A stretch of 64,000 bases of DNA from Chloranthus sessilifolius (taxonomy: Eukaryota > Streptophyta > Magnoliopsida > Chloranthales > Chloranthaceae), in the NCBI GenBank assembly GCA_021018995.1, contig CM037595.1, forward strand, positions 91,152,491 through 91,216,490, read 5' to 3'. The notes under the pieces were generated by a model. The model worked only from the letters and a program-made list of their open reading frames with translations, ran no database searches and was not told the origin of the DNA. Both the position numbers and the translations under genes were made by a program. Below, in pieces: positions 1-64,000 of the stretch (its first letter is position 1; each line of letters begins with the position of its first letter).

Positions 1-76
1 CCTAAACACAATTAAATTTACTGACCACCGAAAGAAAAATCACTGAAACTCATTGACTTTATTAATGATGATTGGA

Positions 77-172
77 CCAAGATCTCCATGACCCACCAAC
101 ACTAAAAACCGAGAACATAATAAATTGAACCAAGATCTCCATGACCCACCAACACTAAAAACCAAGAACAGA
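77..172. repeat. Tandem duplication, 53-bp step
   Basis: A segment containing CCAAGATCTCCATGACCCAC and the following ACTAAAAACC occurs at 77 and again at 130, nearly identical over about 40 bp. It is a simple local duplication and no coding or known element signature is attached to it. Confidence 0.85.
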
Positions 173-294
173 AGGTCAAATACCCAGATATTAAACAAAT
201 TAAACAAATCTTTTTTGTTATGCTAACATATGAATTTTGTAAAAATGATGCAGCTTCTCATATTGCAAAACTCACTAGTCCCTTGTCCTTTAGA

Positions 295-413
295 TGCATG
301 GGTCTTTAAATATAGTTGGTGTTAAAGAGATGCATGGGTCTTTAAATATCTTGTAGTCTGCATGGGTCTTTAAATATAGTTGGTGTTAAAGAGATGCATG
401 GGTCTTTAAATAT
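295..413. repeat. Four copies of a 19-bp motif
   Basis: TGCATGGGTCTTTAAATAT starts at 295, 331, 359 and 395, so the steps are 36, 28 and 36 bp. The 36-bp steps share the spacer AGTTGGTGTTAAAGAGA. It looks like a small minisatellite lying about 80 bp upstream of the Myb/SANT-like reading frame; a promoter role cannot be judged from sequence alone. Confidence 0.85.
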
Positions 414-494
414 AGTTGTGGAAGCTCCATTGTAGTGTCACTTGGTGAAATTAATCATTAGCACCATCTATTATGGTCCTTAGCATCATTTATT

Positions 495-1155
495 ATGTAT
501 CACTTATACATTTTGATGAGATTATATTGTTATGGCAATGTAATGGAAGGAAGAAAAGCCAAGCACAAGACTAAATTAAAAGCTCATTGGCTGCCTTATG
601 CTCATAAAATATTCATAGACATATGTCTCGAGCTTGTCAAAAAAGGAAGAAGGCCAGGCACTTGCATTGATAAGGCAGGGTATGAGATAATGATCAGTGA
701 ATTTTCTAAGAGAACTGGGATGGAGTACGACATATACCAATTGAAGAATCATTGGGATAAAACTAAAGATAAATTGGTAAGATGGAATAAGCTAAGGGCG
801 AATACGGGTTTGGGATGGGATTCCACTAAGAATACAATTATTGCGGATGAAGCATGGCGGGATGAATGGCTAAAGGTATTATACAATCTACTATTCTTTT
901 CTAATTGTATTATAATTTATTTTCATTATGTGGGGATAAATTAATTGCCCACATAATGATAAAGATTGGTAATACGAGGGACTTGAATATGCCGAAGAAT
1001 TGAACATCATATATGGTAGGACACATGTGACTGATGGATTGAACCGGGCACCTTCTCAAGGGTCGATACCTAACGAGGGGCTGAACACAACATCGACCCT
1101 TGCGAAGGTGCCCAGCCCTATGCAAGAATTGCATCTATATATTGTTAATGCCTAA
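495..1155 (+). pseudogene. Myb/SANT-like DNA-binding domain fragment, two exons
   Basis: The reading frame carries a Myb/SANT-like trihelix-type domain of the kind found in plant L10-interacting MYB-type proteins and in PIF/Harbinger accessory proteins. Visible hallmarks are the W-L-P start of the first helix, the block R-P-G-T and the end block G-L-G-W-D-S-T-K-N-T-I followed by A-W-R-D-E-W. The frame from ATG 495 is open to 875, followed by a GT donor at 876. An AG acceptor at 977-978 restores the frame with G-L-E-Y-A-E-E-L, which matches the usual continuation of this family, and the frame ends at TAA 1153-1155. The phase-0 intron of about 103 bp is inferred. The ATG at 495 may not be the true start; 543 (M-E-G-R-K) is the more family-like start. 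The C-terminal half usual in the family is not convincingly present, so this is probably a remnant, either of a host gene or of a Harbinger-related element. Confidence 0.6.
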
Positions 1156-2789
1156 TAGCCAGGTTTAGTACCAAAAAGTATAATGGGATGCTCCGATCAG
1201 CAAGGAAATCCAACAGCTATGATGGTAATGGAGACCAATGTGATGCCATAAAGAGACACCACATCAATATTCTGCACAGGTTCGAGTGGCTGCATTTAAC
1301 AAGGTCGACCTCACTATATCCTTCTCAGTACATTGAGACTAGCAGTTCATGGATGCTTTGATGATAGCAAGTTCATAGAAAAAGTTTTTTTTTTCCTCTG
1401 CTTTGTCCTGTTTTAGAATATTATGCTCTATGTTTCTTTTTTCACTACTCTTAGTCATGTTATTCTTCCTCTCTACCAATCTATCATGCAGGGAGTTGTA
1501 CTTATTAAGAGTTTGGCAGCTAAGGAACCATTTGCTCATTGGTTGTTGCTGCAATCAAATGGTATGAAACATTCATACATCAGGTGATGTAAACTTCATA
1601 TTTTTTTACTTATGAGTTCCACCTATTTGTATTCACGTTGGAGTTTTCAATCACCATCAGCGTTAATCCTTTCTAACAATAGTCCATATCAAATGCAAGG
1701 AGATCAACCAATGCATCACTGATTTGCAGCTATAAGTCAACAACAATCCTTCACAGATTTAAGTGCCAAAATAGCTATAGGTCAAGAGCATAGCTGCACT
1801 TATTTCTTCCTTTTAGTTTTTGGAATATGGACAGACCGTCCGCAATATATTACAATCATTGTCATTCCTCTCAAGCTTTAACTAAAATATTTAGATCTCA
1901 GATGTCTTCTTGTTGATTTAATGCACAGGGACTTCAAGCTGGACAAGATTGGATGTGGAAAAATAAACCCACAGGTTTTCACCATCTCTTTCTTTTGTGA
2001 TATTTTATTTGTTTATTTTTTTCAGTAAGATAAAGCATGACCATCAGGTGTCATTTATTTGTGTATTTGCACAATTCAACTGTTTAATTCCTTTGCCTTC
2101 CCTATTGATATGCCAAAGCTAGATCATAAAACCAATCATATGTTCTTAACCATCAGATCAATTATCTATCTATAAAGATATGGGCAATGGTTCATGGATG
2201 CTTTATTTTTTTTTTTAATTTTATATTTCTTTTAACATTATGAATGACAGAAAATTCATTTAAAAAAAAAAGGTCAACAGCCATAGTTAAGGTGATTAAA
2301 AAACAAGGGTCGCCCCAAAACAGGTTTTAAAAATAAAAAAGTAAACAAATATATGCTAAGCATGGTTCAAAATTTCGGCCAAAATGTTTCAATTTTGGTC
2401 CCCACCGTAACCGAAACGATAACTCAAGTTTTCGAGCTGGGCCATGCTTGTAGTGATTCTTCTTAAATGCTATCTGTCCACTCATAAGAGCTTTGTATTG
2501 AATCAATTTATAATAGGCACTCCTCTTTTCATGATCTAAAACGCCCATATTGGAAATTTATCATTGCTAATTATGAGGAAAAAAATAGAAATCTCCCAAA
2601 ATTCAAGAATTTCTTTGCTTTTGAGGGTTTCCAACATATATTTGTGCTTTGTTCAATTTCTTCTTTCTTTGCTTATCGCGGTTTAAAATACCTACACATG
2701 GAAGCCCCATATGTCCTCCACCAGTACTGCAACCTCTTTATTTCATCAATGAATTTCTTTGCTTTTCAGTTAGCAAAGAAGCTATCCTA
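1156..2789. other. No recognised gene
   Basis: AT-rich sequence with short open frames only. A short frame near 1156-1361 and one near 1493-1587 could be decayed continuation of the Myb/SANT-like gene, but I cannot align them to the family with confidence. At about 2365-2440 there is a TTTCGGCC / CCGAAACGATAACTC block that recurs at 4556 and in variant form at 5430. Confidence 0.4.
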
Positions 2790-4165
2790 GGCTTCATTTG
2801 CGGGAAAAGTTTTCTTGACGGAGCAAGTAAGTTCAGTCTTACAAGATAGAACTCCACCTAAGCTTAAGGATTTTGGGGTGCCTACAATTCCATGTATCAT
2901 AGGTAACCATGCAATAATAAAAGCGCTTTTGGATCTAAGAGCTAGCATAAACCTGCTACCATACTCTGTTTACAAAAAGTTGAGACTAGGAGATATGAGC
3001 CCTACTTCGGTAACTCTTCAATTAGTCGATAGATCAGAAAGAAGGCCTGTAGGAATTATTGAGGACGTCATGGTTGGGGTCGACAAATTTGTTTTCCCTG
3101 TCGATTTCCTAGTGTTAGATATGGAACCAAGTACCAAATCTCTAATACAAATTCCTGTTATACTCGATAGACCATTTTTGGCCACGGCCAATGCACGTAT
3201 AAATTGTAAAATTGGGCTAATGGAAGTCACTTTTGGAGATATGCGAATCCAATTAAATGTCTTCACCGCAGCCAACAAAAAAGATTCAATCAACGACGAG
3301 GAATGCTTCAGCATAGATGAAATTGTAGAATTAGTAGAGGAAGCATTACCTTTAGTCTTATCAAAGGATGTGCTTCAAAATGCACTATGGTACACGAATG
3401 AAGAGGAGTCCAATCACCAATTACAAGAGGCGATTCATCAGATGGATACTTTTGTCTGTGAACTCCAATCCAAGATTTGGAAACAACGGATAGAACCCCT
3501 ACCCGTTATTTCTATTGACCGTTACAACCATCAATCCAAAAAGCACCATCCTTAGATTTGAAACTACTTCCCGATACCCTTAAGTATGCTTTTCTTGGGC
3601 CTAACGAAACTCTTCCAGTAATCATTTCATCTGCTTTTAATAAGGAACAAGAGAGTAGGTTACTGACCACACTCATCAAGTATAAGCATGCAATAGGATG
3701 GACTGTCACTGACATTAAAGGACTTGATCCCTCAATATGCATGCATCATATACACTTAGAGGATAGTACCAAAACATCACGAGAAAGCCAACGACGGTTA
3801 AATCCAAAGATGAGGGAAGTTGTTCAAAAGGAAATCGTCAAGGTACTAGACGCAAGTATTATTTACCAAATTTTCGACAGTGAGTGGGTGAGTCCCATTC
3901 AAGTAGTCCCAAAGAAATCTGGGATTACTATTGAAGATAATGCATCCGGTGAGCTAGTGCCATTACGCGAGACCACAGAGTGGCGTGTATGCATTAACTA
4001 TCGGAAGCTTAACTCAATGACACGCAAGGATCATTTCCCACTGCCCTTCATTGACCAAATTTTGGAAAAACTTGCGGGTTAAGGATATTTTTGCTTTCTA
4101 GATGGATATTCAGGGTATAATCAAGTTCCTATTTATCCAGAGGATCAAGAAAAGACCAAAGGATA
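2790..4165 (+). pseudogene. Athila-like gypsy fragment: protease and start of RT
   Basis: This is the only plus-strand LTR-retrotransposon coding piece in the window. The frame 2815-3555 holds a retropepsin-like protease with the segment L-L-D-L-R-A-S-I-N-L-L-P-Y-S-V-Y; the usual D-L-G-A-S active site of this lineage reads D-L-R-A-S here, so the glycine is lost. A one-step frameshift near 3530-3545 leads into 3558-4082, which holds the protease-RT linker and the first RT motif (I-N-Y-R-K-L-N, R-K-D-H-F-P-L-P-F-I-D-Q). An in-frame stop at 4080 is followed by the F-L-D-G-Y-S-G-Y-N-Q block and then homology ends near 4165. No LTRs, gag, RNase H or integrase are present. Element E at 46.6-57.5 kb is a related but distinct copy. 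Confidence 0.85.
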
Positions 4166-4555
4166 TTTTTGCTTTCGTTGTAAAATAGTACATTTGACCT
4201 TTGTGAATTTGTGGGTAACTAATTTAGTTAATATTTTGCTCTTGCAAACAGAATTTTCCTTGTTCTTATACTACTGTTTCCGATGTCCTTATATAATGAT
4301 ATATATGCTCACAACAAAAGCAATTTTACTTTTATATACTCCTCAACGTTGTAAGATACAAATGTTGCATACATATATATATTTATTAGCAACCAGTTGG
4401 CCTTTAGTTTTTTATATTTGTTTATCTCAAGTGAAATTCAAGCACCAACAGGGGATTTTTCTACTCTTCTACATTTGTTTTTGAACAAATTTTATGTACT
4501 TTGGGATGGATCAAATGTAAATGTTGAAATATTTTCATTTTATTTGGCAGATATT
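4166..4555. other. No recognised gene
   Basis: AT-rich tract after the broken end of the Athila-like fragment. Open frames here are short, low in complexity and without recognisable domains. Confidence 0.4.
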
Positions 4556-4790
4556 GCTCCCCACCAAAACCGAAACGATAACTCAAGTTTTCAGTAATTT
4601 TCAGGCCCAACCCGAAAATTACTGAAATACAAAAAATGGGCCGGGTTTGGGCCCATTTTTTGTATTTCAATTAAACGAGCCGGGCCCAATTTTTTTTGTT
4701 TTTTTAAATGGGCCAGGTGAAAATCCAGCCCGAACCCGGCCCGGCCCGACCCAGCCCGTTGACACCCCTACCAAAACCGAAACGAAATCC
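4556..4790. repeat. CCGAAACG repeat holding a GC-rich, hairpin-containing insert
   Basis: The sequence ACCAAAACCGAAACG occurs on both sides (about 4563 and 4770) of a segment that becomes rich in GGCCCGGCCC and ends with TTGACACCCCTA. That end resembles the TAGGGGTGTCAA terminal inverted repeats of common plant hAT-type MITEs; a matching left terminus is not obvious. Inside is a perfect inverted repeat: 20-bp arms at 4623-4642 and 4650-4669 around a 7-base loop. Confidence 0.55.
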
Positions 4791-4999
4791 AAATTTTTCT
4801 ATGCAGTTGAGGTGAAAAGTGGTGTAGATAGTTTTATGATCAAAATGTGAGATGGTAGGCACGTAAGATGTATTTTCATGTTTGTTCTATTCTATAATTT
4901 TTGCTCTTTAGTTGGTTTTTTGTTTAACAGAATTCATTGCAATACATTCTTTGATATCTTAGGGTCTATTCCTTTCTCCACCTTGCAACCAAATCATCA

Positions 5000-5263
5000 A
5001 TGGAAGACACACTGGATACAAGTGTCTCTGTAGAGCAGTTTTTCATTCCATTAAATCAAAGAATTCCTCAATCAGATATGCAAGAAGATCCAGATCGAAA
5101 CTCCAAGACTGTTGAAAACCAACCAATGGGTATTGAAAGATGGCTGGCAGATAAATTAGACAACACAACACACTTTTATCCTCCAAAACTAGATGGGAGC
5201 CATTACATTAGCCATCTAGCTTCTATAGAAGATCAGAACCCCTACTACTATTCCTATTGTTGA
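5000..5263 (+). CDS. Hypothetical 87-residue ORF, possible exon
   Basis: An ATG-started frame of ordinary composition (mixed charged and polar residues, no low-complexity bias) ends with P-Y-Y-Y-S-Y-C. I recognise no domain. A pyrimidine-rich stretch and AG sites lie upstream (4930 and 4961-4962), so it could be an exon of a decayed host gene rather than a complete gene. It lies between two dispersed CCGAAAC repeats, and no neighbouring exon could be assigned. Confidence 0.2.
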   Translation: MEDTLDTSVSVEQFFIPLNQRIPQSDMQEDPDRNSKTVENQPMGIERWLADKLDNTTHFYPPKLDGSHYISHLASIEDQNPYYYSYC

Positions 5264-5417
5264 CTCCTGAAAATTATTTGTTCTGGATGTTTTCCAACTT
5301 GGATATTTGGTGCATTTTGCAGTTTAATCTCCCTACATTTTCTTGTTGATTGCATGTATTTTGTATTTAACTGAGGCTGCTATAAGATGTTGGCTCCTTA
5401 TTTATTTTGCACTCAGA

Positions 5418-5640
5418 CTAGTTGGTGACATGGATCAAAATTTTGGCCGAAATGTATCGGTCCCTACCGAAACAAAATCTCAAAAATTTCATTTTCTTTA
5501 TGGTGGGGAAGATTTCGGCCGAATTTCGGTTCAAAATTTTAGTTTCGGTCCACATCGAAACCAAAACGAAATCCGATTTTTTTATCCTTGCTACGTGGCT
5601 CCCATTACAAGGATTAGGTATCACGGCAACTTGGTTAATA
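5418..5640. repeat. Self-complementary TTTCGGCCGAAA-type dispersed repeat
   Basis: TTTTGGCCGAAATGTATCGG, CCTACCGAAACAAAATCTC, GATTTCGGCCGAATTTCGG and CATCGAAACCAAAACGAAAT follow one another, giving many overlapping inverted TTCGG/CCGAA steps. The same style of sequence is at 2365-2440 and 4556-4790. It looks like a small non-autonomous repeat family. Boundaries are approximate. Confidence 0.5.
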
Positions 5641-5886
5641 TTGATTAGGTGCCATATAAAAAATTTGGGCATGATTCAATACATATCGACCGTCTAAAAT
5701 ATGGTCAAAGGCGCACAAGATCAGTGCATCAAGTTTTTGGGGCATCACCTTATCTTTGACCCATCAAACAAAGGCTAAAAGGGTTCAATTTTTTTTTTTT
5801 TTAATCACTCGCCAAATGGCTGATCCACATAAAATGGGTAGCGTTTTGGATCGATCATGCCACATGGCATGTGATTCAGGCACTCG

Positions 5887-6208
5887 CAGTCACAAAAATG
5901 GCCGAATTTTTTAAAAAAATTGTGAATAGTTTGCAACTTTAAGGTCTCCCGAACTATTCGTGAATGTTTCGAAAAATCCCCTAATCACAAAAATTCATGA
6001 ATTATCGCCGAATAATTCCCGAATTTAAAAAAAAAAATGTGACCTACTAATTTTTTTTTTTAATGTGTTTCTATAATTTTAAATTTTTTATTTTAATTTT
6101 TCTCACTAATTATTCCTCCGAATATTTCCTCAAACTTTTCAAATTTGCCGACTTTTTTCAAATTTTCACCTCGCCGAACTATTGTCGAACCCCGATTTGG
6201 TGACTATG
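5887..6208. mobile_element. hAT-type MITE with 8-bp target site duplication
   Basis: The element starts CAGTCACAAAAA and ends TTTGGTGACTATG, an imperfect terminal inverted repeat. It is flanked by GGCACTCG at 5879-5886 and again at 6209-6216, a perfect 8-bp direct repeat, which is the duplication length typical of hAT transposons. The 322-bp interior is AT-rich with scattered CCGAA steps and no coding capacity. A related right end (GACTTTGTGACTATG) is at about 31038-31052. Confidence 0.75.
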
Positions 6209-6216
6209 GGCACTCG

Positions 6217-7084
6217 GATGCAGCCCTCTTAGGCTCTGGACCCATTTTCCCTCCATTCTTATTATAAATCACTATTTTAAAGTATAATTTATGCAAGTCT
6301 TTTAAATTGCTTAAGGACATTTTCGTTATTAAGCTAAAATCTTATATGTCAAAATTGTTTTACCAAATAATAACTCGTATAGCGTTAGCTCCCAAGCTGC
6401 TCTCTAAAAGCAATTATCAAACATCATCTCCGATAACGATCACTATTCAAGAGGCCACTATATAAAATCACTCTCTAGGAGCTGTCCCCAATACTAGAGA
6501 GTGTTGCCGTAGGCTATAACTACGGAATCTTTAAGAGTATAAACAAAAGACTCAGTTTTTTGGTTCCTGGGGGACTCAAAGATTCATTGGGTGCGTATTT
6601 CAAGGTTATTGTTCATTTGGCGCCAAGGACTGATTGGAGATTTTTCTTTTACCCTTTGATGGAGGAGAGATGTAAATTTTATTGGGAGGGACTAATTTGA
6701 AAATATAAAAAATTGTAACGACATATGTATAAATTTAGGCCTAGGGACAGATTTGTAATTTCTCTCAATCCTACGGGCAATTTCATAAAGTTAGAAAGAA
6801 TAATTTAATTTTTTTTTATTTTTATGTGGTGCAATATAGAGTAACTTATATGCATGCATTTGACACGTGTGTGCATTCATGTGTGACACGTGCGCACAGG
6901 CATGTGCAACACATTTAAGCATGCATACGTGACACGTGATTGGCCGGAAGGGGGTTGACCCCAAAGGGCATGGTTGAGCTTATGCCCTTTTCTCACTCCC
7001 CAACAGAGGAAAGAAGAAGAAGAAGGAGCTCGGGTCCAGCATGATCCAACTTCAACCGTTCAGGGCCTCCAGGCAAATCCTCTT
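6217..7084. other. No gene; small G-box cluster at 6863-6940
   Basis: No recognisable coding sequence. Three GACACGTG motifs (G-box core CACGTG) lie within about 80 bp near 6865, 6887 and 6932, embedded in a TGCAT/GTGCA-rich stretch. A purine-rich GAAGAAGAAGAAGGAG run is near 7012. Function, if any, cannot be told from the sequence. Confidence 0.35.
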
Positions 7085-7894
7085 CCTTAATTCTAGTTAA
7101 TTTTATAAATAGAAGTAAAGTAAATAGAACTAAAGGTAGTTAAACAAGTTTAGGATTAGTCATTTAAGCTTAGGGCAATTAGGATATCTAATCTCGATTA
7201 AGGCTAGTTAATGCTGATTACCCTGGTAACCCAATTAGGACTAGTTAATCCCTATTACCTTGTTTACCCTAGTTAAAATTAATTAATCCCGATCTGACAA
7301 ATTGTCCTTAATATAATTGTGATAAACGGATTATATTACAAGTTATTCCTAGCAGCACTGTTACAGATCAAATATTACAAAGTCATTAGGGTCAAGTAAC
7401 TCTAACTAGATAGTTAATTATGATTAATCGAAAGTTTAAGGCCCTTAATCATGTTTAATCACATTAAGTAATTTTAAGCTAATTAAGCATGATTAAGTTT
7501 AATTTAGCAGGATTAAACTTAATTAGTCCTAGTTAAAGTTATAATAAGCAAGATTAAGTAAGATAAGCGAAATTAAAAGGTGATTAATCTTAATTAAGCT
7601 TGTCTAAGACTAATTTGAAAAAGATTAGGCACAAGTAAGCTCAATGGAGGTCGATTAAGACTCAATTAAGTACGATTAAATACAACTTAACACTATCAAG
7701 CACTTAGGTACGATTAAGCCTAAGCAAGTCAAAATAAAGCAAGATTAAACTGAAAAAAGTATGATTAAACAAGTTAAACAAGTTAAGCATGATTATATAA
7801 ATATAGTATGATTAAATTGTTTAAGCAAGTAAGATTAAGCATGATTAAGTATGATTAAGGTTGATTAAATGTGATTAAGCTCGACTAAGATTAA
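7085..7894. repeat. Degenerate GATTAAG array, left part
   Basis: A long stretch built from diverged GATTAAG / GATTAAA / TTAAGC words. At the right end (about 7835-7890) the word recurs every 10 bp as GATTAAGNNT. The same array continues at 32227-32700 and just after 38459, so it was one block before a Helitron and a Mutator-like element inserted into it. Confidence 0.75.
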
Positions 7895-8202
7895 TCTTTA
7901 CTATTATATAAAAATAAAAATAGTTTCTGTCAATTTTTTCATGCCTAAAATGCCCCTAATCATTGAACTTTCAAAATAAAATCGCCAATTTCACGCCACC
8001 AAACTTTACTCTTGTGACAGCCCGGATTTTTGCGCCCGAAAATCCGTGCCATCAGGATCATACTCTGGATGATCCCCACGACAAATTATAAAGTGTCTGC
8101 TCGTCTAGCGGAAATCAGAGCAAACACTGTCCAGCAATGACAAATCAAGTCATCATATATGGCTTTAAAAGAGAGAAGAAATAAACAATGCATGTATATA
8201 TA

Positions 8203-8870
8203 GGGGCGGAGCCACATTATGACTTGGGTGGTCAATTGACCACCCAAATTTTCTAAAACTTTGTTATTAAGCTTTAAGTGTTTTATATCAGTGGATTCTC
8301 ATCCATCCAAAATTATATTGACCACCCAAAATTATTTAAAATCTTCAAACAAACTTTTTTATGGTATTTGTTTTTATAACTAATATTTCTTCTTTGATTT
8401 TTTTAACTAAATCCCATAATTTTAGCCTATTTTTTAGCTCCCCTCCATATATTTAGGTGCCCATGCTTATTTTTGGAGAGATTTCTTTGGCTCCAAGGGG
8501 CTCCATTATGTTGTAGAGTTGCATACTCACATTTATGGTGTATAAGTTCTATAATTATATTAAAAAATTAAGTAATTTATTATACATAACAAGGTTTGAA
8601 CCTAGAATGGGTGACATGAGGTTAACTTTATTAACTAGTGTTAAACTTTTAAAATATTTTAAAAGTTCATTTTCAGCCGTCATTCTTAACTTTTTTAGAA
8701 GTTTTTTAAAAGTTTTTTTCTTTTTTCTTTTTCTAAGAATTTATAAGATTTACTTTTTCAATTATATTTTTACTCAAAAAATATAAGTGTCTGATAGTGA
8801 AGCACTAACACCTCTACAGAAAAGCGTCCTCGCCTAGCGCCGATGCTTCTTTGAGAGGTGTTGGCGTTTC

Positions 8871-8946
<76 letters not shown>

Positions 8947-9593
8947 GGAATCGCTTCTAAACAAAACGCCGTCGCCCCTAAACCAAGCATCGGCGCCGAG
9001 GGGCGGAGCCACATTATGACAACTTGGGTGGTCAATTGGCCACCCAAATTTTCTAAAAATTTGTTATTAAGGTTTAGGTGTTTTATATTAGTGGATTCTC
9101 ATCCACCCAAAATTATGTTGACCACACAAAATTATTTAAAATCTTCAAACAAACTTTTTTATGGTATTTATTTTTATAACAAATATTTCTTCTTTGATTT
9201 TTTTAACTAAATCTCATAATACATATATAATTATAAAAAGACATCAAAATTATTAAATAAAAAATGTCAAGTTTCCTGTTCATCATCGAGATATGTTTAA
9301 CAGCTTCAATGTCTCACGGGCTCCCTATAACGTATTGTCACATCATCGTACTCTTTAAAGGATGACGATGAGGATGATGTTACCTCGTAGTCATTATTCG
9401 AGGAAATTTTGTATTAGACCAATTTTGTTAGAACGGGCCTAATCGATATGTATATGATTTTCTTTTATTTCATATCTAGTTTCGTTTGTAAATATTTTCT
9501 TTTTTTTAGCGTTTGCTTAAAAAATAAATTATATAAATTTTCAACATTAATTGATTAAATGACCACCCTATGAAAAAATTCTGGCTCCGCCCC
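8203..9593. mobile_element. Tip100-like hAT insertion(s), non-autonomous
   Basis: Inverted ends GGGGCGGAGCCA (8203) and TGGCTCCGCCCC (9593) match the CAGGGGCGGAG termini known for Tip100-type hAT elements. The left-end sequence, including ACTTGGGTGGTCAATTG, is present twice (8203-8420 and 9000-9225), while only one right end exists, so two copies are nested or joined. The flanks are TGTATATA-type microsatellite on both sides, which hides the exact target duplication. Sequence 9596 onward resumes the LTR of A. No transposase frame is visible. Confidence 0.7.
8873..8942. repeat. (AT)n microsatellite
   Basis: About 70 bp of uninterrupted AT dinucleotide repeat inside the Tip100-like insertion. 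It lies between two inverted segments (CGCCGATGCTT at 8839 and AAGCATCGGCGCCG near 8985), so it sits in the loop of a larger imperfect inverted repeat. Ile-Tyr repeat open frames crossing it are artefacts. Confidence 0.9.
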
Positions 9594-9770
9594 TATGTAT
9601 ATATATATATATATATATCAAAAGAATATACATCCTCAAAAAAGAACCAAGAAGAACTACTAGTGATGGACAATCCATCACCCAATCAATGGTTCCTAAT
9701 AGTGGTTCCTATAGAATGTATAATAATACATGTAAACATCTATAGAAAATAAATACAGAAAGTGGCCACC

Positions 9771-11975
9771 TGTGACGACCCGACTTTTCCAATCCTTACG
9801 GTATAGGAAAGGCCGGTTCATCAACTTATTGATTTCTCAATAAGCCGTATTCAAACAGAGGCCGGCACATAACAATGATCTAAAACAGAGGCAAAGCAGA
9901 GATAATTCATAATTCAAAAACTTGTAATAACAAATCTATCACGATGAGGAACCAAAAGGAACCACCGGTGATGGCCAATCCAACACCTAAACTAATGGTT
10001 CACGATGATGGTTCCTCAAGTGATATCAAAAAGAACAAAATAAGGCCTAGGGCCCAATATTCAAAACAATATTCAGACAAAATACCAAAATACAGGATCT
10101 AAAGGTCAAGGGAAGAACTCCTCAAGCAAGTCTAATTCCTCCTCAGAATATAATCGAGAATCCTCCAAATCCTCGGATCCCAAATCAGCCTCAAAGACTG
10201 TGGACGATAGTCGAGGGTGAGCTAACAAAAAGCCCAATAGAGGAAACAAATCTATTTGTATTTCATTATAAGTAAAGGTTTTCAAAAGATGTAATTCGGA
10301 TCAAACATGGTTTTCAAATGATGCTTTAAAGCGAAATCTCCAGTTCTAATCTTGAGTTAAAACGAATACATAAATCGATGTGTTCGAAAATCTTACAATT
10401 AGTATGCTTCTTGTCGAAATTTATAACTTAATTATATCTCTCAAATTCCTATAGCATGAGAGCAAAGTGTATACCGATGGGAAGACCCTCATCGACCATC
10501 GTTGTTCATGAACCCTTTTTCAATGCAACAAGCCCCTACGCAATGAGGGAAACTTGCATAAAGTTATACCGTCAACACGGTTGGTAGAATCTAGGCATCG
10601 CTCGACGCATCAAATCAAATGCAATTGCTAACACATATCAAGGCTTATTATTCATATCATATACCGATTTTCAAAGTTACGATTCAAAGGTCCGATTCAA
10701 AGATTAACCGAGGTTCGAGGTTCAAATTACAAAGTTCTTAATTTTAGCAAAGTATCCATGCCGAGGTTCTATGTCCATAATCAGATTTCAAATACATGCT
10801 TCTCAAGCGAAATAGTCAAAACAAATTCCTACTTATAATAGAATACAAATAATGTGTAGGGTTCCCTACCTTAACAAAGAGCTTCAAAATCACGACAACA
10901 AATTCCTCACCAAGGACTCCCAACAAATAAAACCTACATATATTAACACTTTCGGTTAATATAAGACAAAAATCAAACTAAAACTTGCATTAAAAATCCA
11001 ATAAAATTTTACGAATGCCAAAACAGATGTAAAATGTAATTTGTGGGTCAACTGAAATTCGATGGTCGAATTCAATTTCAACCTTGAATTCAAAACTACA
11101 CATCATCCCCCAAAATGGGAAAAATCACATCACCGGCCATCGATTTTAGATTGAACCACGCCCATCGATCACATGATTTTCTAAATTCCAAAATGGGAAA
11201 AATCGCACATCACCGTGGGCCATCGATTTTAGATTGAACCACCCATCGATCACATGATTTTCTAAATATCCCAAAATGGGAAAAATCGCACATCACCATC
11301 GATTTTAGATTGAACCACGTACCATCGATCACACAGATTTTCTAAATGGTCCCAAAATGGGAAAAATCGCACATCACTGGGCCACTGATTTTACATTGAA
11401 CCACGTACCATCGATCACAGATTTTCTAAATGGTCCAAAAATGGGAAAATCGCACATCACCGTGGCCATCGATTTTACATTGAACCACGCCCATCGATCA
11501 CATGATTTTTCTCACTCTCCACATCACTCTTCTCTTTCAATATATCAAACCGATCCTAAGACAATTTCAAAGCTAATCAATGGTTGAGATGTGAAGAGAG
11601 GTCTCAATCTCTAGATCTAGGATCAAACGAGCAAGGTCTTTAGAAGCTTAAATTCCAAAGAGAGTGGGAGAGTTAATCTTCTCTTGCACTCTCTCTCTCT
11701 CTTATAACCAAACTTAAGCAACTATAATATCTAGATTTTTTGTATTTGTAACTTATCCACTTAAGTTGAGAACATATCTGGTGTTAACCACCAACACCAA
11801 CCCAATAGTATAAGTTATCGATTTCATGACTTGCACACCTCTCGAGACCAACTCCTTTGGCCATTAGTCTTACCATAGCCTTAGCTTACCAAAAGTCCAA
11901 AAATATTCTACAGTATTTTCCGGGCACGCTTACCGAGGTAAACGAAAATATACCGAAAATATCAGGGATATTACA
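9771..11975 (-). mobile_element. Solo LTR of a C-type chromovirus
   Basis: It starts TGTGACGACCCGACTTTTCC and ends GGGATATTACA, like the LTRs of element C (40208 and 59730). CCACC at 9766-9770 and TCACC at 11976-11980 form the 5-bp duplication with one mismatch. No internal region is present, so an element was removed by LTR-LTR recombination. It shares the conserved LTR block near 10480-10600 with C and D, but the region that holds dyads in C holds a five-copy tandem array here. Confidence 0.85.
11111..11515. repeat. Five-copy tandem array, about 80-bp unit, in the solo LTR
   Basis: Units start with CAAAATGGGAAAAATC near 11111, 11188, 11271, 11352 and 11435. Each carries CACATCACC, CCATCGATTTTA, TTGAACCACG, CCATCGATCACA and GATTTTCTAAA. 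Each unit contains two ATCGAT steps about 25-30 bp apart. The array occupies the LTR position where the full elements carry phased palindromes. Confidence 0.85.
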
Positions 11976-12967
11976 TCACCAGACACACAATAATCTAGAG
12001 TATCATACAAAAATCCCCAAAATAAACGATAAACTAGTACCCCGACATCTAATAGAACTCGTCAGCTGGGGTATCAGTATCCTCCTCCTCAACCTCAGTC
12101 TCTGGATCAGGCTAGTAGTAAGGGTCGCTCTCGGTGTCGGGAGCTCTAGCCTCAGAACCTATAATTGTTATAGAAAACAGGGTGAGCTAACCATCTAAGC
12201 TTAGTAGAAGAATTTCAGTTAAAATTGCATCTTAATTATAAAACATGGTTGCAGAAGATATTGACAGAATTGAATAGATGCAAGCAGATGTTTCAGATAT
12301 GCAGAGTTTATCAAGCATGCAGATCTTATTAGAGTTTTCAGAATGTTATGTATACAGTGTTTAATCACTTAGAATAGTAAACTTAAGTAACTCCTGTGAG
12401 TATAGCATGTGGTAGCCAGATTTGGTTTGATGGGTAATCCCAACCATCGTCGTTCACATGAATAATTTCAGGAATGCAACAATGCGTCAACTATGGAGTG
12501 CAATTGCGCCGAGGATTTTCAAGCAGATGCACGATTGTGCCAGACACGGATATACCATCGAGTCGGTGAAATTCGTCAGATTATGAAACCTAAAATCACA
12601 TGCAAACATATAATACATAACGGAAATCAGGTGGCAGGTGACAGGTGTCAGATCGCAGGAGTCAGATATAACAGAGTTGTCACACATATGCTAAACATGA
12701 TTGGAAAGTAAAATCAGACTATGCAGTCGAATGCAGAAAATTTGGAACCCATGAGATCAAGAATAAATGTAATTTCAGTTGAATTCCTCTACCTCAGGTC
12801 AGACCTTTCTAAGCAAATCCAAAGCTTTTCTGAACGTCAGGGTCTAATCCTAGACCATAAATATAGTACACTAGGTGTCAGGTATGTCAGACCATTAGCT
12901 GGCATTGTGTCCAGCAGCTTTAAATTTACAAATTTCATACAAGTCAAAAACAGGGGTGATTGATAGA

Positions 12968-13591
12968 TCAACACCTTGATTGATCGATCAATCCTCCTCC
13001 TTGATTGATCAATGACCTCATTGATCGATCAATCCCCTCAAAATACTCACAGGTGACAAGGCCAATTGATCGATCAATAGCCTCTATTGATCAATCACCT
13101 CCTCTCATTGATCGATCAATGCTTCAATTGATCGATCAATAGCTCCTTAGTCTTCACACTTGACAGAGGAAAATTGATCGATCACCAACTTAGTTGATCG
13201 ATCAATCTGTCTCATTGATCAATCAATGACCTCATTGATTGATCACCAACCTAAATTTTTAAATTTCCCTCTTCCTGTACTCATTCTTATTTTATACAGA
13301 TTGATCAATCAATGCCCTTATTGATCGATCAATTCATGCCAGTGATCGATCAATACCCTTATTGATCGATCAATTCTTACCATTGATCGATCATTCTTTC
13401 TGTGATCGATCAATCCTCATAATTGATCGATCAATTAGCAAATTGATCGATCAATGCCTCTCGAGCATAGAACTTCCAGACAGATGCCTCCACTATTCCC
13501 ATTTAAGACTTATACGAATTGATCGATCAATGCTCATATTGATCGATCAATGCCTCTCATTGATCGATCAATTAAGTATTGATCGATCAAT
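12968..13591. promoter_or_regulatory. Phased palindrome array A1 (TTGATCGATCAA) in LTR of A
   Basis: About 23 copies or near-copies of TTGATCGATCAA. Starts run 13320, 13342, 13361, 13382, 13403, 13421, 13441 and later 13518, 13538, 13559, 13578, that is every 18-22 bp. Variants such as TTGATTGATCAA and TTGATCAATCAA are transitions at the central CpG. The spacers are unrelated in sequence, so this is not a simple tandem repeat. A protein-binding array is the natural reading; that is inference. Confidence 0.85.
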
Positions 13592-14339
13592 AATGACAGC
13601 TCTCTATCATTAATGGAGGTCTCCCATTTAACTTATTTAAACTCCTTTTTCATTAATGGTTTCTAACCACCTCACACACACACACACCTATACACACATA
13701 TTAGAAGCCTTAATTTCACCCTTCTCAAGTCTAAATGCTCACCTCTAATCGGGCCCTTTCGAGGTCTCAGCAAACGCGATCCGGAGGGTTTTGGATCTGA
13801 CTCTCGGAATTTATCGCCGGTATGACTCAGACATGGAGACTATCGGCTCCGGTTCAGCACGCGGAGACCTCACACATACCTAGACTATATGTGAGCTCGT
13901 CTTGTTGAACTCTCCACACCCTAATTCAGATCGACGCACGACCTCGGGTATCCCTAACCCTGTTTCCTCAAGAACTCACTCAGAACCCAACTTAGCTACA
14001 GATTTTTCAGGTCAAGAAGGAAGAGGAAGATGAAATTTAGGTATGCAATTCTTCTTCCTTCTCTTATAAGCTAAGGAACAGAATATCCTTGATATTTCTG
14101 TTTCCCATGACTTAAGCTCCGGAGTGGAGCACTTACACAGTCTCTACGGCGTAACACGCCGTATCAAAGTCTCTCAAGACTCGGATCTAAACGTGAGTTC
14201 CCACATGAATTCATCCACATGTGGATTAATATTATTTCTTATAATATTAATTTCAAAATTTTAAATATGTCTCGATTTTCATGCCGGGCATGCATATCGA
14301 AACAGTCAGGTTCTTATTCAGAATTTTAGGATTGTTACA

Positions 14340-14375
14340 TTATACCCCCCTTAGGAATTTTCGTCCTCAAAAATG
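14340..14375 (-). other. Polypurine tract region of A
   Basis: Immediately inside the left LTR the plus strand reads TATACCCCCCTTAGGAATTT then TCGTCCTC; on the minus strand this is a purine tract GGGGGG before the LTR. The GAATTTTCGTCCTC block recurs at the same place in B (25641) and C (42418) and is typical next to the polypurine tract of Tekay/Del-like chromoviruses. Confidence 0.75.
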
Positions 14376-15923
14376 TCAAGGAGGTGTGGTCATGTGGTAG
14401 TGAAAACAAGTAGATGAATATATCATGCGAAAAACAAAAATGCAGGTAGAACAGAATTTGGATGGAAAGCAGAGTAATATAAATACAATTATCAAAACAA
14501 AAGATACAGAGAAGAGTATAGTAAATCGGATGACGAGTAATGGTCGGCCGAGGCGAGTTGGCGGTGTACGGTAGTCGCGAGAGTCCACCGTATGCTGACG
14601 TGCATGAGCAATCATCGGCGTCGACGTGGTGGCATACAAGTGCTGCATGACGAGCTCGTGCATGCCCTCATGGTAATCCAGTCGATGATGAATTTGACGC
14701 TGGAATGCCTCCATCCCATCCAGCCTCTTATGTATACGCCAGTTACCCTCCACAAGCTCACGAAGCATCGCTGCGACGTCCACTGTGGAAGGAGGGGGAT
14801 GCGATGTGGTGGGACGAGGTGGCCGACGTGGTGTGGTGGTGATAGGTCGAGTAGACACCTCTGGCGGAGGTTGCTGATCAAGTGGTGCCTCCCCCTCTCC
14901 AAGTACTCAATCGGTGGGCGCCGCACCCTCCGTAACGGCAGGCTCAACGGGCTCAACGGCTTCCTCCTCTTCCTCTGGTAACCGCCTGACCAGAAGGTTG
15001 TAACTCTTGGTCCAGTCCTTGAGGTGAAATACCTTTGTGTTGTTGACCATCCGTGGCTCACTGGGAGCCAAACTATATGCCTCGCGTAGAGCAACTTATT
15101 ACTTCACCATCGTTGTGATCAGGCGAGCGTAGGGAAGCTGTTTCTTGGCCCCGGTCTTTATTTTGTCCGACATTAGGTCCTTGGCATTTAGGATGCCATC
15201 AATGACCAAATTTGCCACAGAGAACCAGCGGTTCTCAAAGGCAGAAAAGAGTGCCTATTGCACGACGTCAGTCCGTGAGGACTTGTGCAAGAACGGGTTG
15301 AGTGCACACTTGATATAGGTATCAAGCATCCACAACTGGTTAGGTAACTGGGCACGTGTGATGGATTGCCCCTTCCCATGTTGACCTTGGGTCATCTTGG
15401 TGACCACGTCGGGAAAAGGGACGTCTTTAATGTAAGGGGGCCCTAATCCATTGGTTTCAATATAGACCGACGTGCATTGTAGGGCAGCCGCTACATGAAA
15501 TTGGTTAAATTTGTACTCAAACCTGTCAATCGAAGTGACGAGTCGGTATCGGCTATTGCCCCAACGAAGGTTTTGGAAAAACAGCCTCACGATCCGGGGG
15601 CAATAATGATAGTGAAACGGCTCGAGTAGGGGTTTCAACCCGTGCTTTTGAATGTATCCCATGGTCCAAGTCATCTCGGGCCGATCCTCATAAAGCGTAG
15701 AGGCGAATACATATTCGGGGAGGAAGTTTTTGGAAGTCCACCATGGGTTGGGGACTTCGCGTTGAATTTGGGTCGGTATGGTCTCTTGGACGGGTGGAAC
15801 CACGTCCGCAACGGGTGCCACGGGTGGCACGATAGGTTGGGGAACGGGTTCGGGGGTTGGTACCGAAGCCCGAACCCGGGACGTCGGAAGCTTACGCGAA
15901 GCGCTCTTAGTACAGGGTCCCAT
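14376..15923 (-). pseudogene. Extra ORF (aORF) of chromovirus A, broken
   Basis: By comparison with B and C the start is ATG at 15923 (M-G-P-C-T-K-S-A-S-R-K-L), just after a non-homologous upstream extension of the frame. Order: basic N-terminus, Pro/Val-rich linker, core domain with W-W-T-S-K-N-F, P-R-I-V-R-L-F-F-Q-N and L-W-M-L-D-T-Y-I-K, then after a stop at 15255 the frame continues with A-L-F-S-A-F-E-N-R-W-F and P-Y-A-R-L-I. More stops lie near 15100 and 14910. The last piece (14376-14858) holds Pro-rich sequence and a heptad-like segment (M-L-R-E-L-V to M-Q-H-L-Y), a likely coiled coil. The core resembles domains catalogued as putative plant transposon protein; function is unknown. It is in the same orientation as gag-pol, between chromodomain and polypurine tract. 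Confidence 0.75.
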
Positions 15924-16086
15924 AGCGTAAAAATACCCAAATTTGATTAAAAACTCACAAGAAGAGAAAAGGTAGGGTTTACCGAATCGGCTGAGCGAAA
16001 ATCCAAGCAAATCATGCGGGAGAAAGAAGTCGGATGGCCGGAAAATGCGTCGGACAAAATCTGGAACACAAGGAAGGAAAAACCTC

Positions 16087-16401
16087 TTGATCGATCAACC
16101 TCTCGCGCCTCACAAATGAGCATTTAAAAAACCCAAACGCCACTTAAAACCTCAAGATTGATCGATCAATGCTTTTATTGATCGATCAATGGCGAAGCTA
16201 AAAGCCCTAACCCGATAACATTGATCGATCACTAACTTACTGTTGATCGATCAATGACACATGTATTGATCAATAAATACCCTTATTGAGATTAATACCT
16301 TTATTGATCGATCAATCAACAAAACTGAACATGAGGCTTCACCTATCATTGATCGATCACCTCAATATGTTGATCGATCAATCATTAAATTGATCGATCA
16401 A
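16087..16401. promoter_or_regulatory. Phased palindrome array A2 upstream of aORF A
   Basis: TTGATCGATCAA-type palindromes start at 16087, 16158, 16178, 16221, 16243, 16304, 16349, 16370 and 16390, plus a degenerate copy near 16265. Within groups the steps are 20, 22, 21 and 20 bp. The array lies between the end of the chromodomain (16601) and the start codon of the extra ORF (15923), so about 160-480 bp upstream of that start. The motif is the same as in this element's LTR. Confidence 0.85.
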
Positions 16402-16600
16402 TTAAGACCATGAAACAACTTCTTAACGCATTCATTTCCCTAATGCGATTAGACCGCACTTCGAAAGTGAGGGTATATGTACCTCACATACAGAACTCGC
16501 AATAGCATATTACACGAGTCAAATGATGCTTGCTTATACATGAGAAACACACAATTATGATGATGAATTTTAAGCGAAATTCATAAAATTACCTCTCAAG

Positions 16601-17990
16601 TCAGGTAAACAAGTGTAGATACTGCTTCCGAATCTCGGTTGTCCGCTCCCAAGTAGCTTCGAAAGATGAATGATTTCTCCACTTCACGAGTACTAGTGGA
16701 ATCAACTTGGTCAGCAAAACTTGATCTCTATGATCCAAAATCGCGATCGATTCCTCAATCACCGTCAGGTCCTCTTGCAACTCAATCGGCTGAAAATCCA
16801 AGACGTGAGTCGGGTCGCGCACATATCATCGTAGCATGGAAACATGAAAAATGTTATGCATGCTCGCCAACTGCGGTGGCAAAGCAATCCGATACATGAC
16901 TTCGCCAACCCATCTGAGTACCTCAAAGGGGCCGAAATATCGAGGACTCAACTTCCCTCGCTTCCCGAAGCACATAACGCCCTTGGTTGGCGAGATCTTC
17001 ACAAAGACCTTATCGTCGACCAGAAAACAGTGGTTAATTCCATAGCTAATAATTTTAACTAGGAAATAGTAAATTCCTCGAACGCATTTAAGTATACCTG
17101 AAACTCGATGTGCGTTCAATGGAGATCGGCATAGCTCTTTTGGTGACTTTAAGCAACCCTCAATCTTTCGCGGATCAACCGAACTATCCCGGTTACACTG
17201 TCCACGATATCAGGTCCCAAAACAAGCTTCTCACCGACTTCTTTCCAATTCAAAGGAGATCTGCATCGTCGTCCATACAAGGCTTCATAAGGTGTCATTC
17301 CAATACTCGACTGATAGTTGTTATTGTAAGAGAACTCGATCAAAGGTAAATGCTGATCCCATGAACCATGAAAGTCCAACATGCACGCAGCATATCCTCT
17401 ATGATCTGGTTCACTCTCTCAGTTTGCCCATCTGTCTGAGGATGAAACGTTGAGCTGAACTCCAGTCTAGAACCCATGCCTTCTTGAATTCATCGCCAGA
17501 ATTGCGACGTATAGAGCGGATCTCTATCACACATGATGCTGACCGGTATGTCATGTAACCGAACTATCTCCTTCATGTACAACTCTGCAAGCTTATTGGC
17601 TGTATACGTAGTCCGGTACGACAGAAAATGTGCAGACTTTGTCAATCTATCCACAATGACCCAGATGGCATTGTTCTTTCTCAATGTGCTCGCCAATCCC
17701 AAAATAAAATTCATAGAAATGGCTTCCCATTTCCACTTTGGCACTGGTAATGGTTGTAATAACTCTGCTGGATTCTGATGGTCTACTTTCACTTGCTGGC
17801 AGACCAAACATCAAGAAATATAATTCGCAACATCTTTCTTCAGTCCTCTCCACCAAAAACTCCGCTTGAGATCTTGATATATCTTGGTACTCTCAGGATG
17901 TATAGCATACGTCGATTTGTGTGCCTCTTTCAAAATCGTATCCTTCAGATCCTTATTATCAGGTATGCACATCCGATCTCTAAATAGCAA
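16601..17990 (-). pseudogene. Chromovirus A pol: integrase and chromodomain
   Basis: Minus-strand pieces give, in order, a zinc-finger segment (H-K-S-T-Y-A-I-H-P then C-L-V-C), the DDE core, the G-K-L-S-P-R-Y-F-G-P-F block and the chromodomain (I-L-D-H-R-D-Q-V-L, V-K-W-R-N-H, A-T-W-E-R-T). In the DDE core the first acidic residue is replaced: I-S-M-N-F-I-L-G-L has N where the family has D. The second Asp (C-D-R-D-P) and the Glu block (T-D-G-Q-T-E-R-V-N) are present. Frame breaks lie near 17488, 17383, 17120 and 16823. The enzyme would insert cDNA in the nucleus; the chromodomain would steer it to marked chromatin. This copy is dead. Confidence 0.85.
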
Positions 17991-18620
17991 GGTACCATCA
18001 TCCTTGATAGAGAAATTAGGTATGATCCCGTTGATCACATCTTTTCTAATGGCCATAAGCTCATCATCAATCATCTGGAGTTTACGCACGTTATCAAACA
18101 ACGTGAGTCGTATCACAATGGTAGCCATCAATACCCCTGAACCTTTGACGTCAATCAGTGTATCGCACAAGGCTAGGTCCTCTAGTAGATGCCACCTCTG
18201 CACTCTGGTGATAAGATGTGACAACTGAGCTGAAGACTTCCTGCTCAAAGCATCCGCCACAACATTGGCCTTCCCAGGGTGATACTGGATGGAACAATCA
18301 TAATCCTTTAAGAACTCCATCCATCTGCACTGTCGCATGTTCAAGTCCTTCTGGGTAAATAGATACTTGAGGCTTTTGAGGTCGGTGAATATGTCAAATG
18401 TCTCACCGTATAAGTAGTGCCTCCATATCTTTAGAGTAAAAACCACCGCTGCTATTCCAGATCATGCGTAGGATAATTCTTCTCGTGTTCCTTGAGCTGT
18501 CTAGAACCGTACGCGATAACCTTTTTGTGCTAATTGAGGACACAACCCAAACCGCTGTAAGATGCGTCACTGTATATAGCAAAACCTCCTCTGCTAGAAG
18601 GTATAGCTAGCACTAGTGCT
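17991..18620 (-). pseudogene. Chromovirus A pol: RNase H and linker
   Basis: The frame 17811-18446 includes the late RNase H block [11 protein letters not shown] and the following [16 protein letters not shown], which ends this domain in plant gypsy elements. The early Y-S-D-A-S block is in another frame near 18570-18590. RNase H would remove RNA from the RNA-DNA hybrid in the particle. A frameshift near 18450 separates the two parts. Confidence 0.8.
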
Positions 18621-19470
18621 ATAGTCAGACGCGTCTTGAGTTATTGGAAACTCTTCTCACACTGATCAGTCTAATCAAACTTAGCATTTTTCTTTGTGAG
18701 CTGTGTAAGCGGACTTGATAGTTTGGAGAACCCCTCTACAAATTGTCGGTAGTATCCTGCTAATCCAAGAAAGCTACGGACCTCGGTTACCATTCTCTGC
18801 TGTTCCCAATTTACGATCGCTTCAATCTTTGTCGGGTCGACCGTTATACCCTTAGCACAGACGATATGGCCTAAGAAACTAACTTGGTCCAGCCAAAACT
18901 CACACTAACTGAGCTTTGCATACAACTTGTGATCTCTGAGGGTCTGTAAAGCCACATGCAGGTGTCCTTCATGTTCTTCCTTTGTCTTGGAATAGACAAT
19001 GATATCATCTATAAAGACAACCACGGACTTATCCAAGTGTGGTTTAAACACTCGGTTCATCAGGTCCATAAAAGACGCAGGAGCGTTCGTCAATCCAAAT
19101 GGCTAACCAAAAATTCATAGTGCCCATATCTGGTTCTGAACGCTGTCTTCTCGACATCTTTTGCTTTGACTCTTAGCTGATGATAACCCAACCTCAAGTC
19201 AATCTTCGTAAAGAACCTCGCTCCTTGTAACTGATCAAACAGATCATCGATTCTAGGGAGCGAGTAACGATTCTTAATCGTCAACTTGTTTAACTGCTAA
19301 TAGTCAATGCACAAATGTATTGAACCATCTTTCTTCCTGACAAATAGTACTGGTGCTCCCCAAGGAGACACACTAGGTCGAATGAACCCTTTGTCAAGCA
19401 GTTCTTATAGTTGCTCCTTTAGTTCTTGTAATTCTGTTGGATCCATCCGATAAGGAGCCTTAGATACTGG
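18621..19470 (-). pseudogene. Chromovirus A pol: reverse transcriptase
   Basis: Visible motifs are [34 protein letters not shown] and the catalytic box V-F-I-D-D-I-I-V-Y, with both aspartates present. The domain is split by frame breaks at about 19088-19095 and by stops near 18903 and 19297. The following L-G-L-A-G-Y-Y thumb block is near 18760. Comparable RT is found in element C at 46.0-46.6 kb. Confidence 0.85.
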
Positions 19471-20060
19471 TTCAATACCCGGAACTAGATTTATTGCAAA
19501 TTCAATCTCCCGAGCTGGTGGTAATCCTGGTAAATCCTCAGGAAATACATCGAGGTACTCTCATGCACCATGAATATCGGATATCACATTAGTCTCTTCC
19601 CGCTGCTCTTGTAGGAAAGTCATATAACCACTGCATCCATTCTTCATCATCTTTTCGGCTCGAATGGTTGATATCAACAGAGCTACCTTAGATTTCACCG
19701 TGAAGAATTTGAATGGCCTTTCCTTTGGAGGGCGAAAAACTACAACTTTCCGAAGGCAATCGACGCTCGCATGATAAGCAGATAGCCAATCCATTCCAAG
19801 AATGATGTCAAACCCTTTCATATTTAGCAAAATTAAATCTATCAGCGTCTCGTGATCTTCTACCAACGCAATCACTGATTTACACACTGTGACTGCATTC
19901 ACTGAACTTTCCGTAGGAATAGACACCGTCAATATGAACTCTAAGTGCTCAGGAGTGACGCTCAATTCTTTCGTAAATTGAGGCCTAACAAATGAGTGTA
20001 GAACCTGGGTCTACCAAAACTCATGCTCGATGAAAATGAATATTACAACGCTGATATACC
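19471..20060 (-). pseudogene. Chromovirus A pol: aspartic protease
   Basis: The frame 19561-19965 carries the C-terminal half (G-F-D-I-I-L-G-M-D-W-L and A-S-V-D-C), the flap-to-end region typical of gypsy retropepsins. The active-site block V-D-P-G-S-T lies upstream near 20005-20020, followed by a one-base frameshift before the S-F-V-R-P block; an in-frame stop precedes it. The protease would cut the gag-pol polyprotein. Position 2 of the D-x-G box is Pro, also in element C. Confidence 0.8.
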
Positions 20061-20229
20061 TTCAGCTCACCTATAATTCAGCCACGCAACTAAATCAAGT
20101 GCTTACGATTGTGTATGTGTAATGTGCATTATCATCATAAATATTTAATCAAAATAATTCTACTTTACTAATTTCCAGTCCATCCTACTACAGAAATAAT
20201 CTTACTTTGAAATTTAATCATCCCTTGTA

Positions 20230-21511
20230 TGACATCATTTGATGTCAGAGCATCGGACGAGATAACAGCGTAAGCTCGACCTTGAACCACAGGTCAGGAT
20301 GATCTCTATGTAGACACTGATCCGGACCGTTCCTTGCCGTCAATGCTCTCCTCTGGGCAGTTCCTGACCAAGTGGCCCATCTTGCCACACCTAAAGCACG
20401 CTCCCGTATCTCTCCTACATTCCTCTGTCTTGTGTGATTTTCCACACTTTGCACATTATACTGCTGGAGTGAATGACGAGACCCTCAAAGATTCTTGTAC
20501 TACTGACGCTCCGGTACCAGAAGAACTAGACAGTCAGAATGGTCTGGAAAATGTAGGCACTGCTACTCTCTGGTACGAACTCGGCCCAGAAGAAATCACC
20601 AGTCGGGAGTGTGTAGGCTATCTCGGAGGTCTGGAGAATCTAGCCCTCTTGTTTTGCTCAAGGTCCTGAGATTGCCCCTGAAAAGACCTCTCCCGACTTT
20701 GCTTGTCTTTCCAAGCAAATTGCTTCTGATTTTCCTCTTCTTCTATGAGCGCGTTGGCCATAACTCTCTCATATGTCTCCATTTCCCACATGGCGACATC
20801 TTTCTATAGATTCTGCCTCAGGTTGAGCTGAAATTTCCGTGCTCTCATCAGCTCAGTGGCTACATGCTAGGGTGCGAACCTAGCTAGTCGATCAAACTCA
20901 GCACCGTACTCTCTTACTGACATCGCACCCTGCTTTAACTCTATGAATTTCACCTCCCACTGGTGCCTCACTATTTTCGAAAAGTACTTGTTGTAAAATA
21001 CTTCCGTGAACTCCTCCCATGTCCATGGAGTGTGAGGATACTCTTTCGCTCGATTTTGTGACACCGACTTCCACCAGGGTCTGGCATCACCATCCAATTT
21101 GAAAGTGGCCCAACGCATTTTCTCTACATCATTGCACTGGAGCACTTTGAAAAGTTTCTCCATCTCCTCTATCCAACCCTCGGCCTCTATGGGATCAGTT
21201 TGACCCGAGAAGTTAGGAGGTCTCATTTTCCTAAACTCGGCGAATCTGCTTGGCTGGTGAGGTGGTCTAGCTGCCTGCTAAGTCAGGGCAGCCGTCTACT
21301 GAGCGATGTTGGTAGCCAAGGCTTCCAACACCTGCTCCATTCTATCCTCATTGCTTCTTCTCCCTCCTCTCGGTCCTACCGGAATGGCATTTTCACCCGA
21401 TAGGAACCCCAATCCCCTAGATGTCCCAGCAACATCGGGAATATCTTGTAAAGGGACCTTTGGCTGTCCTTCTCTACCTCTGCTGCATCCGCCTCTGAAC
21501 TTAGGGCCCAT
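20230..21511 (-). pseudogene. Chromovirus A gag, broken
   Basis: The likely start is ATG at 21511 (M-G-P-K-F-R-G, Arg/Gly-rich). The capsid-like retrotransposon gag domain is in 20867-21226 with G-Q-T-D-P-I-E-A-E-G-W, R-P-W-W-K-S-V and Y-F-S-K-I-V-R. Frames change near 21290 and 20866. CCHC zinc knuckles are encoded near 20340-20470 (C-F-R-C-G-K-M-G-H, with the last Cys following). The nucleocapsid would bind element RNA. Immediately upstream is the primer site at 21601. Confidence 0.85.
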
Positions 21512-21600
21512 ACTGGTCTGTCATTGTGAAAACAATAACATCGATAAGTACATAGATTGTAAAAACAATTCATCTTGAACCCACAGTCAACCTAAAGCCT

Positions 21601-21615
21601 AGGCTCTGATACCAA
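21601..21615 (-). other. Primer-binding site of A (iMet-type)
   Basis: AGGCTCTGATACCAA on the plus strand is the complement of TTGGTATCAGAGCCT, which matches the 3' end complement of plant initiator Met tRNA. It directly abuts the right LTR (21617), proving the minus orientation. Confidence 0.85.
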
Positions 21616-22929
21616 CAGTGACAACCCGAATTTATGTGCTCGAAAATCCGTGCCATCAGGATCATACTCTGGATGATCCCCAGGACAAATCATAGAGTGT
21701 CTGCTCGTCTAGCTGAAATCAGAACAGAAACTGTCCAGCAGTGATAGATCGAGTCATCATATATGGCTTTAAAAGAGAGAAAAAATAAACAATACATGTA
21801 TATATATATATATCAAAAGAATATACATCCTAAAAAAGGAACCAAGAAGAGCCATTGGTGATGGACATCTATCACCCAAACAATGGTTCTTAATAGTGGT
21901 TCCTATAGAATATATAATAAAACATGTAAAACATCTATAAAAAAATAAATACAGAAAGTGGCAACCAGGTACACAATAATCCAGAGTATCATACAAAAAT
22001 CTCCAAAATAATGATAAACTAGTACCCCGACAGCTAATAGAACTCGTCAGCTGGGGTATCAGTATCCTCCTCCTCAGCCTCTGGATCAGGCTGGTAGTCA
22101 GGGTCGCTCTCGGTACCGGGAGCTCTAGCCTCAGAACCTATAATTGTTATAGAAAATAAGGCAAGCTAACCATCTAAGCTCAGTAGCAGAATTTCAGTTA
22201 AAATTGCATCTTAATTGTAAAACATGGTTGCAGAAGATATTGACAGAATTGAATAGATGCAAGCAGATGTTTCAGATATGTAGAATTTATCAAACAGGCA
22301 GATCTTATTAGAGTTTTCAGAATGTTATGTATATAGTGTTTAATGACTTAGAATAGTAAACTTAAGTAACTCCCGTGAGTATAGCACGTGGTAGCCAGAT
22401 TTGGTCCTATGGGTAATCCCGACCATCGTCGTTCACATGAACAATTTCAGGAATGCAACAATGCCTCAACTATGAAGTGCAATTGTGCCGAGGATTTCCA
22501 AGTAGATGCACGATTGTGCCAGACACGGATATACCGCCGAGTCGGTGAGATTCGTCAGATTATGAAACCTCAAATCACATGCAGACATATTATACATAAC
22601 GGAAATCAGGTGGCAGGTGACAAGTGTCAGATAGCAAGAGTCAGATATAATAGAGTTGTCACACATATGCCAAACATGATTGGAAAGTAAAATCAGACTA
22701 TGCAGTCGAATGCAGAAAATTTGAAACCCATGAGATCAAGAATAAATGCAATTTCAGTTGAATTCTCCTACCTCAGGTCAGACCTTTCTAAGCAAATCTA
22801 AAGCTTTTCTGAACGTCAGGGTCTGATTCTAGACCATAGTACACTAGGTGTCAGGTATGTCAGACCATTAACTGGCACTGTGTCCAACAGCTTTAAATTT
22901 ACAAATTCCATACAGGTCAAAAACAGGGG

Positions 22930-23051
22930 TGATTGGTCGATCAACACCTTGATTTATCGATCAATCCTCCTCCTTGATCGATCAATGACCTCATTGATCA
23001 ATCAATCCCCTCCAAATACTCACAAGTGACAAGTCCAATTGATCGATCAAT
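22930..23051. promoter_or_regulatory. Remaining palindromes of A in its right LTR
   Basis: Five TTGATCGATCAA-type copies remain, several with transitions (TTGGTCGATCAA, TTTATCGATCAA, TTGATCAATCAA). They correspond to the first copies at 12970-13075 of the left LTR. Element B inserted in this array, immediately after a palindrome ending at 23049. Confidence 0.8.
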
Positions 23052-23053
23052 AG

Positions 23054-25627
23054 TGTGACAGCCCGGATTTTGGCACCCCGAAACCCGTGCCATCAGCATG
23101 ATCATCTTGACCGTGCCCCTTAGCTAAGCACAGAACACTGGTATATCAAGCATTGCAATAAAATAATAAACGAAATTGCGGAATTTGAATCTATATTAAT
23201 TAACTCTCCAAAAGACAGTTCTACCCTCATGCCTCTACATGAATGGAGAACCGATCCGAACCATCGATGATAGCAATCATCACGGATGGTTCGCCCCAAA
23301 AATAATCCCATCTATATATATACATGGTTTAAACAGAATCAAGGCTTGACATACCAAGCCGTACAAAAACTCTCTCCAAAATCCCTCAAAGTGGCACAAC
23401 GGAGTCCTCTAGAAGAAGTCCTCTGGAGGTGGCTCCAACTCTTCATGGGATCGGCGTCTCCAAGCCTCTGCTAGTAGTGGACTGCGACGATAGTCTATAG
23501 GGTGAGGTCCATCCTAGCTCAATTGGGAACAAACAGAGTTGAACATATAAATTATGACTCACATATATTCCATGATATGTCATGCATGATGTGTCTATGC
23601 AATTATTGATGAAGCTTAAAAGCATTTCGTTTCTGTTGATTACTTATGTTTTCATTTACTCATGAATAATGAGAAGGCCTAAAGCAAAACTTAAACTTTC
23701 AACTTAAGTAATCCCAGCAATATAGCATCGAGCCCCGATGAGATACCCATCATCGCCATCTATATAGATTTTAACCGTATTCCTGAATACAAAGTAGTAC
23801 CAAGCCCCTTTCACGGGATTGGTGGCGGGTTTCACTTGTCTCAATCAACACCCACGGGTGTGCTTACTATGTACGGATAAGCCTCCGCACTGGCCTACGG
23901 TTTCGCCGCCGTATCGGTCACGGATATCCTGCCGTGTCAGTCGTGGATATCCCGCCACGTCGGTGGGGTACCCTATCAAACCTCAAATAATAAAAATATC
24001 GGTGCCTTACATATAGTTATTCACCGTGTAAATGTGCTATCTTATATCAGTTAGGCCCTATCAAACATGATCCAATCCTTGGATACATCCCTGGGATGTA
24101 TCCATTTACTTGCATCACACCTGATGCTCTTATCTCTTTACTTCTTCATCCCCTGGGATGGCTCATTATGATTACTGTTATGGATGTCACACACACACAC
24201 TTTTCACAAATTCTTAAGAAATAATATTTGAATTGAATTCTATATCACTACATACATGCTCTTGTAAAATAAAGTACATGTTCAAGGTGTTCCCTACCTC
24301 AAGTCTTCATTTGATCAATGCATCAAGGTCCCACGTGGCTCCTTGTGCACTAGTCCACACGTACCACCTATGGTACCATATAACAGGTGAAACACATCAC
24401 AAAGGATGCAATAAAGAAGGTGTAAGACCCTCTAAGAATCTTAAAGTCAAACCCAAAAGTCAACACAATTCATCTCAGTCGATTAATCGAATTCCAAAAT
24501 CGATTAATCGAATCTGGTTCGATTAATCGATTTCCAAAATCGATTAATCGAAGGTCAATATCGATTAATCGAAATTCTCCTTTTCGCAAAGTCGATCCTC
24601 AATTCGAACAGTCAAGTTTTCATTCGATTAATCGAATCCAATTTCGATTAATCGAAATTCTTCTTTTCGCAAAGTAGACTCACGTAATAATGAAGTTTTC
24701 ATTCGACATCAATCCAATTTCGATTAATCGAAATTCTTCTTCGCAAAGTCGACTCTCGCCTCAATAAATGAGTTTCACAAGTTGATTAATCGATTCCAAA
24801 TCGATTAATCGAAAACTAAAATCGATTAATCGAAATCCCATTTCGATTAGTCGATTTTTCCTTAAGTCATTTCCTCAACCCCTGGGGTCCACTGGAGGTT
24901 CTCAGTCGATTAATCGATCCCCAAATCGATTAATCGAAATCCAAAGTCGACTAATCGAAATCAAATTCGATTAATCGAAATCGGGGTCCTCTGACCTTTC
25001 AACTTCCTGGCCAATTTCGATTAATCGAAACCCAATTTCGATTAATCGAAATTGTCAGATTCAGCCCCTCTCGAGCTGTTCTTCCCAATCTTCTTCCATA
25101 CTTTTTGTTCTATTTTTCTAGACCATTATCCTATACTTTAGCCCACTTTCAACCACAACTTAACCCCTATAATCTATGCATTTTAATTACAAAAATCTTA
25201 CCTTGAATAGATCTCAAGTTGATTTCAATCAAATAGTTGGAAGGCTAGGGTTTCGATTTTGGCTCTAATAGATCCAAATCGGGCTTTTATCTCTTGAACC
25301 CCCCCCTCCAATCAGTTGCAATAACTCCTCTCTTACTTCTCTCTCTTTCTCTCTCTTCTTTACTCTCCTTCAACAACCAAAATACACCTCTAGGGTTATT
25401 AAACCCTTTTATCCTCTTTTCTCACTTGTGTGTTGAGCACATATACCGCGGTAGGTATATGCGACCTCACTTTTACAACACACACCACATAGACATTAAG
25501 TTTATCACATCTCATCCGTTCATCACACCTCATGCTAACTATTGGACTTCCGTTTGGTCAAACCTATGACCGATCGGGCACGGATCCCGAGGTCATAGTT
25601 TTAGCGTGATTTTTTCGAGCTATTACA
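23054..25627 (-). repeat. Chromovirus B, 3' LTR
   Basis: A 2574-bp LTR, TGTGACAGCCC to TATTACA, followed by TCCTCCCC and GGGAATTTTCATCCCCG, the polypurine-tract neighbourhood also seen in A and C. Internally it has palindrome array B1 and, near 25270-25400, a CT-rich tract. The LTR is clearly related to that of A at its first 20 bp but diverged elsewhere. Confidence 0.85.
24479..25049. promoter_or_regulatory. Phased palindrome array B1 (TCGATTAATCGA) in LTR of B
   Basis: About 18 copies, usually extended to TTCGATTAATCGAA. Starts: 24479, 24500, 24519, 24540, 24561; 24624, 24644; 24720; 24782, 24801, 24822, 24843; 24906, 24926, 24947, 24967; 25017, 25038. Steps inside groups are 19-21 bp. Variants (TTGATTAATCGA, TCGACTAATCGA, TCGATTAGTCGA) are single transitions. 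Confidence 0.9.
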
Positions 25628-25891
25628 TCCTCCCCACCTTGGGAATTTTCATCCCCGAAAATAACCCAAGGTGTGTCTCTCTGGGTTTCTGTCTCCCCCC
25701 TCCCCACACTTTCAGGTGAGGTGCTCCAATTGACTTAGACGTATTTAAGTATCCACACATTCACACATACAAGCATGGAAGTAAAATTTAACAAAAGTGA
25801 ACAATGTACACTAAAAGTTTGATTTGTATTAAGGATTGAATATTTTTACAATGCCAATAAGTTGGCGTACAATAAAATCTACAGGTAAAAA

Positions 25892-27404
25892 TCAAAATGC
25901 AAAATACGGCTGGAGTGGCTGGGCTTGGTGGTGGACTGTCTTTGGTGAGCGGTGGTCAGGGCTGTGGTGTCTCTGTCGGCGGAGCAGATGTGGAAGGAGC
26001 CATGTCTGTGGTGGGATGGAAGACGGGTCCTCGATGGAAGGCGGTGCGTCCGGCCGTCCACTCCTCCTCCTGGGCGAGGTAGCGGCGGTAGTCGGGTAGA
26101 TGTGGCGGAGGGTGTGAAATAGGAGGAAGTCTATCCTCCGGTTCATCCTCTCATTGTTGGCCTCCATGCGAGCCAACACGTCCTCGATGGTAGGACCGGG
26201 TGGAGCGGCGCGCCGGCGGTAGGATGAGGTGGGTGTCGCGGGCGCGGGAGTAAGGTGTGGCGCTTGGTGAGGTCAGTGGTGTGGAGGGAACCCTCCACGG
26301 ATGGCTCTGGGAATAGGGTGTGCCACACCCACTGGGGTTATCGCCGAGGTGGTGGGGTGGTGGCGGTCACTGCCGCTGCCGGGCTGCGCTAGGCGGGAGC
26401 GGGACCCGAGCCGGTAGGGTCCGCTTTAGAAGGTTGTAGCTACGGGTCCATGAAGACTTTGTAAATGTCTTCACGCGATCCGTAGCCCTCACCTCGTGAG
26501 GTGAGATGGTGTAGGAGGGCTCGTCGGAGTAGCACTCCAACATGCTCGATATAAGACGAGCATAGGGCATCTTTTCTTTGGGCCTCATGTTGCCCTTCAT
26601 CAACTTGCCCTTGATGTATTTCATCCCCTCTAGGATGACCATCGTGGCGTCGAACCACCGGCCACAGAAGGCCGCATAAAGTGCATGTTGCACTTTGTCC
26701 ACGCGTTCGGTGTCGTGGCGCATCGGGTAGAGGTTGCACTTGATTATGGAATCAAGCATCCACATGTAGGGTGGAAGGTCAACCCTCTTAATCGATGATC
26801 CCGACCCCTTCTTCCCGTTGGTCATGCGGGTCATGACCTCCTCAAAACGGGGTTCCTCCTCAAAGGGTGGGAAAAGAGTGGTCTCCGGGGTGAAATCGAG
26901 GTAACACTCGATTACCTCGTGGATGTGGCGACGAGTGATCGTATAGAGACGACCCTCAATTTTGGTTATGATGCAATCGTCGGTAGGGCCATCGGTTAGC
27001 CCTTGGTAAAAGAGTCTAACCAATCTAGGGTAGTATGAACCCCGGATTGGTTTTAGAAGGTTGCCGAGTCCGGCGTTGGTGAGGTAATTTCGAGCCCATT
27101 GGGTCTCGCCCGGTAAATCGGGATTGGTGAAAAGGGTAGGGTCTATAATATATTCGACCTCAAAGGTCTTTGCCGTCCACCATTCATTTGGTTGTTCAAC
27201 ATTGGTGGGTGGTGGTGGCATGGGGGTGGACTCGCGGGAAGACTCGCGCGTAGACGCGCTCGTCGAACCGGAGGTGGTCTCCGATTCCGACGGTGATGGG
27301 GTCCTCACCGGCGATGGGGTAGGTGGTGGTGGCGCGGCGTTCTTACGCCTAACCGGTAGCTTGGAGGTTGCCTTCTTCGAAGACAATCGGGTTTTGGGCG
27401 GCAT
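25892..27404 (-). pseudogene. Extra ORF (aORF) of chromovirus B, best preserved
   Basis: The first frame (27404-26367) is open for 345 codons. Residues 1-25 are basic (K-K-A-T-S-K-L-P-V-R-R-K), nuclear-signal-like; 25-70 are Pro/Ser/Thr-rich; from about 75 comes the core domain (E-W-W-T-A-K-T-F, P-R-L-V-R-L-F-Y-Q-G, M-W-M-L-D-S-I-I-K, F-C-G-R-W-F, P-Y-A-R-L-I-S-S-M). After a frame break around 26360 the C-terminal part continues in another frame (26179-25892) with E-D-V-L-A-R-M-E-A-N-N-E-R-M-N-R-R-I, a coiled-coil-like segment. Homologous to the ORFs at 14376-15923 and 43029-44431. It has no RT, integrase or known enzyme motif. Role unknown; the layout suggests a nuclear, dimerising protein. 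Confidence 0.8.
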
Positions 27405-27629
27405 TTTGAGAAAATCTAGGGTTTTCTAGTTCAACTTGAAGGGAAAAACACAAATCTAAGGTTTACCTTAGGTGTCGATGTGAAAATGGGGGTGAATCGC
27501 CGAAAAAATCCAAACCCTAGGGCACCGGCTTGTCGGAGAAGAGGAAGAAGGTGAAACGCCAAAAACCCGAAGCAAGAAAAATTTCGAATGGGGAATAAAA
27601 TCCCCAATCTTATATATATAGCCCGCGGC

Positions 27630-28274
27630 TCGATTAATCGAAATTCAGAATCGATTAATCGAGATTTCAAACTAAGTTAAGCCGCGTAAAATCGATTAAT
27701 CGATTTCCCAAATCGATTAATCGAAAGTCAAATTCGATTAATCGAAACCATTTCGATTAATCGAAATCGTATCTATTTAAAACTTTAAATTTTTAAGCTC
27801 ACTGGCGCGAGCCAGTCGATTAATCAAAATCCATTTCGATTAATCGAAATTCCAAAATCGATTAATCGAATTTAATTTCGATTAATCGAAATCGTGCTGT
27901 AACTTCTAAATTTCCAGAATTTCTTAAATTATTCGATTAATCGAATCCATTTTGATTAATCGAAATTTCAAAATCGATTAATCGAAATCCACTTCGATTA
28001 ATCGAAATCGTCCATTTGATTTCAAATTCTCGTAAGTCCCTTTAATAAATCGATTAATCGAATATAATTCGATTAATCGAAATTTCAAAATCGATTAGTC
28101 GATTCCAAATCGATTAATCGAGATTCCAATTCGATTAATCGAAATTGTCCTTCTATGTATATTCTAACTCTCTTTTAAATTTCCAGTCACTGGCACATGC
28201 CAGTCGACTAATCGAACAAAATCGATTAATCGAAATTCCAAATCGATTAATCGATTTGAAATTCGATTAATCGG
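27630..28274. promoter_or_regulatory. Phased palindrome array B2 upstream of aORF B
   Basis: About 23 copies of TCGATTAATCGA. Starts: 27630, 27651, 27692, 27713, 27734, 27753; 27816, 27836, 27858, 27878; 27933, 27952, 27974, 27994; 28050, 28069, 28091, 28110, 28131; 28204, 28222, 28243, 28263. Steps are 18-22 bp, with one double step of 41. It lies between the chromodomain remnant and the aORF start (27404). Confidence 0.9.
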
Positions 28275-28499
28275 TTTTGCCCAATTTCTTCAGAATTCCA
28301 ATCTCTTTATTTCTTTGATTTCTTTTGGTAGTTTATGACATCAAGTGATCCATAGTTCCATAAAAATACATACACTTGGTCATATATATACAAGAAAGAA
28401 ATACTCCTTTCATCATACAATCGAGCAAATTTTTTTTTTTTTTTCCATCGAATCACAAGGATCGTGGAGATTCCACGAACACGTTCGTGGTTTACATTG

Positions 28500-28735
28500 A
28501 ATCCTCACGTCGTTTGAAACAAGGCTGGATATTGTTCTTTCACATCGGCCTCTCTTTCCCAAGTAGCCTCTTCTTTTGGATGATTGTTCCACCGAACAAG
28601 CACTAAGGGAATCACTTTAGTGCGCAGTACTTGTTCCTTTCAATCCAAGATTTCCACTGGTTCCTCTATCATGCTCATGTCCTCACACATCTCTATAGGT
28701 TGCTTTCCTAATACATGGGACGGATCGTTCAAGTG
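28500..28735 (-). pseudogene. Chromovirus B chromodomain remnant
   Basis: Minus-strand translation gives D-P-S-H-V-L, P-I-E-M-C-E-D, E-E-P-V-E-I-L-D, an in-frame stop, K-E-Q-V-L-R-T-K, V-L-V-R-W-N-N-H and E-A-T-W-E-R-E, the standard end of Tekay/Del-like pol. It is cut at 28735 by the deletion junction with the A LTR. Confidence 0.8.
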
Positions 28736-29348
28736 TAAATGCTCACCTCTAATTAGGCCCTTTCGAGGTCTCGGCAAGCGCGATCCGGAGGGTTTCGGAT
28801 CCGACTCTCGGAGTTTATCACCGGTATGACTCAGACAAGGAGACTATCGGCGCCGGTTCAGCATGCAGAGACCTTACACATACCTAGACTATATGTGAGC
28901 TCGTCTTATTGAACTCTCCTCACCCTAATTCAGATTGACGCACGACCTCGGGTATCCCTAACCCTGTTTCCTCAAGAACTCACTCAGAACCCAACTTAGC
29001 TACAGATTTTTCAGGTCAAGAAGGAAGAGGAAGATGAAATTTAGGTATGCAACTCTTCTTCCTTCTCTTATAAGCTAAGGAACAGAATATCCTTGATATT
29101 TTTATTTCCCATGACTTAAGTTCCGGTGTGGAGCACCTACACGGTCTCTACGGTGTAACACGCCGTATCAACGTCTCTCAAGACTCGGCTCTAAACGTGA
29201 ATTCCCATGTGAATTCATCCACATGTGGATTAATATTATTTCTTATAATATTAATTTCAAATTTTTAAACATGTCTCGATTTTTGTGTCGGGCACACATA
29301 TCGAAACAGTTAGGTTCTTATTCAGAATTTTAGGGTCGTTACAACTCT

Positions 29349-31563
29349 CCCCATCTATATATGTAATTAGAAATAGATTCCCCTTCCCTTGCCCTCATCT
29401 CTTCCCCGCCAAACCCCATTTCCCTCAATCAATTTTTTACGCATCTCTTTTCAAGATCCAGGGTTTCGTCTCAAGCTCATACGAACTCGTAAGCACTCGA
29501 AACCCTAATTCTCAATGGACTTAATTTTGAACATCTATTCTTATTTTTTTTCAAATTAAAAAAAAAAAACAGAATGCTTGAATTGTTTTCTATTTTACTT
29601 GTTAGTGTCTATTTTTTGCTTTTTGTAATTTGGTATCTACGAATCAAAATCTTTGTTTCAAAGTTCTCACAATATGTGCTGATTTTGTGGTTTCTCAGAT
29701 TGAGTTCTTGAATATTTCTGGTTAGGGATTTAGTATTGTTTTCAAAATTTAAATGTCAGTTTTTACCTTTTCTAGGGCCGATCTCTATTTTTTGGGGCTT
29801 GTACTATTGAATTTTCAATTTCTTTATTAATTATTGATCATAATTAGATATTTGAAATTGGTAATATGTATGATCTACTAGGGAACTGATGCTTGATTTC
29901 ATGAATCTTGATTTCTTACGATTTAGGGTTTATTTTGGGGGAAATATGAGTGACGTACTCTAATCATTTAGGTTGAGGAAAAAATATTCTTTTTTATTTA
30001 AAATTATTTTATAAATTGGGAAGCTTTGTGTTTCAGGTAGATGATTTTTTCTTTTAGAACCTGGATTGTTTATCCATATCCATGCCTTCCAATTTTGTCC
30101 AGTGTTTTATGAAAAATGCTTGGAACTTTGAATTGGTGAACCTTTCGCGAATCAAAATAAAAAAATGATCGTGATTCTGTTCTCTGTTCTAGCTTGAGTC
30201 TGATACAAAATTTTCGCTGCTTAAAATTCTTCATTAATGAATTTTTATATCATCAGATAATTTCTCATGCGTAGCTGATTGGTTATCTTATATTTTCAGA
30301 AGGTGCGATTGGGAATTAAGTGTCCCATGATGCATGAATAGCTTCTCGAGCTGATTATTTTTTTCATTTTTTATTATAGATTATTTTCTTTTTTTAATTA
30401 TGTTTTGAATTTTGGTTAAGCTTAGGTATCGCCTCACTAGGGCCTAATCGCCTCAGCTAGATCTTTCCCATTTAAAACAATGGTCATAAGGTGAACTCTT
30501 GAGTATTATATAATATTTATAGTACTTTTTGAGTATTATATTTGTAATTTGATCAAATAATTGTATGGTGTGGCAGATTATTGGGTGGCAATGTTGGGGT
30601 TTTGTCATAGTCGATACCTCATGCCTTTTGTTTGACGTTGGCACATATGCCTATATATGATTAAATACTATTTTATATTTTGAAAATTTGAGTTCTAAGC
30701 TACTCTTTTTCCGATTCTAATTGCAAAATTTGACTTCTTCTATAACGAGACTTTCTTTATTCTCTATTATCTCTCACTCTCTCTCTCTCTCTCTAATAAC
30801 AAAGAAACCAAACTCTCAAAAATCGACATAAACCTACACATAATTACAGAAAATGCCATCACCTTTAAATCACCTCCCCCTCTTCACCAACAGCTCATCT
30901 TCTCCACAAACTCCTGACAGAAAAGATGACGAAAAGGGCAAAGTCACTCTTTATTTATTTCTTTAGATCTGTATCCGAACATACCAAATTTTGCCAAGTT
31001 TTTCGAATTTTAACCTAGCCGATTTATTACCTAACCCGACTTTGTGACTATGATTTAGAATGCCAAACATGACTAATTGCGATTTTAGTCATTAAAAAAA
31101 AAAGTAAAATAAAATAAAAACAACTATATGCGATTAGCATGGACCCAGGCACCTAGGACCAACTCTTCTTTTTAACTGTTCATTTCAAAAATATCGATTT
31201 AATGATCATAATTTTGGTATAGGCGCATGAGTTGGTATTAGTTAAGCATCTCAAGTACATTTTGAAATTTGTGCCACGTGGAAACACCATATGAAATTTT
31301 CAGTGTAAAATTTGGCATGAAACATGTTTTTATAATCCGATTTAACGCAATCAAAGGTCATAAATAATTAATGATATCATGCAAATCTAGATGATAGAGA
31401 TTGTGTTTCACGCCAAATTCTTGACGATCTTCAATTGTGCTGAATCTGATGATGGAATTCATGTTCTGTGTCAAATTTTTGTTCCAAAAATATTTGTTTC
31501 TATAAAGTATTTGGCTTGTGTACTTTTAAATGGTACTCATTTCACCTCTAAGCTACACATGAC
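29349..31563. other. Helitron interior, possible captured 5' leader and intron
   Basis: After the target duplication of A the Helitron resumes. The part 29380-29520 (CT-rich, then GGGTTTCGTCTCAAG and ACTCGAAACCCTAATTCTC) resembles a plant gene 5' leader, and the TTTT-rich stretch to about 30300 resembles a first intron, ending with TTTTCAG near 30298. A (CT)n tract is at 30772-30793. No coding exon could be identified, so gene capture is only a suggestion. Confidence 0.35.
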
Positions 31564-31572
31564 ATAGGATAA

Positions 31573-31968
31573 GGGAGCCATTACTTGCACTTGGAAATGT
31601 GGCCCATGCGCCGAAGTTAAAGACTTTGTATTTTAGGGACATGGGACATGTGAAAACGCAATCTAGGCTGTCTGATTTAAAGTTCATGATCTATAAATCC
31701 TCAGTGGATAAGATTGGAGCAAAACATGATATTTATCATATGATCATTGTTGTCAACCGTTGAATCAAATAATAGCTTTTGACTATATTTAATCACATGA
31801 TGAAGGTTATATTTCGTGCTAATCTTTTACACTTAATATCTGTAAATAATGGGCTCTAAATCAAACGGCTTAGATGGTGTTTTCATATAGCAGAGGTCGC
31901 CAAACTTATAGGTCTTTATTTTAAACTCGGTGCAAGGGCCAAGTTTCCGAGTGCAAGTAATGGCTCCC
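31573..31968. mobile_element. Mutator-like MITE with 9-bp target duplication
   Basis: Inverted ends GGGAGCCATTACTTGCACT (19 bp exact) extend as imperfect inverted repeat for about 110 bp. The 396-bp element is flanked by ATAGGATAA at 31564-31572 and 31969-31977, a perfect 9-bp duplication as made by Mutator-like transposases. It lies inside the Helitron and has no coding capacity. Confidence 0.9.
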
Positions 31969-32226
31969 ATAGGATAATCATTCATGAGGTCCATATAATG
32001 TCATTAGTAGGATAAAAAATAATCTCAAAAATCAAGAAAGAGTACATCAAACTAATACAAGACATAGAAGAAGCTAGCTTCATGTAGTAGACATAAAACA
32101 AATGGATTAAAAAGCCATAAGGAAATTGAAAGTACTCACCACAAAAAATCATGAATATAATCCCGCTTCCTTCTTCGTTATGATTTTATAGAGCAACACG
32201 TGCAAAACACGTGCATGCTTACTAGT

Positions 32227-32700
32227 TAAAATAAAGTTAAACAAGAATAAGTATAAGCAAAATTAACTATGAATAAGTGTGATTGATGATTAAGTACATT
32301 TAAACATAACAAACATATTAAGGTAACGAAGGATATATATTAAGCATGATTAAGCTCGTTAAGGAAGATTAAGTTAATTACATAAGCATATTAAGAAAGA
32401 TTAAGCTAATTAAATAGATATGTTAAGTATGATTCAACTTGTTAAATAAGGTTAAGCCGATCAAGTAAGCCAATTAAGCATAATTAAGCTAAGTATGATC
32501 AAGTAAGTTAAGTATGATTAAGTAAAATATGAATAAATTGTTTAAGCAAGTAAGCTAAGCAAGACTAAGTTTGATTGAGCTTCATTAAGGTTAAGATAAG
32601 TAAGATCAAACATGATGAAGTTTGATTATGTATGATGAATACTAAGTAAAGTAAGATTAAGCAAGATTAAGAAAGATTAAGTACGGCATGACTAGATATA
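32227..32700. repeat. Degenerate GATTAAG array, middle part
   Basis: Continuation of the array at 7085-7894 on the other side of the Helitron. Words GATTAAG, GATTAAGC, TTAAGTA and close variants fill the stretch up to the Mutator-like element. The last part contains AAGATTAAG words at 8-10 bp steps. Confidence 0.75.
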
Positions 32701-33327
32701 AGGGCACTTTAGAAAAACGTCCTTATTTTTCAAAGGCTTCAACATAATATACTGAAACCAAACTTTTCAGTAAATATTTTCACAATTTTTAGGAGTTTAA
32801 ATGGGTGTGAGATACAATTTTCTACATTTATGGTTGACTAGTGAATTTACCTTTCTACCTATGCTATAAAAGCTACATTCAAAAGGGTTGATTTCTGCTT
32901 TGTGAGTTTAATCGGACGGATTATATTTTCCGACGAAACTTGCCGGAACTCGGTGAAGATTGTTTCGTGCTCAAACTAGAAGCCGACACCTCCACACTTA
33001 TAGCCAAAGAACTCGCCGGAACTTGGGTGAGCCAAGTTTTGGTGAGCATATATAGGTTTATTTTCCCTTGTGTTCTGGCGAGTTCCGGTGAGTTATTTTC
33101 TGTCGAAGAAGTCAGGTTGTCGTCTCTTTGGCGTTTATTTGGCCGAAACGGATTGCTGCTGCTATCCTAATCAATCAGAAATGATCATACAAAATAAATC
33201 CAATTTGAAACCCCATTTATACAGCTTTGAAACCCCATTCATACAGCATAAACCCTATTTGTAAAGGCATTCTTGACCCAAACCGAGTTGTTAGCAACAA
33301 AGATGATCTAACATAAACCCTATTTAT

Positions 33328-33419
33328 AAAGGCATTATTGACCTTAGATGTTGCTGACTTGAGGTTGAAGAAGGTGATTAGCAAAAACGTCCCTCTTTGT
33401 AGACTTGAGGTTGAAGAAG
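33328..33419. repeat. Direct repeat, left copy, beside copia LTR
   Basis: About 92 bp starting AAAGGCATTATTGACC and ending GACTTGAGGTTGAAGAAG. It is nearly identical to 38144-38234 at the other side of the copia body. The GACTTGAGGTTGAAGAAG word itself occurs twice in each copy. Confidence 0.85.
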
Positions 33420-33432
33420 ATCTAGCATAAAC

Positions 33433-33904
33433 TGATGGAATCAAAATGGATCTATCGATCCAACCATCCAAAATTAAGTCGAAAGATCTAGGCGTATGAT
33501 CAATCAAAAACAATAAAACTATAATCCATAAATATGCGCACCTTGAGCGTTAGCCATTAATGGTTGGTTGCCGATCTTTAACGATCTTCTCGCGTTCAAT
33601 ATCTCCTAGCACAATGGGGATGCTTTCGCCAATAGGGAGGATTAAATTATGTCGAGCAATCGTTGGGACCAGGCACCCCTTATATTTATAGCCAAAGAGT
33701 CCTTTCCCATTAAGGACTTTAATTTCTAATTATAGTGTGATTAGAGATCACAATCTTACCTTAATTAAAAGACTCACTAATTAGTTGCCTATTCTCTTCA
33801 AACTCACCGAAATAGCAACTATACATCTCAAGGTTTTTCTTATACCATTCACCGGTCAACGGGTTTGACCATAGTGATGGCCACCAAAATAGAAACTTCT
33901 AACA
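33433..33904 (-). repeat. Copia 3' LTR
   Basis: Right edge is firm: TTCTAACA then GTCTCCCACTTGG, the complement of a purine tract AAGTGGGAGAC next to TGTTAGAA, typical of plant copia. The left edge at TGATGGAATC (33433) is inferred from the TG start and the adjacent repeat; a second LTR for comparison is absent. Confidence 0.6.
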
Positions 33905-34326
33905 GTCTCCCACTTGGCCAAACTATGTCAATAAACTCCGATTACCCAATGTTAGCTAACCTTCTTTGAATGGTAAGGCACAATCAATCTCAATCAAAAT
34001 CTTTATTATCAGTCCGGTCCAATGAGAATTTCAACACAGAATCAATGTAGTCAATATATCATATCATCGATATATGACCGTTCATTAGTTACCCTATTGG
34101 AAGTCATCACCGACATGGATTCCAACTAGTATGATTTCACATAGATTGCAAGTTTACAAACTGAATGGTGATTACAAGTAAACTCAATCTATTATTGGTC
34201 CTACTTTATTACTATCTACTGGCACCATATGTTCCAAATTTTATTTGTACAAAAATGGAAAAGCAAATAAATAATCTTTATTTCTGAATCAATTAAACAA
34301 ATGTATTCACTCTAAGATATCCACTC

Positions 34327-35823
34327 TCAAAGGCTATCAAAATGATCCGTTAACCCCATGCGCGCAGTATGCTCCGAAAAGAGCTTGGGAGATAAGCCTT
34401 TAGTGAGAGGGTCAGCCAACATGAGTGTCGTACTTATCTTTTCAACAGATACAATTTGATTCTGAACTTTCTCCCTTACAACAAGATATTTTAGATCAAT
34501 ATATTTGGAACCCCCACTAGTCTTGTTGTTATTAGAGATAGCTATCGCAGCGAAATTATCACAGAAGATTCTCAGTGGCCTTGAAATAATATCAACAACT
34601 CGAAGCCCTGAGATAAAATTTCTCAACCATAGCGCCTCACATGTTGCCTCAAAACATGCAACAAATTCGGCTTCCATAGTAGACGAAGTAATTAACGTTT
34701 GTTTAACGCTCTTCCAAGATATAGGTCCACCTGCAAGCATAAAAATATAACTCCAATGTGGACCTACGGGTGTCCTGACACCCAGCATAGTCAGCATCTG
34801 AGTATCCAACAACTTCAAGGTTATTCGTTATTTTGTATATGAGCATGTGTCCTTTAGTCCCTTGTAAATAGCGAAAAACTTTCTTGGCTGCTTTCCAATG
34901 ATCCAAACCAGGATTACATTGGTACCTGCCAAGCATGCCAACTATATACGCTATGTCTGGACGAGTACAGACTTGTGCATACATGAGACTCCCAACTGCC
35001 GATGCATAGGGAATTGTCTCCATCTGCTTTCTCTCCAGATCGATTCTGAGACTCTGAAGTAGACTAAATTTATCACCCTTAACAAAGAGTAACAATTATG
35101 CATGTTAAACCTTTTAAGAACTTTATCAATATAAGCTCTTTGAGACAGTCCCAATATGTCACGGGCTCTATCTCGATGAATCTCAATTCCTATCACATAG
35201 GAAACTTCACCAAGGTCTTTCATATCAAAACGCTTTGATAAAAAGTTCTTTGTCTCATGTAACATGCTCAAATTGCTACTCGCAAGTAATATATCATCAA
35301 CATACAAAATAAGGATGATAAATTTACTCCTACTGATTTTAAGATATATGCATTGATCCACAGTATTTTCTTTAAAACCAAAATTTGAAATGACTTCGTG
35401 AAATTTTAAGTACCATTGTCGAGATGCCTGCTTTAAACCATATATAGACTTTTTGAGTCTACAAACTAAATGACTCTCCCCCTCAACCTGAAAACCTTCA
35501 GGTTGTGTCATAAAGACATCTTCATGCAAGTCGTCATTCAGAAAAGCAGTTTTAACATCCATTTGATGCAATTCTAAGTCAAAATGAGCTACCAATGCCA
35601 TGACTATCCAAAATGATTCCTTTCTAGAGACAAGAGAAAATGTCTCTTTATAGTCTATTCCCTCTTTTTGAGTGAAACCTTTAACGACTAACCTGGTCTT
35701 GTATCTTTCTATATTACCTTTAGAGTCTTGCTTGGTTTTAAATATCCATTTACAGCCTACAGGCTTAACTCCATCAGGTAACTCACAAAGATCCCAGACC
35801 GAGTTATATTTCATTGATTCCAA
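34327..35823 (-). pseudogene. Copia pol: reverse transcriptase and RNase H
   Basis: RT is in 34951-35823 with V-G-C-K-W-I-F-K, Q-M-D-V-K-T-A-F-L-N, S-I-Y-G-L-K-Q-A and the catalytic Y-V-D-D-I-L-L. RNase H follows in 34327-35095 over overlapping frames with Y-S-D-A-D-Y-A-G, T-M-E-A-E-F-V-A and F-C-D-N-F-A-A, so its acidic residues are present, then the L-A-D-P-L-T-K-G end block. Two frameshifts (about 35080 and 34790) and a stop between RT and integrase disable it. Confidence 0.9.
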
Positions 35824-36990
35824 CTAATCTTTCATGGCTTCGAGCCATTGAGTGGATTTGTCGCTCTTCATGGTTTGACTAAAGGAAACAGGATCTGATT
35901 CCTTTCCAAAATCAAACTCACTCTCATTGAGGTAAACTATATAGTCATCAGAAATGGCAGGCTTCTTTGCTCTCTCTGATCTACGCAATGGTTGATCATT
36001 GGCAGTCGCCATGGGAGCAAGAGCCTCCTCAATGTAGGGTATTTCAATAGGTATAGCCACAGGTGCAGCAACACTTGCTTGAATAACTGGTGTTGGTGGC
36101 ACATTTTCTTGGGTAAAAGGGATAGGAATTATAACCCGATTCTCCTTAAAAGTGATTTTCCTAGGCTCAACACTCCCACTGATCTCACGATCCTCAAAGA
36201 AATTTACATATCTAGTCTCAACAATCCGGGTACTATGAGTGGGGCAATAAAATCGGTAGCCTTTTGATCTATCAGGGTAACCAATGAAATAACAACTTAT
36301 AGTTTTAGGGTCCAATTTTCCTAATTGTGGGTTGTACACCTTTGCTTCAGCCAAACAGCCCCAAATGTGTAAATATCCTAAAGTCGGTTTTCTTCCTACC
36401 CATAGCTCATAAGGAGTTTTGGGAACTGCCTTACTAGGAACTCGATTTAGGATATGCATAGCTGTTTTCAAGGCTTCTCCCCACAAGAGCATAGGCAACT
36501 TAGAGTTGCATAACATGCTTCTCACCATATCCATAAGAGTACGATTTCGTCGCTCAGCTACACCGTTCTGTTCAGGTGTTCCCGACATGATGTATTGAGC
36601 GACAATGTCATGCTCTTATAGATACAGGGCGAAGGGTCCTGGATTGCGACCTATTTCAGAGTATCTACCATAGTACTCCCCGCCTCTATCAGATCTCACA
36701 ATTTAAATCTTCGAATTGAGTTGTAACTCAACTTCGGCTTTATAGATTTTAAACATATCCAGGGCCTCAGATTTCTCATGAATGAGATACATATAACCAA
36801 AACGAGAATAGTCATCAGTGAAGGTAATAAAATACTTTTGACCACCAATAGGGGAGTTAGAAACGGTTCACAAATATCAGTGTGGACTATTTCCAACAAA
36901 CTCGTGCTTCTGATAGCCCCTTCCTTATTAGTCTTTGTGAGTTTCCCTTTAAAGCAATCAACACAAGTATTGAAATCAGATAAATCGAGC
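35824..36990 (-). pseudogene. Copia pol: integrase
   Basis: The C-terminal two thirds are open in 35824-36588 ([14 protein letters not shown] with the catalytic Glu, [20 protein letters not shown]). The N-terminal part is in other frames: H-T-D-I-C-E-P-F with the first Asp near 36860-36890 and R-S-D-R-G-G-E-Y with the second Asp near 36670-36690. Frame breaks near 36590-36620 and 36850 separate them. Confidence 0.85.
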
Positions 36991-37013
36991 GCATCGATTA
37001 TATCATCTTTAAT

Positions 37014-37628
37014 TTACCTCTCCATTCTATTCTTAGATATATGGCCTAAACATTTATGCCATAAAATGGAGGAGTTGTCGATTGCTCGTTTTCGTTTCTT
37101 ACTTATTTTATCATTCACATGTATAGAAACTAAAGATTGGGCGTAAGATGAATCCAAGTTCAACTGATAAAGATTGCCCACTAATGAGCCACCACCCACA
37201 ATATCGAAATTAAATAATGGAGTAAACATATTATGTCCAAATTTAAATTCTAAACCTAATGAATCCAATTTAGAAATTGAGATAAGGTTTCTAGTGACAC
37301 TTGGAACATAAATAGTATCAGCTAAATCCAAAATGAAACCACTATCTAATATGAGACGGAGAGTCCCAATGGCCTCCACGTCTGCTTCTACTCCATTTCC
37401 GAGTTTGATGGTACGTTCGCCTTTACTTAGCTTCCTGCTTGATCGAAATTCCTGGATTGAATTACTTATGTGAATAGTTGCACCAGAATCTATCCACCAA
37501 GTATTGCGTGGAGCATCAACATAAAAGGATTCAAGACACACAAAGGCTAGGTCATTACCTTTCTTAACTAGCCAATCTCTGTATTTCTGACAATTCTTCT
37601 TAATGTGTCCCTTCTTCTTGTATGACAC
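37014..37628 (-). pseudogene. Copia pol: protease and integrase zinc-binding region
   Basis: The frame starts in the zinc-knuckle end (K-K-K-G-H-I-K-K-N-C), has the protease box W-W-I-D-S-G-A-T, the I-Y-V-P-S-V-T-R-N-L block and the pre-integrase L-W-H-K-C-L-G-H-I-S-K. It is open for 204 codons. A stop at 37014-37016 follows the pre-integrase motif. Confidence 0.85.
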
Positions 37629-38170
37629 TTGATGCAGAAGTAGATGCTAGCTTCTCCTTGTTTGATTTCCTGGAGGAGCTTTCACGTTTTTCCTTTATAT
37701 TGTCCCTTGCGCTTGAAATTTCGTTCGATGGTCCAAGAGCGGCGAATGGGCACTTTCGTTTTTTCACCAAGTCTTTCTTCTTTGGACACAAAGAGTTTAT
37801 TAGCTCGTTCATCTTCCACTTCTCTTTCTGCGTGTTATAATTGATCTTGAACGAGCCAAATTGTGCAGGAAGAGAAGTCATAATAAAGTGAACAAGATAA
37901 CCCTCAGAAAAACCTATCTCCAGTTCTTTCAATTGAGTTGTCATGCCACTCATTTTCATAATGTGCTCTCGTACGCCGCTATGACCATCATATTTCATGG
38001 TTCCCATTTTAACAATTAGACTGCTGGCAAGGGCTTTAGAAGTCTCTTGAAATTTTTCCTTAATGGCTTGCATGTATTCCTTTGCAGTGTGCGAGTCAGG
38101 AATACCTCCCCGAATCTCATCAGCAATGGAACTCTTTATGATCAAAGGCATTCTTGACCATAGATGTTGC
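37600..38170 (-). pseudogene. Copia gag, N-terminally truncated
   Basis: Gag motifs seen are A-K-E-Y-M-Q-A-I-K-E-K-F, M-K-Y-D-G-H-S-G-V-R-E-H-I-M and F-I-M-T-S-L-P-A-Q-F, the usual gag core of plant copia. The ATG at 38151 is internal to the family domain; the preceding codons run into the 92-bp repeat. A frame change near 37610-37640 separates gag from the zinc knuckle. Confidence 0.8.
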
Positions 38171-38234
38171 AGACTTGAGGTTGAAGAAGGTGATTAGCAA
38201 AACGTCCCTCTTTGTAGACTTGAGGTTGAAGAAG
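38144..38234. repeat. Direct repeat, right copy
   Basis: Right partner of 33328-33419, starting AAAGGCATTCTTGACC. It lies at the truncated gag end, and Mutator-like element sequence follows to the right. Confidence 0.85.
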
Positions 38235-38458
38235 GTGGCAGTTCCGTAATTTTCGAGGGAAAATACACTCTTTATAGAAAGGTATTTTCATAAAGTCCCC
38301 ATTGCAAGTTGGCTTAACAGGTGAGAAGAAATTACATCTCACACCAATTTAAACTCCTAAAAACCGTGAAAACCCTATTTGCAAAAAACATTTGGTTTCG
38401 ATATATTACGCTGATACTTTTAAAAAATAAGTACGTTTTTCTAATTTCCCCTAGATAT

Positions 38459-39430
38459 GATTAAGTATGACTAAGACAAGCAAATTTATTTATGAAGTTA
38501 AAGCATGTTTTTCTAAAAGCATAGTTTTGAAGTACAAGTTAAGCAAAACGGGACTAATATCTTATGCTAATTAATAAGCTTTCAAATGATAAGAAAAGCT
38601 ATAATTTCAAGAATGTAATCTAAGAAGTATAAAGTATTTGTAGACCTCTGAAGAAAGGTTAAAGTCAACCTGATTTGATAAACATATCTAGTAATCTAGT
38701 AACCATATGAGATATGATTTGACTTTACTATTGCAAGTGTTACAAGGGATATCAAAAGAAAAGAAGAGTGATGCACAATGAATGGTGTTAAAAACAATAG
38801 CAGGGCAGCAAGTTAAGTAAGAAGTTAAGAATGAGAAGTTGAGCATTCGGTATTCGTGCACAATGTAATATGTACCAAATTATATAATAGTTTGTACCAC
38901 CGTCACTAGGTAACTTCAGCTATACAAGTAATGCAACCGCTATAGATGATTCAATATTTAAGTTGAGCTATTTTAAGGGTTGGAAGGGAAATAAGAAAAT
39001 GAAAAAAATGATGCAAGAACAAAAAATAAGATAAGAAAAGTTGAGAGGGCTCCTGGCAAGAAATGAGAAAGAAAAAGGATTCTCAAGAAGACAGAAACCA
39101 AATTAAGTAAAAAAAAGAAAAAAGAAAAAAGCCTCCTATACCCTTAAAGAAGTAATGGAAAGTAAGTTTTCGAATGAAAAACTGTATGAGATTTTGGCAT
39201 TTTTATATCTCTTTGCATGCATTGCACCTGCCATTACATATGCACCACATGACACTTACGAAACCCTTGTATCTTCTCATTTTAGATGGCATAGCTCTAC
39301 CTTCAATTTTATTTGTATTAACATCGGATTCAAGGGACTGAGACTTCCTGAGTTGCTCTTAATTTCACTCTCTTCTTATTTATCTATGCAAAGAAATGAA
39401 ATGACAAAAGGATAATGAGATGAATAGTTA
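38459..39430. other. End of GATTAAG array, then no gene
   Basis: GATTAAGTATGACTAAG directly after the Mutator-like element marks the last piece of the array. The remaining AT-rich sequence has short open frames (for example 39155-39415) with no recognisable domain or supporting context. Confidence 0.45.
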
Positions 39431-39431
39431 A

Positions 39432-39701
39432 AATCAAGGTATCAAATATCGATGCCGATACATATTGGCGATATGTATCGGCTTTTTGGTAAATCAATAC
39501 GTATTGGCGTCGATACATATTGGTATCTAACTCGATATGGGAATCAGTCGATACGGGCCGAATCGGCTGATATGTATTGGGTATCGGTCGATATCTATAT
39601 TTTTAATTTTTTTTTTAAATAGGCCGATATGTATCGGTATTGGCCCCGTATCGGTCTTCCAAGAACCGATACCCGATACCGATAACGATTTTGTTACCTT
39701 G
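39432..39701. repeat. CGATACGTATCGG-type dispersed repeat, MITE-like
   Basis: Inverted ends CAAGGTATCAAATATCG (left) and CGATTTTGTTACCTTG (right) enclose many GCCGATAC / GTATCGG steps, so both strands read alike. Length about 270 bp. A clear target duplication is not visible. Its style resembles the TTTCGGCCGAAA repeats near 5.4 kb but the words differ. Confidence 0.6.
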
Positions 39702-40207
39702 ATTAAATAATTAATGAATTCATTGTACAACACGCAATAGTAGACTCCAGCAATATCCAATTGAATACGATCATAAGGTAAGAATGTTTAAAATTTTATC
39801 ATTTCCTTATGTTTCAAATTCCTTGTTACCAGGTCCTTCTATGTAACCTACGAAATTCATGTGGATTTGGAGGTGTTATAAATTCCAATCGTCAACATTA
39901 TAGATCTTGAGATCATGGTCCTACCATTAGACAGATTTTGATTCCACATGGCACATGCCCCAAGAAGTGATTTGAGAATCATGTTTGATAAGCTATGTTC
40001 ATGTTCATATTTTAGATTATATGCCACATGATCTTTATCCAAGGGTGTAGGAATTTGCTATAATGCATTTATATTTAAGTATGAGTGAATAAACTATGAA
40101 TATTGTAAGTTATGCCATAAATATCATGTGATATGATATTGAATACCGTTTGATCAATAATTTGATGTGGTGGATCCAACCTATCTCTTATTATCTGAGA
40201 GCGTTGC
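39702..40207. other. No gene; left flank of chromovirus C
   Basis: AT-rich, unrecognised. The last 5 bp, GTTGC at 40203-40207, would be the target duplication of C; the partner copy is beyond the window. Confidence 0.4.
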
Positions 40208-42403
40208 TGTGACGACCCGACTTTTCCAATTCCTAAGGTATAGGAAAGGCCGATTCATCAACTTATTGATTTTTCAATAAGCCGTAACAAACAGAAGCCG
40301 GCAACATAACAAAGATCTAAAAACAGAGACAAAGCATAGAATAAGCAAAGACAAAAGCTTTTAACAAAAAAAAAATATCACTCTGAGGAACCAGGAAGAA
40401 CCACCGGTGATGGCCAATCCAACACCTAAAATAGTGGTTCACAATAATGGTTCCTCGTGTGATATCAAAAGGACAAAACAAAGGCCTAAGGCCCAATATT
40501 CAAAGAATATTCTAACAAAAGTACCAAAAAGAAGTGATCTAGAATCAAGGGAAAAACTCCTCAGCAAGTGTATCCAATTCCTCCTCAGGAATGTAATCGA
40601 AGACCTCCAGATCCTCTGACCCTAGGTCAGTCTCAGCACCTGTAGCGTATAGTCGAGGGTGAGCTAACAACAAAGCCCAATAGAGGAAAACAGGTCTATT
40701 TGCATTTCATTATAAGTACAGGTTTTTCAAAGACAGAAATCGGATCAAGTATAGTTTTCCAATGATGCTTTGCAAACTAAATCTCCAGTTCTAATTATGA
40801 GTCAAAACTGATAACATTAATCTGATGTGTTCAAAAACTTATGAATTAGCATGCTTCTTGTCTTAAATTTATAACTTAATTTTATCTCCCAAATTTTCTA
40901 TAGTATGAGAGCCGACTACGTGACCGATGGGAAACCCTACTGACCATCGTCGTTCATGAACCCATTTTCTAAATAGCAACAAGCCCCTACGCTATGAGGG
41001 AAACTTGCGCCAAAACAAACACCGTCCACGCGGTTGGTAGAATCTAGGGCATCGTTCGTATGTACCTCAAATCGAATGCAAATGCTAACTTATATCAAAG
41101 CTTATTATTCATAACATATTACTGATTTTTCGGAGTTCTGATTCGATGTTCACATTCAAAAATAACTGAGGTTCTGAGATTCAAATTTTACAGTTCTTAA
41201 TCATAACAAAGTTCTCAAATTTCTAATTTGTATCTTAATTTTCAGATTCTTATTCATGCTGTGTTCAAACTAATATTTCCAAAACTTATGCTCCTTATCA
41301 AAATATTCAAAACAGTCCCTACTTATAATAGAATGCAAATAATGTGTAGGTTTCCCCTACCTCAACAAAGACGGTTAAAAAACAAGCATAAGCAGTCCTC
41401 ACAAAGGACTCCCAATATTCAAAACCTACAAAGATTAACACTCTCAGTGTTAATATAAGACCAAAAGTCAAACCCTAAAGCTTGCCAAGAAAAATTCGAC
41501 AAAAATTTCAAAGGCTTGAAACAGGGCAAAATTTGACCCTCGAATTCAAATTCGTGGGTCGAATTTGAAATTCGATGGATGGTTGAATTCAAATTCGACC
41601 CTCGAATTTCAAAATTCGCATCAGGCTTGAAAATCAGAAAATCGACCCTCGAATTCCTTCAGGTCTGTGTTTGTCAAAATTTCATCTCTAGACTCTTTTC
41701 TTTCTTATTCAACCACAGCCTGTGTAACTAAAATTTATACCAGTTTTCTACTCTAATCAAAACATAAATTCAAACAACATAAGGAGGTTTAAAAAGCCAA
41801 CCTCTTGTGGTTTAATCCCTTGTTCCCGTTGCACCAAATCACGCACCGAAACCAAGCATGAAGGCTTAATTAGACCAGAGCTTCCTAATCAGTCCATCAT
41901 AAACCTTTCTCTATTGCATAGATCCGATCCACACAGTGACATCCTCTCCCCTATCGTTCTCTTCTAATAGCCCAAACAGATCAGAATTCAAGCACAATTC
42001 TAATCAATGGTTGAGATGGGGAGAGGAATTTCAAAACTCACAAGATCTAGGATCAAGATGAGGCAAGGCTTATAATATTGTAAAATCCAACGAGAGAGAG
42101 AAGTTACACTTCTCTTCAAAATCTCTCTCTTATAATACAAAACAAAGTTAACTAAAAATCTAGATATTTCTAATTACATCTTATCCACTTAACTTGAATT
42201 TAATTCTGGCGTAAAACACAAACATTCTACTTATTGTGTAAGTCATCAAAACCATGACTTCCACACATCATGAGACAAAACCTTTGGCCATTATTCTCAT
42301 CAAACACATAGCTAACCAAAAATTCAGAAAAATCTCTCAATAATTTTCTATCACACTTACCGAGGTAAACGAAAAACAGGCCAAAAATATCAAGGATAAT
42401 ACA
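40208..42403 (-). repeat. Chromovirus C, 3' LTR (left)
   Basis: A 2196-bp LTR, TGTGACGACCCGAC to GATAATACA, then TTCTCCCCTCATTAGGAATT, the polypurine-tract neighbourhood. It is highly similar to 59730-61770 (only scattered substitutions), so C is younger than A. It holds the TTCGA-N3-TCGAA dyads at 41532-41660 and the conserved LTR block at about 40915-41060. Confidence 0.9.
41532..41660. promoter_or_regulatory. Phased interrupted palindromes C1 (TTCGA-N3-TCGAA)
   Basis: TTTGACCCTCGAA (41532), TTCGTGGGTCGAA (41551), a copy starting TTCGATGG (41571) and TTCGACCCTCGAA (41594) are spaced 19-23 bp. The last, ATCGACCCTCGAA, is near 41641. The 5-bp arms are symmetrical around CCC, GGG or TGG. The right LTR has the same set. 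Confidence 0.8.
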
Positions 42404-43028
42404 TTCTCCCCTCATTAGGAATTTTCGTCCTTGAAAATGTAATGCAACTCACATCATAAAATGAAACGAAAAGGAAAACATGTGTCACCATGCGCTGGTC
42501 CCACAGGGCACGCAAGTCAAGTGATAGGATCCCTAGTAACCTGGATGTACTGCATGTGGCACCCGAAGGGCCATAGTGGATTGCATCCATACATGGATGC
42601 CTACACCCCAAGTGTCACGTGCCGGGAAACCGTCGCATGGTGAGTCATGAAAACAACCAAGATAACATGATCCGACCATAGCAAAATAGAAACAGAAGAT
42701 GACAAACAAAACCCATATATATAGAGCAAAAACAATTATCTCATGTACTCATGAGAGTACATGTCCACATAATAAAAGCCAAAATGCAAAACAAAGCCAA
42801 AGAGAATTAGGAGTTAAATGTAAAAACCCACATATAAATTAGAGGTAACAAGGTCTATAGCAAATATATACAAGACGAAGCAAAACAAACTATCAGATCA
42901 AAAGCCCAAAACCAGAATATAAAAGAGATAACAAAAGTAGGACTACCAGGTCCTAAGATAATCCATGCATGAAATATAAATACATGCCCCAAAAGATAAA
43001 AGATAACAACACAACCCTCAGAGCAACA
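42404..43028 (-). other. 3' untranslated part of C
   Basis: Begins with the polypurine-tract complement and GAATTTTCGTCCTTG. From about 42480 to 42650 there is GC-richer sequence with GCATCCATACATGGATGC, an 18-bp interrupted palindrome. No coding content. Confidence 0.5.
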
Positions 43029-44431
43029 CTAAAACTCCCCCGCTGCAGATGGACCAGCCTGATCCTGATCACCATCCCCATCATCATCATCGCCATCATC
43101 ACCATCACCATCATCTGCACCAACAACACCCTCATCGGTAGGCATGCTGGGACCTGCTCCGGATGTCGAAGGGTGGTGAACAGATGCTCGGATGTCGGCC
43201 ATGTACGCGCTATAATCGGTGAGGAATGCATGTTACATGAGGTACGTTAGAGCCCTGCCATGTATCTGCAACTTGTGGCTCATAGAGCAGGTATGTTGTG
43301 CGAGCTCCTGGATCTGCTGGCTCACAGTAGTCATCTGACGTATAAACTCCGAAAGCGTGGGCATGTCACTCTGTGGGGGCTGAGCGGGTGCAGGAGCAGC
43401 AGTCTCTGGGGCAACATGCGTCGGATCCTTGTCCTCATATTCCTCATTGGGAACTACCGCGTCCTTGGGAGTCTTAACAACTCTACTGTAGGGCTGACCC
43501 CAATTGACAAGTTTATACAGTTTAAGACCGTCAGTAGATTTCGGTTCTGTAGGGGGAATATCATAAGCTGGGCCCGCTCGATAAATCTCTATCATAACGG
43601 AAATCAAACGAGCATAGGGAATGCCCTTTTTCGGCTTCTTGACTTGCTTCTCCATTTTCTCCCGGGCTTTAATAATTCCCTTCAAAATAATTTCAGGGGC
43701 ACTAAACCAACGCTCTTTGTAAGCGGCAAAGAGAATTTGCCGGAGGGGACCGATACGCTCATATTTGTGACCAAACGGTAGAGGGTTGCCTTGAATATTT
43801 TGTCCAAAAGCCACATGGAGTCGGGCATGTGTGAACGGACAATAGATTTACCCGACCCATGATGACCTTGGGTCATTTGGGTAATAACCTCTTGAAAAGG
43901 GGCAGGTTTAGGGAAAGGAGGACCCAATCCCATAGTCTTAGAATGTGCCATAGGGCAACGCATTGCCACGGCAATGTCCTCTAGGTCAAATGTATAATCC
44001 CGTCCATCAGTCGAAGTATAAATTTTCTTACCATCCTCGTGGCGCATATGTTGATAAAATAAGCGCACTAAACGGGGATAGAAGTGATCACTAAAGGTCA
44101 TACACAACGAAGTTAATTGGGCTTTTTCTAAATATTCCGCCGTCGACTGAGTGGTTGTTTGTTGATCAAACAACTCAGGGTGAAATACATACTCAGTGGC
44201 GAAGCCCTTTATGCCCCAAAATTTGTTGGGTTGTTCCCGGATTGGAGGGGACACTGGTGGTGGAATCGGCTGTGGGGGTCGTGGAGCCGACTGTGAAGGT
44301 GGCTGAGCCGACTGTGAAGGTGGCTGATCGGGCTGTGGGGCTGCTTGTTTAGATCGGCTTGAAGACGCAACCTTTGAAGCTGGTCGTTTAGAGGTAGGAT
44401 TCTAGATGGGAGCTTGCTTTTTGGATGCCAT
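43029..44431 (-). pseudogene. Extra ORF (aORF) of chromovirus C with acidic tail
   Basis: Start ATG 44431 (M-A-S-K-K-Q), basic N-terminus, Gln/Pro/Ser-rich repeats (Q-P-P-S-Q-S-A), core domain (N-K-F-W-G-I-K-G-F, P-R-L-V-R-L-F-Y-Q-H, M-W-L-L-D-K-I-F-K, Y-K-E-R-W-F, P-Y-A-R-L-I-S-V-M), Ala/Pro linker, coiled-coil-like helix (I-R-Q-M-T-T-V-S-Q-Q-I-Q-E-L). Breaks: a stop near 44403, a frameshift near 43780 and a TAA at 43233. The frame after that TAA continues (H-A-F-L-T-D-Y-S-A-Y-M-A-D) into an Asp/Gly-rich acidic tail encoded by GAT repeats (43074-43115) and stops at 43029. Homologous to the ORFs of A and B; an acidic tail is compatible with transcription activation but that is inference. Confidence 0.75.
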
Positions 44432-44708
44432 AGTTAAAAAAAACAAGAGAGAACAAAAATATGCAGAAATATGTACTGTAATCCTCAAAATAGAGGGTTT
44501 ACCTCTGGAGAAAAGTCCCAAATCCGTTTTCTAGTTGTGCAACCCAAGGCCCGTGCACTTAGCAGTTGAATCCCCTCTGATTTCAGCCAAAAATTTGGAA
44601 AAGAAGCCTCAAAAATCCGAAAACCCCTAAGAACCCTAAGCCCTAACCTCTGTTTTCAAAGCACGAAATGGCAAACCCAAAACAGACCCCCCATTTAAAC
44701 CGACAAAA

Positions 44709-44833
44709 TCGACCATCGATTTTGAAATCGACCCTCGAATTGTCTAAAATGTTGCCAGGCCAAAATTTTTGCCTAAATTGCCTGGTTACTATTCATGGAA
44801 AATCGACCCTCGATTTTCATTTTCAACCCTCGA
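44709..44833. promoter_or_regulatory. Phased dyads C2 upstream of aORF C
   Basis: TCGACCATCGA at 44709 and TCGACCCTCGA at 44729 are 20 bp apart; TCGACCCTCGA at 44803 and the variant TCAACCCTCGA at 44823 are again 20 bp apart. Core is TCGA-N3-TCGA as in the LTR of C. They lie about 280-400 bp upstream of the aORF start and downstream of the chromodomain. Confidence 0.8.
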
Positions 44834-45239
44834 TTTTGTCGAGTTCTGTTTTTGCTCAAAATTTCAAAATTTTGAAAATGAGGGTCCATTCCTTGGGTCC
44901 AAATCGACCTCCTTAGAGCCCAGTTCAGTGTAAGTATGGCACCCGACTGTGCTGTGACTAATAACGCCGAAATTAACCTATAAATTAACTGAAAAAGGCC
45001 AACAAAAGGCCCGTTTTAAATTACAAGTACAATAGGGAGTTAAAAGCCCCAATTTCGGGTTTGAATCTCCAAAATATATCGGTTTACATATACTAGGGAC
45101 CTTTCAACAGGCAGCAAATTTAATATTTAAAGGATCGCAAAATATAATTTGTTATATTTATATAACAAGTACATGATCGAAAGGGCAAAAATACAGTCCA
45201 CACACAAAATCCCAAAAATCTAAACAAAAAGGGTCGGGA

Positions 45240-46000
45240 ATTGGTCTCAAAGCTCAGCCTCTCGCTCCCAGGTGGCTTCTTTCGGTGTATGATTCCGCCA
45301 TCGGACGAGAACCAAAGGAATCCTCTTAGTGCGCAGGATCTGCTCCTTACGATCCAAGATCTAAATCGGGTCCTAAATCACTGTCAAACCATCCTGAAGC
45401 TCGATGGGTTGGTAATCAAGTACGTGAGTCGGGTCACGTATGTATCGACGCAGCATCGACACATGGAAGACGTTGTGCATGCTGGACAATTGCGGCGGTA
45501 ATGCCACGCAGTATGCAACCTCTCCGACTCGGCCTAATATCTCAAAAGGCCCAACGTACCGAGGACTCAGTTTCCCTCATTTCCCGAATCGCATAACGCC
45601 CTTTGTAGGCGAAATCCGAACGAAAACATTCTCGTCGACCTGAAAAATCAAGTGTTAGCGCCAATTTTCACGTGGAACATGTATCAAGTGATGAAATACA
45701 CATTAATATAGTGAAAGCTACCTTAAAATCCATGTGTCTCCTTTTGAGATTGGCATAGCTCTTCTGACGACTCTGAGCTACTCGTATTCGCTTGCGAATC
45801 AACCGAACCGTCTCAATCGTGCGCTCGACTATCTCAGGGCCAATAATGAGCTTCTCACCCACTTCTTCCCAGTTCAACGGCGATCTGCACCGTTGTCCAT
45901 ATAAAGCCTCGAACGGAGCCATACTGATGCTAGCTTGAAAGCTATTGTTATAGGCGAACTCGATCAGAGGTAAGTGTTGGTCCCATGACCCGTGAAACTT
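45240..46000 (-). pseudogene. Chromovirus C pol: integrase C-terminal half and chromodomain
   Basis: Minus-strand blocks: F-H-G-S-W-D-Q-H-L-P-L-I-E-F-A-Y-N-N, Y-G-Q-R-C-R-S-P-L-N-W, then I-S-P-T-K-G-V-M-R-F-G-K, S-M-H-N-V-F-H-V-S-M-L-R, D-P-T-H-V-L-D-Y-Q-P-I-E-L-Q and the chromodomain with V-L-V-R-W-R-N-H and E-A-T-W-E-R-E. Stops occur near 45360, 45375 and 45590. The catalytic first two Asp residues are missing because of the deletion at about 46000. Confidence 0.85.
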
Positions 46001-46620
46001 CGACAAATCTCCGATAGTACCCTGCCAAACCAAGGAAACTTCGAACATCTGTAACTGTCGTAGGTTGTTCCTAGTTCACCACCGAATCGATCTTTATAGG
46101 ATCCACTGAGATACCCGCTTCAGAGACTATGTGGCCCAAGAAACTGACCTGCTCAAGCCAAAACTCACACTTACTGAGTTTGGCATACAACTGATGGCCC
46201 CGGAGTGTTTGAAGAGCCATTTTCAGATGCTGCAAATGCTCCTCTCGGGTTTTCGAATAGATGAGGATGTCATCTACGAAAACTACCACAGATTTATCAA
46301 GATGTGATTTAAACACTCGGTTCATCAAATCCATGAAAGATGCAGGCGCATTCGTCAACCCAAACGGTATCACTAAAAACTCATAGTGGCCATAACACGT
46401 ACGAAACGCAGTTCTGGATATATCTTCCACCTTGATCTTGAGCTGGTGATAGCCTGACCTCAGATCAATCTTCGAAAAGAACTTTGCACCTTGCAATTGA
46501 TCAAACAAGTCATCTATCCGCGGAAGAGGATAACGATTCCTAATCGTCATCTTGTTGAGCTGCCGATAATCGATACACAGACGCATCGATCCATCCTTCT
46601 TTTTCACAAAAAGAACCAGT
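46001..46620 (-). pseudogene. Chromovirus C pol: reverse transcriptase, main part
   Basis: Frame 46071-46607 with [42 protein letters not shown] and [13 protein letters not shown]. After it the [10 protein letters not shown] block runs straight into integrase sequence. The N-terminal end is cut by element E at 46620; the gene resumes at 57499. Confidence 0.9.
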
Positions 46621-46625
46621 GCACC

Positions 46626-48205
46626 TAATCGATTTTAAGTGTAACCCTTGCAAGTGCACAAGATCTATTGCAGTATGGCAAGAACAAAGGTGTCGAACCC
46701 ACAGAGAAATCTTGAATTTTAATTAATTCTTTCAGAGATTTAAAAACGTCCCTAAGGAAGTACCAAAGGGCAGATTCAATTTTACCAAAATTTATCACAC
46801 TTTTCCTAAATGCAGAAAAATAAATTAATCTAAACAACTAATTACTGATGAATCTAAAATAATAATTAAATGAGATCAAGGAATATGCTACCCCAGATTT
46901 GTTCCCCTTTTCTACCATTAAAACCCACAGTTTCATTAAAGCATCATTCACACCATCATTCAGCTATAGAGATGATTCGTAATAAAATTTGATCATCAAT
47001 CCGGCATACCCTGTCTAAAAACTATGACTCAGCCTATCATTGCGGTATGAGTCATGTAAGAAGTATAGCGTATCTCATGATGTTTAGATCACAACAGTAA
47101 ACACATAATCGCTCTGCAGCCCAGATCAGTCTGCAGGTCCAGATCTAGCGATTATAGCCGTTGATACGCGCAATCAACGGTCATAACAAACATTCAATAT
47201 ATTTTTAATAACACAAACTTTTAGCAAAATGATTCCATGATGACAATAAATCGACTATGGTATTAATCATAAATAAGGGTACTTATCTGGGGATCGCATC
47301 TTCCCCATCTCGATTTCATCTTTGGTGTATGATCTCCTTGTTCATTCAAAGCCATTCCTCTTTTTATTTCTTCCAAAGATCTTTGTTTACAATATCTTTT
47401 CCTAAATACAATCTATGCTTTCATTAACGTAAAGGAAAAATAATGCAAATCCTAGGTACAATCTACCCAGATGGAACCCTAAAAGAAGGAGAAAGAAGAA
47501 CTCTTGAAAAGATGCCAAGAGGAGCCTAAAACCAAAAATAATAATAATAAATAATAATCCTCTAAAAAATTCTCTCCAAAAACTCTAAAAAAGAAAAGCC
47601 AAAACTAACTCTCTAATTATCTATCTCTAATTTTTCTCTCTAATTCCTATCTCTAATTCCTCCATCTCTAATTTCTCTATCTCTAATTCCTATCTCTAAT
47701 TCCTACTTTCAGAAGTGTTTGATCCGCTTTAAATAGAGCCGAAGTTTCCCAGCCACAGAGGTGTTCCAACTCAAAAATTTAGGGTCAATTAATCGACCCA
47801 ATAGGGTCGATGCATCGACCTCCCAGATTTTCGTGAATTTCCGCTAAACTTTGCATCAGACACTGCTTTGATATTTTGGCCATAACTCTCTGTGCCGAAC
47901 TCGGATTGAGGCGATTCTTGATCCGTTGGAAAGCTGACAGAAAGATCTAAAATGTTTGTGTTTTAACAATTTCATAATTCGGCCGTCTTAAATGTCCAAA
48001 TTGAGCTATAAGTCGCACCAAGTTCTCGATGACCCAAAGTTGCAGTGTTTTGACATTATTTTCAGAATTCTTGGGCTGTTTTCTGCACTTAGCTTGTATT
48101 TACCTGAAACACTTCAAATCTAATAATTCTTATCAGATAGCCTTCATCGGATAGCTAAATATAGGTATCTAGGGATGAAATATCATCATATTTCACTACT
48201 CATCA
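46626..48205 (-). repeat. Element E, 3' LTR (left), complete
   Basis: 1580 bp ending ACTACTCATCA, then CACCCCCAAACCTAC, the complement of a GGTTTGGGGGTG purine tract. The first 305 bp (46626-46930) have no partner in the right LTR. It holds a palindrome pair GGGTCAATTAATCGACCC (47782) and GGTCGATGCATCGACC (47805). Confidence 0.85.
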
Positions 48206-50281
48206 CACCCCCAAACCTACACTTTGCTAGTCCTCGAGCAAAGCAAACTAAAGAAAATAAATGCCACTTTCGTAGGGAACACGATTGCACTTAGCGTGTG
48301 CAACAAGCCTTTAAACCCCTAGGTGATCCCTAGTGGAGGAGTTGTGTCTCCTGAGGATTTACAGTGAAGCTACCCACAAACTTCAATACAATTTTTTAAA
48401 CCATCGATAAAATTGAGTTTTCAAAATATGATTTTGATAACATATATACCATTCAAAACTCAAGATCATTAATCAATTCAACATGCGAATCCTCAATTTT
48501 AAATAATAATGTTATACTAATCATACTAATATCCATTCAAATTAGTCTAATGCTCAAATCGTTAGATAACTCATCCATTCATGCTTAAACGGGAAGTGTG
48601 TGCATAACCAAAGCTAAGATTCATCCATCTCGAAACTAGTCCAAACGGAAAACCGTCGGGTCTGTTGTCTCGACTCAATCCTCACTTTAGGTATACTCTC
48701 GAAATAAAATCACTCCGATGATGGGTAATCTTTCGCACACATGTGAGAGATCAATACAAAGTAAGCAAAAAGGTCTCACATGATGAATGAAACACGATGC
48801 AATCAATGAACAAAAATAAATCTCATAAGAACAGATACTTGTATATCCTAATCATGTCATATCAAGTGTCATAAGTATAACATATTTACTCTCCACAAGG
48901 CAGTTACCAATGCAAGATTAGATCATGAAGGTCTTTTGTAGGGTTGTAATGGGGCTCAGGAAAGGGTAAGAAAGAATAGGAATTGAGATTCAAAATTTAT
49001 GAGAAATCGGAAAAGAAACAAACTTCTGATTTTTCTATTTCTCTTCTTTTTCTTTTCTAATCTCTCACTATTTTTCTCAATATTTTTCTTTTTAATTTTC
49101 TTTTCTTGAAGCACCTCATATTTTTTTTTCATATTTTTCACAATTTTCTTTTTCTTTTTCTCCCCCCTTTTTCTTTTATATTTTTGCCATACACTCTCAG
49201 TAAACACAACTCAGTATCTTTCCACTTACTCTCTTTTCGTTCATTTTCATCCCTCGTTCCTAATTTCTCAGAAATAAGAAGGGTAAAGCTGAATTTTCAT
49301 AAATGGTGAAGGGTTAAAAGTTAACGTGGCTTATCAAAGAATGTATCAAGGTAAATTTTTCAATAGGCTCAAAGGGGTACTAGAAGGATAAATTTATATG
49401 AGGTGGGGCATTTAAGCACAAACGAGCCAAAGATGACCTTCAATCATTTCCTTAAAAGATGGTAACTTTGCCTATTTGTCTTGAGTAGATATACAGTACG
49501 TTCTAACACAATAATATGAATTTGATATCATACAAAGTCACAAGTCAAAATAAAATGTATGAGATTATTCAAAATAATTCATATTCAAAGAAAACTCCGA
49601 GTTTATGTATTCACTCGTCAATGACGGGAAATTAGCTCTAAAGCTTACCGGGTTTAGTCTCCACTAAGAACCTAAGATTCACCGTTCAAAACAGTTCATC
49701 GATTTCTGAGTCTTAGCTTGGTATAAGTGTAAAAATTCTAAGCATGAGTATCAAAATTACCCACAAAATATCACATTAAGCTTCATTATCCTAGATACAA
49801 GCATTCAAAATCTGATATCGATATTATCAAAATTAAATTCACATGCATCATCAACTAAAGTTTGAAAACTATCGAAAAATAATTCATATATGATGGTTCA
49901 AAATTTTTATTTTTTTTATTTTTTTTTATATGAAGAAAAATAAGAAAGTGACACAAGATAGAGAATCTTTTTTTTATATGAAGAAAAATAAGAAAGTGAC
50001 GCAAGATAGAGAATCGTACCCCCAAACCTAAAAATGACAATGTCCTCATTGATTGAAATAAGTAGCACACCCCCAAACCTGTTGAAAAGTACCTCAACAC
50101 AAAGATCAAAAGAGAATATGTGCATCAAATTAAAACATGACCAAAAATAGATTGAAGGTAATGCAGCTACACTAATTTGGAAATTAAAAACAACTTAAAC
50201 TAAACTAAAAACTAATATTCTAAAACTAAACATACGAAAAGAGAAATCCTAAATCCTAAACTAAACCTGAGTCCAACTCCT
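48206..50281 (-). other. Element E 3' non-coding region
   Basis: About 2 kb between integrase and 3' LTR, AT-rich, with T-rich runs at 49020-49190 and a duplicated ATATGAAGAAAAATAAGAAA unit near 49930 and 49977. ACCCCCAAACCT occurs three times (48208, 50018, 50069), resembling copies of the purine tract. Low-complexity open frames here are artefacts. No env-like or extra ORF is visible. Confidence 0.6.
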
Positions 50282-51712
50282 TTAATCTGGGTCACTGAGG
50301 TGCATCGCCTCAATTCCGAACTGGGTCATCGGCTCAAACATTGGTTTAAGGCGTTGCCCATTGACTTTGAAGACTTGATTGTCCTTGAGACTGCGGATCT
50401 CAATCGCACCATGCACACTAATGGAAACAACCTGAAACGGGCCTTCCCATCTAGATTTCAGTTTTCCCGGGTGGAGCTTAAGTCTGGAGTTGAACAACCA
50501 AACCTTTTGTCCAATGTGGAACTCTTTTCGAGAAATGGACTCATCATGCAACTTTTTATACCTTTCTTTGTACATCTTTGAGTTTTCATACGCATCATAG
50601 CGTAGCTCTTCCAATTCACTTAGCTGTAGCCTTTGATTTGATCCTGCTGCTTACATATCGAAATTTAATCTTTTTATGGCCCAAAATGCTTTATGCTCCA
50701 ATTCAACAGGAAGATGGCATGCTTTCCCGTAGACAATTCTGAACGGAGACATTCCAATTGGTGTCTTGAAGGTGGTACGATAGGCCCACAGAGCATCAGA
50801 GAGCCGGTTTGACCAGTCTCTTCTATCCGATCGTACCGTCTTTTCTAAAATTTGTTTAATCTCTCGGTTCGACACTTCCACCTAACCACTAGTTTGCGGG
50901 TGATACGACGTTGCAACCTTGTGGGTAACGCCGTATTTCTTCATTAAAGTAGAAAAATGGCGGTTGCAGAAGTGCGAACCGCCATCACTAATGATTGCAC
51001 GTGGAAACCCGAATCTATTAAAGACATTTTCCTTCAGAAATTTGACCACCACTTTGTGGTCATTTGAACGGGTTGCCACAGCTTCAATCCATTTGAAAAC
51101 GTAGTCAACAGCCACGAGAATGTATGAATACCCAAAAGATGGGGGAAAAGGACCCATGAAGTCAATCCCCCAAACATAAAAAATTTCAACAATAAAAATC
51201 GGGTTAAGGGGCATCATATTCCGTTTTGAAATATTTCCAAGCTGCTGACATCTTTGGCATTCTTTGCAAAATTGAGGAGCGTCACGAAAGATGGAGGGCC
51301 AGTAGAATCCGCTTTGAAGAATTTTCTGTCTTTCGTCTCCAAATGGCCTCCACAAGCTCCAAAGATGACGTAAATCGAGAACGCTTAGTTGCTCTTCTGC
51401 TGGTACACATCTCCTGATGATTTGATCTGAACAGATCTTGAACAAATGTGGTTCATCCCAAAAATAGTATTTGATCTGGGAGAAAAAGAGGTTCTTATCA
51501 TTCTTTCCCCATTCAGTAGGGATTTTGCCCGTGATCAAATAATTCACGATATTGGCAAACCAAGGAACTTTCGTAGCGGTCGCGTCAATTGCCATTAATT
51601 TCTCATCCGAAAAAGTGTCCCGGATAGGTTCAGGTGTAACCAATTCTTCAAGCAAAATGCGAGACAAGTGATCGCCCACAACATTCTCGACTCTTTTTAT
51701 CCTTGATTTCAA
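50282..51712 (-). pseudogene. Element E pol: integrase
   Basis: Blocks in order: zinc-finger region ending [16 protein letters not shown] with the first Asp, I-S-D-G-G-S-H-F with the second, H-P-Q-T-S-G, a stop at 50882, V-E-V-S-N-R-E-I-K with the Glu, [25 protein letters not shown] and the C-terminal [11 protein letters not shown]. So the DDE triad is present and damage is limited to a stop at 50882 and another at about 50650. Confidence 0.9.
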
Positions 51713-51713
51713 A

Positions 51714-52085
51714 TTAAACTCTTGAAGTAGCGTAATCCAAATGGATCAATCGTGGTTTGGCATCCTTCTTTGCCAACAAATATTTCAATGCGAGTGGTCC
51801 GAAAAAGACCACTATTTTTGATCCAAGCAGATAAGAACGAAATTTATCCAGAGCATACACCACAGCTAATAGTTCTTTCTCAGTGGTGGTGTAGTTAAGC
51901 TGTACATCGATCAACGTCTTACTAGCATAATAAATTACGTGAGGTAATTTGTTCACCCTTTGCCCTAAAACAGCTCCGATAGCGTAATCAGATGCATCAC
52001 ACATGAGTTCGAATGGGAGAGAATAATCCGGTGGTTGGATTATTGGTGCAGTTGATAAGAGTTCACGCAACGTAAATGATTTCAT
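51714..52085 (-). pseudogene. Element E pol: RNase H
   Basis: Contains F-E-L-M-C-D-A-S-D-Y-A, the T-E-K-E-L-L-A-V-V-Y-A-L-D-K-F block with Glu, and V-F-F-G-P-L-A-L-K-Y-L, where the family has an Asp two residues after F; the third catalytic Asp is therefore replaced. Ends at a stop just before 51712. Confidence 0.85.
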
Positions 52086-52955
52086 GCAATGCTCATCAAA
52101 TTCAAAAGGACATCTTTACCAAGCAAGGTACATAAAGGTTTAGCCACCTTGAAATCCTTAATGAATCGCCTATAAATCCAAAGATGCCCCAAAAATGATC
52201 GAATTTGGCGAACACTCTTTGGTGGGGGCAAATTGGCAATTAGGTCGACTTTGTCCTTATCCACTTCAATTCCTTTCTTGGAAACAATATGCCCCAGAAC
52301 AATTCCTTGTTGAACCATGAAATGGCTCTTCTCCTAGCTAAGAACAAGTTTAGAATCCACACAACATTGTAGAACTTGTGCGTTTTCCCAAAAATCGAGA
52401 AGTCGTCCATGAACACCTCGATGAACTTGTCAATCATATCCGAAAATATGGCCAACATACATCATTGGAAAGTAGCAGGTGCATTACATAAGCCGAACGA
52501 CATCCTTCGATATGCAAAAGTACCGTACGGGCATGTGAATGTCGTTTTCTCTTGATCAAGTGGAAAAATGGGCACTTGATTGTATCCCGAATAACCATCA
52601 AGAAAGCAATAAAACTCTTGCCCTGCTAACTTCTCGAGGATTTGATCGATGAACGGAAGGGGAAAATGATCCTTTCTGGTAGCTGTGTTTAATTTTCTAT
52701 AATCAATGCGACATCACCCAAGAGGTTTCAATAGTAGGCGTCACCCTCCTTTCGCTAGCTTTTCACAAAGGATTCCGACTTTTTGGGACAATTTGGACCG
52801 ACTAACCCATTCACTATCGTAAATCTGGATAGATGATTCCAAAGATCGAGTAATTTAATGATTTCCTTTAAAACGATTTCTTGCATGTTCGGATTAAGTC
52901 GCCTCTGCAGTTCTCTCGATGGTTTACTCTCATCTTCCAGATGTATTTTGTGCAT
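52086..52955 (-). pseudogene. Element E pol: reverse transcriptase
   Basis: Pieces in several frames: linker with H-L-E-D-E-S-K-P-S-R and R-R-L-N-P-N-M (52755-52955), then I-D-Y-R-K-L-N, F-L-D-G-Y-S-G-Y-N-Q, the catalytic V-F-M-D-D-F-S-I-F, and L-G-H-I-V-S-K-K-G-I-E-V-D-K. At least four frame breaks or stops. Same gene type as the plus-strand fragment at 3558-4165. Confidence 0.85.
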
Positions 52956-53074
52956 ACATACTGATGGGTCAATCCCTTTTAAATCAGCTAGAGTCCATCC
53001 GATAGCCTACTTGTGATCTAGAAGCACTTTCAACAGGTCATGCTCTTGTTCTTCAGACAACGTGGATGAAATTA

Positions 53075-53964
53075 TCACCGAATCGCTTTCGTGGCCCCGT
53101 AAAAGCGATTTGAGCGATTCAGTGCAAATCGTTTCAATTCCACAGCTTGGTGGCTCCTCAATTGATGGAGTCGGTTCACTTTTACTTCAATGGGTAACGG
53201 TTCTATCTTAGTCACAACTTCACATAAGTTATCATATGGACATGATAAACTCAACCTCGCCTCTTCTTGACCGCTTCCTTTCAGATCCTTTTTCTTCATA
53301 GATGGCCAACAAAGCGGTTTCAAATTCTTCTTTGGTGAGCATTGACGGTAATGCTTCATCCACCACTTCGTCCATCTGATCGATGTAAAAACATTTGACC
53401 TCATCCTCGTTAGGGAAATGGTTCATCGCATGAAATATGTTCAATCTGACCTTCATGTTCCCAAAAGAAACGTCCATGACTCCCGTTCGACAATTAATGC
53501 AAGCGTTTGCGTGTATGAGAAACGGACGTCCAAGGATGATGGGGACTTGATTAATTGATTTAATAGGTGGTTCCATGTCTAAAACAACAAAGTCCACTGG
53601 AAAGACAAACTTGTCTATTCCAACCAAAACATCCTCGATAATTCCCCTAGGTCTTCTTTCTGACCTATCAGCCAGTTGTAGTGTGACCGTCGTGGGTTGC
53701 AATTCACCCAATCTGAGTTTCTCATATATTGAGTATGGGATTAGATTCACACTTGCTCCCAAATCCAATAGCGCTTTTCCAATTGGTTGCCCACCAATGA
53801 TACATGGAACAGCTTGGAACCTGTGGTCTTTCAATTCGTGGGGTTTCCAATTGTAATATTGAACTTACTTGATTAGTCAGAACACTTTCTTGGAAATTTA
53901 CGCTTACGAGTGCATAAATCTTTGAAAAATTTTGCATACTCAGGCACTTGTTTAATTGTTTCAA
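53075..53964 (-). pseudogene. Element E pol: aspartic protease
   Basis: The frame 53232-53834 has L-L-D-L-G-A-S-V-N-L-I-P-Y-S-I-Y with an intact D-L-G-A-S box, then R-P-R-G-I-I-E-D-V-L-V-G and I-I-L-G-R-P-F-L. An upstream frame (53722-53964) covers the preceding linker with V-L-T-N-Q-V-S-S, and a downstream frame (53075-53404) continues the linker to RT. Frame shifts separate the three. Confidence 0.85.
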
Positions 53965-54329
53965 GCAATGGAAGATTTATCTTTACTTGCTTGAATGTTT
54001 CAAAATTTTCTTCCATTTTTGCTGGTCCCTTTCCCATTCTAGATGGAGGAGTTAGGCATTAAGGGAATGGTGCCCTTGGGACATAAGGTGCAGGTTCCAT
54101 TTTTTATTCTTGTTCATGTGTTGAGGGAGACTCATCCTCGATTACTTTTCTTTTCCTTCTCTCTTCTTTGCTCTTTCTCTTTCTCTTTTCTTTTCTCTCT
54201 CTGTTCTTTTCTACGATTTGTTTTTCTTTTCGCTTCTCTTGCTTCCTCTTTTTCCTGATCAGATTCCACAGGCATTTCTACTTGATTATCAACTTCTCTT
54301 CCACTTCTCAGCACCGTAACAGCTTTCAA

Positions 54330-55906
54330 CTATTGACTATTCGATGGTCCTCCATCAGGTGGTGCTTGACCTCGAGGATTGTTGACGGGTTGGCTAGGGA
54401 GCCTACCTTCCTCTCGTTGACTCAGCTGATTTGTCAGTTGACTAAATTGATCTATCATCATCTGTTGGAAAGCATGCATGCTTCGCATCACCTTTTCCTC
54501 CAAATTAGAATCTCTAGAAACGGTAGCCTGAGGTTGATTAAAATTTTGATTAAAATTCTGATTTTTTCGGTAATCGAAATTCGGATGGTAATAAGGAGGG
54601 TTCTGCTGGAAATTAGAATTCTGCTGGGTAGTGGGATTCGCTAGGGCGGAAATTTTGTTGTCCACCCATTGTGTTGGCTCAGTCTGCTGGTTTACGACCG
54701 GTTTGTTGAACCCCCCCATCCTAAGTTGGGGTGATTTTTTCATTCCGGGTTATAGGTATTGGAGTATATGTTTCTACCCTGCCGTTGATAAGATTGAGTC
54801 AGATTCACCTCCTCTTGAGGAGTAGGTTCATCAGGGAATAATGACAAGGTAGTGGGGCACTCATTAGCCATGTGACTGGTGGTCACAAATTGAACACACG
54901 ATTGGGGTAGAGCTTTAGCTTGCTTGGTCGCATTTAACAACATATTCATTTGCTTGGACAACATATCAACCTTTGTCGATAGATCAGAGGTATTATTTTT
55001 GACATTATACAATCCATCTCTTGTCAACACATGAGATTTAGATGCCAAATCCAAGTTAGTTCGAGTGTTTCACTCAGATGAAGTTTGGTATAACTTCTCA
55101 AACAATGCCCACAATTCATCAGCTTCTTTTGTGGCACATGATCCACCACACGATGCATCAACCATGTGTCTCTCTTCAGGAATCAGTCCATTATAAAAAC
55201 TTTGGACCTGTTGCCACCTTGGAACCTGATGATTTGGACAACTCTTAATCAATTCCTTAAAACGTTCCCAACATTCATGGAATGTTTCAGTAGGTTGTTG
55301 GGAAAAGAATTGAATCTTCTGACGCAACTCAATGGCTTTGGTCATGGGAAAATATTTTTTAAGAAACTGACGGTGTAGCTTTGCCCAACTCTGAATAGAT
55401 TGCGGTTCTAAGGAATAAAACCACGTTTTTGCCTTGTCCCTTAAAGAGAAAGGAAAGAGTCGGAGTTTAGCTATCTCATCAGTGACATTGTGGACTCTAA
55501 ACATTTTGCATACCCCAGTGAATTCATTTAGATGAACATGTGGATTTTCATTTGCTAACCCATGGAAAATTGGGAGCATTTGGATCATCGCTGATTTGAA
55601 TTCATAGTGGTTTCCTGGAATGGGATCATGCATTATACATTCCCGATCCTCGTAAAAATCAGGATCATTATAATATTCGAGTGTTCTAGGGCCCTCATTG
55701 TAATTGTTATTCCCATCATTTCCATTATTTCCATTATTGATATTCTGATTGTTCCCATTCATTTCTTGCCTTTGATCAGCCATGGTATCAGTATGATGAT
55801 ACTGATTCCTTTGAATTCTACGATTCTCTCTACAAGATCGTTCGATCTCAAGATTAAATGGTAGCAGATGTGGGTGATGAGAACGAGTAAAGCTCATACA
55901 CCACAC
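54330..55906 (-). pseudogene. Element E gag
   Basis: Frame 55070-55906: Asn/Gly-rich N-terminus, then the capsid domain with F-K-S-A-M-I-Q-M-L, F-P-F-S-L-R-D-K-A-K-T-W-F, L-K-K-Y-F-P and F-Y-N-G-L. A second piece (54740-55054) holds a knuckle-like C-V-Q-F-V-T-T-S-H-M-A-N-E-C, in which one Cys of CCHC is Phe. A third (54330-54743) holds Q-L-S-Q-R-E-E-G-R-L-P-S-Q-P, the usual end of Athila-type gag. A Lys/Glu-rich run is encoded at 54132-54280. Confidence 0.85.
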
Positions 55907-55959
55907 TCACAAACAGGGATTGAAGAATCCAAAATAAATCCATAAAATAGGCTCAATCG

Positions 55960-56229
55960 ATTGCAGCAAAGATCTCAATCAATTGACAGAAGCACACTTA
56001 AAATTTCACAGAAATGACTTTATCAGTCAATCGATTGAAGAACTGTTCTCAATCGATTGAGGTTCAAAGGTCAAAGCAAGTTAACACAAGAATTTCAGCC
56101 GAAATGGCAAGCACATAATTTTTGTCAATCGATTGACAGAGGAATGTCAATCGATTGAAAGAAAAGCAAAGATCACGACAGAGAATATTTCAGTCTCAAT
56201 CGATTGAACCTGAAGCTTCAATCGATTGA
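55960..56229. promoter_or_regulatory. Paired TCAATCGATTGA palindromes between gag and 5' LTR of E
   Basis: Perfect 12-bp palindromes start at 56027/56049, 56125/56147 and 56196/56218: three pairs, each exactly 22 bp apart. Diverged copies lie near 55961-55980. The segment is not found in the other LTR of E, and it occupies the place where U5 and the primer site should be. Confidence 0.85.
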
Positions 56230-56230
56230 G

Positions 56231-57493
56231 CTCTAATATGAACAGTTTCATTAAAGCATCATTCACACCATCATTCAGCTATAGAGATGATTCGTAATAA
56301 AATATAATCATCAATCCGGCATACCCTATCTAAAAATTATGACTCAGCCTATCATTGCGGTATGAGTCATGTAAGAAGCATAGCGTATCTCATGATGTTT
56401 AGATCACAACAGTAAATACATAATCGCTCTGTAGCCTAGATCTGTCTGCAGGTCCAGATCTAGCGATTATAGCCGTTGATACGCGCAATCAACGGTCATA
56501 ACAAGCATTCAATATATTTTCAATAACACAAACTTTTAGTAAAACGATTCCATGATGACAATAAATCGACTATGGTATTAATCATAAATAAGGGTACTTA
56601 TCCGGGATCGATCTTCCCGATCTCGATTTAGCCGCTCATCTTTGGTGTATGATCTCATTGTTCATTCAAAGTCATTCCTCTTTTTATTTCTTCCAAAGAT
56701 CTTTGTTTACAATGCCTTTTCCTAAATACAATCTATGCTTTCATTAACGTAAAGGAAAAACAATGCAAATCCTAGGTACAATCTACCCTGATGGAACCCT
56801 AGAAGAAGGAGAAACAAGAACTCTTGAAAAGATGCCAAGAGGAGCCTAAAACCAAAAATAATAATAATGAATAATAATCCTCTAAAAAATTCTCTCCAAA
56901 AACTCTAAAAAAGAAAAGCCAAAACTAACTCTCTAATTATCTATCTCTAATTTTTCTCTCTAATTCCTATCTCTAATTCCTCCATCTCTAATTTCTCTAT
57001 CTCTAATTCCTATCTCTAATTCCTACTTTCAGAAGTGTTTGATCCGCTTTAAATAGAGCCGAAGTTTCCCAGCCACAGAGGTGTTCCAACTCAAAAATTT
57101 AGGGTCGATTAATCGACCCAATAGGGTCGATGCATCGACCTCCCAGATTTTCGTGAATTCCCGCCGAACTTTGCATCAGACATTGCTTTGGTATTGTGGC
57201 CATAACTCTCTGTGCCGAACTCGGATTGAGGCGATTCTTAATCCGTTGGAAAGCTGATAGAAAGATCTACAACTTTTGAATATATAAATTAAGCTACAAG
57301 TCGTACCAAGTTCTCGATGACCCAAAGTTGCAGTGTTTTGACATTATTTTCAGAATTCTTGGGTTGTTTTCTGCACTTGGCTTGTATTTACCTGAAACAC
57401 TTTAAATCTAATAATTCTTATCAGATAGCCTTCATCAGATAGCTAAATATAGGTATCTAGGAGTGAAATATCATCATATTTCACTACTCATCA
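56231..57493 (-). repeat. Element E, 5' LTR (right), missing U5
   Basis: Matches 46931-48205 closely from CAGTTTCATTAAAGC to TACTCATCA. The 305 bp equal to 46626-46930 are absent. The palindrome pair is GGGTCGATTAATCGACCC (57102) and GGTCGATGCATCGACC (57125), centres 22 bp apart. Confidence 0.85.
57102..57140. promoter_or_regulatory. Palindrome pair in LTR of E
   Basis: Perfect 18-bp and 16-bp palindromes sharing the form GGTCGATNNATCGACC, centres at 57110.5 and 57132.5. The left LTR has the same pair at 47782 and 47805, the first with one transition. Confidence 0.85.
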
Positions 57494-57498
57494 GCACC

Positions 57499-58200
57499 CC
57501 AAGGAGAAACACTCGGTCGAATGAAGCCTTTGTCCAACAGCTCCTGAAGCTGTTCCTTGAGCTCTTTCAACTCAGCAGGCGCCATCCGATATAGATCTTT
57601 GGATAACGGTTCTGTACCCGGTGCTAGCTCAATTGCGAACTCAATCTCTCTATCAGGTGGTAATCCATGTAAGTCCTTTGGAAAGACATCAGGATACTCG
57701 CAGACCGCCGTGATAAGTGCCAAGTCATTCTTCTTTTCTGTAGAATCTTGTAAGTAGGCCAAATACCCGCTGCAACCATTCCTCATCATGTGCTCGGCCT
57801 TAATGAAACCAATGGCGCAACCTTTGATTTGACTCCACAGAATCGGAAGGATTTTCGCTTTGGCAGTCGGAAGGTCACGATCTTCCGTAGACAGTCCACG
57901 CTCGCGTGATAAGCTGCCAACCCATCCATTCCGAGAATAACGTCGAACCCTTCCATGCTCAACGTAATCATGTCGGTCACTGTCTCGTGCTCATCAATCA
58001 TCACGATGACTGACTGACATGTTGTATCCGTGCTCATCGAACTTCATGTAGGGATCTTTACGTCCAAAATGAAGGCAAGGGGTTCGGGAGTGATACCCAA
58101 CTTCTCTCAGAAAAGAGGAGTAATAAACGAGTGTGTAGACCCGGGGTCTATCAGTACTCGTGCTTCAATTTTACTCAAGTCGCCTCTACGACTCATCATA
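57499..58200 (-). pseudogene. Chromovirus C pol: protease and RT start
   Basis: The gene of C resumes after E. Frame 57484-57789 has F-P-K-D-L-H-G-L-P-P-D-R-E-I-E-F and A-E-L-K-E-L-K-E-Q-L, ending P-S-V-S-P-W-G-A at the insertion point. Frame 57786-58037 has G-F-D-V-I-L-G-M-D-G-L of the protease, and V-L-I-D-P-G-S-T with the active Asp is near 58135-58165. Frameshifts near 57787 and 58035. Confidence 0.85.
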
Positions 58201-58339
58201 AGAGTACCTTTATTAAAAAGTTTGTTAATTATATGCAATAATTCCAATGTTGTTTAAAATTTACATAAATGAATTTAAACTTGAAATAATAGAATCAATG
58301 CAGAATTGAAATCTCAACTTTAATGATACCTTGGATCAC

Positions 58340-59619
58340 GTCATTCGACGTTTGGGCATCCTGTGGAGTCACTGCATAAGCCCGACCTTGAACTGTAGGT
58401 CGCATCGACTTCTGCATAGAGACTGGCGTAGTCCTTCCCTTTTCCGTTGTAGGACAATCCATGATCATATGACCAATCTGTCCACACCTGAAGCATCCTC
58501 CAGTGTTCCATCGACAATCCTCCGTCTTATGTGGTTTCCCGCATCTTGAACAAGCTGGAGTAGAAACAGGAGTAACGGTGATCCTCGTCTTGAACCACGA
58601 GCCACGAGCTCCACTGCAGAGTGCTCACGGCTCGAAAGGTCCCGTGAAGAACTCTGCGGTCTCTGATAGGAAGACGATACTGGTCCTAAAGCAACAGCCG
58701 GCCTGGAATAAGATGGCTGACTAGGATAGGGAGGAGGTTTAGAGAACCTCAGCTTTTTGTTCACCTGCTCTGAAGCACTCAACTGTCCCTGGCCAAACCA
58801 ATTTTTATTTCCCTGCTCTCGCCTCAAATACTATTTTTGAATGTCTTCCTCTCCAATGAGAGCCTTTGCCATGACGCCTGCATACGTCTCCATCTCCCAC
58901 ATCGACACCCTCTCCTGAATATTCGGCCTCAAACCTCTCTGAAATTTCTAAGCCCTCATCAGCTCAGTGGCCACGTGTAAGGGTGCAAATTGGGAAAGTC
59001 TATCAAACTCTTCACCATACTCGCGCATCGACATCTCGTTCTGTTTCAACTTAATAAACTGGACTTCCCACTGGTTATGCACGATCTTTGAAAAATACTG
59101 ATCATTGAACGTCTCCACGAACTCTGCCCAAGTCCATGGAGTATCGGGGTAGTCCTGCTCTCTCATCCTGGAAACAGACTTCCACCACGGACTGGCCTCG
59201 CCTAAAAGTTTGAAGGATGCCCAGCGTACCTTCTCAACATCTGTACACTATAACACCTCAAAAATCTTTTCCATCTCATCAAGCCATGCCTCGACTTCCA
59301 TCGGATCTGTCTGCCCTGAGAATGTAGGAGGTCCCATCCTCCTGAACTCGGCGAATCCTCCTGGCTGATGTCTGGCTGCCAGCATCTCAGTCTGTCGGCC
59401 TATGGCTGCAGTCTGTTGAGCCATGTTGTTGGCCAAGGCTGCCAACACCTGGTCAACATTTCCTCCTTGTCCTCTACCTGTTCCCAACGGATCAGCGTTA
59501 GGACCGGTAGCCACTCTTTCTCTCCCTCTCGAGGTACCTGCGCCCTCGTCGATCTCTTCAATACGAGCCATGCGAGGTCCTTCTCTACCTCGGCCTCTGC
59601 CCCTGAACCGCGGAGGCAT
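58340..59619 (-). pseudogene. Chromovirus C gag
   Basis: Start ATG 59619 (M-P-P-R-F-R-G-R-G-R-G, Arg/Gly-rich), then G-Q-T-D-P-M-E-V-E-A-W, capsid part in 58948-59166 (T-P-W-T-W-A-E-F, Y-F-S-K-I-V-H), a Ser/Pro-rich stretch, and zinc knuckle C-F-R-C-G-Q-I-G-H with C following, near 58440-58500 in a shifted frame. Stops or frame changes near 59247, 58946 and 58600. Homologous to gag of A. Confidence 0.85.
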
Positions 59620-59708
59620 GCTAATCTGTCATTGTTGAAAAACAATAACAATAGATTAGTATTGATTGTTAAAACAATCTAACCCTTAGTCCTAAGACTC
59701 TGAACCTA

Positions 59709-59728
59709 GAGCCTTGCTTTGATACCAA
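59709..59728 (-). other. Primer-binding site of C (iMet-like)
   Basis: GAGCCTTGCTTTGATACCAA in plus orientation is the complement of TTGGTATCAAAGCAAG, close to the iMet-type site (TGGTATCAGAGC) with a G-to-A change. It abuts the right LTR at 59730. Confidence 0.75.
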
Positions 59729-59729
59729 C

Positions 59730-61770
59730 TGTGACGACCCATCTTTTCCAATCCCTAAGGTATAGGTAAGGCCGGTTCATCAACTTATTGATTTCTCAAT
59801 AAGCCGTAACAAACAGAAGCCGGCAACATAACAAAGATCTAAAAACAGAGGCAAAGCATAGAATAAGCAAAGACAAAAGTTTTTAACAAAAAAAAAATAT
59901 ATCACTCTGAGGAACCAGAAAGAACCACGGGTGATGGCCAATCCAACACCTAAAATAGTGGTTCCCAATAATGGTTCCTCGTGTGATATTAAAAGGACAA
60001 AACAAAGGCCTAAGGCCCATTATTCAAAGAATATTCTACCAAAAGTACCAAAAAGAAGTGATCTAGAATCAAGGGAAAAACTTCTCAGCAGGTGTATCTA
60101 ATTCCTCCTCAGGAATGTAATCGGAGTCCTCCAGATCCTCTGACCCTAGGTCAGTCTCAACACCTGTGACATATAGTTGAGGGTGAGCTAACAACAAAGC
60201 CCAATAGAGGAAAACAAGTCTATTTGCATTTCATTATAAGTAAAGGTTTTTCAAAGACAGAAATTGAATCAAGTATGGTTTTCCAATGATGCTTTGCAAA
60301 CTAAATCTCCAGTTCTAATTATGAGTCAAAACTGATAACATTAATTTGATGTGTTCAAAAACTTCTGAATTAGCATGCTTCTTGTCTTAAATTTATAACT
60401 TAATTTTATCTCCCAAATTCCCTATATCATGAGAGCGGACTACGTGACCGATGGGAAACTCTACTGACCATCGTCATTCATGAACTCATTTTCTAAACAA
60501 CAACAAGCCCCTACGCTATGAGGGAAACTTGCGCCAAAACAAACACCGTCCACACGGTTGGTAGAATCTAGGGCATCGTTCGTATGTACCTCAAATCGAA
60601 TGCAAATGCTAACTTATATCAAAGCTTATTATTCATAACATATTACTGATTTTTCGGAGTTCTGATTCGATGTTCACATTCAAAAATAACTGAGGTTCTG
60701 AGGTTCAAATTTCACAGTTCTTAATCATAACAAAGTTCCCAAATTTCTAATTTGTATCTTAATTTCCAGATTCTTATTCATGCTGTGTTCAAACTAATAT
60801 TTCCAAAACTTAAGCCCCTTATCAAAATATTTAAAACAATCCCTACTTATAATAGAATGCAAATAATGTGTAGGTTTCCCCTACCTCAACAAAGACGGTT
60901 CAAAAAATAGCATAAGCAGTCCTCACAAAGGACTCCCAATATTCAAAACCTACAAAGATTAACACTCTCAGTGTTAATATTGGACCAAAAGTCAAACCCT
61001 AAAGCTTGCCAAGAAAAATTCGACAAAAATTTCGAAGGCCTGAAACAGGGCAAAATTTGACCCTCGAATTCAAATTCGATGGTCGAATTCAAATTCGACC
61101 CTCGAATTTCAAAATTCGCATCAGGCTTGAAAATCAGAAAATCGACCCTCGAATTCCTTCAGGTCTGTGTTTGTCAAAATTTCATCTCTAGACTCTTTTC
61201 TTTCTTATTCAACCACAGCCTGTGTAACTAAAATTTACACCAGTTTTCTACTCTAATCAAAACATAAATTCAAAAAACATAAGGAGGTTTAAAAAGCCTA
61301 CCTCTTGTCATTTAATCCCTTGTTCCCGTTGCACCAAATCACGCACCGGAACCAAGCATGAAGGCTTAATTAGACCAGTGCTTCCTAATTAGTCCATCAT
61401 AAACCTTTCTCTATTGCACAGATCTGATCCACACAGTGACATCCTCTCCCCTATCCTTCTCTTCCAATAGCCCAAACAGATCAGAATTCAAGCACAATTC
61501 TAATCAATGGTTGAGATGGGGAGAGGAATTTCAAAACTCACAAGATCTAGGATCAAGATGAGGCAAGGCTTATAATCTTGTAAAATCGAACGACAGAGAG
61601 AAGGTACACTTCTCTTTAAAATCTCTCTCTTATAATACAAAACAAAGTTAACTAAAAATCTAGATATTTCTAATTACATCTTATCTACTTAACTTGAATT
61701 TAATTTCGGCGTGAAACACAAATATTCTACTTATTGTGTAAGTCATCGAAACCATGACTTCCACACATCA
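59730..61770 (-). repeat. Chromovirus C, 5' LTR (right), broken by D
   Basis: Matches the left LTR from its first base (TGTGACGACCC) to the position equal to about 42271 (ACTTCCACACATCA), where D begins. The remaining about 130 bp of the LTR are expected beyond the window. Confidence 0.9.
61056..61153. promoter_or_regulatory. Phased dyads C1 in right LTR of C
   Basis: TTTGACCCTCGAA (61056), TTCGATGGTCGAA (61075) and TTCGACCCTCGAA (61094) are 19 bp apart, with ATCGACCCTCGAA at 61141. The second copy is a perfect TTCGA-N3-TCGAA here, while the left LTR has TTCGTGGGTCGAA. Confidence 0.85.
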
Positions 61771-64000
61771 TGTGACGACCCGACTTTTCCAATCCCTCAG
61801 GTATAGGAAAGGCCGGTTCGCCAACCTATCGAATAAACGATAAGCCGGACAAACAGGGCACATATCAGAGTAAAGTGCAATAAATATCCATAGCTAAAAT
61901 AAATACAGAAGCAATTAAAAGTGAAGAACCACCGATGATGGCCGACCATCATCGAAACATGGCTCATAACAGAGATCAACGTCAAGTATAAAACTATGAT
62001 ATCCAACTAAAATGGGCCCACAAATTCAAGTCTAACTCTCACCACCAATAAGAAAATCAGTAAGTTCTATACTGGGAAAAACTCTTCAGGAGGAACCTCA
62101 AGCTCTTCCTCAGGCACGTAGTCAGGATCAGTCTCACAACCCTGAATAGCCACGTCAATACCTGAACCTGTGACGTATAGTCGGAGTGAGCTAACCAACA
62201 AAGCTCAGTAGAAGAAAGACATCTACGGCATTTTACTTTAACTAACATGGTTTCAAAACAAATATCGGAATATAGCTTGTCAAACATATAAGCAGATAAT
62301 AAACTGAATTTAGGTGCGGAAATCATATGTAAGATTTATTTCTAAATGTGTGAAAACTGTTTCAAGAACAGATGCAGTATTTCAGTGCCTTAGTTTCTCT
62401 AACTTCTATATGCAAATTTCAGTAATTCATGACTTAATCATCAACTTAAAATACCTCCCGAGTAAACTATATCTCAAGAGCAGGAATATAGCCGATGGGA
62501 ACCCCTACCTACCATCGTCGTTCATGAACCCTTTTTCAGGATGCAACAAGCCCCTGCGTAATGAGGGAAACTTATGCCAGGAAGTTGTTCAGGAATTTTT
62601 GAGGGGTCGTTCAGGTCAATCATAAAACAAATGCAGATACTAATATAAATTAGATGTAAGTCTCTTATACATAGTTCAGGTTCTTGATTTCAGATTTTCA
62701 GAGGTTAAGCAGATTCAGGTAGATTTAGATTTTCAATCATTCATATCAATTTCAGTTCACAAATGTGATGTCAATGGCATATGCAAGTTCAAAGATTTTA
62801 ATTCAAAATATCCATGCGAATTAAAATAAAATACTGTAAAGATGAGATTCTCCTACCTAAAACTCGGAGTTATGCGAAGTCAAGCAAGGTCCTATTGATG
62901 GCCTCTCGCCCTCAATCTACATCACAATATACGTTCATGCATTAAGATTAACTCTAATTACTAATAATATAGACCTATTTAAGTGTTTCCTTAAAAACAA
63001 GTCAAAATAGGCAAGTTGCGCCAATCCTAGAATTTGATGTAACATTCTCATATATTTTTTACTATCAAGACGATTGAGCCACGAGTTGGTTAAAACATAA
63101 ACGTTGTAGATTTTTCTATTAGCTTTCCAACGTAAAATGAATCGTCTCAATCGGAGTTCGAGATAAAAAGTTATGACTAAAATACTAAGACAATATCGGA
63201 GTTCGGTGATACCTCGCTCGAGCGATGATAATAGCTCGCTCGAGCGAGATCCTTCAGAACCTTCTCGCTCGAGCGATGACAAAAGCTCGCTCGAGCGAGG
63301 GCAGGGAACGCCTTTTCGAGTATTTTAGTGTATCCTCGCTCGAGCGATGATAATAGCTCGCTCGAGTGAGCTCCAGCGACGCGATTTCGCTCGTTTTCAC
63401 CCGAATCGAAACCCATACATCTCAAAGCAAAACCCATGGCTAATCTAATAATTTTAATCAAAAAGTTTAATTAAAACGTACCTTTAATCTAAGGATTCCT
63501 AGATTATAAATGAATCTAGCGAATGGAGCTTCGAAACGAAACCGACGGGTTTCCTCGACAATTCGCGCCGCGATCGATCCCACGAGTTCACAGAGACAAC
63601 TCCAACACGTCCCCAATGATCTCAACCTCTCCCAATAGCCAACTACGAATTCAAGGTTGATTCAAGTTCTTTCTAAGGTTCAAGTGTTTTCAACAAAGAG
63701 GGTTCTAGAGAAGGAGGTTTTCTAAACCGATCTCCTACGATGATTGAAGAAGAGAGAAGACAGAGTTTCACACGGTTGGGTAACTATCGAACGACTACGG
63801 TTCTTCACGGCACTCACGTCTCTTCCTCTCTTAACAAAACCTAGTATAATACGGGAATGCAATTCCTTCTTATAATAGGATTGCTCACAAAGTTAAGCAC
63901 ACACACACACACACCTCTTATGTATTATACACTTTTAATTTTAAAACTCAAGCCCGGTGTTGAGCTGCCACACCGAGGTCAGTGCACAACTTTCGCACGA
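61771..64000 (-). repeat. Chromovirus D LTR, cut by window end
   Basis: Starts TGTGACGACCCGACTTTTCC, like LTRs of C and the solo LTR, but diverges after about 60 bp. It keeps the conserved LTR block (CCGATGGGAACCC near 62491, CAACAAGCCCCTGCG near 62545). CATCA at 61766-61770 would be its target duplication. At least 2230 bp long; its internal region is outside the window. Confidence 0.8.
63213..63370. promoter_or_regulatory. Paired CTCGCTCGAGCGAG palindromes in LTR of D
   Basis: Six copies in three pairs start at 63213/63235, 63264/63286 and 63335/63357: each pair is exactly 22 bp apart and pair-to-pair steps are 51 and 71 bp. Within a pair the left copy ends GCGAT and the right is the full 14-bp palindrome. 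The last copy has GAGTGAG, one transition. Confidence 0.9.

What the first reader, a model, noticed from the sequence alone, without database searches (positions are those of the whole stretch)
12968..63370. Each chromovirus family carries its own palindrome, phased at about two DNA turns
Four related LTR families (A, B, C, D) show different palindromic words, TTGATCGATCAA, TTCGATTAATCGAA, TTCGA-N3-TCGAA and CTCGCTCGAGCGAG, yet the same geometry: copies 18-22 bp apart with unrelated spacers, in the same LTR region. Words differ but spacing is kept, which points to selection on arrangement, as expected for dimers binding side by side on one face of the helix. All words contain CpG, so binding could be methylation-sensitive. 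I know of no described plant LTR system of this kind; that is from memory only.
Basis: partly seen in the sequence, partly recalled or inferred. Interest (0 to 1): 0.93.

Follow-up and report, generated by a model that had tools for sequence, protein, structure and literature searches.

The report
Palindrome arrays in retrotransposon promoters
Several related plant jumping genes each carry their own short palindromic DNA word, repeated about every 20 letters both in their main promoter region and just in front of an extra gene of their own, which suggests a private switch read by that gene's protein; a similar layout is known from another group of plant jumping genes.

Summary
The palindrome arrays are real and far beyond chance. 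In chromoviruses A and B the word stands at about 20.3 bp spacing, often in clusters of four; C has 19-20 bp pairs and D 22 bp pairs. These three ORFs are homologous (36-40% aa; best Pfam match PF20167). With words masked, LTR and ORF-upstream arrays of A and B share nothing else. A fifth word lies in nested element E. Corrections: clusters were partly copied by tandem duplication, spacers share a strand bias, and the A, B, D, E words are variants of one half-site. The layout has precedents: Sirevirus (Ty1/copia) 'RM boxes' are family-specific palindromes in the LTR and upstream of an env-like ORF, and VANDAL transposons pair a protein with family-specific repeats. Best reading: a dimeric regulator, most likely the ORF product, reads the arrays at both promoters. 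Binding was not tested, and no other copies could be examined because no plant genome was reachable.

The parts
11978..14339 (-). Element A, 3' LTR
   Evidence: BLAST self-match to 21964-23053 and 28729-29343
12959..13591 (.). A LTR array: 24 sites of TTGATCGATCAA (<=2 mismatches) in clusters of 4, 4, 4, 8 and 4; spacing 19-21 bp within clusters
14910..15923 (-). A ORF3: extra ORF between integrase/chromodomain and 3' LTR, broken; pieces 15258-15923, 15102-15254, 14910-15095
16087..16402 (.). A array upstream of ORF3: 10 sites of the same word (<=2 mismatches), clusters of 1, 2, 3, 1 and 3
16604..16825 (-). A chromodomain (PF00385, E=3.6e-5, 24.0 bits, cut-off 25.1)
21964..23053 (-). A 5' LTR, downstream part; 5 sites of the A word at about 22932-23050
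28729..29343 (-). A 5' LTR, upstream part, separated from the rest by nested B; no match to 13081-13724 in this copy
23054..25627 (-). Element B LTR; ends read by eye (TGTGACAG... to ...TATTACA). Scripts used 23055-25645.
24478..25050 (.). B LTR array: 18 sites of TCGATTAATCGA, clusters of 5, 2, 1, 4, 4 and 2
26370..27404 (-). B ORF3: uninterrupted 345-aa frame; PF20167 E=1.8e-8, 34.9 bits, below the curated cut-off 45
27609..27620 (-). TATA-like stretch about 10 bp downstream of the B ORF-upstream array; consensus match only
   Evidence: extent by eye
27629..28275 (.). B array upstream of ORF3: 23 sites of the same word, clusters of 2, 4, 4, 4, 5 and 4
28508..28639 (-). B chromodomain (PF00385, E=1.3e-6, 28.7 bits, above cut-off)
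40207..42404 (-). Element C, 3' LTR
41531..41654 (.). C LTR words: 2 exact TCGA-N3-TCGA cores plus degraded copies
43236..44431 (-). C ORF3: broken extra ORF (pieces 43685-44401 and 43236-43847; an ATG at 44431 is cut off by a stop)
44708..44835 (.). C words upstream of ORF3: 3 exact TCGA-N3-TCGA cores plus a degraded copy; spacings 19, 75 and 20 bp
59729..61776 (-). Element C, 5' LTR, cut by D at about 61771
61055..61154 (.). C 5' LTR words: 3 exact cores, two of them 19 bp apart
61771..64000 (-). Element D LTR, cut by the window end; orientation from its match to the C and F LTR ends
63213..63370 (.). D array: 6 sites of CTCGCTCGAGCGAG in three pairs 22 bp apart, near-identical spacers
55953..56229 (.). 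Fifth word, TCAATCGATTGA: 8 sites in four pairs 22 bp apart, between the end of E's 5' LTR match and E's gag

Best explanation
These are family-private cis-regulatory arrays of plant Ty3/gypsy elements, placed at two promoters of one element: the LTR, and the region in front of an extra downstream gene (ORF3). A dimeric DNA-binding protein reads each palindrome, and copies two helical turns apart let several dimers line up. The likeliest reader is the ORF3 product itself, acting on its own gene and on the LTR, probably to raise transcription or to keep silencing off that element family, as VANC proteins do for VANDAL transposons. Word and protein would diverge together, so each family recognises only itself. 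Shown here: words, spacing, family restriction, double location, homology of the three ORFs, and loss of all other similarity between A's and between B's two arrays when words are masked. Inferred: binding, the identity of the binder, that the ORF-upstream region is a promoter, the sign of the effect, and co-evolution.
For: Double location: of A-word sites (<=1 mismatch) 36 of 37 lie in A's LTR copies (27) or upstream of A ORF3; of B-word sites 41 of 43 lie in B's LTR (18) or upstream of B ORF3; of exact C cores 8 of 9 lie in C LTRs (5) or upstream of C ORF3 (3). All three elements with a recognisable ORF3 show it; no ORF3 relic was found elsewhere in the window (tblastn hits outside A, B and C are at E 0.45 or worse). 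With words masked, LTR and ORF-upstream regions of A and B give no BLAST match at E 1e-3, whereas unmasked they match at 2e-14 and 1e-37; C's two regions do not match even unmasked. So word and spacing are what is shared. Word columns are 0.80-1.00 conserved, columns outside the palindrome 0.29-0.62 in A and E and 0.35-0.83 in B. ORF3 differs far more than gag-pol: A v C 36.0% over 308 aa against 68.3% over 652 pooled aa, as expected of a fast-changing recogniser. The N-terminal 30 residues are basic (B 8, A 5, C 7 K/R; at most 1 D/E) and followed by a proline-rich stretch. A TATA-like element starts 9-10 bp below the ORF-upstream array in B and C (not tested against chance). Precedents: PMC2829016, PMC5735166.
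Against: No binding data. Two structure models of ORF3 are unusable (mean pLDDT 42.2 and 45.0), and no relative was found among solved structures (best E=0.77) or in the protein collection, so a DNA-binding fold is not shown. E carries a word array with no ORF3 relic in the window, and F, a C-like LTR, has one word and an 83-bp tandem repeat instead. Sireviruses without an env ORF still carry LTR boxes (PMC2829016), so an LTR array does not need the ORF. TATA-like positions do not fit one promoter scheme: in A's LTR 12 of 24 sites lie downstream of the nearest one, in front of A ORF3 one of 10 does, in C's 3' LTR the array lies downstream of one, and B's LTR has none within 700 bp downstream. 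Only one copy per family was seen, apart from the A and C LTR pairs. Three ORF-bearing elements are too few to test co-evolution.
Confidence: 0.5

Rival explanations
1. A host transcription factor family, not ORF3, binds the palindromes; the elements copied an inducible enhancer to both of their promoters.
For: PMC2829016 matched Sirevirus boxes mainly to stress-factor sites, notes box I of Tnt1 as symmetric, and suggests different nuclear factors as binders. The A, B, D, E half-sites fit one degenerate pattern (T-Y-R-M-T-Y; 8 of 200000 random sets as alike), as one host factor family could also give. Arrays occur in E without ORF3.
Against: Words stay nearly family-exclusive among elements in one genome, although a shared host factor would favour one word. 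Their placement in front of ORF3 in all three ORF-bearing elements would then only reflect a shared need for a promoter.
Confidence: 0.27
2. Hairpins: neighbouring palindromes pair in RNA or single-stranded DNA, and the arrays act through structure (small-RNA source, termination, or recombination).
For: Clusters fold well below letter shuffles (z -4.3 to -8.9 in five stretches). Maize Sirevirus palindromes are small-RNA mapping hotspots (passages of PMC5311732).
Against: Any palindrome array folds, so the energy is not independent evidence. Of 27 word substitutions only 2 are matched in a neighbour so as to keep a hairpin; none is mirrored in its own palindrome either. A hairpin does not require every copy to be a perfect dyad of one family word.
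Confidence: 0.1
3. Mutational by-product: tandem duplication of a 20-bp unit that happens to contain a palindrome, with no function.
For: Larger 83-, 107- and 116-bp repeats overlie the arrays; spacers of the A LTR and both B arrays share a strand bias and D's spacers are near-copies.
Against: Word columns are near-invariant while adjacent spacers are no more alike than shuffled letters. The same word appears at two separate places of one element with no other similarity. Five families share a spacing of 18-23 bp.
Confidence: 0.1

Closest known systems
Sirevirus RM boxes (Bousios et al. 2010, PMC2829016; passages and sections 9, 10, 19 read)
   Same: Palindromic, CpG-holding words, one per family, repeated in the LTR and again upstream of an extra ORF between pol and the 3' LTR; flanks diverge while words are kept. 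Tnd-1's word ACAATCGATTGT shares the 10-bp core CAATCGATTG with element E here.
   Different: Those are Ty1/copia; 12 of 13 have a CGG-CCG core, absent here; the ORF is called env-like. The paper says the boxes are absent from 'classic' elements. In the parts read no regular spacing is described; nuclear factors are suggested as binders, an element-encoded one is not.
VANDAL/VANC anti-silencing system (Hosaka et al. 2017, PMC5735166; abstract, sections 8 and 9 read)
   Same: Element-encoded protein plus family-specific short words in tandem repeats of non-coding regions; words and proteins vary between related families.
   Different: VANDALs are DNA transposons; the VANC21 motif YAGTATTAY is directional, not palindromic, and its binding and the methylation loss are shown by experiment. 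VANC has DUF1985 and DUF287, which were not found in ORF3.
Extra ORFs of plant LTR elements: Athila ORF with PF20167 (PMC11728184), Retand TRP28 with family-specific tandem repeats (PMC11963269), eORF survey (PMC6317226); passages read
   Same: Extra ORF between pol and 3' LTR (Athila, Retand); PF20167 similarity reported for an Athila ORF; nuclear localisation or DNA binding predicted; tandem repeats nearby in Retand.
   Different: The sunflower Tekay ORF in PMC11728184 is 5' of gag-pol, and Retand ORFs are antisense. The passages read do not link the ORF to a palindromic word shared with the LTR.

Membership tests
Chromovirus (Ty3/gypsy) | Ty3-type gag/protease/RT and chromodomain at the integrase C-terminus | tested here: met
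   Chromo: B 28.7 bits (above cut-off 25.1), A 24.0 bits (just under). Gag, RVP_2 protease and RVT_1 in A and C; integrase-end SH3_Tf2-1 in A and C. C's chromodomain stretch was not submitted; B's gag and RT are missing from the truncated copy; D's interior is not in the window.
Tekay lineage of chromoviruses | RT/RH/INT phylogenetic placement | not tested
   No reference set at hand; the Tekay label is by recall.
Sirevirus RM boxes | Family-specific palindromes in the LTR and upstream of the downstream extra ORF | tested here: met
   A, B and C
Sirevirus RM boxes | At least eight copies per element | tested here: inconclusive
   Met by A and B; C has 5-6 exact cores counting one LTR plus the ORF-upstream stretch, and D 6 in a cut LTR
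Sirevirus RM boxes | CGG-CCG core (12 of 13 families) | tested here: not met
   No word here has it
Sirevirus RM boxes | Ty1/copia Sirevirus host element | tested here: not met
   Ty3-type domains and chromodomain
VANC/VANDAL | Element protein binds the repeated word and removes silencing marks | not testable with these tools
   Needs EMSA/DAP-seq and methylation data
VANC/VANDAL | DUF1985/DUF287 in the protein | tested here: not met
   Pfam scan of 6 ORF3 pieces at E up to 10 listed 4 families, neither among them
PF20167 Transposase_32 | Score at or above the curated cut-off (45 bits) | tested here: inconclusive
   B ORF3 34.9 bits, E=1.8e-8; 2 of 6 pieces match at E up to 10

The most novel reading that the evidence does not exclude
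The downstream extra ORFs of plant LTR elements, long called envelope-like, are not envelopes but self-recognition regulators. Each ORF3 protein reads a palindromic word planted in clusters, two helical turns apart, at its own promoter and at the LTR, and keeps silencing off its own family alone. The scheme would then exist in at least three kinds of element (chromoviruses, Sireviruses, VANDAL DNA transposons), reached by convergence or by descent of one protein superfamily.
Probability: 0.28. Interest if true: 0.87.

Novelty: new variant of a known kind. Interest (0 to 1): 0.62.

Why it matters
Extra ORFs downstream of pol in plant LTR elements have no agreed function (PMC6317226 calls it 'rather speculative'). 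A word shared almost only by the LTR and the front of that ORF gives a direct test: does the ORF product bind the word? If so, the 'envelope-like' label would need revision, and sequence-specific anti-silencing could extend to the LTR elements that make up much of plant genomes, with a set of related proteins and words from which to learn a recognition code. If a host factor binds instead, the arrays are still compact, family-specific enhancers.

Tried and rejected
Rejected: pure chance; four independent words (the pattern was chosen after seeing the words, so its figure is indicative; C's gapped word was left out of that test); wholly unrelated spacers; phasing between clusters as a rule; clusters of four as a rule: 10 of the 22 clusters in the four A and B arrays have exactly four sites (counted); recent copying of one whole array into the other place (words-masked BLAST).

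Led nowhere: protein collection searches with B ORF3 (1294 candidates, none at E <= 0.001) and with the ORF3 alignment (7663, none at E <= 0.01); solved-structure search; two structure predictions, too poor for a fold search, which was therefore not run; two pattern scans of viral contigs (0 matches). The phage, plasmid, E. coli and GTDB-contig collections were not searched, because the window is plant-like (a judgement from its elements; the species was not determined). Two papers, on Sirevirus palindromes in maize (PMC4728375) and VANC in eudicots (PMC9016345), are not held; I know the first only from its citation and description in PMC5311732, the second only from a citation. Ten paper searches were answered, on palindromes in LTRs, extra ORFs, PF20167, VANC and DUF1985; each listing showed only the best 6-20 papers. 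No listing or passage that I saw described such arrays in a chromovirus. That does not exclude papers further down or subscription literature.


Full report
What is there. The window holds nested LTR elements; those with word arrays are all judged to lie on the minus strand. A has its 3' LTR at 11978-14339 and its 5' LTR in two parts (21964-23053, 28729-29343) split by a truncated B (LTR about 23054-25627). C has LTRs at 40207-42404 and 59729-61776, with another element (E) nested in its pol. D begins at 61771 and runs off the window. F is a C-like LTR at 9770-11976 (B ends by eye). Ty3-type gag and protease domains and the integrase-end SH3 domain are found in A and C, and chromodomains in A (24.0 bits, just under the cut-off) and B (28.7 bits, above it). 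The chromovirus label therefore stands for A and B, and C is A's relative by gag-pol (68.3% identity over 652 pooled aa). The name Tekay is recalled, not tested.

The words. With at most one mismatch over 12 bp, TTGATCGATCAA occurs 37 times and TCGATTAATCGA 43 times, against means of 0.30 in 20 shuffled windows; the D word occurs 6 times and the E word 8 times (means 0.00 and 0.35). Words are almost strictly private: 36 of 37 A-word sites are in A, the other in E; 41 of 43 B-word sites are in B, the other two in E; 8 of 9 exact C cores are in C, the ninth in F.

Spacing. Inside clusters the mean spacing is 20.32 (sd 0.67, n=19) in the A LTR, 20.42 (0.79, n=12) in the B LTR, 20.29 (1.21, n=17) upstream of B ORF3, 21.2 (1.30, n=5) upstream of A ORF3, and 22 in each of the 3 D and 4 E pairs. 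C has 19 and 20 bp pairs together with spacings of 13, 14, 30, 33, 53 and 75 between degraded copies. Random hard-core placement reaches the observed count of 18-23 bp spacings in 0 of 20000 trials for each of the three large arrays; the small arrays are not decisive alone (A ORF-upstream 642, E 680, D 3412 of 20000). Clusters often hold four sites: 4, 4, 4, 8, 4 in the A LTR and 2, 4, 4, 4, 5, 4 upstream of B ORF3, but 5, 2, 1, 4, 4, 2 in the B LTR and 1, 2, 3, 1, 3 upstream of A ORF3; D and E have pairs. Of 18 gaps between clusters in A and B (38-76 bp), five are near two or three 20-21 bp units; the others, and E's 49, 52 and 76 and D's 29 and 49, are not. Phasing is thus a property of a cluster, not of the LTR.

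Origin of the arrays. Repeats of 83, 107 and 116 bp overlie the arrays, so whole clusters were copied by tandem duplication. At the 20-bp level the evidence is mixed. Adjacent spacers are no more alike than letter-shuffled ones (A LTR 0.52 v 0.50, B LTR 0.50 v 0.53, B ORF-upstream 0.57 v 0.56). Against this, word columns are 0.80-1.00 conserved while columns outside the palindrome are 0.29-0.62 in A and E and 0.35-0.83 in B. In the A LTR, words differ from consensus at 12 of 288 bases, 4.2%; A's two LTRs are 92.7-93.5% identical, about 3.3-3.6% change per copy since insertion. At insertion the 24 words were thus close to perfect although their spacers were already unlike. Duplication alone does not give this; selection for the word, with spacer length held, does. 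11 of the 27 word substitutions in the six arrays counted are CpG transitions.

The missed half of the finding. Each of A, B and C carries an extra ORF between the integrase/chromodomain end and the 3' LTR, in sense orientation. B's is uninterrupted (345 aa, 26370-27404); A's and C's are broken. They are homologous at 36-40% identity, and B's matches Pfam PF20167, 'putative plant transposon protein', at E=1.8e-8 but below the curated cut-off. Directly upstream of each of these ORFs, with the nearest site 164-277 bp from the ATG, stands the same word as in that element's LTR: 10 sites in A, 23 in B, 3 exact cores plus a degraded one in C. LTR and ORF-upstream regions of A and B match by BLAST when whole and not at all when words are masked; C's do not match even unmasked. 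No ORF3 relic was found elsewhere in the window, including E. TATA-like elements start 9-10 bp below the array in front of B ORF3 and C ORF3; in front of A ORF3 one lies about 30 bp below the second-nearest site, with one further site beyond it. In A's LTR one lies inside the array, with 12 sites on either side; C's 3' LTR has one upstream of its array and one about 660 bp downstream; B's LTR shows none within 700 bp downstream (none tested against chance).

The words are related. Aligned at the dyad, the half-sites TTGATC (A), TCGATT (B), TCGCTC (D) and TCAATC (E) agree at 2 of 6 positions and in purine/pyrimidine class at 3 more; 8 of 200000 random sets, or 3 of 50000 when each palindrome must hold CpG, are as alike (the scoring was chosen after seeing the words). 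C's half-site TTCGA equals B's outer half-site with the spacing one base shorter. This fits divergence of one ancestral site, read by diverging homologous proteins or by one host factor family.

How it most likely works. A dimer reads each palindrome; two-turn spacing puts neighbouring dimers on one face of the helix. The same word at the LTR and in front of ORF3 means one protein can act on both. The likeliest reader is ORF3: it is the one internal gene with the word directly in front (no A-word or C-core site lies in the gag-pol parts of A or C), it differs much more than gag-pol (36.0% against 68.3% identity, A against C), and its N-terminus is basic and followed by a proline-rich stretch. 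I favour activation or anti-silencing over autorepression by analogy with VANC, but the sequence does not decide the sign. A host factor is the main rival; hairpins and by-product are weaker (see rivals). The ORF3 structure models have mean pLDDT 42.2 and 45.0 and say nothing.

What is known. Bousios et al. 2010 (PMC2829016; passages and sections 9, 10, 19) describe in 13 Sireviruses family-specific palindromes in the LTR and, in the nine with an env-like ORF, further copies almost all upstream of that ORF (77 of 79); the four without the ORF lack linker copies. This is the same layout in Ty1/copia. Twelve of the 13 words have a CGG-CCG core, absent here; Tnd-1's ACAATCGATTGT is the exception and shares a 10-bp core with E. 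VANDAL elements (PMC5735166; abstract and sections 8, 9) show by experiment a protein-plus-word system with tandem-repeat growth of targets, but with a directional motif and DUF1985/DUF287, which ORF3 lacks in a Pfam scan. PF20167 similarity has been reported in a sunflower Athila ORF (PMC11728184, passages), and Retand elements combine family-specific tandem repeats with an ORF thought to bind DNA (PMC11963269, passages). The case here works like Sirevirus boxes and perhaps like VANC, but is a member of neither. I class it as a new variant of a known kind.

Limits.

Noticed in passing
57104-57139 and 47784-47819: Both LTRs of nested element E carry a pair of palindromes 22 bp apart; in one copy it is GTCGATTAATCGAC and GTCGATGCATCGAC, the first having the same 12-bp core as element B's word (the other copy has one change in it, by eye).
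   Followed up: partly
55953-56241: The E-word stretch abuts the point where E's two LTR copies stop matching (56242), so whether it belongs to a leader, a deleted LTR end or an inserted piece is unclear.
   Followed up: partly
11109-11509: F, an LTR 72-77% identical to C's in matching parts, has an 83-bp tandem repeat (4.9 copies) with ATCGAT-containing units beside its single C-type word: array content may turn over quickly between related LTRs.
   Followed up: partly
11976-11978: A's 3' LTR match begins 2 bp from the end of F's LTR match: either insertion at an LTR edge or a tandem arrangement. A's LTR lacks there the TGTGAC-type end seen in B, C, D and F (by eye).
   Followed up: no
34951-38193: A Ty1/copia element on the minus strand (RVT_2, retroviral SH3, gag-type domains in separate frames); its own LTRs were not delimited.
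   Followed up: no
2888-4156: Plus-strand stretches 67-70% identical to E's protease region (53557-53809, 52544-53012), so part of an E-like element lies at the left end.
   Followed up: no
47872-47967 and 63089-63184: A 96-bp stretch 80% identical in inverted orientation between E's LTR and D's LTR, within about 55 bp of both palindrome sets; possible exchange between element families.
   Followed up: no
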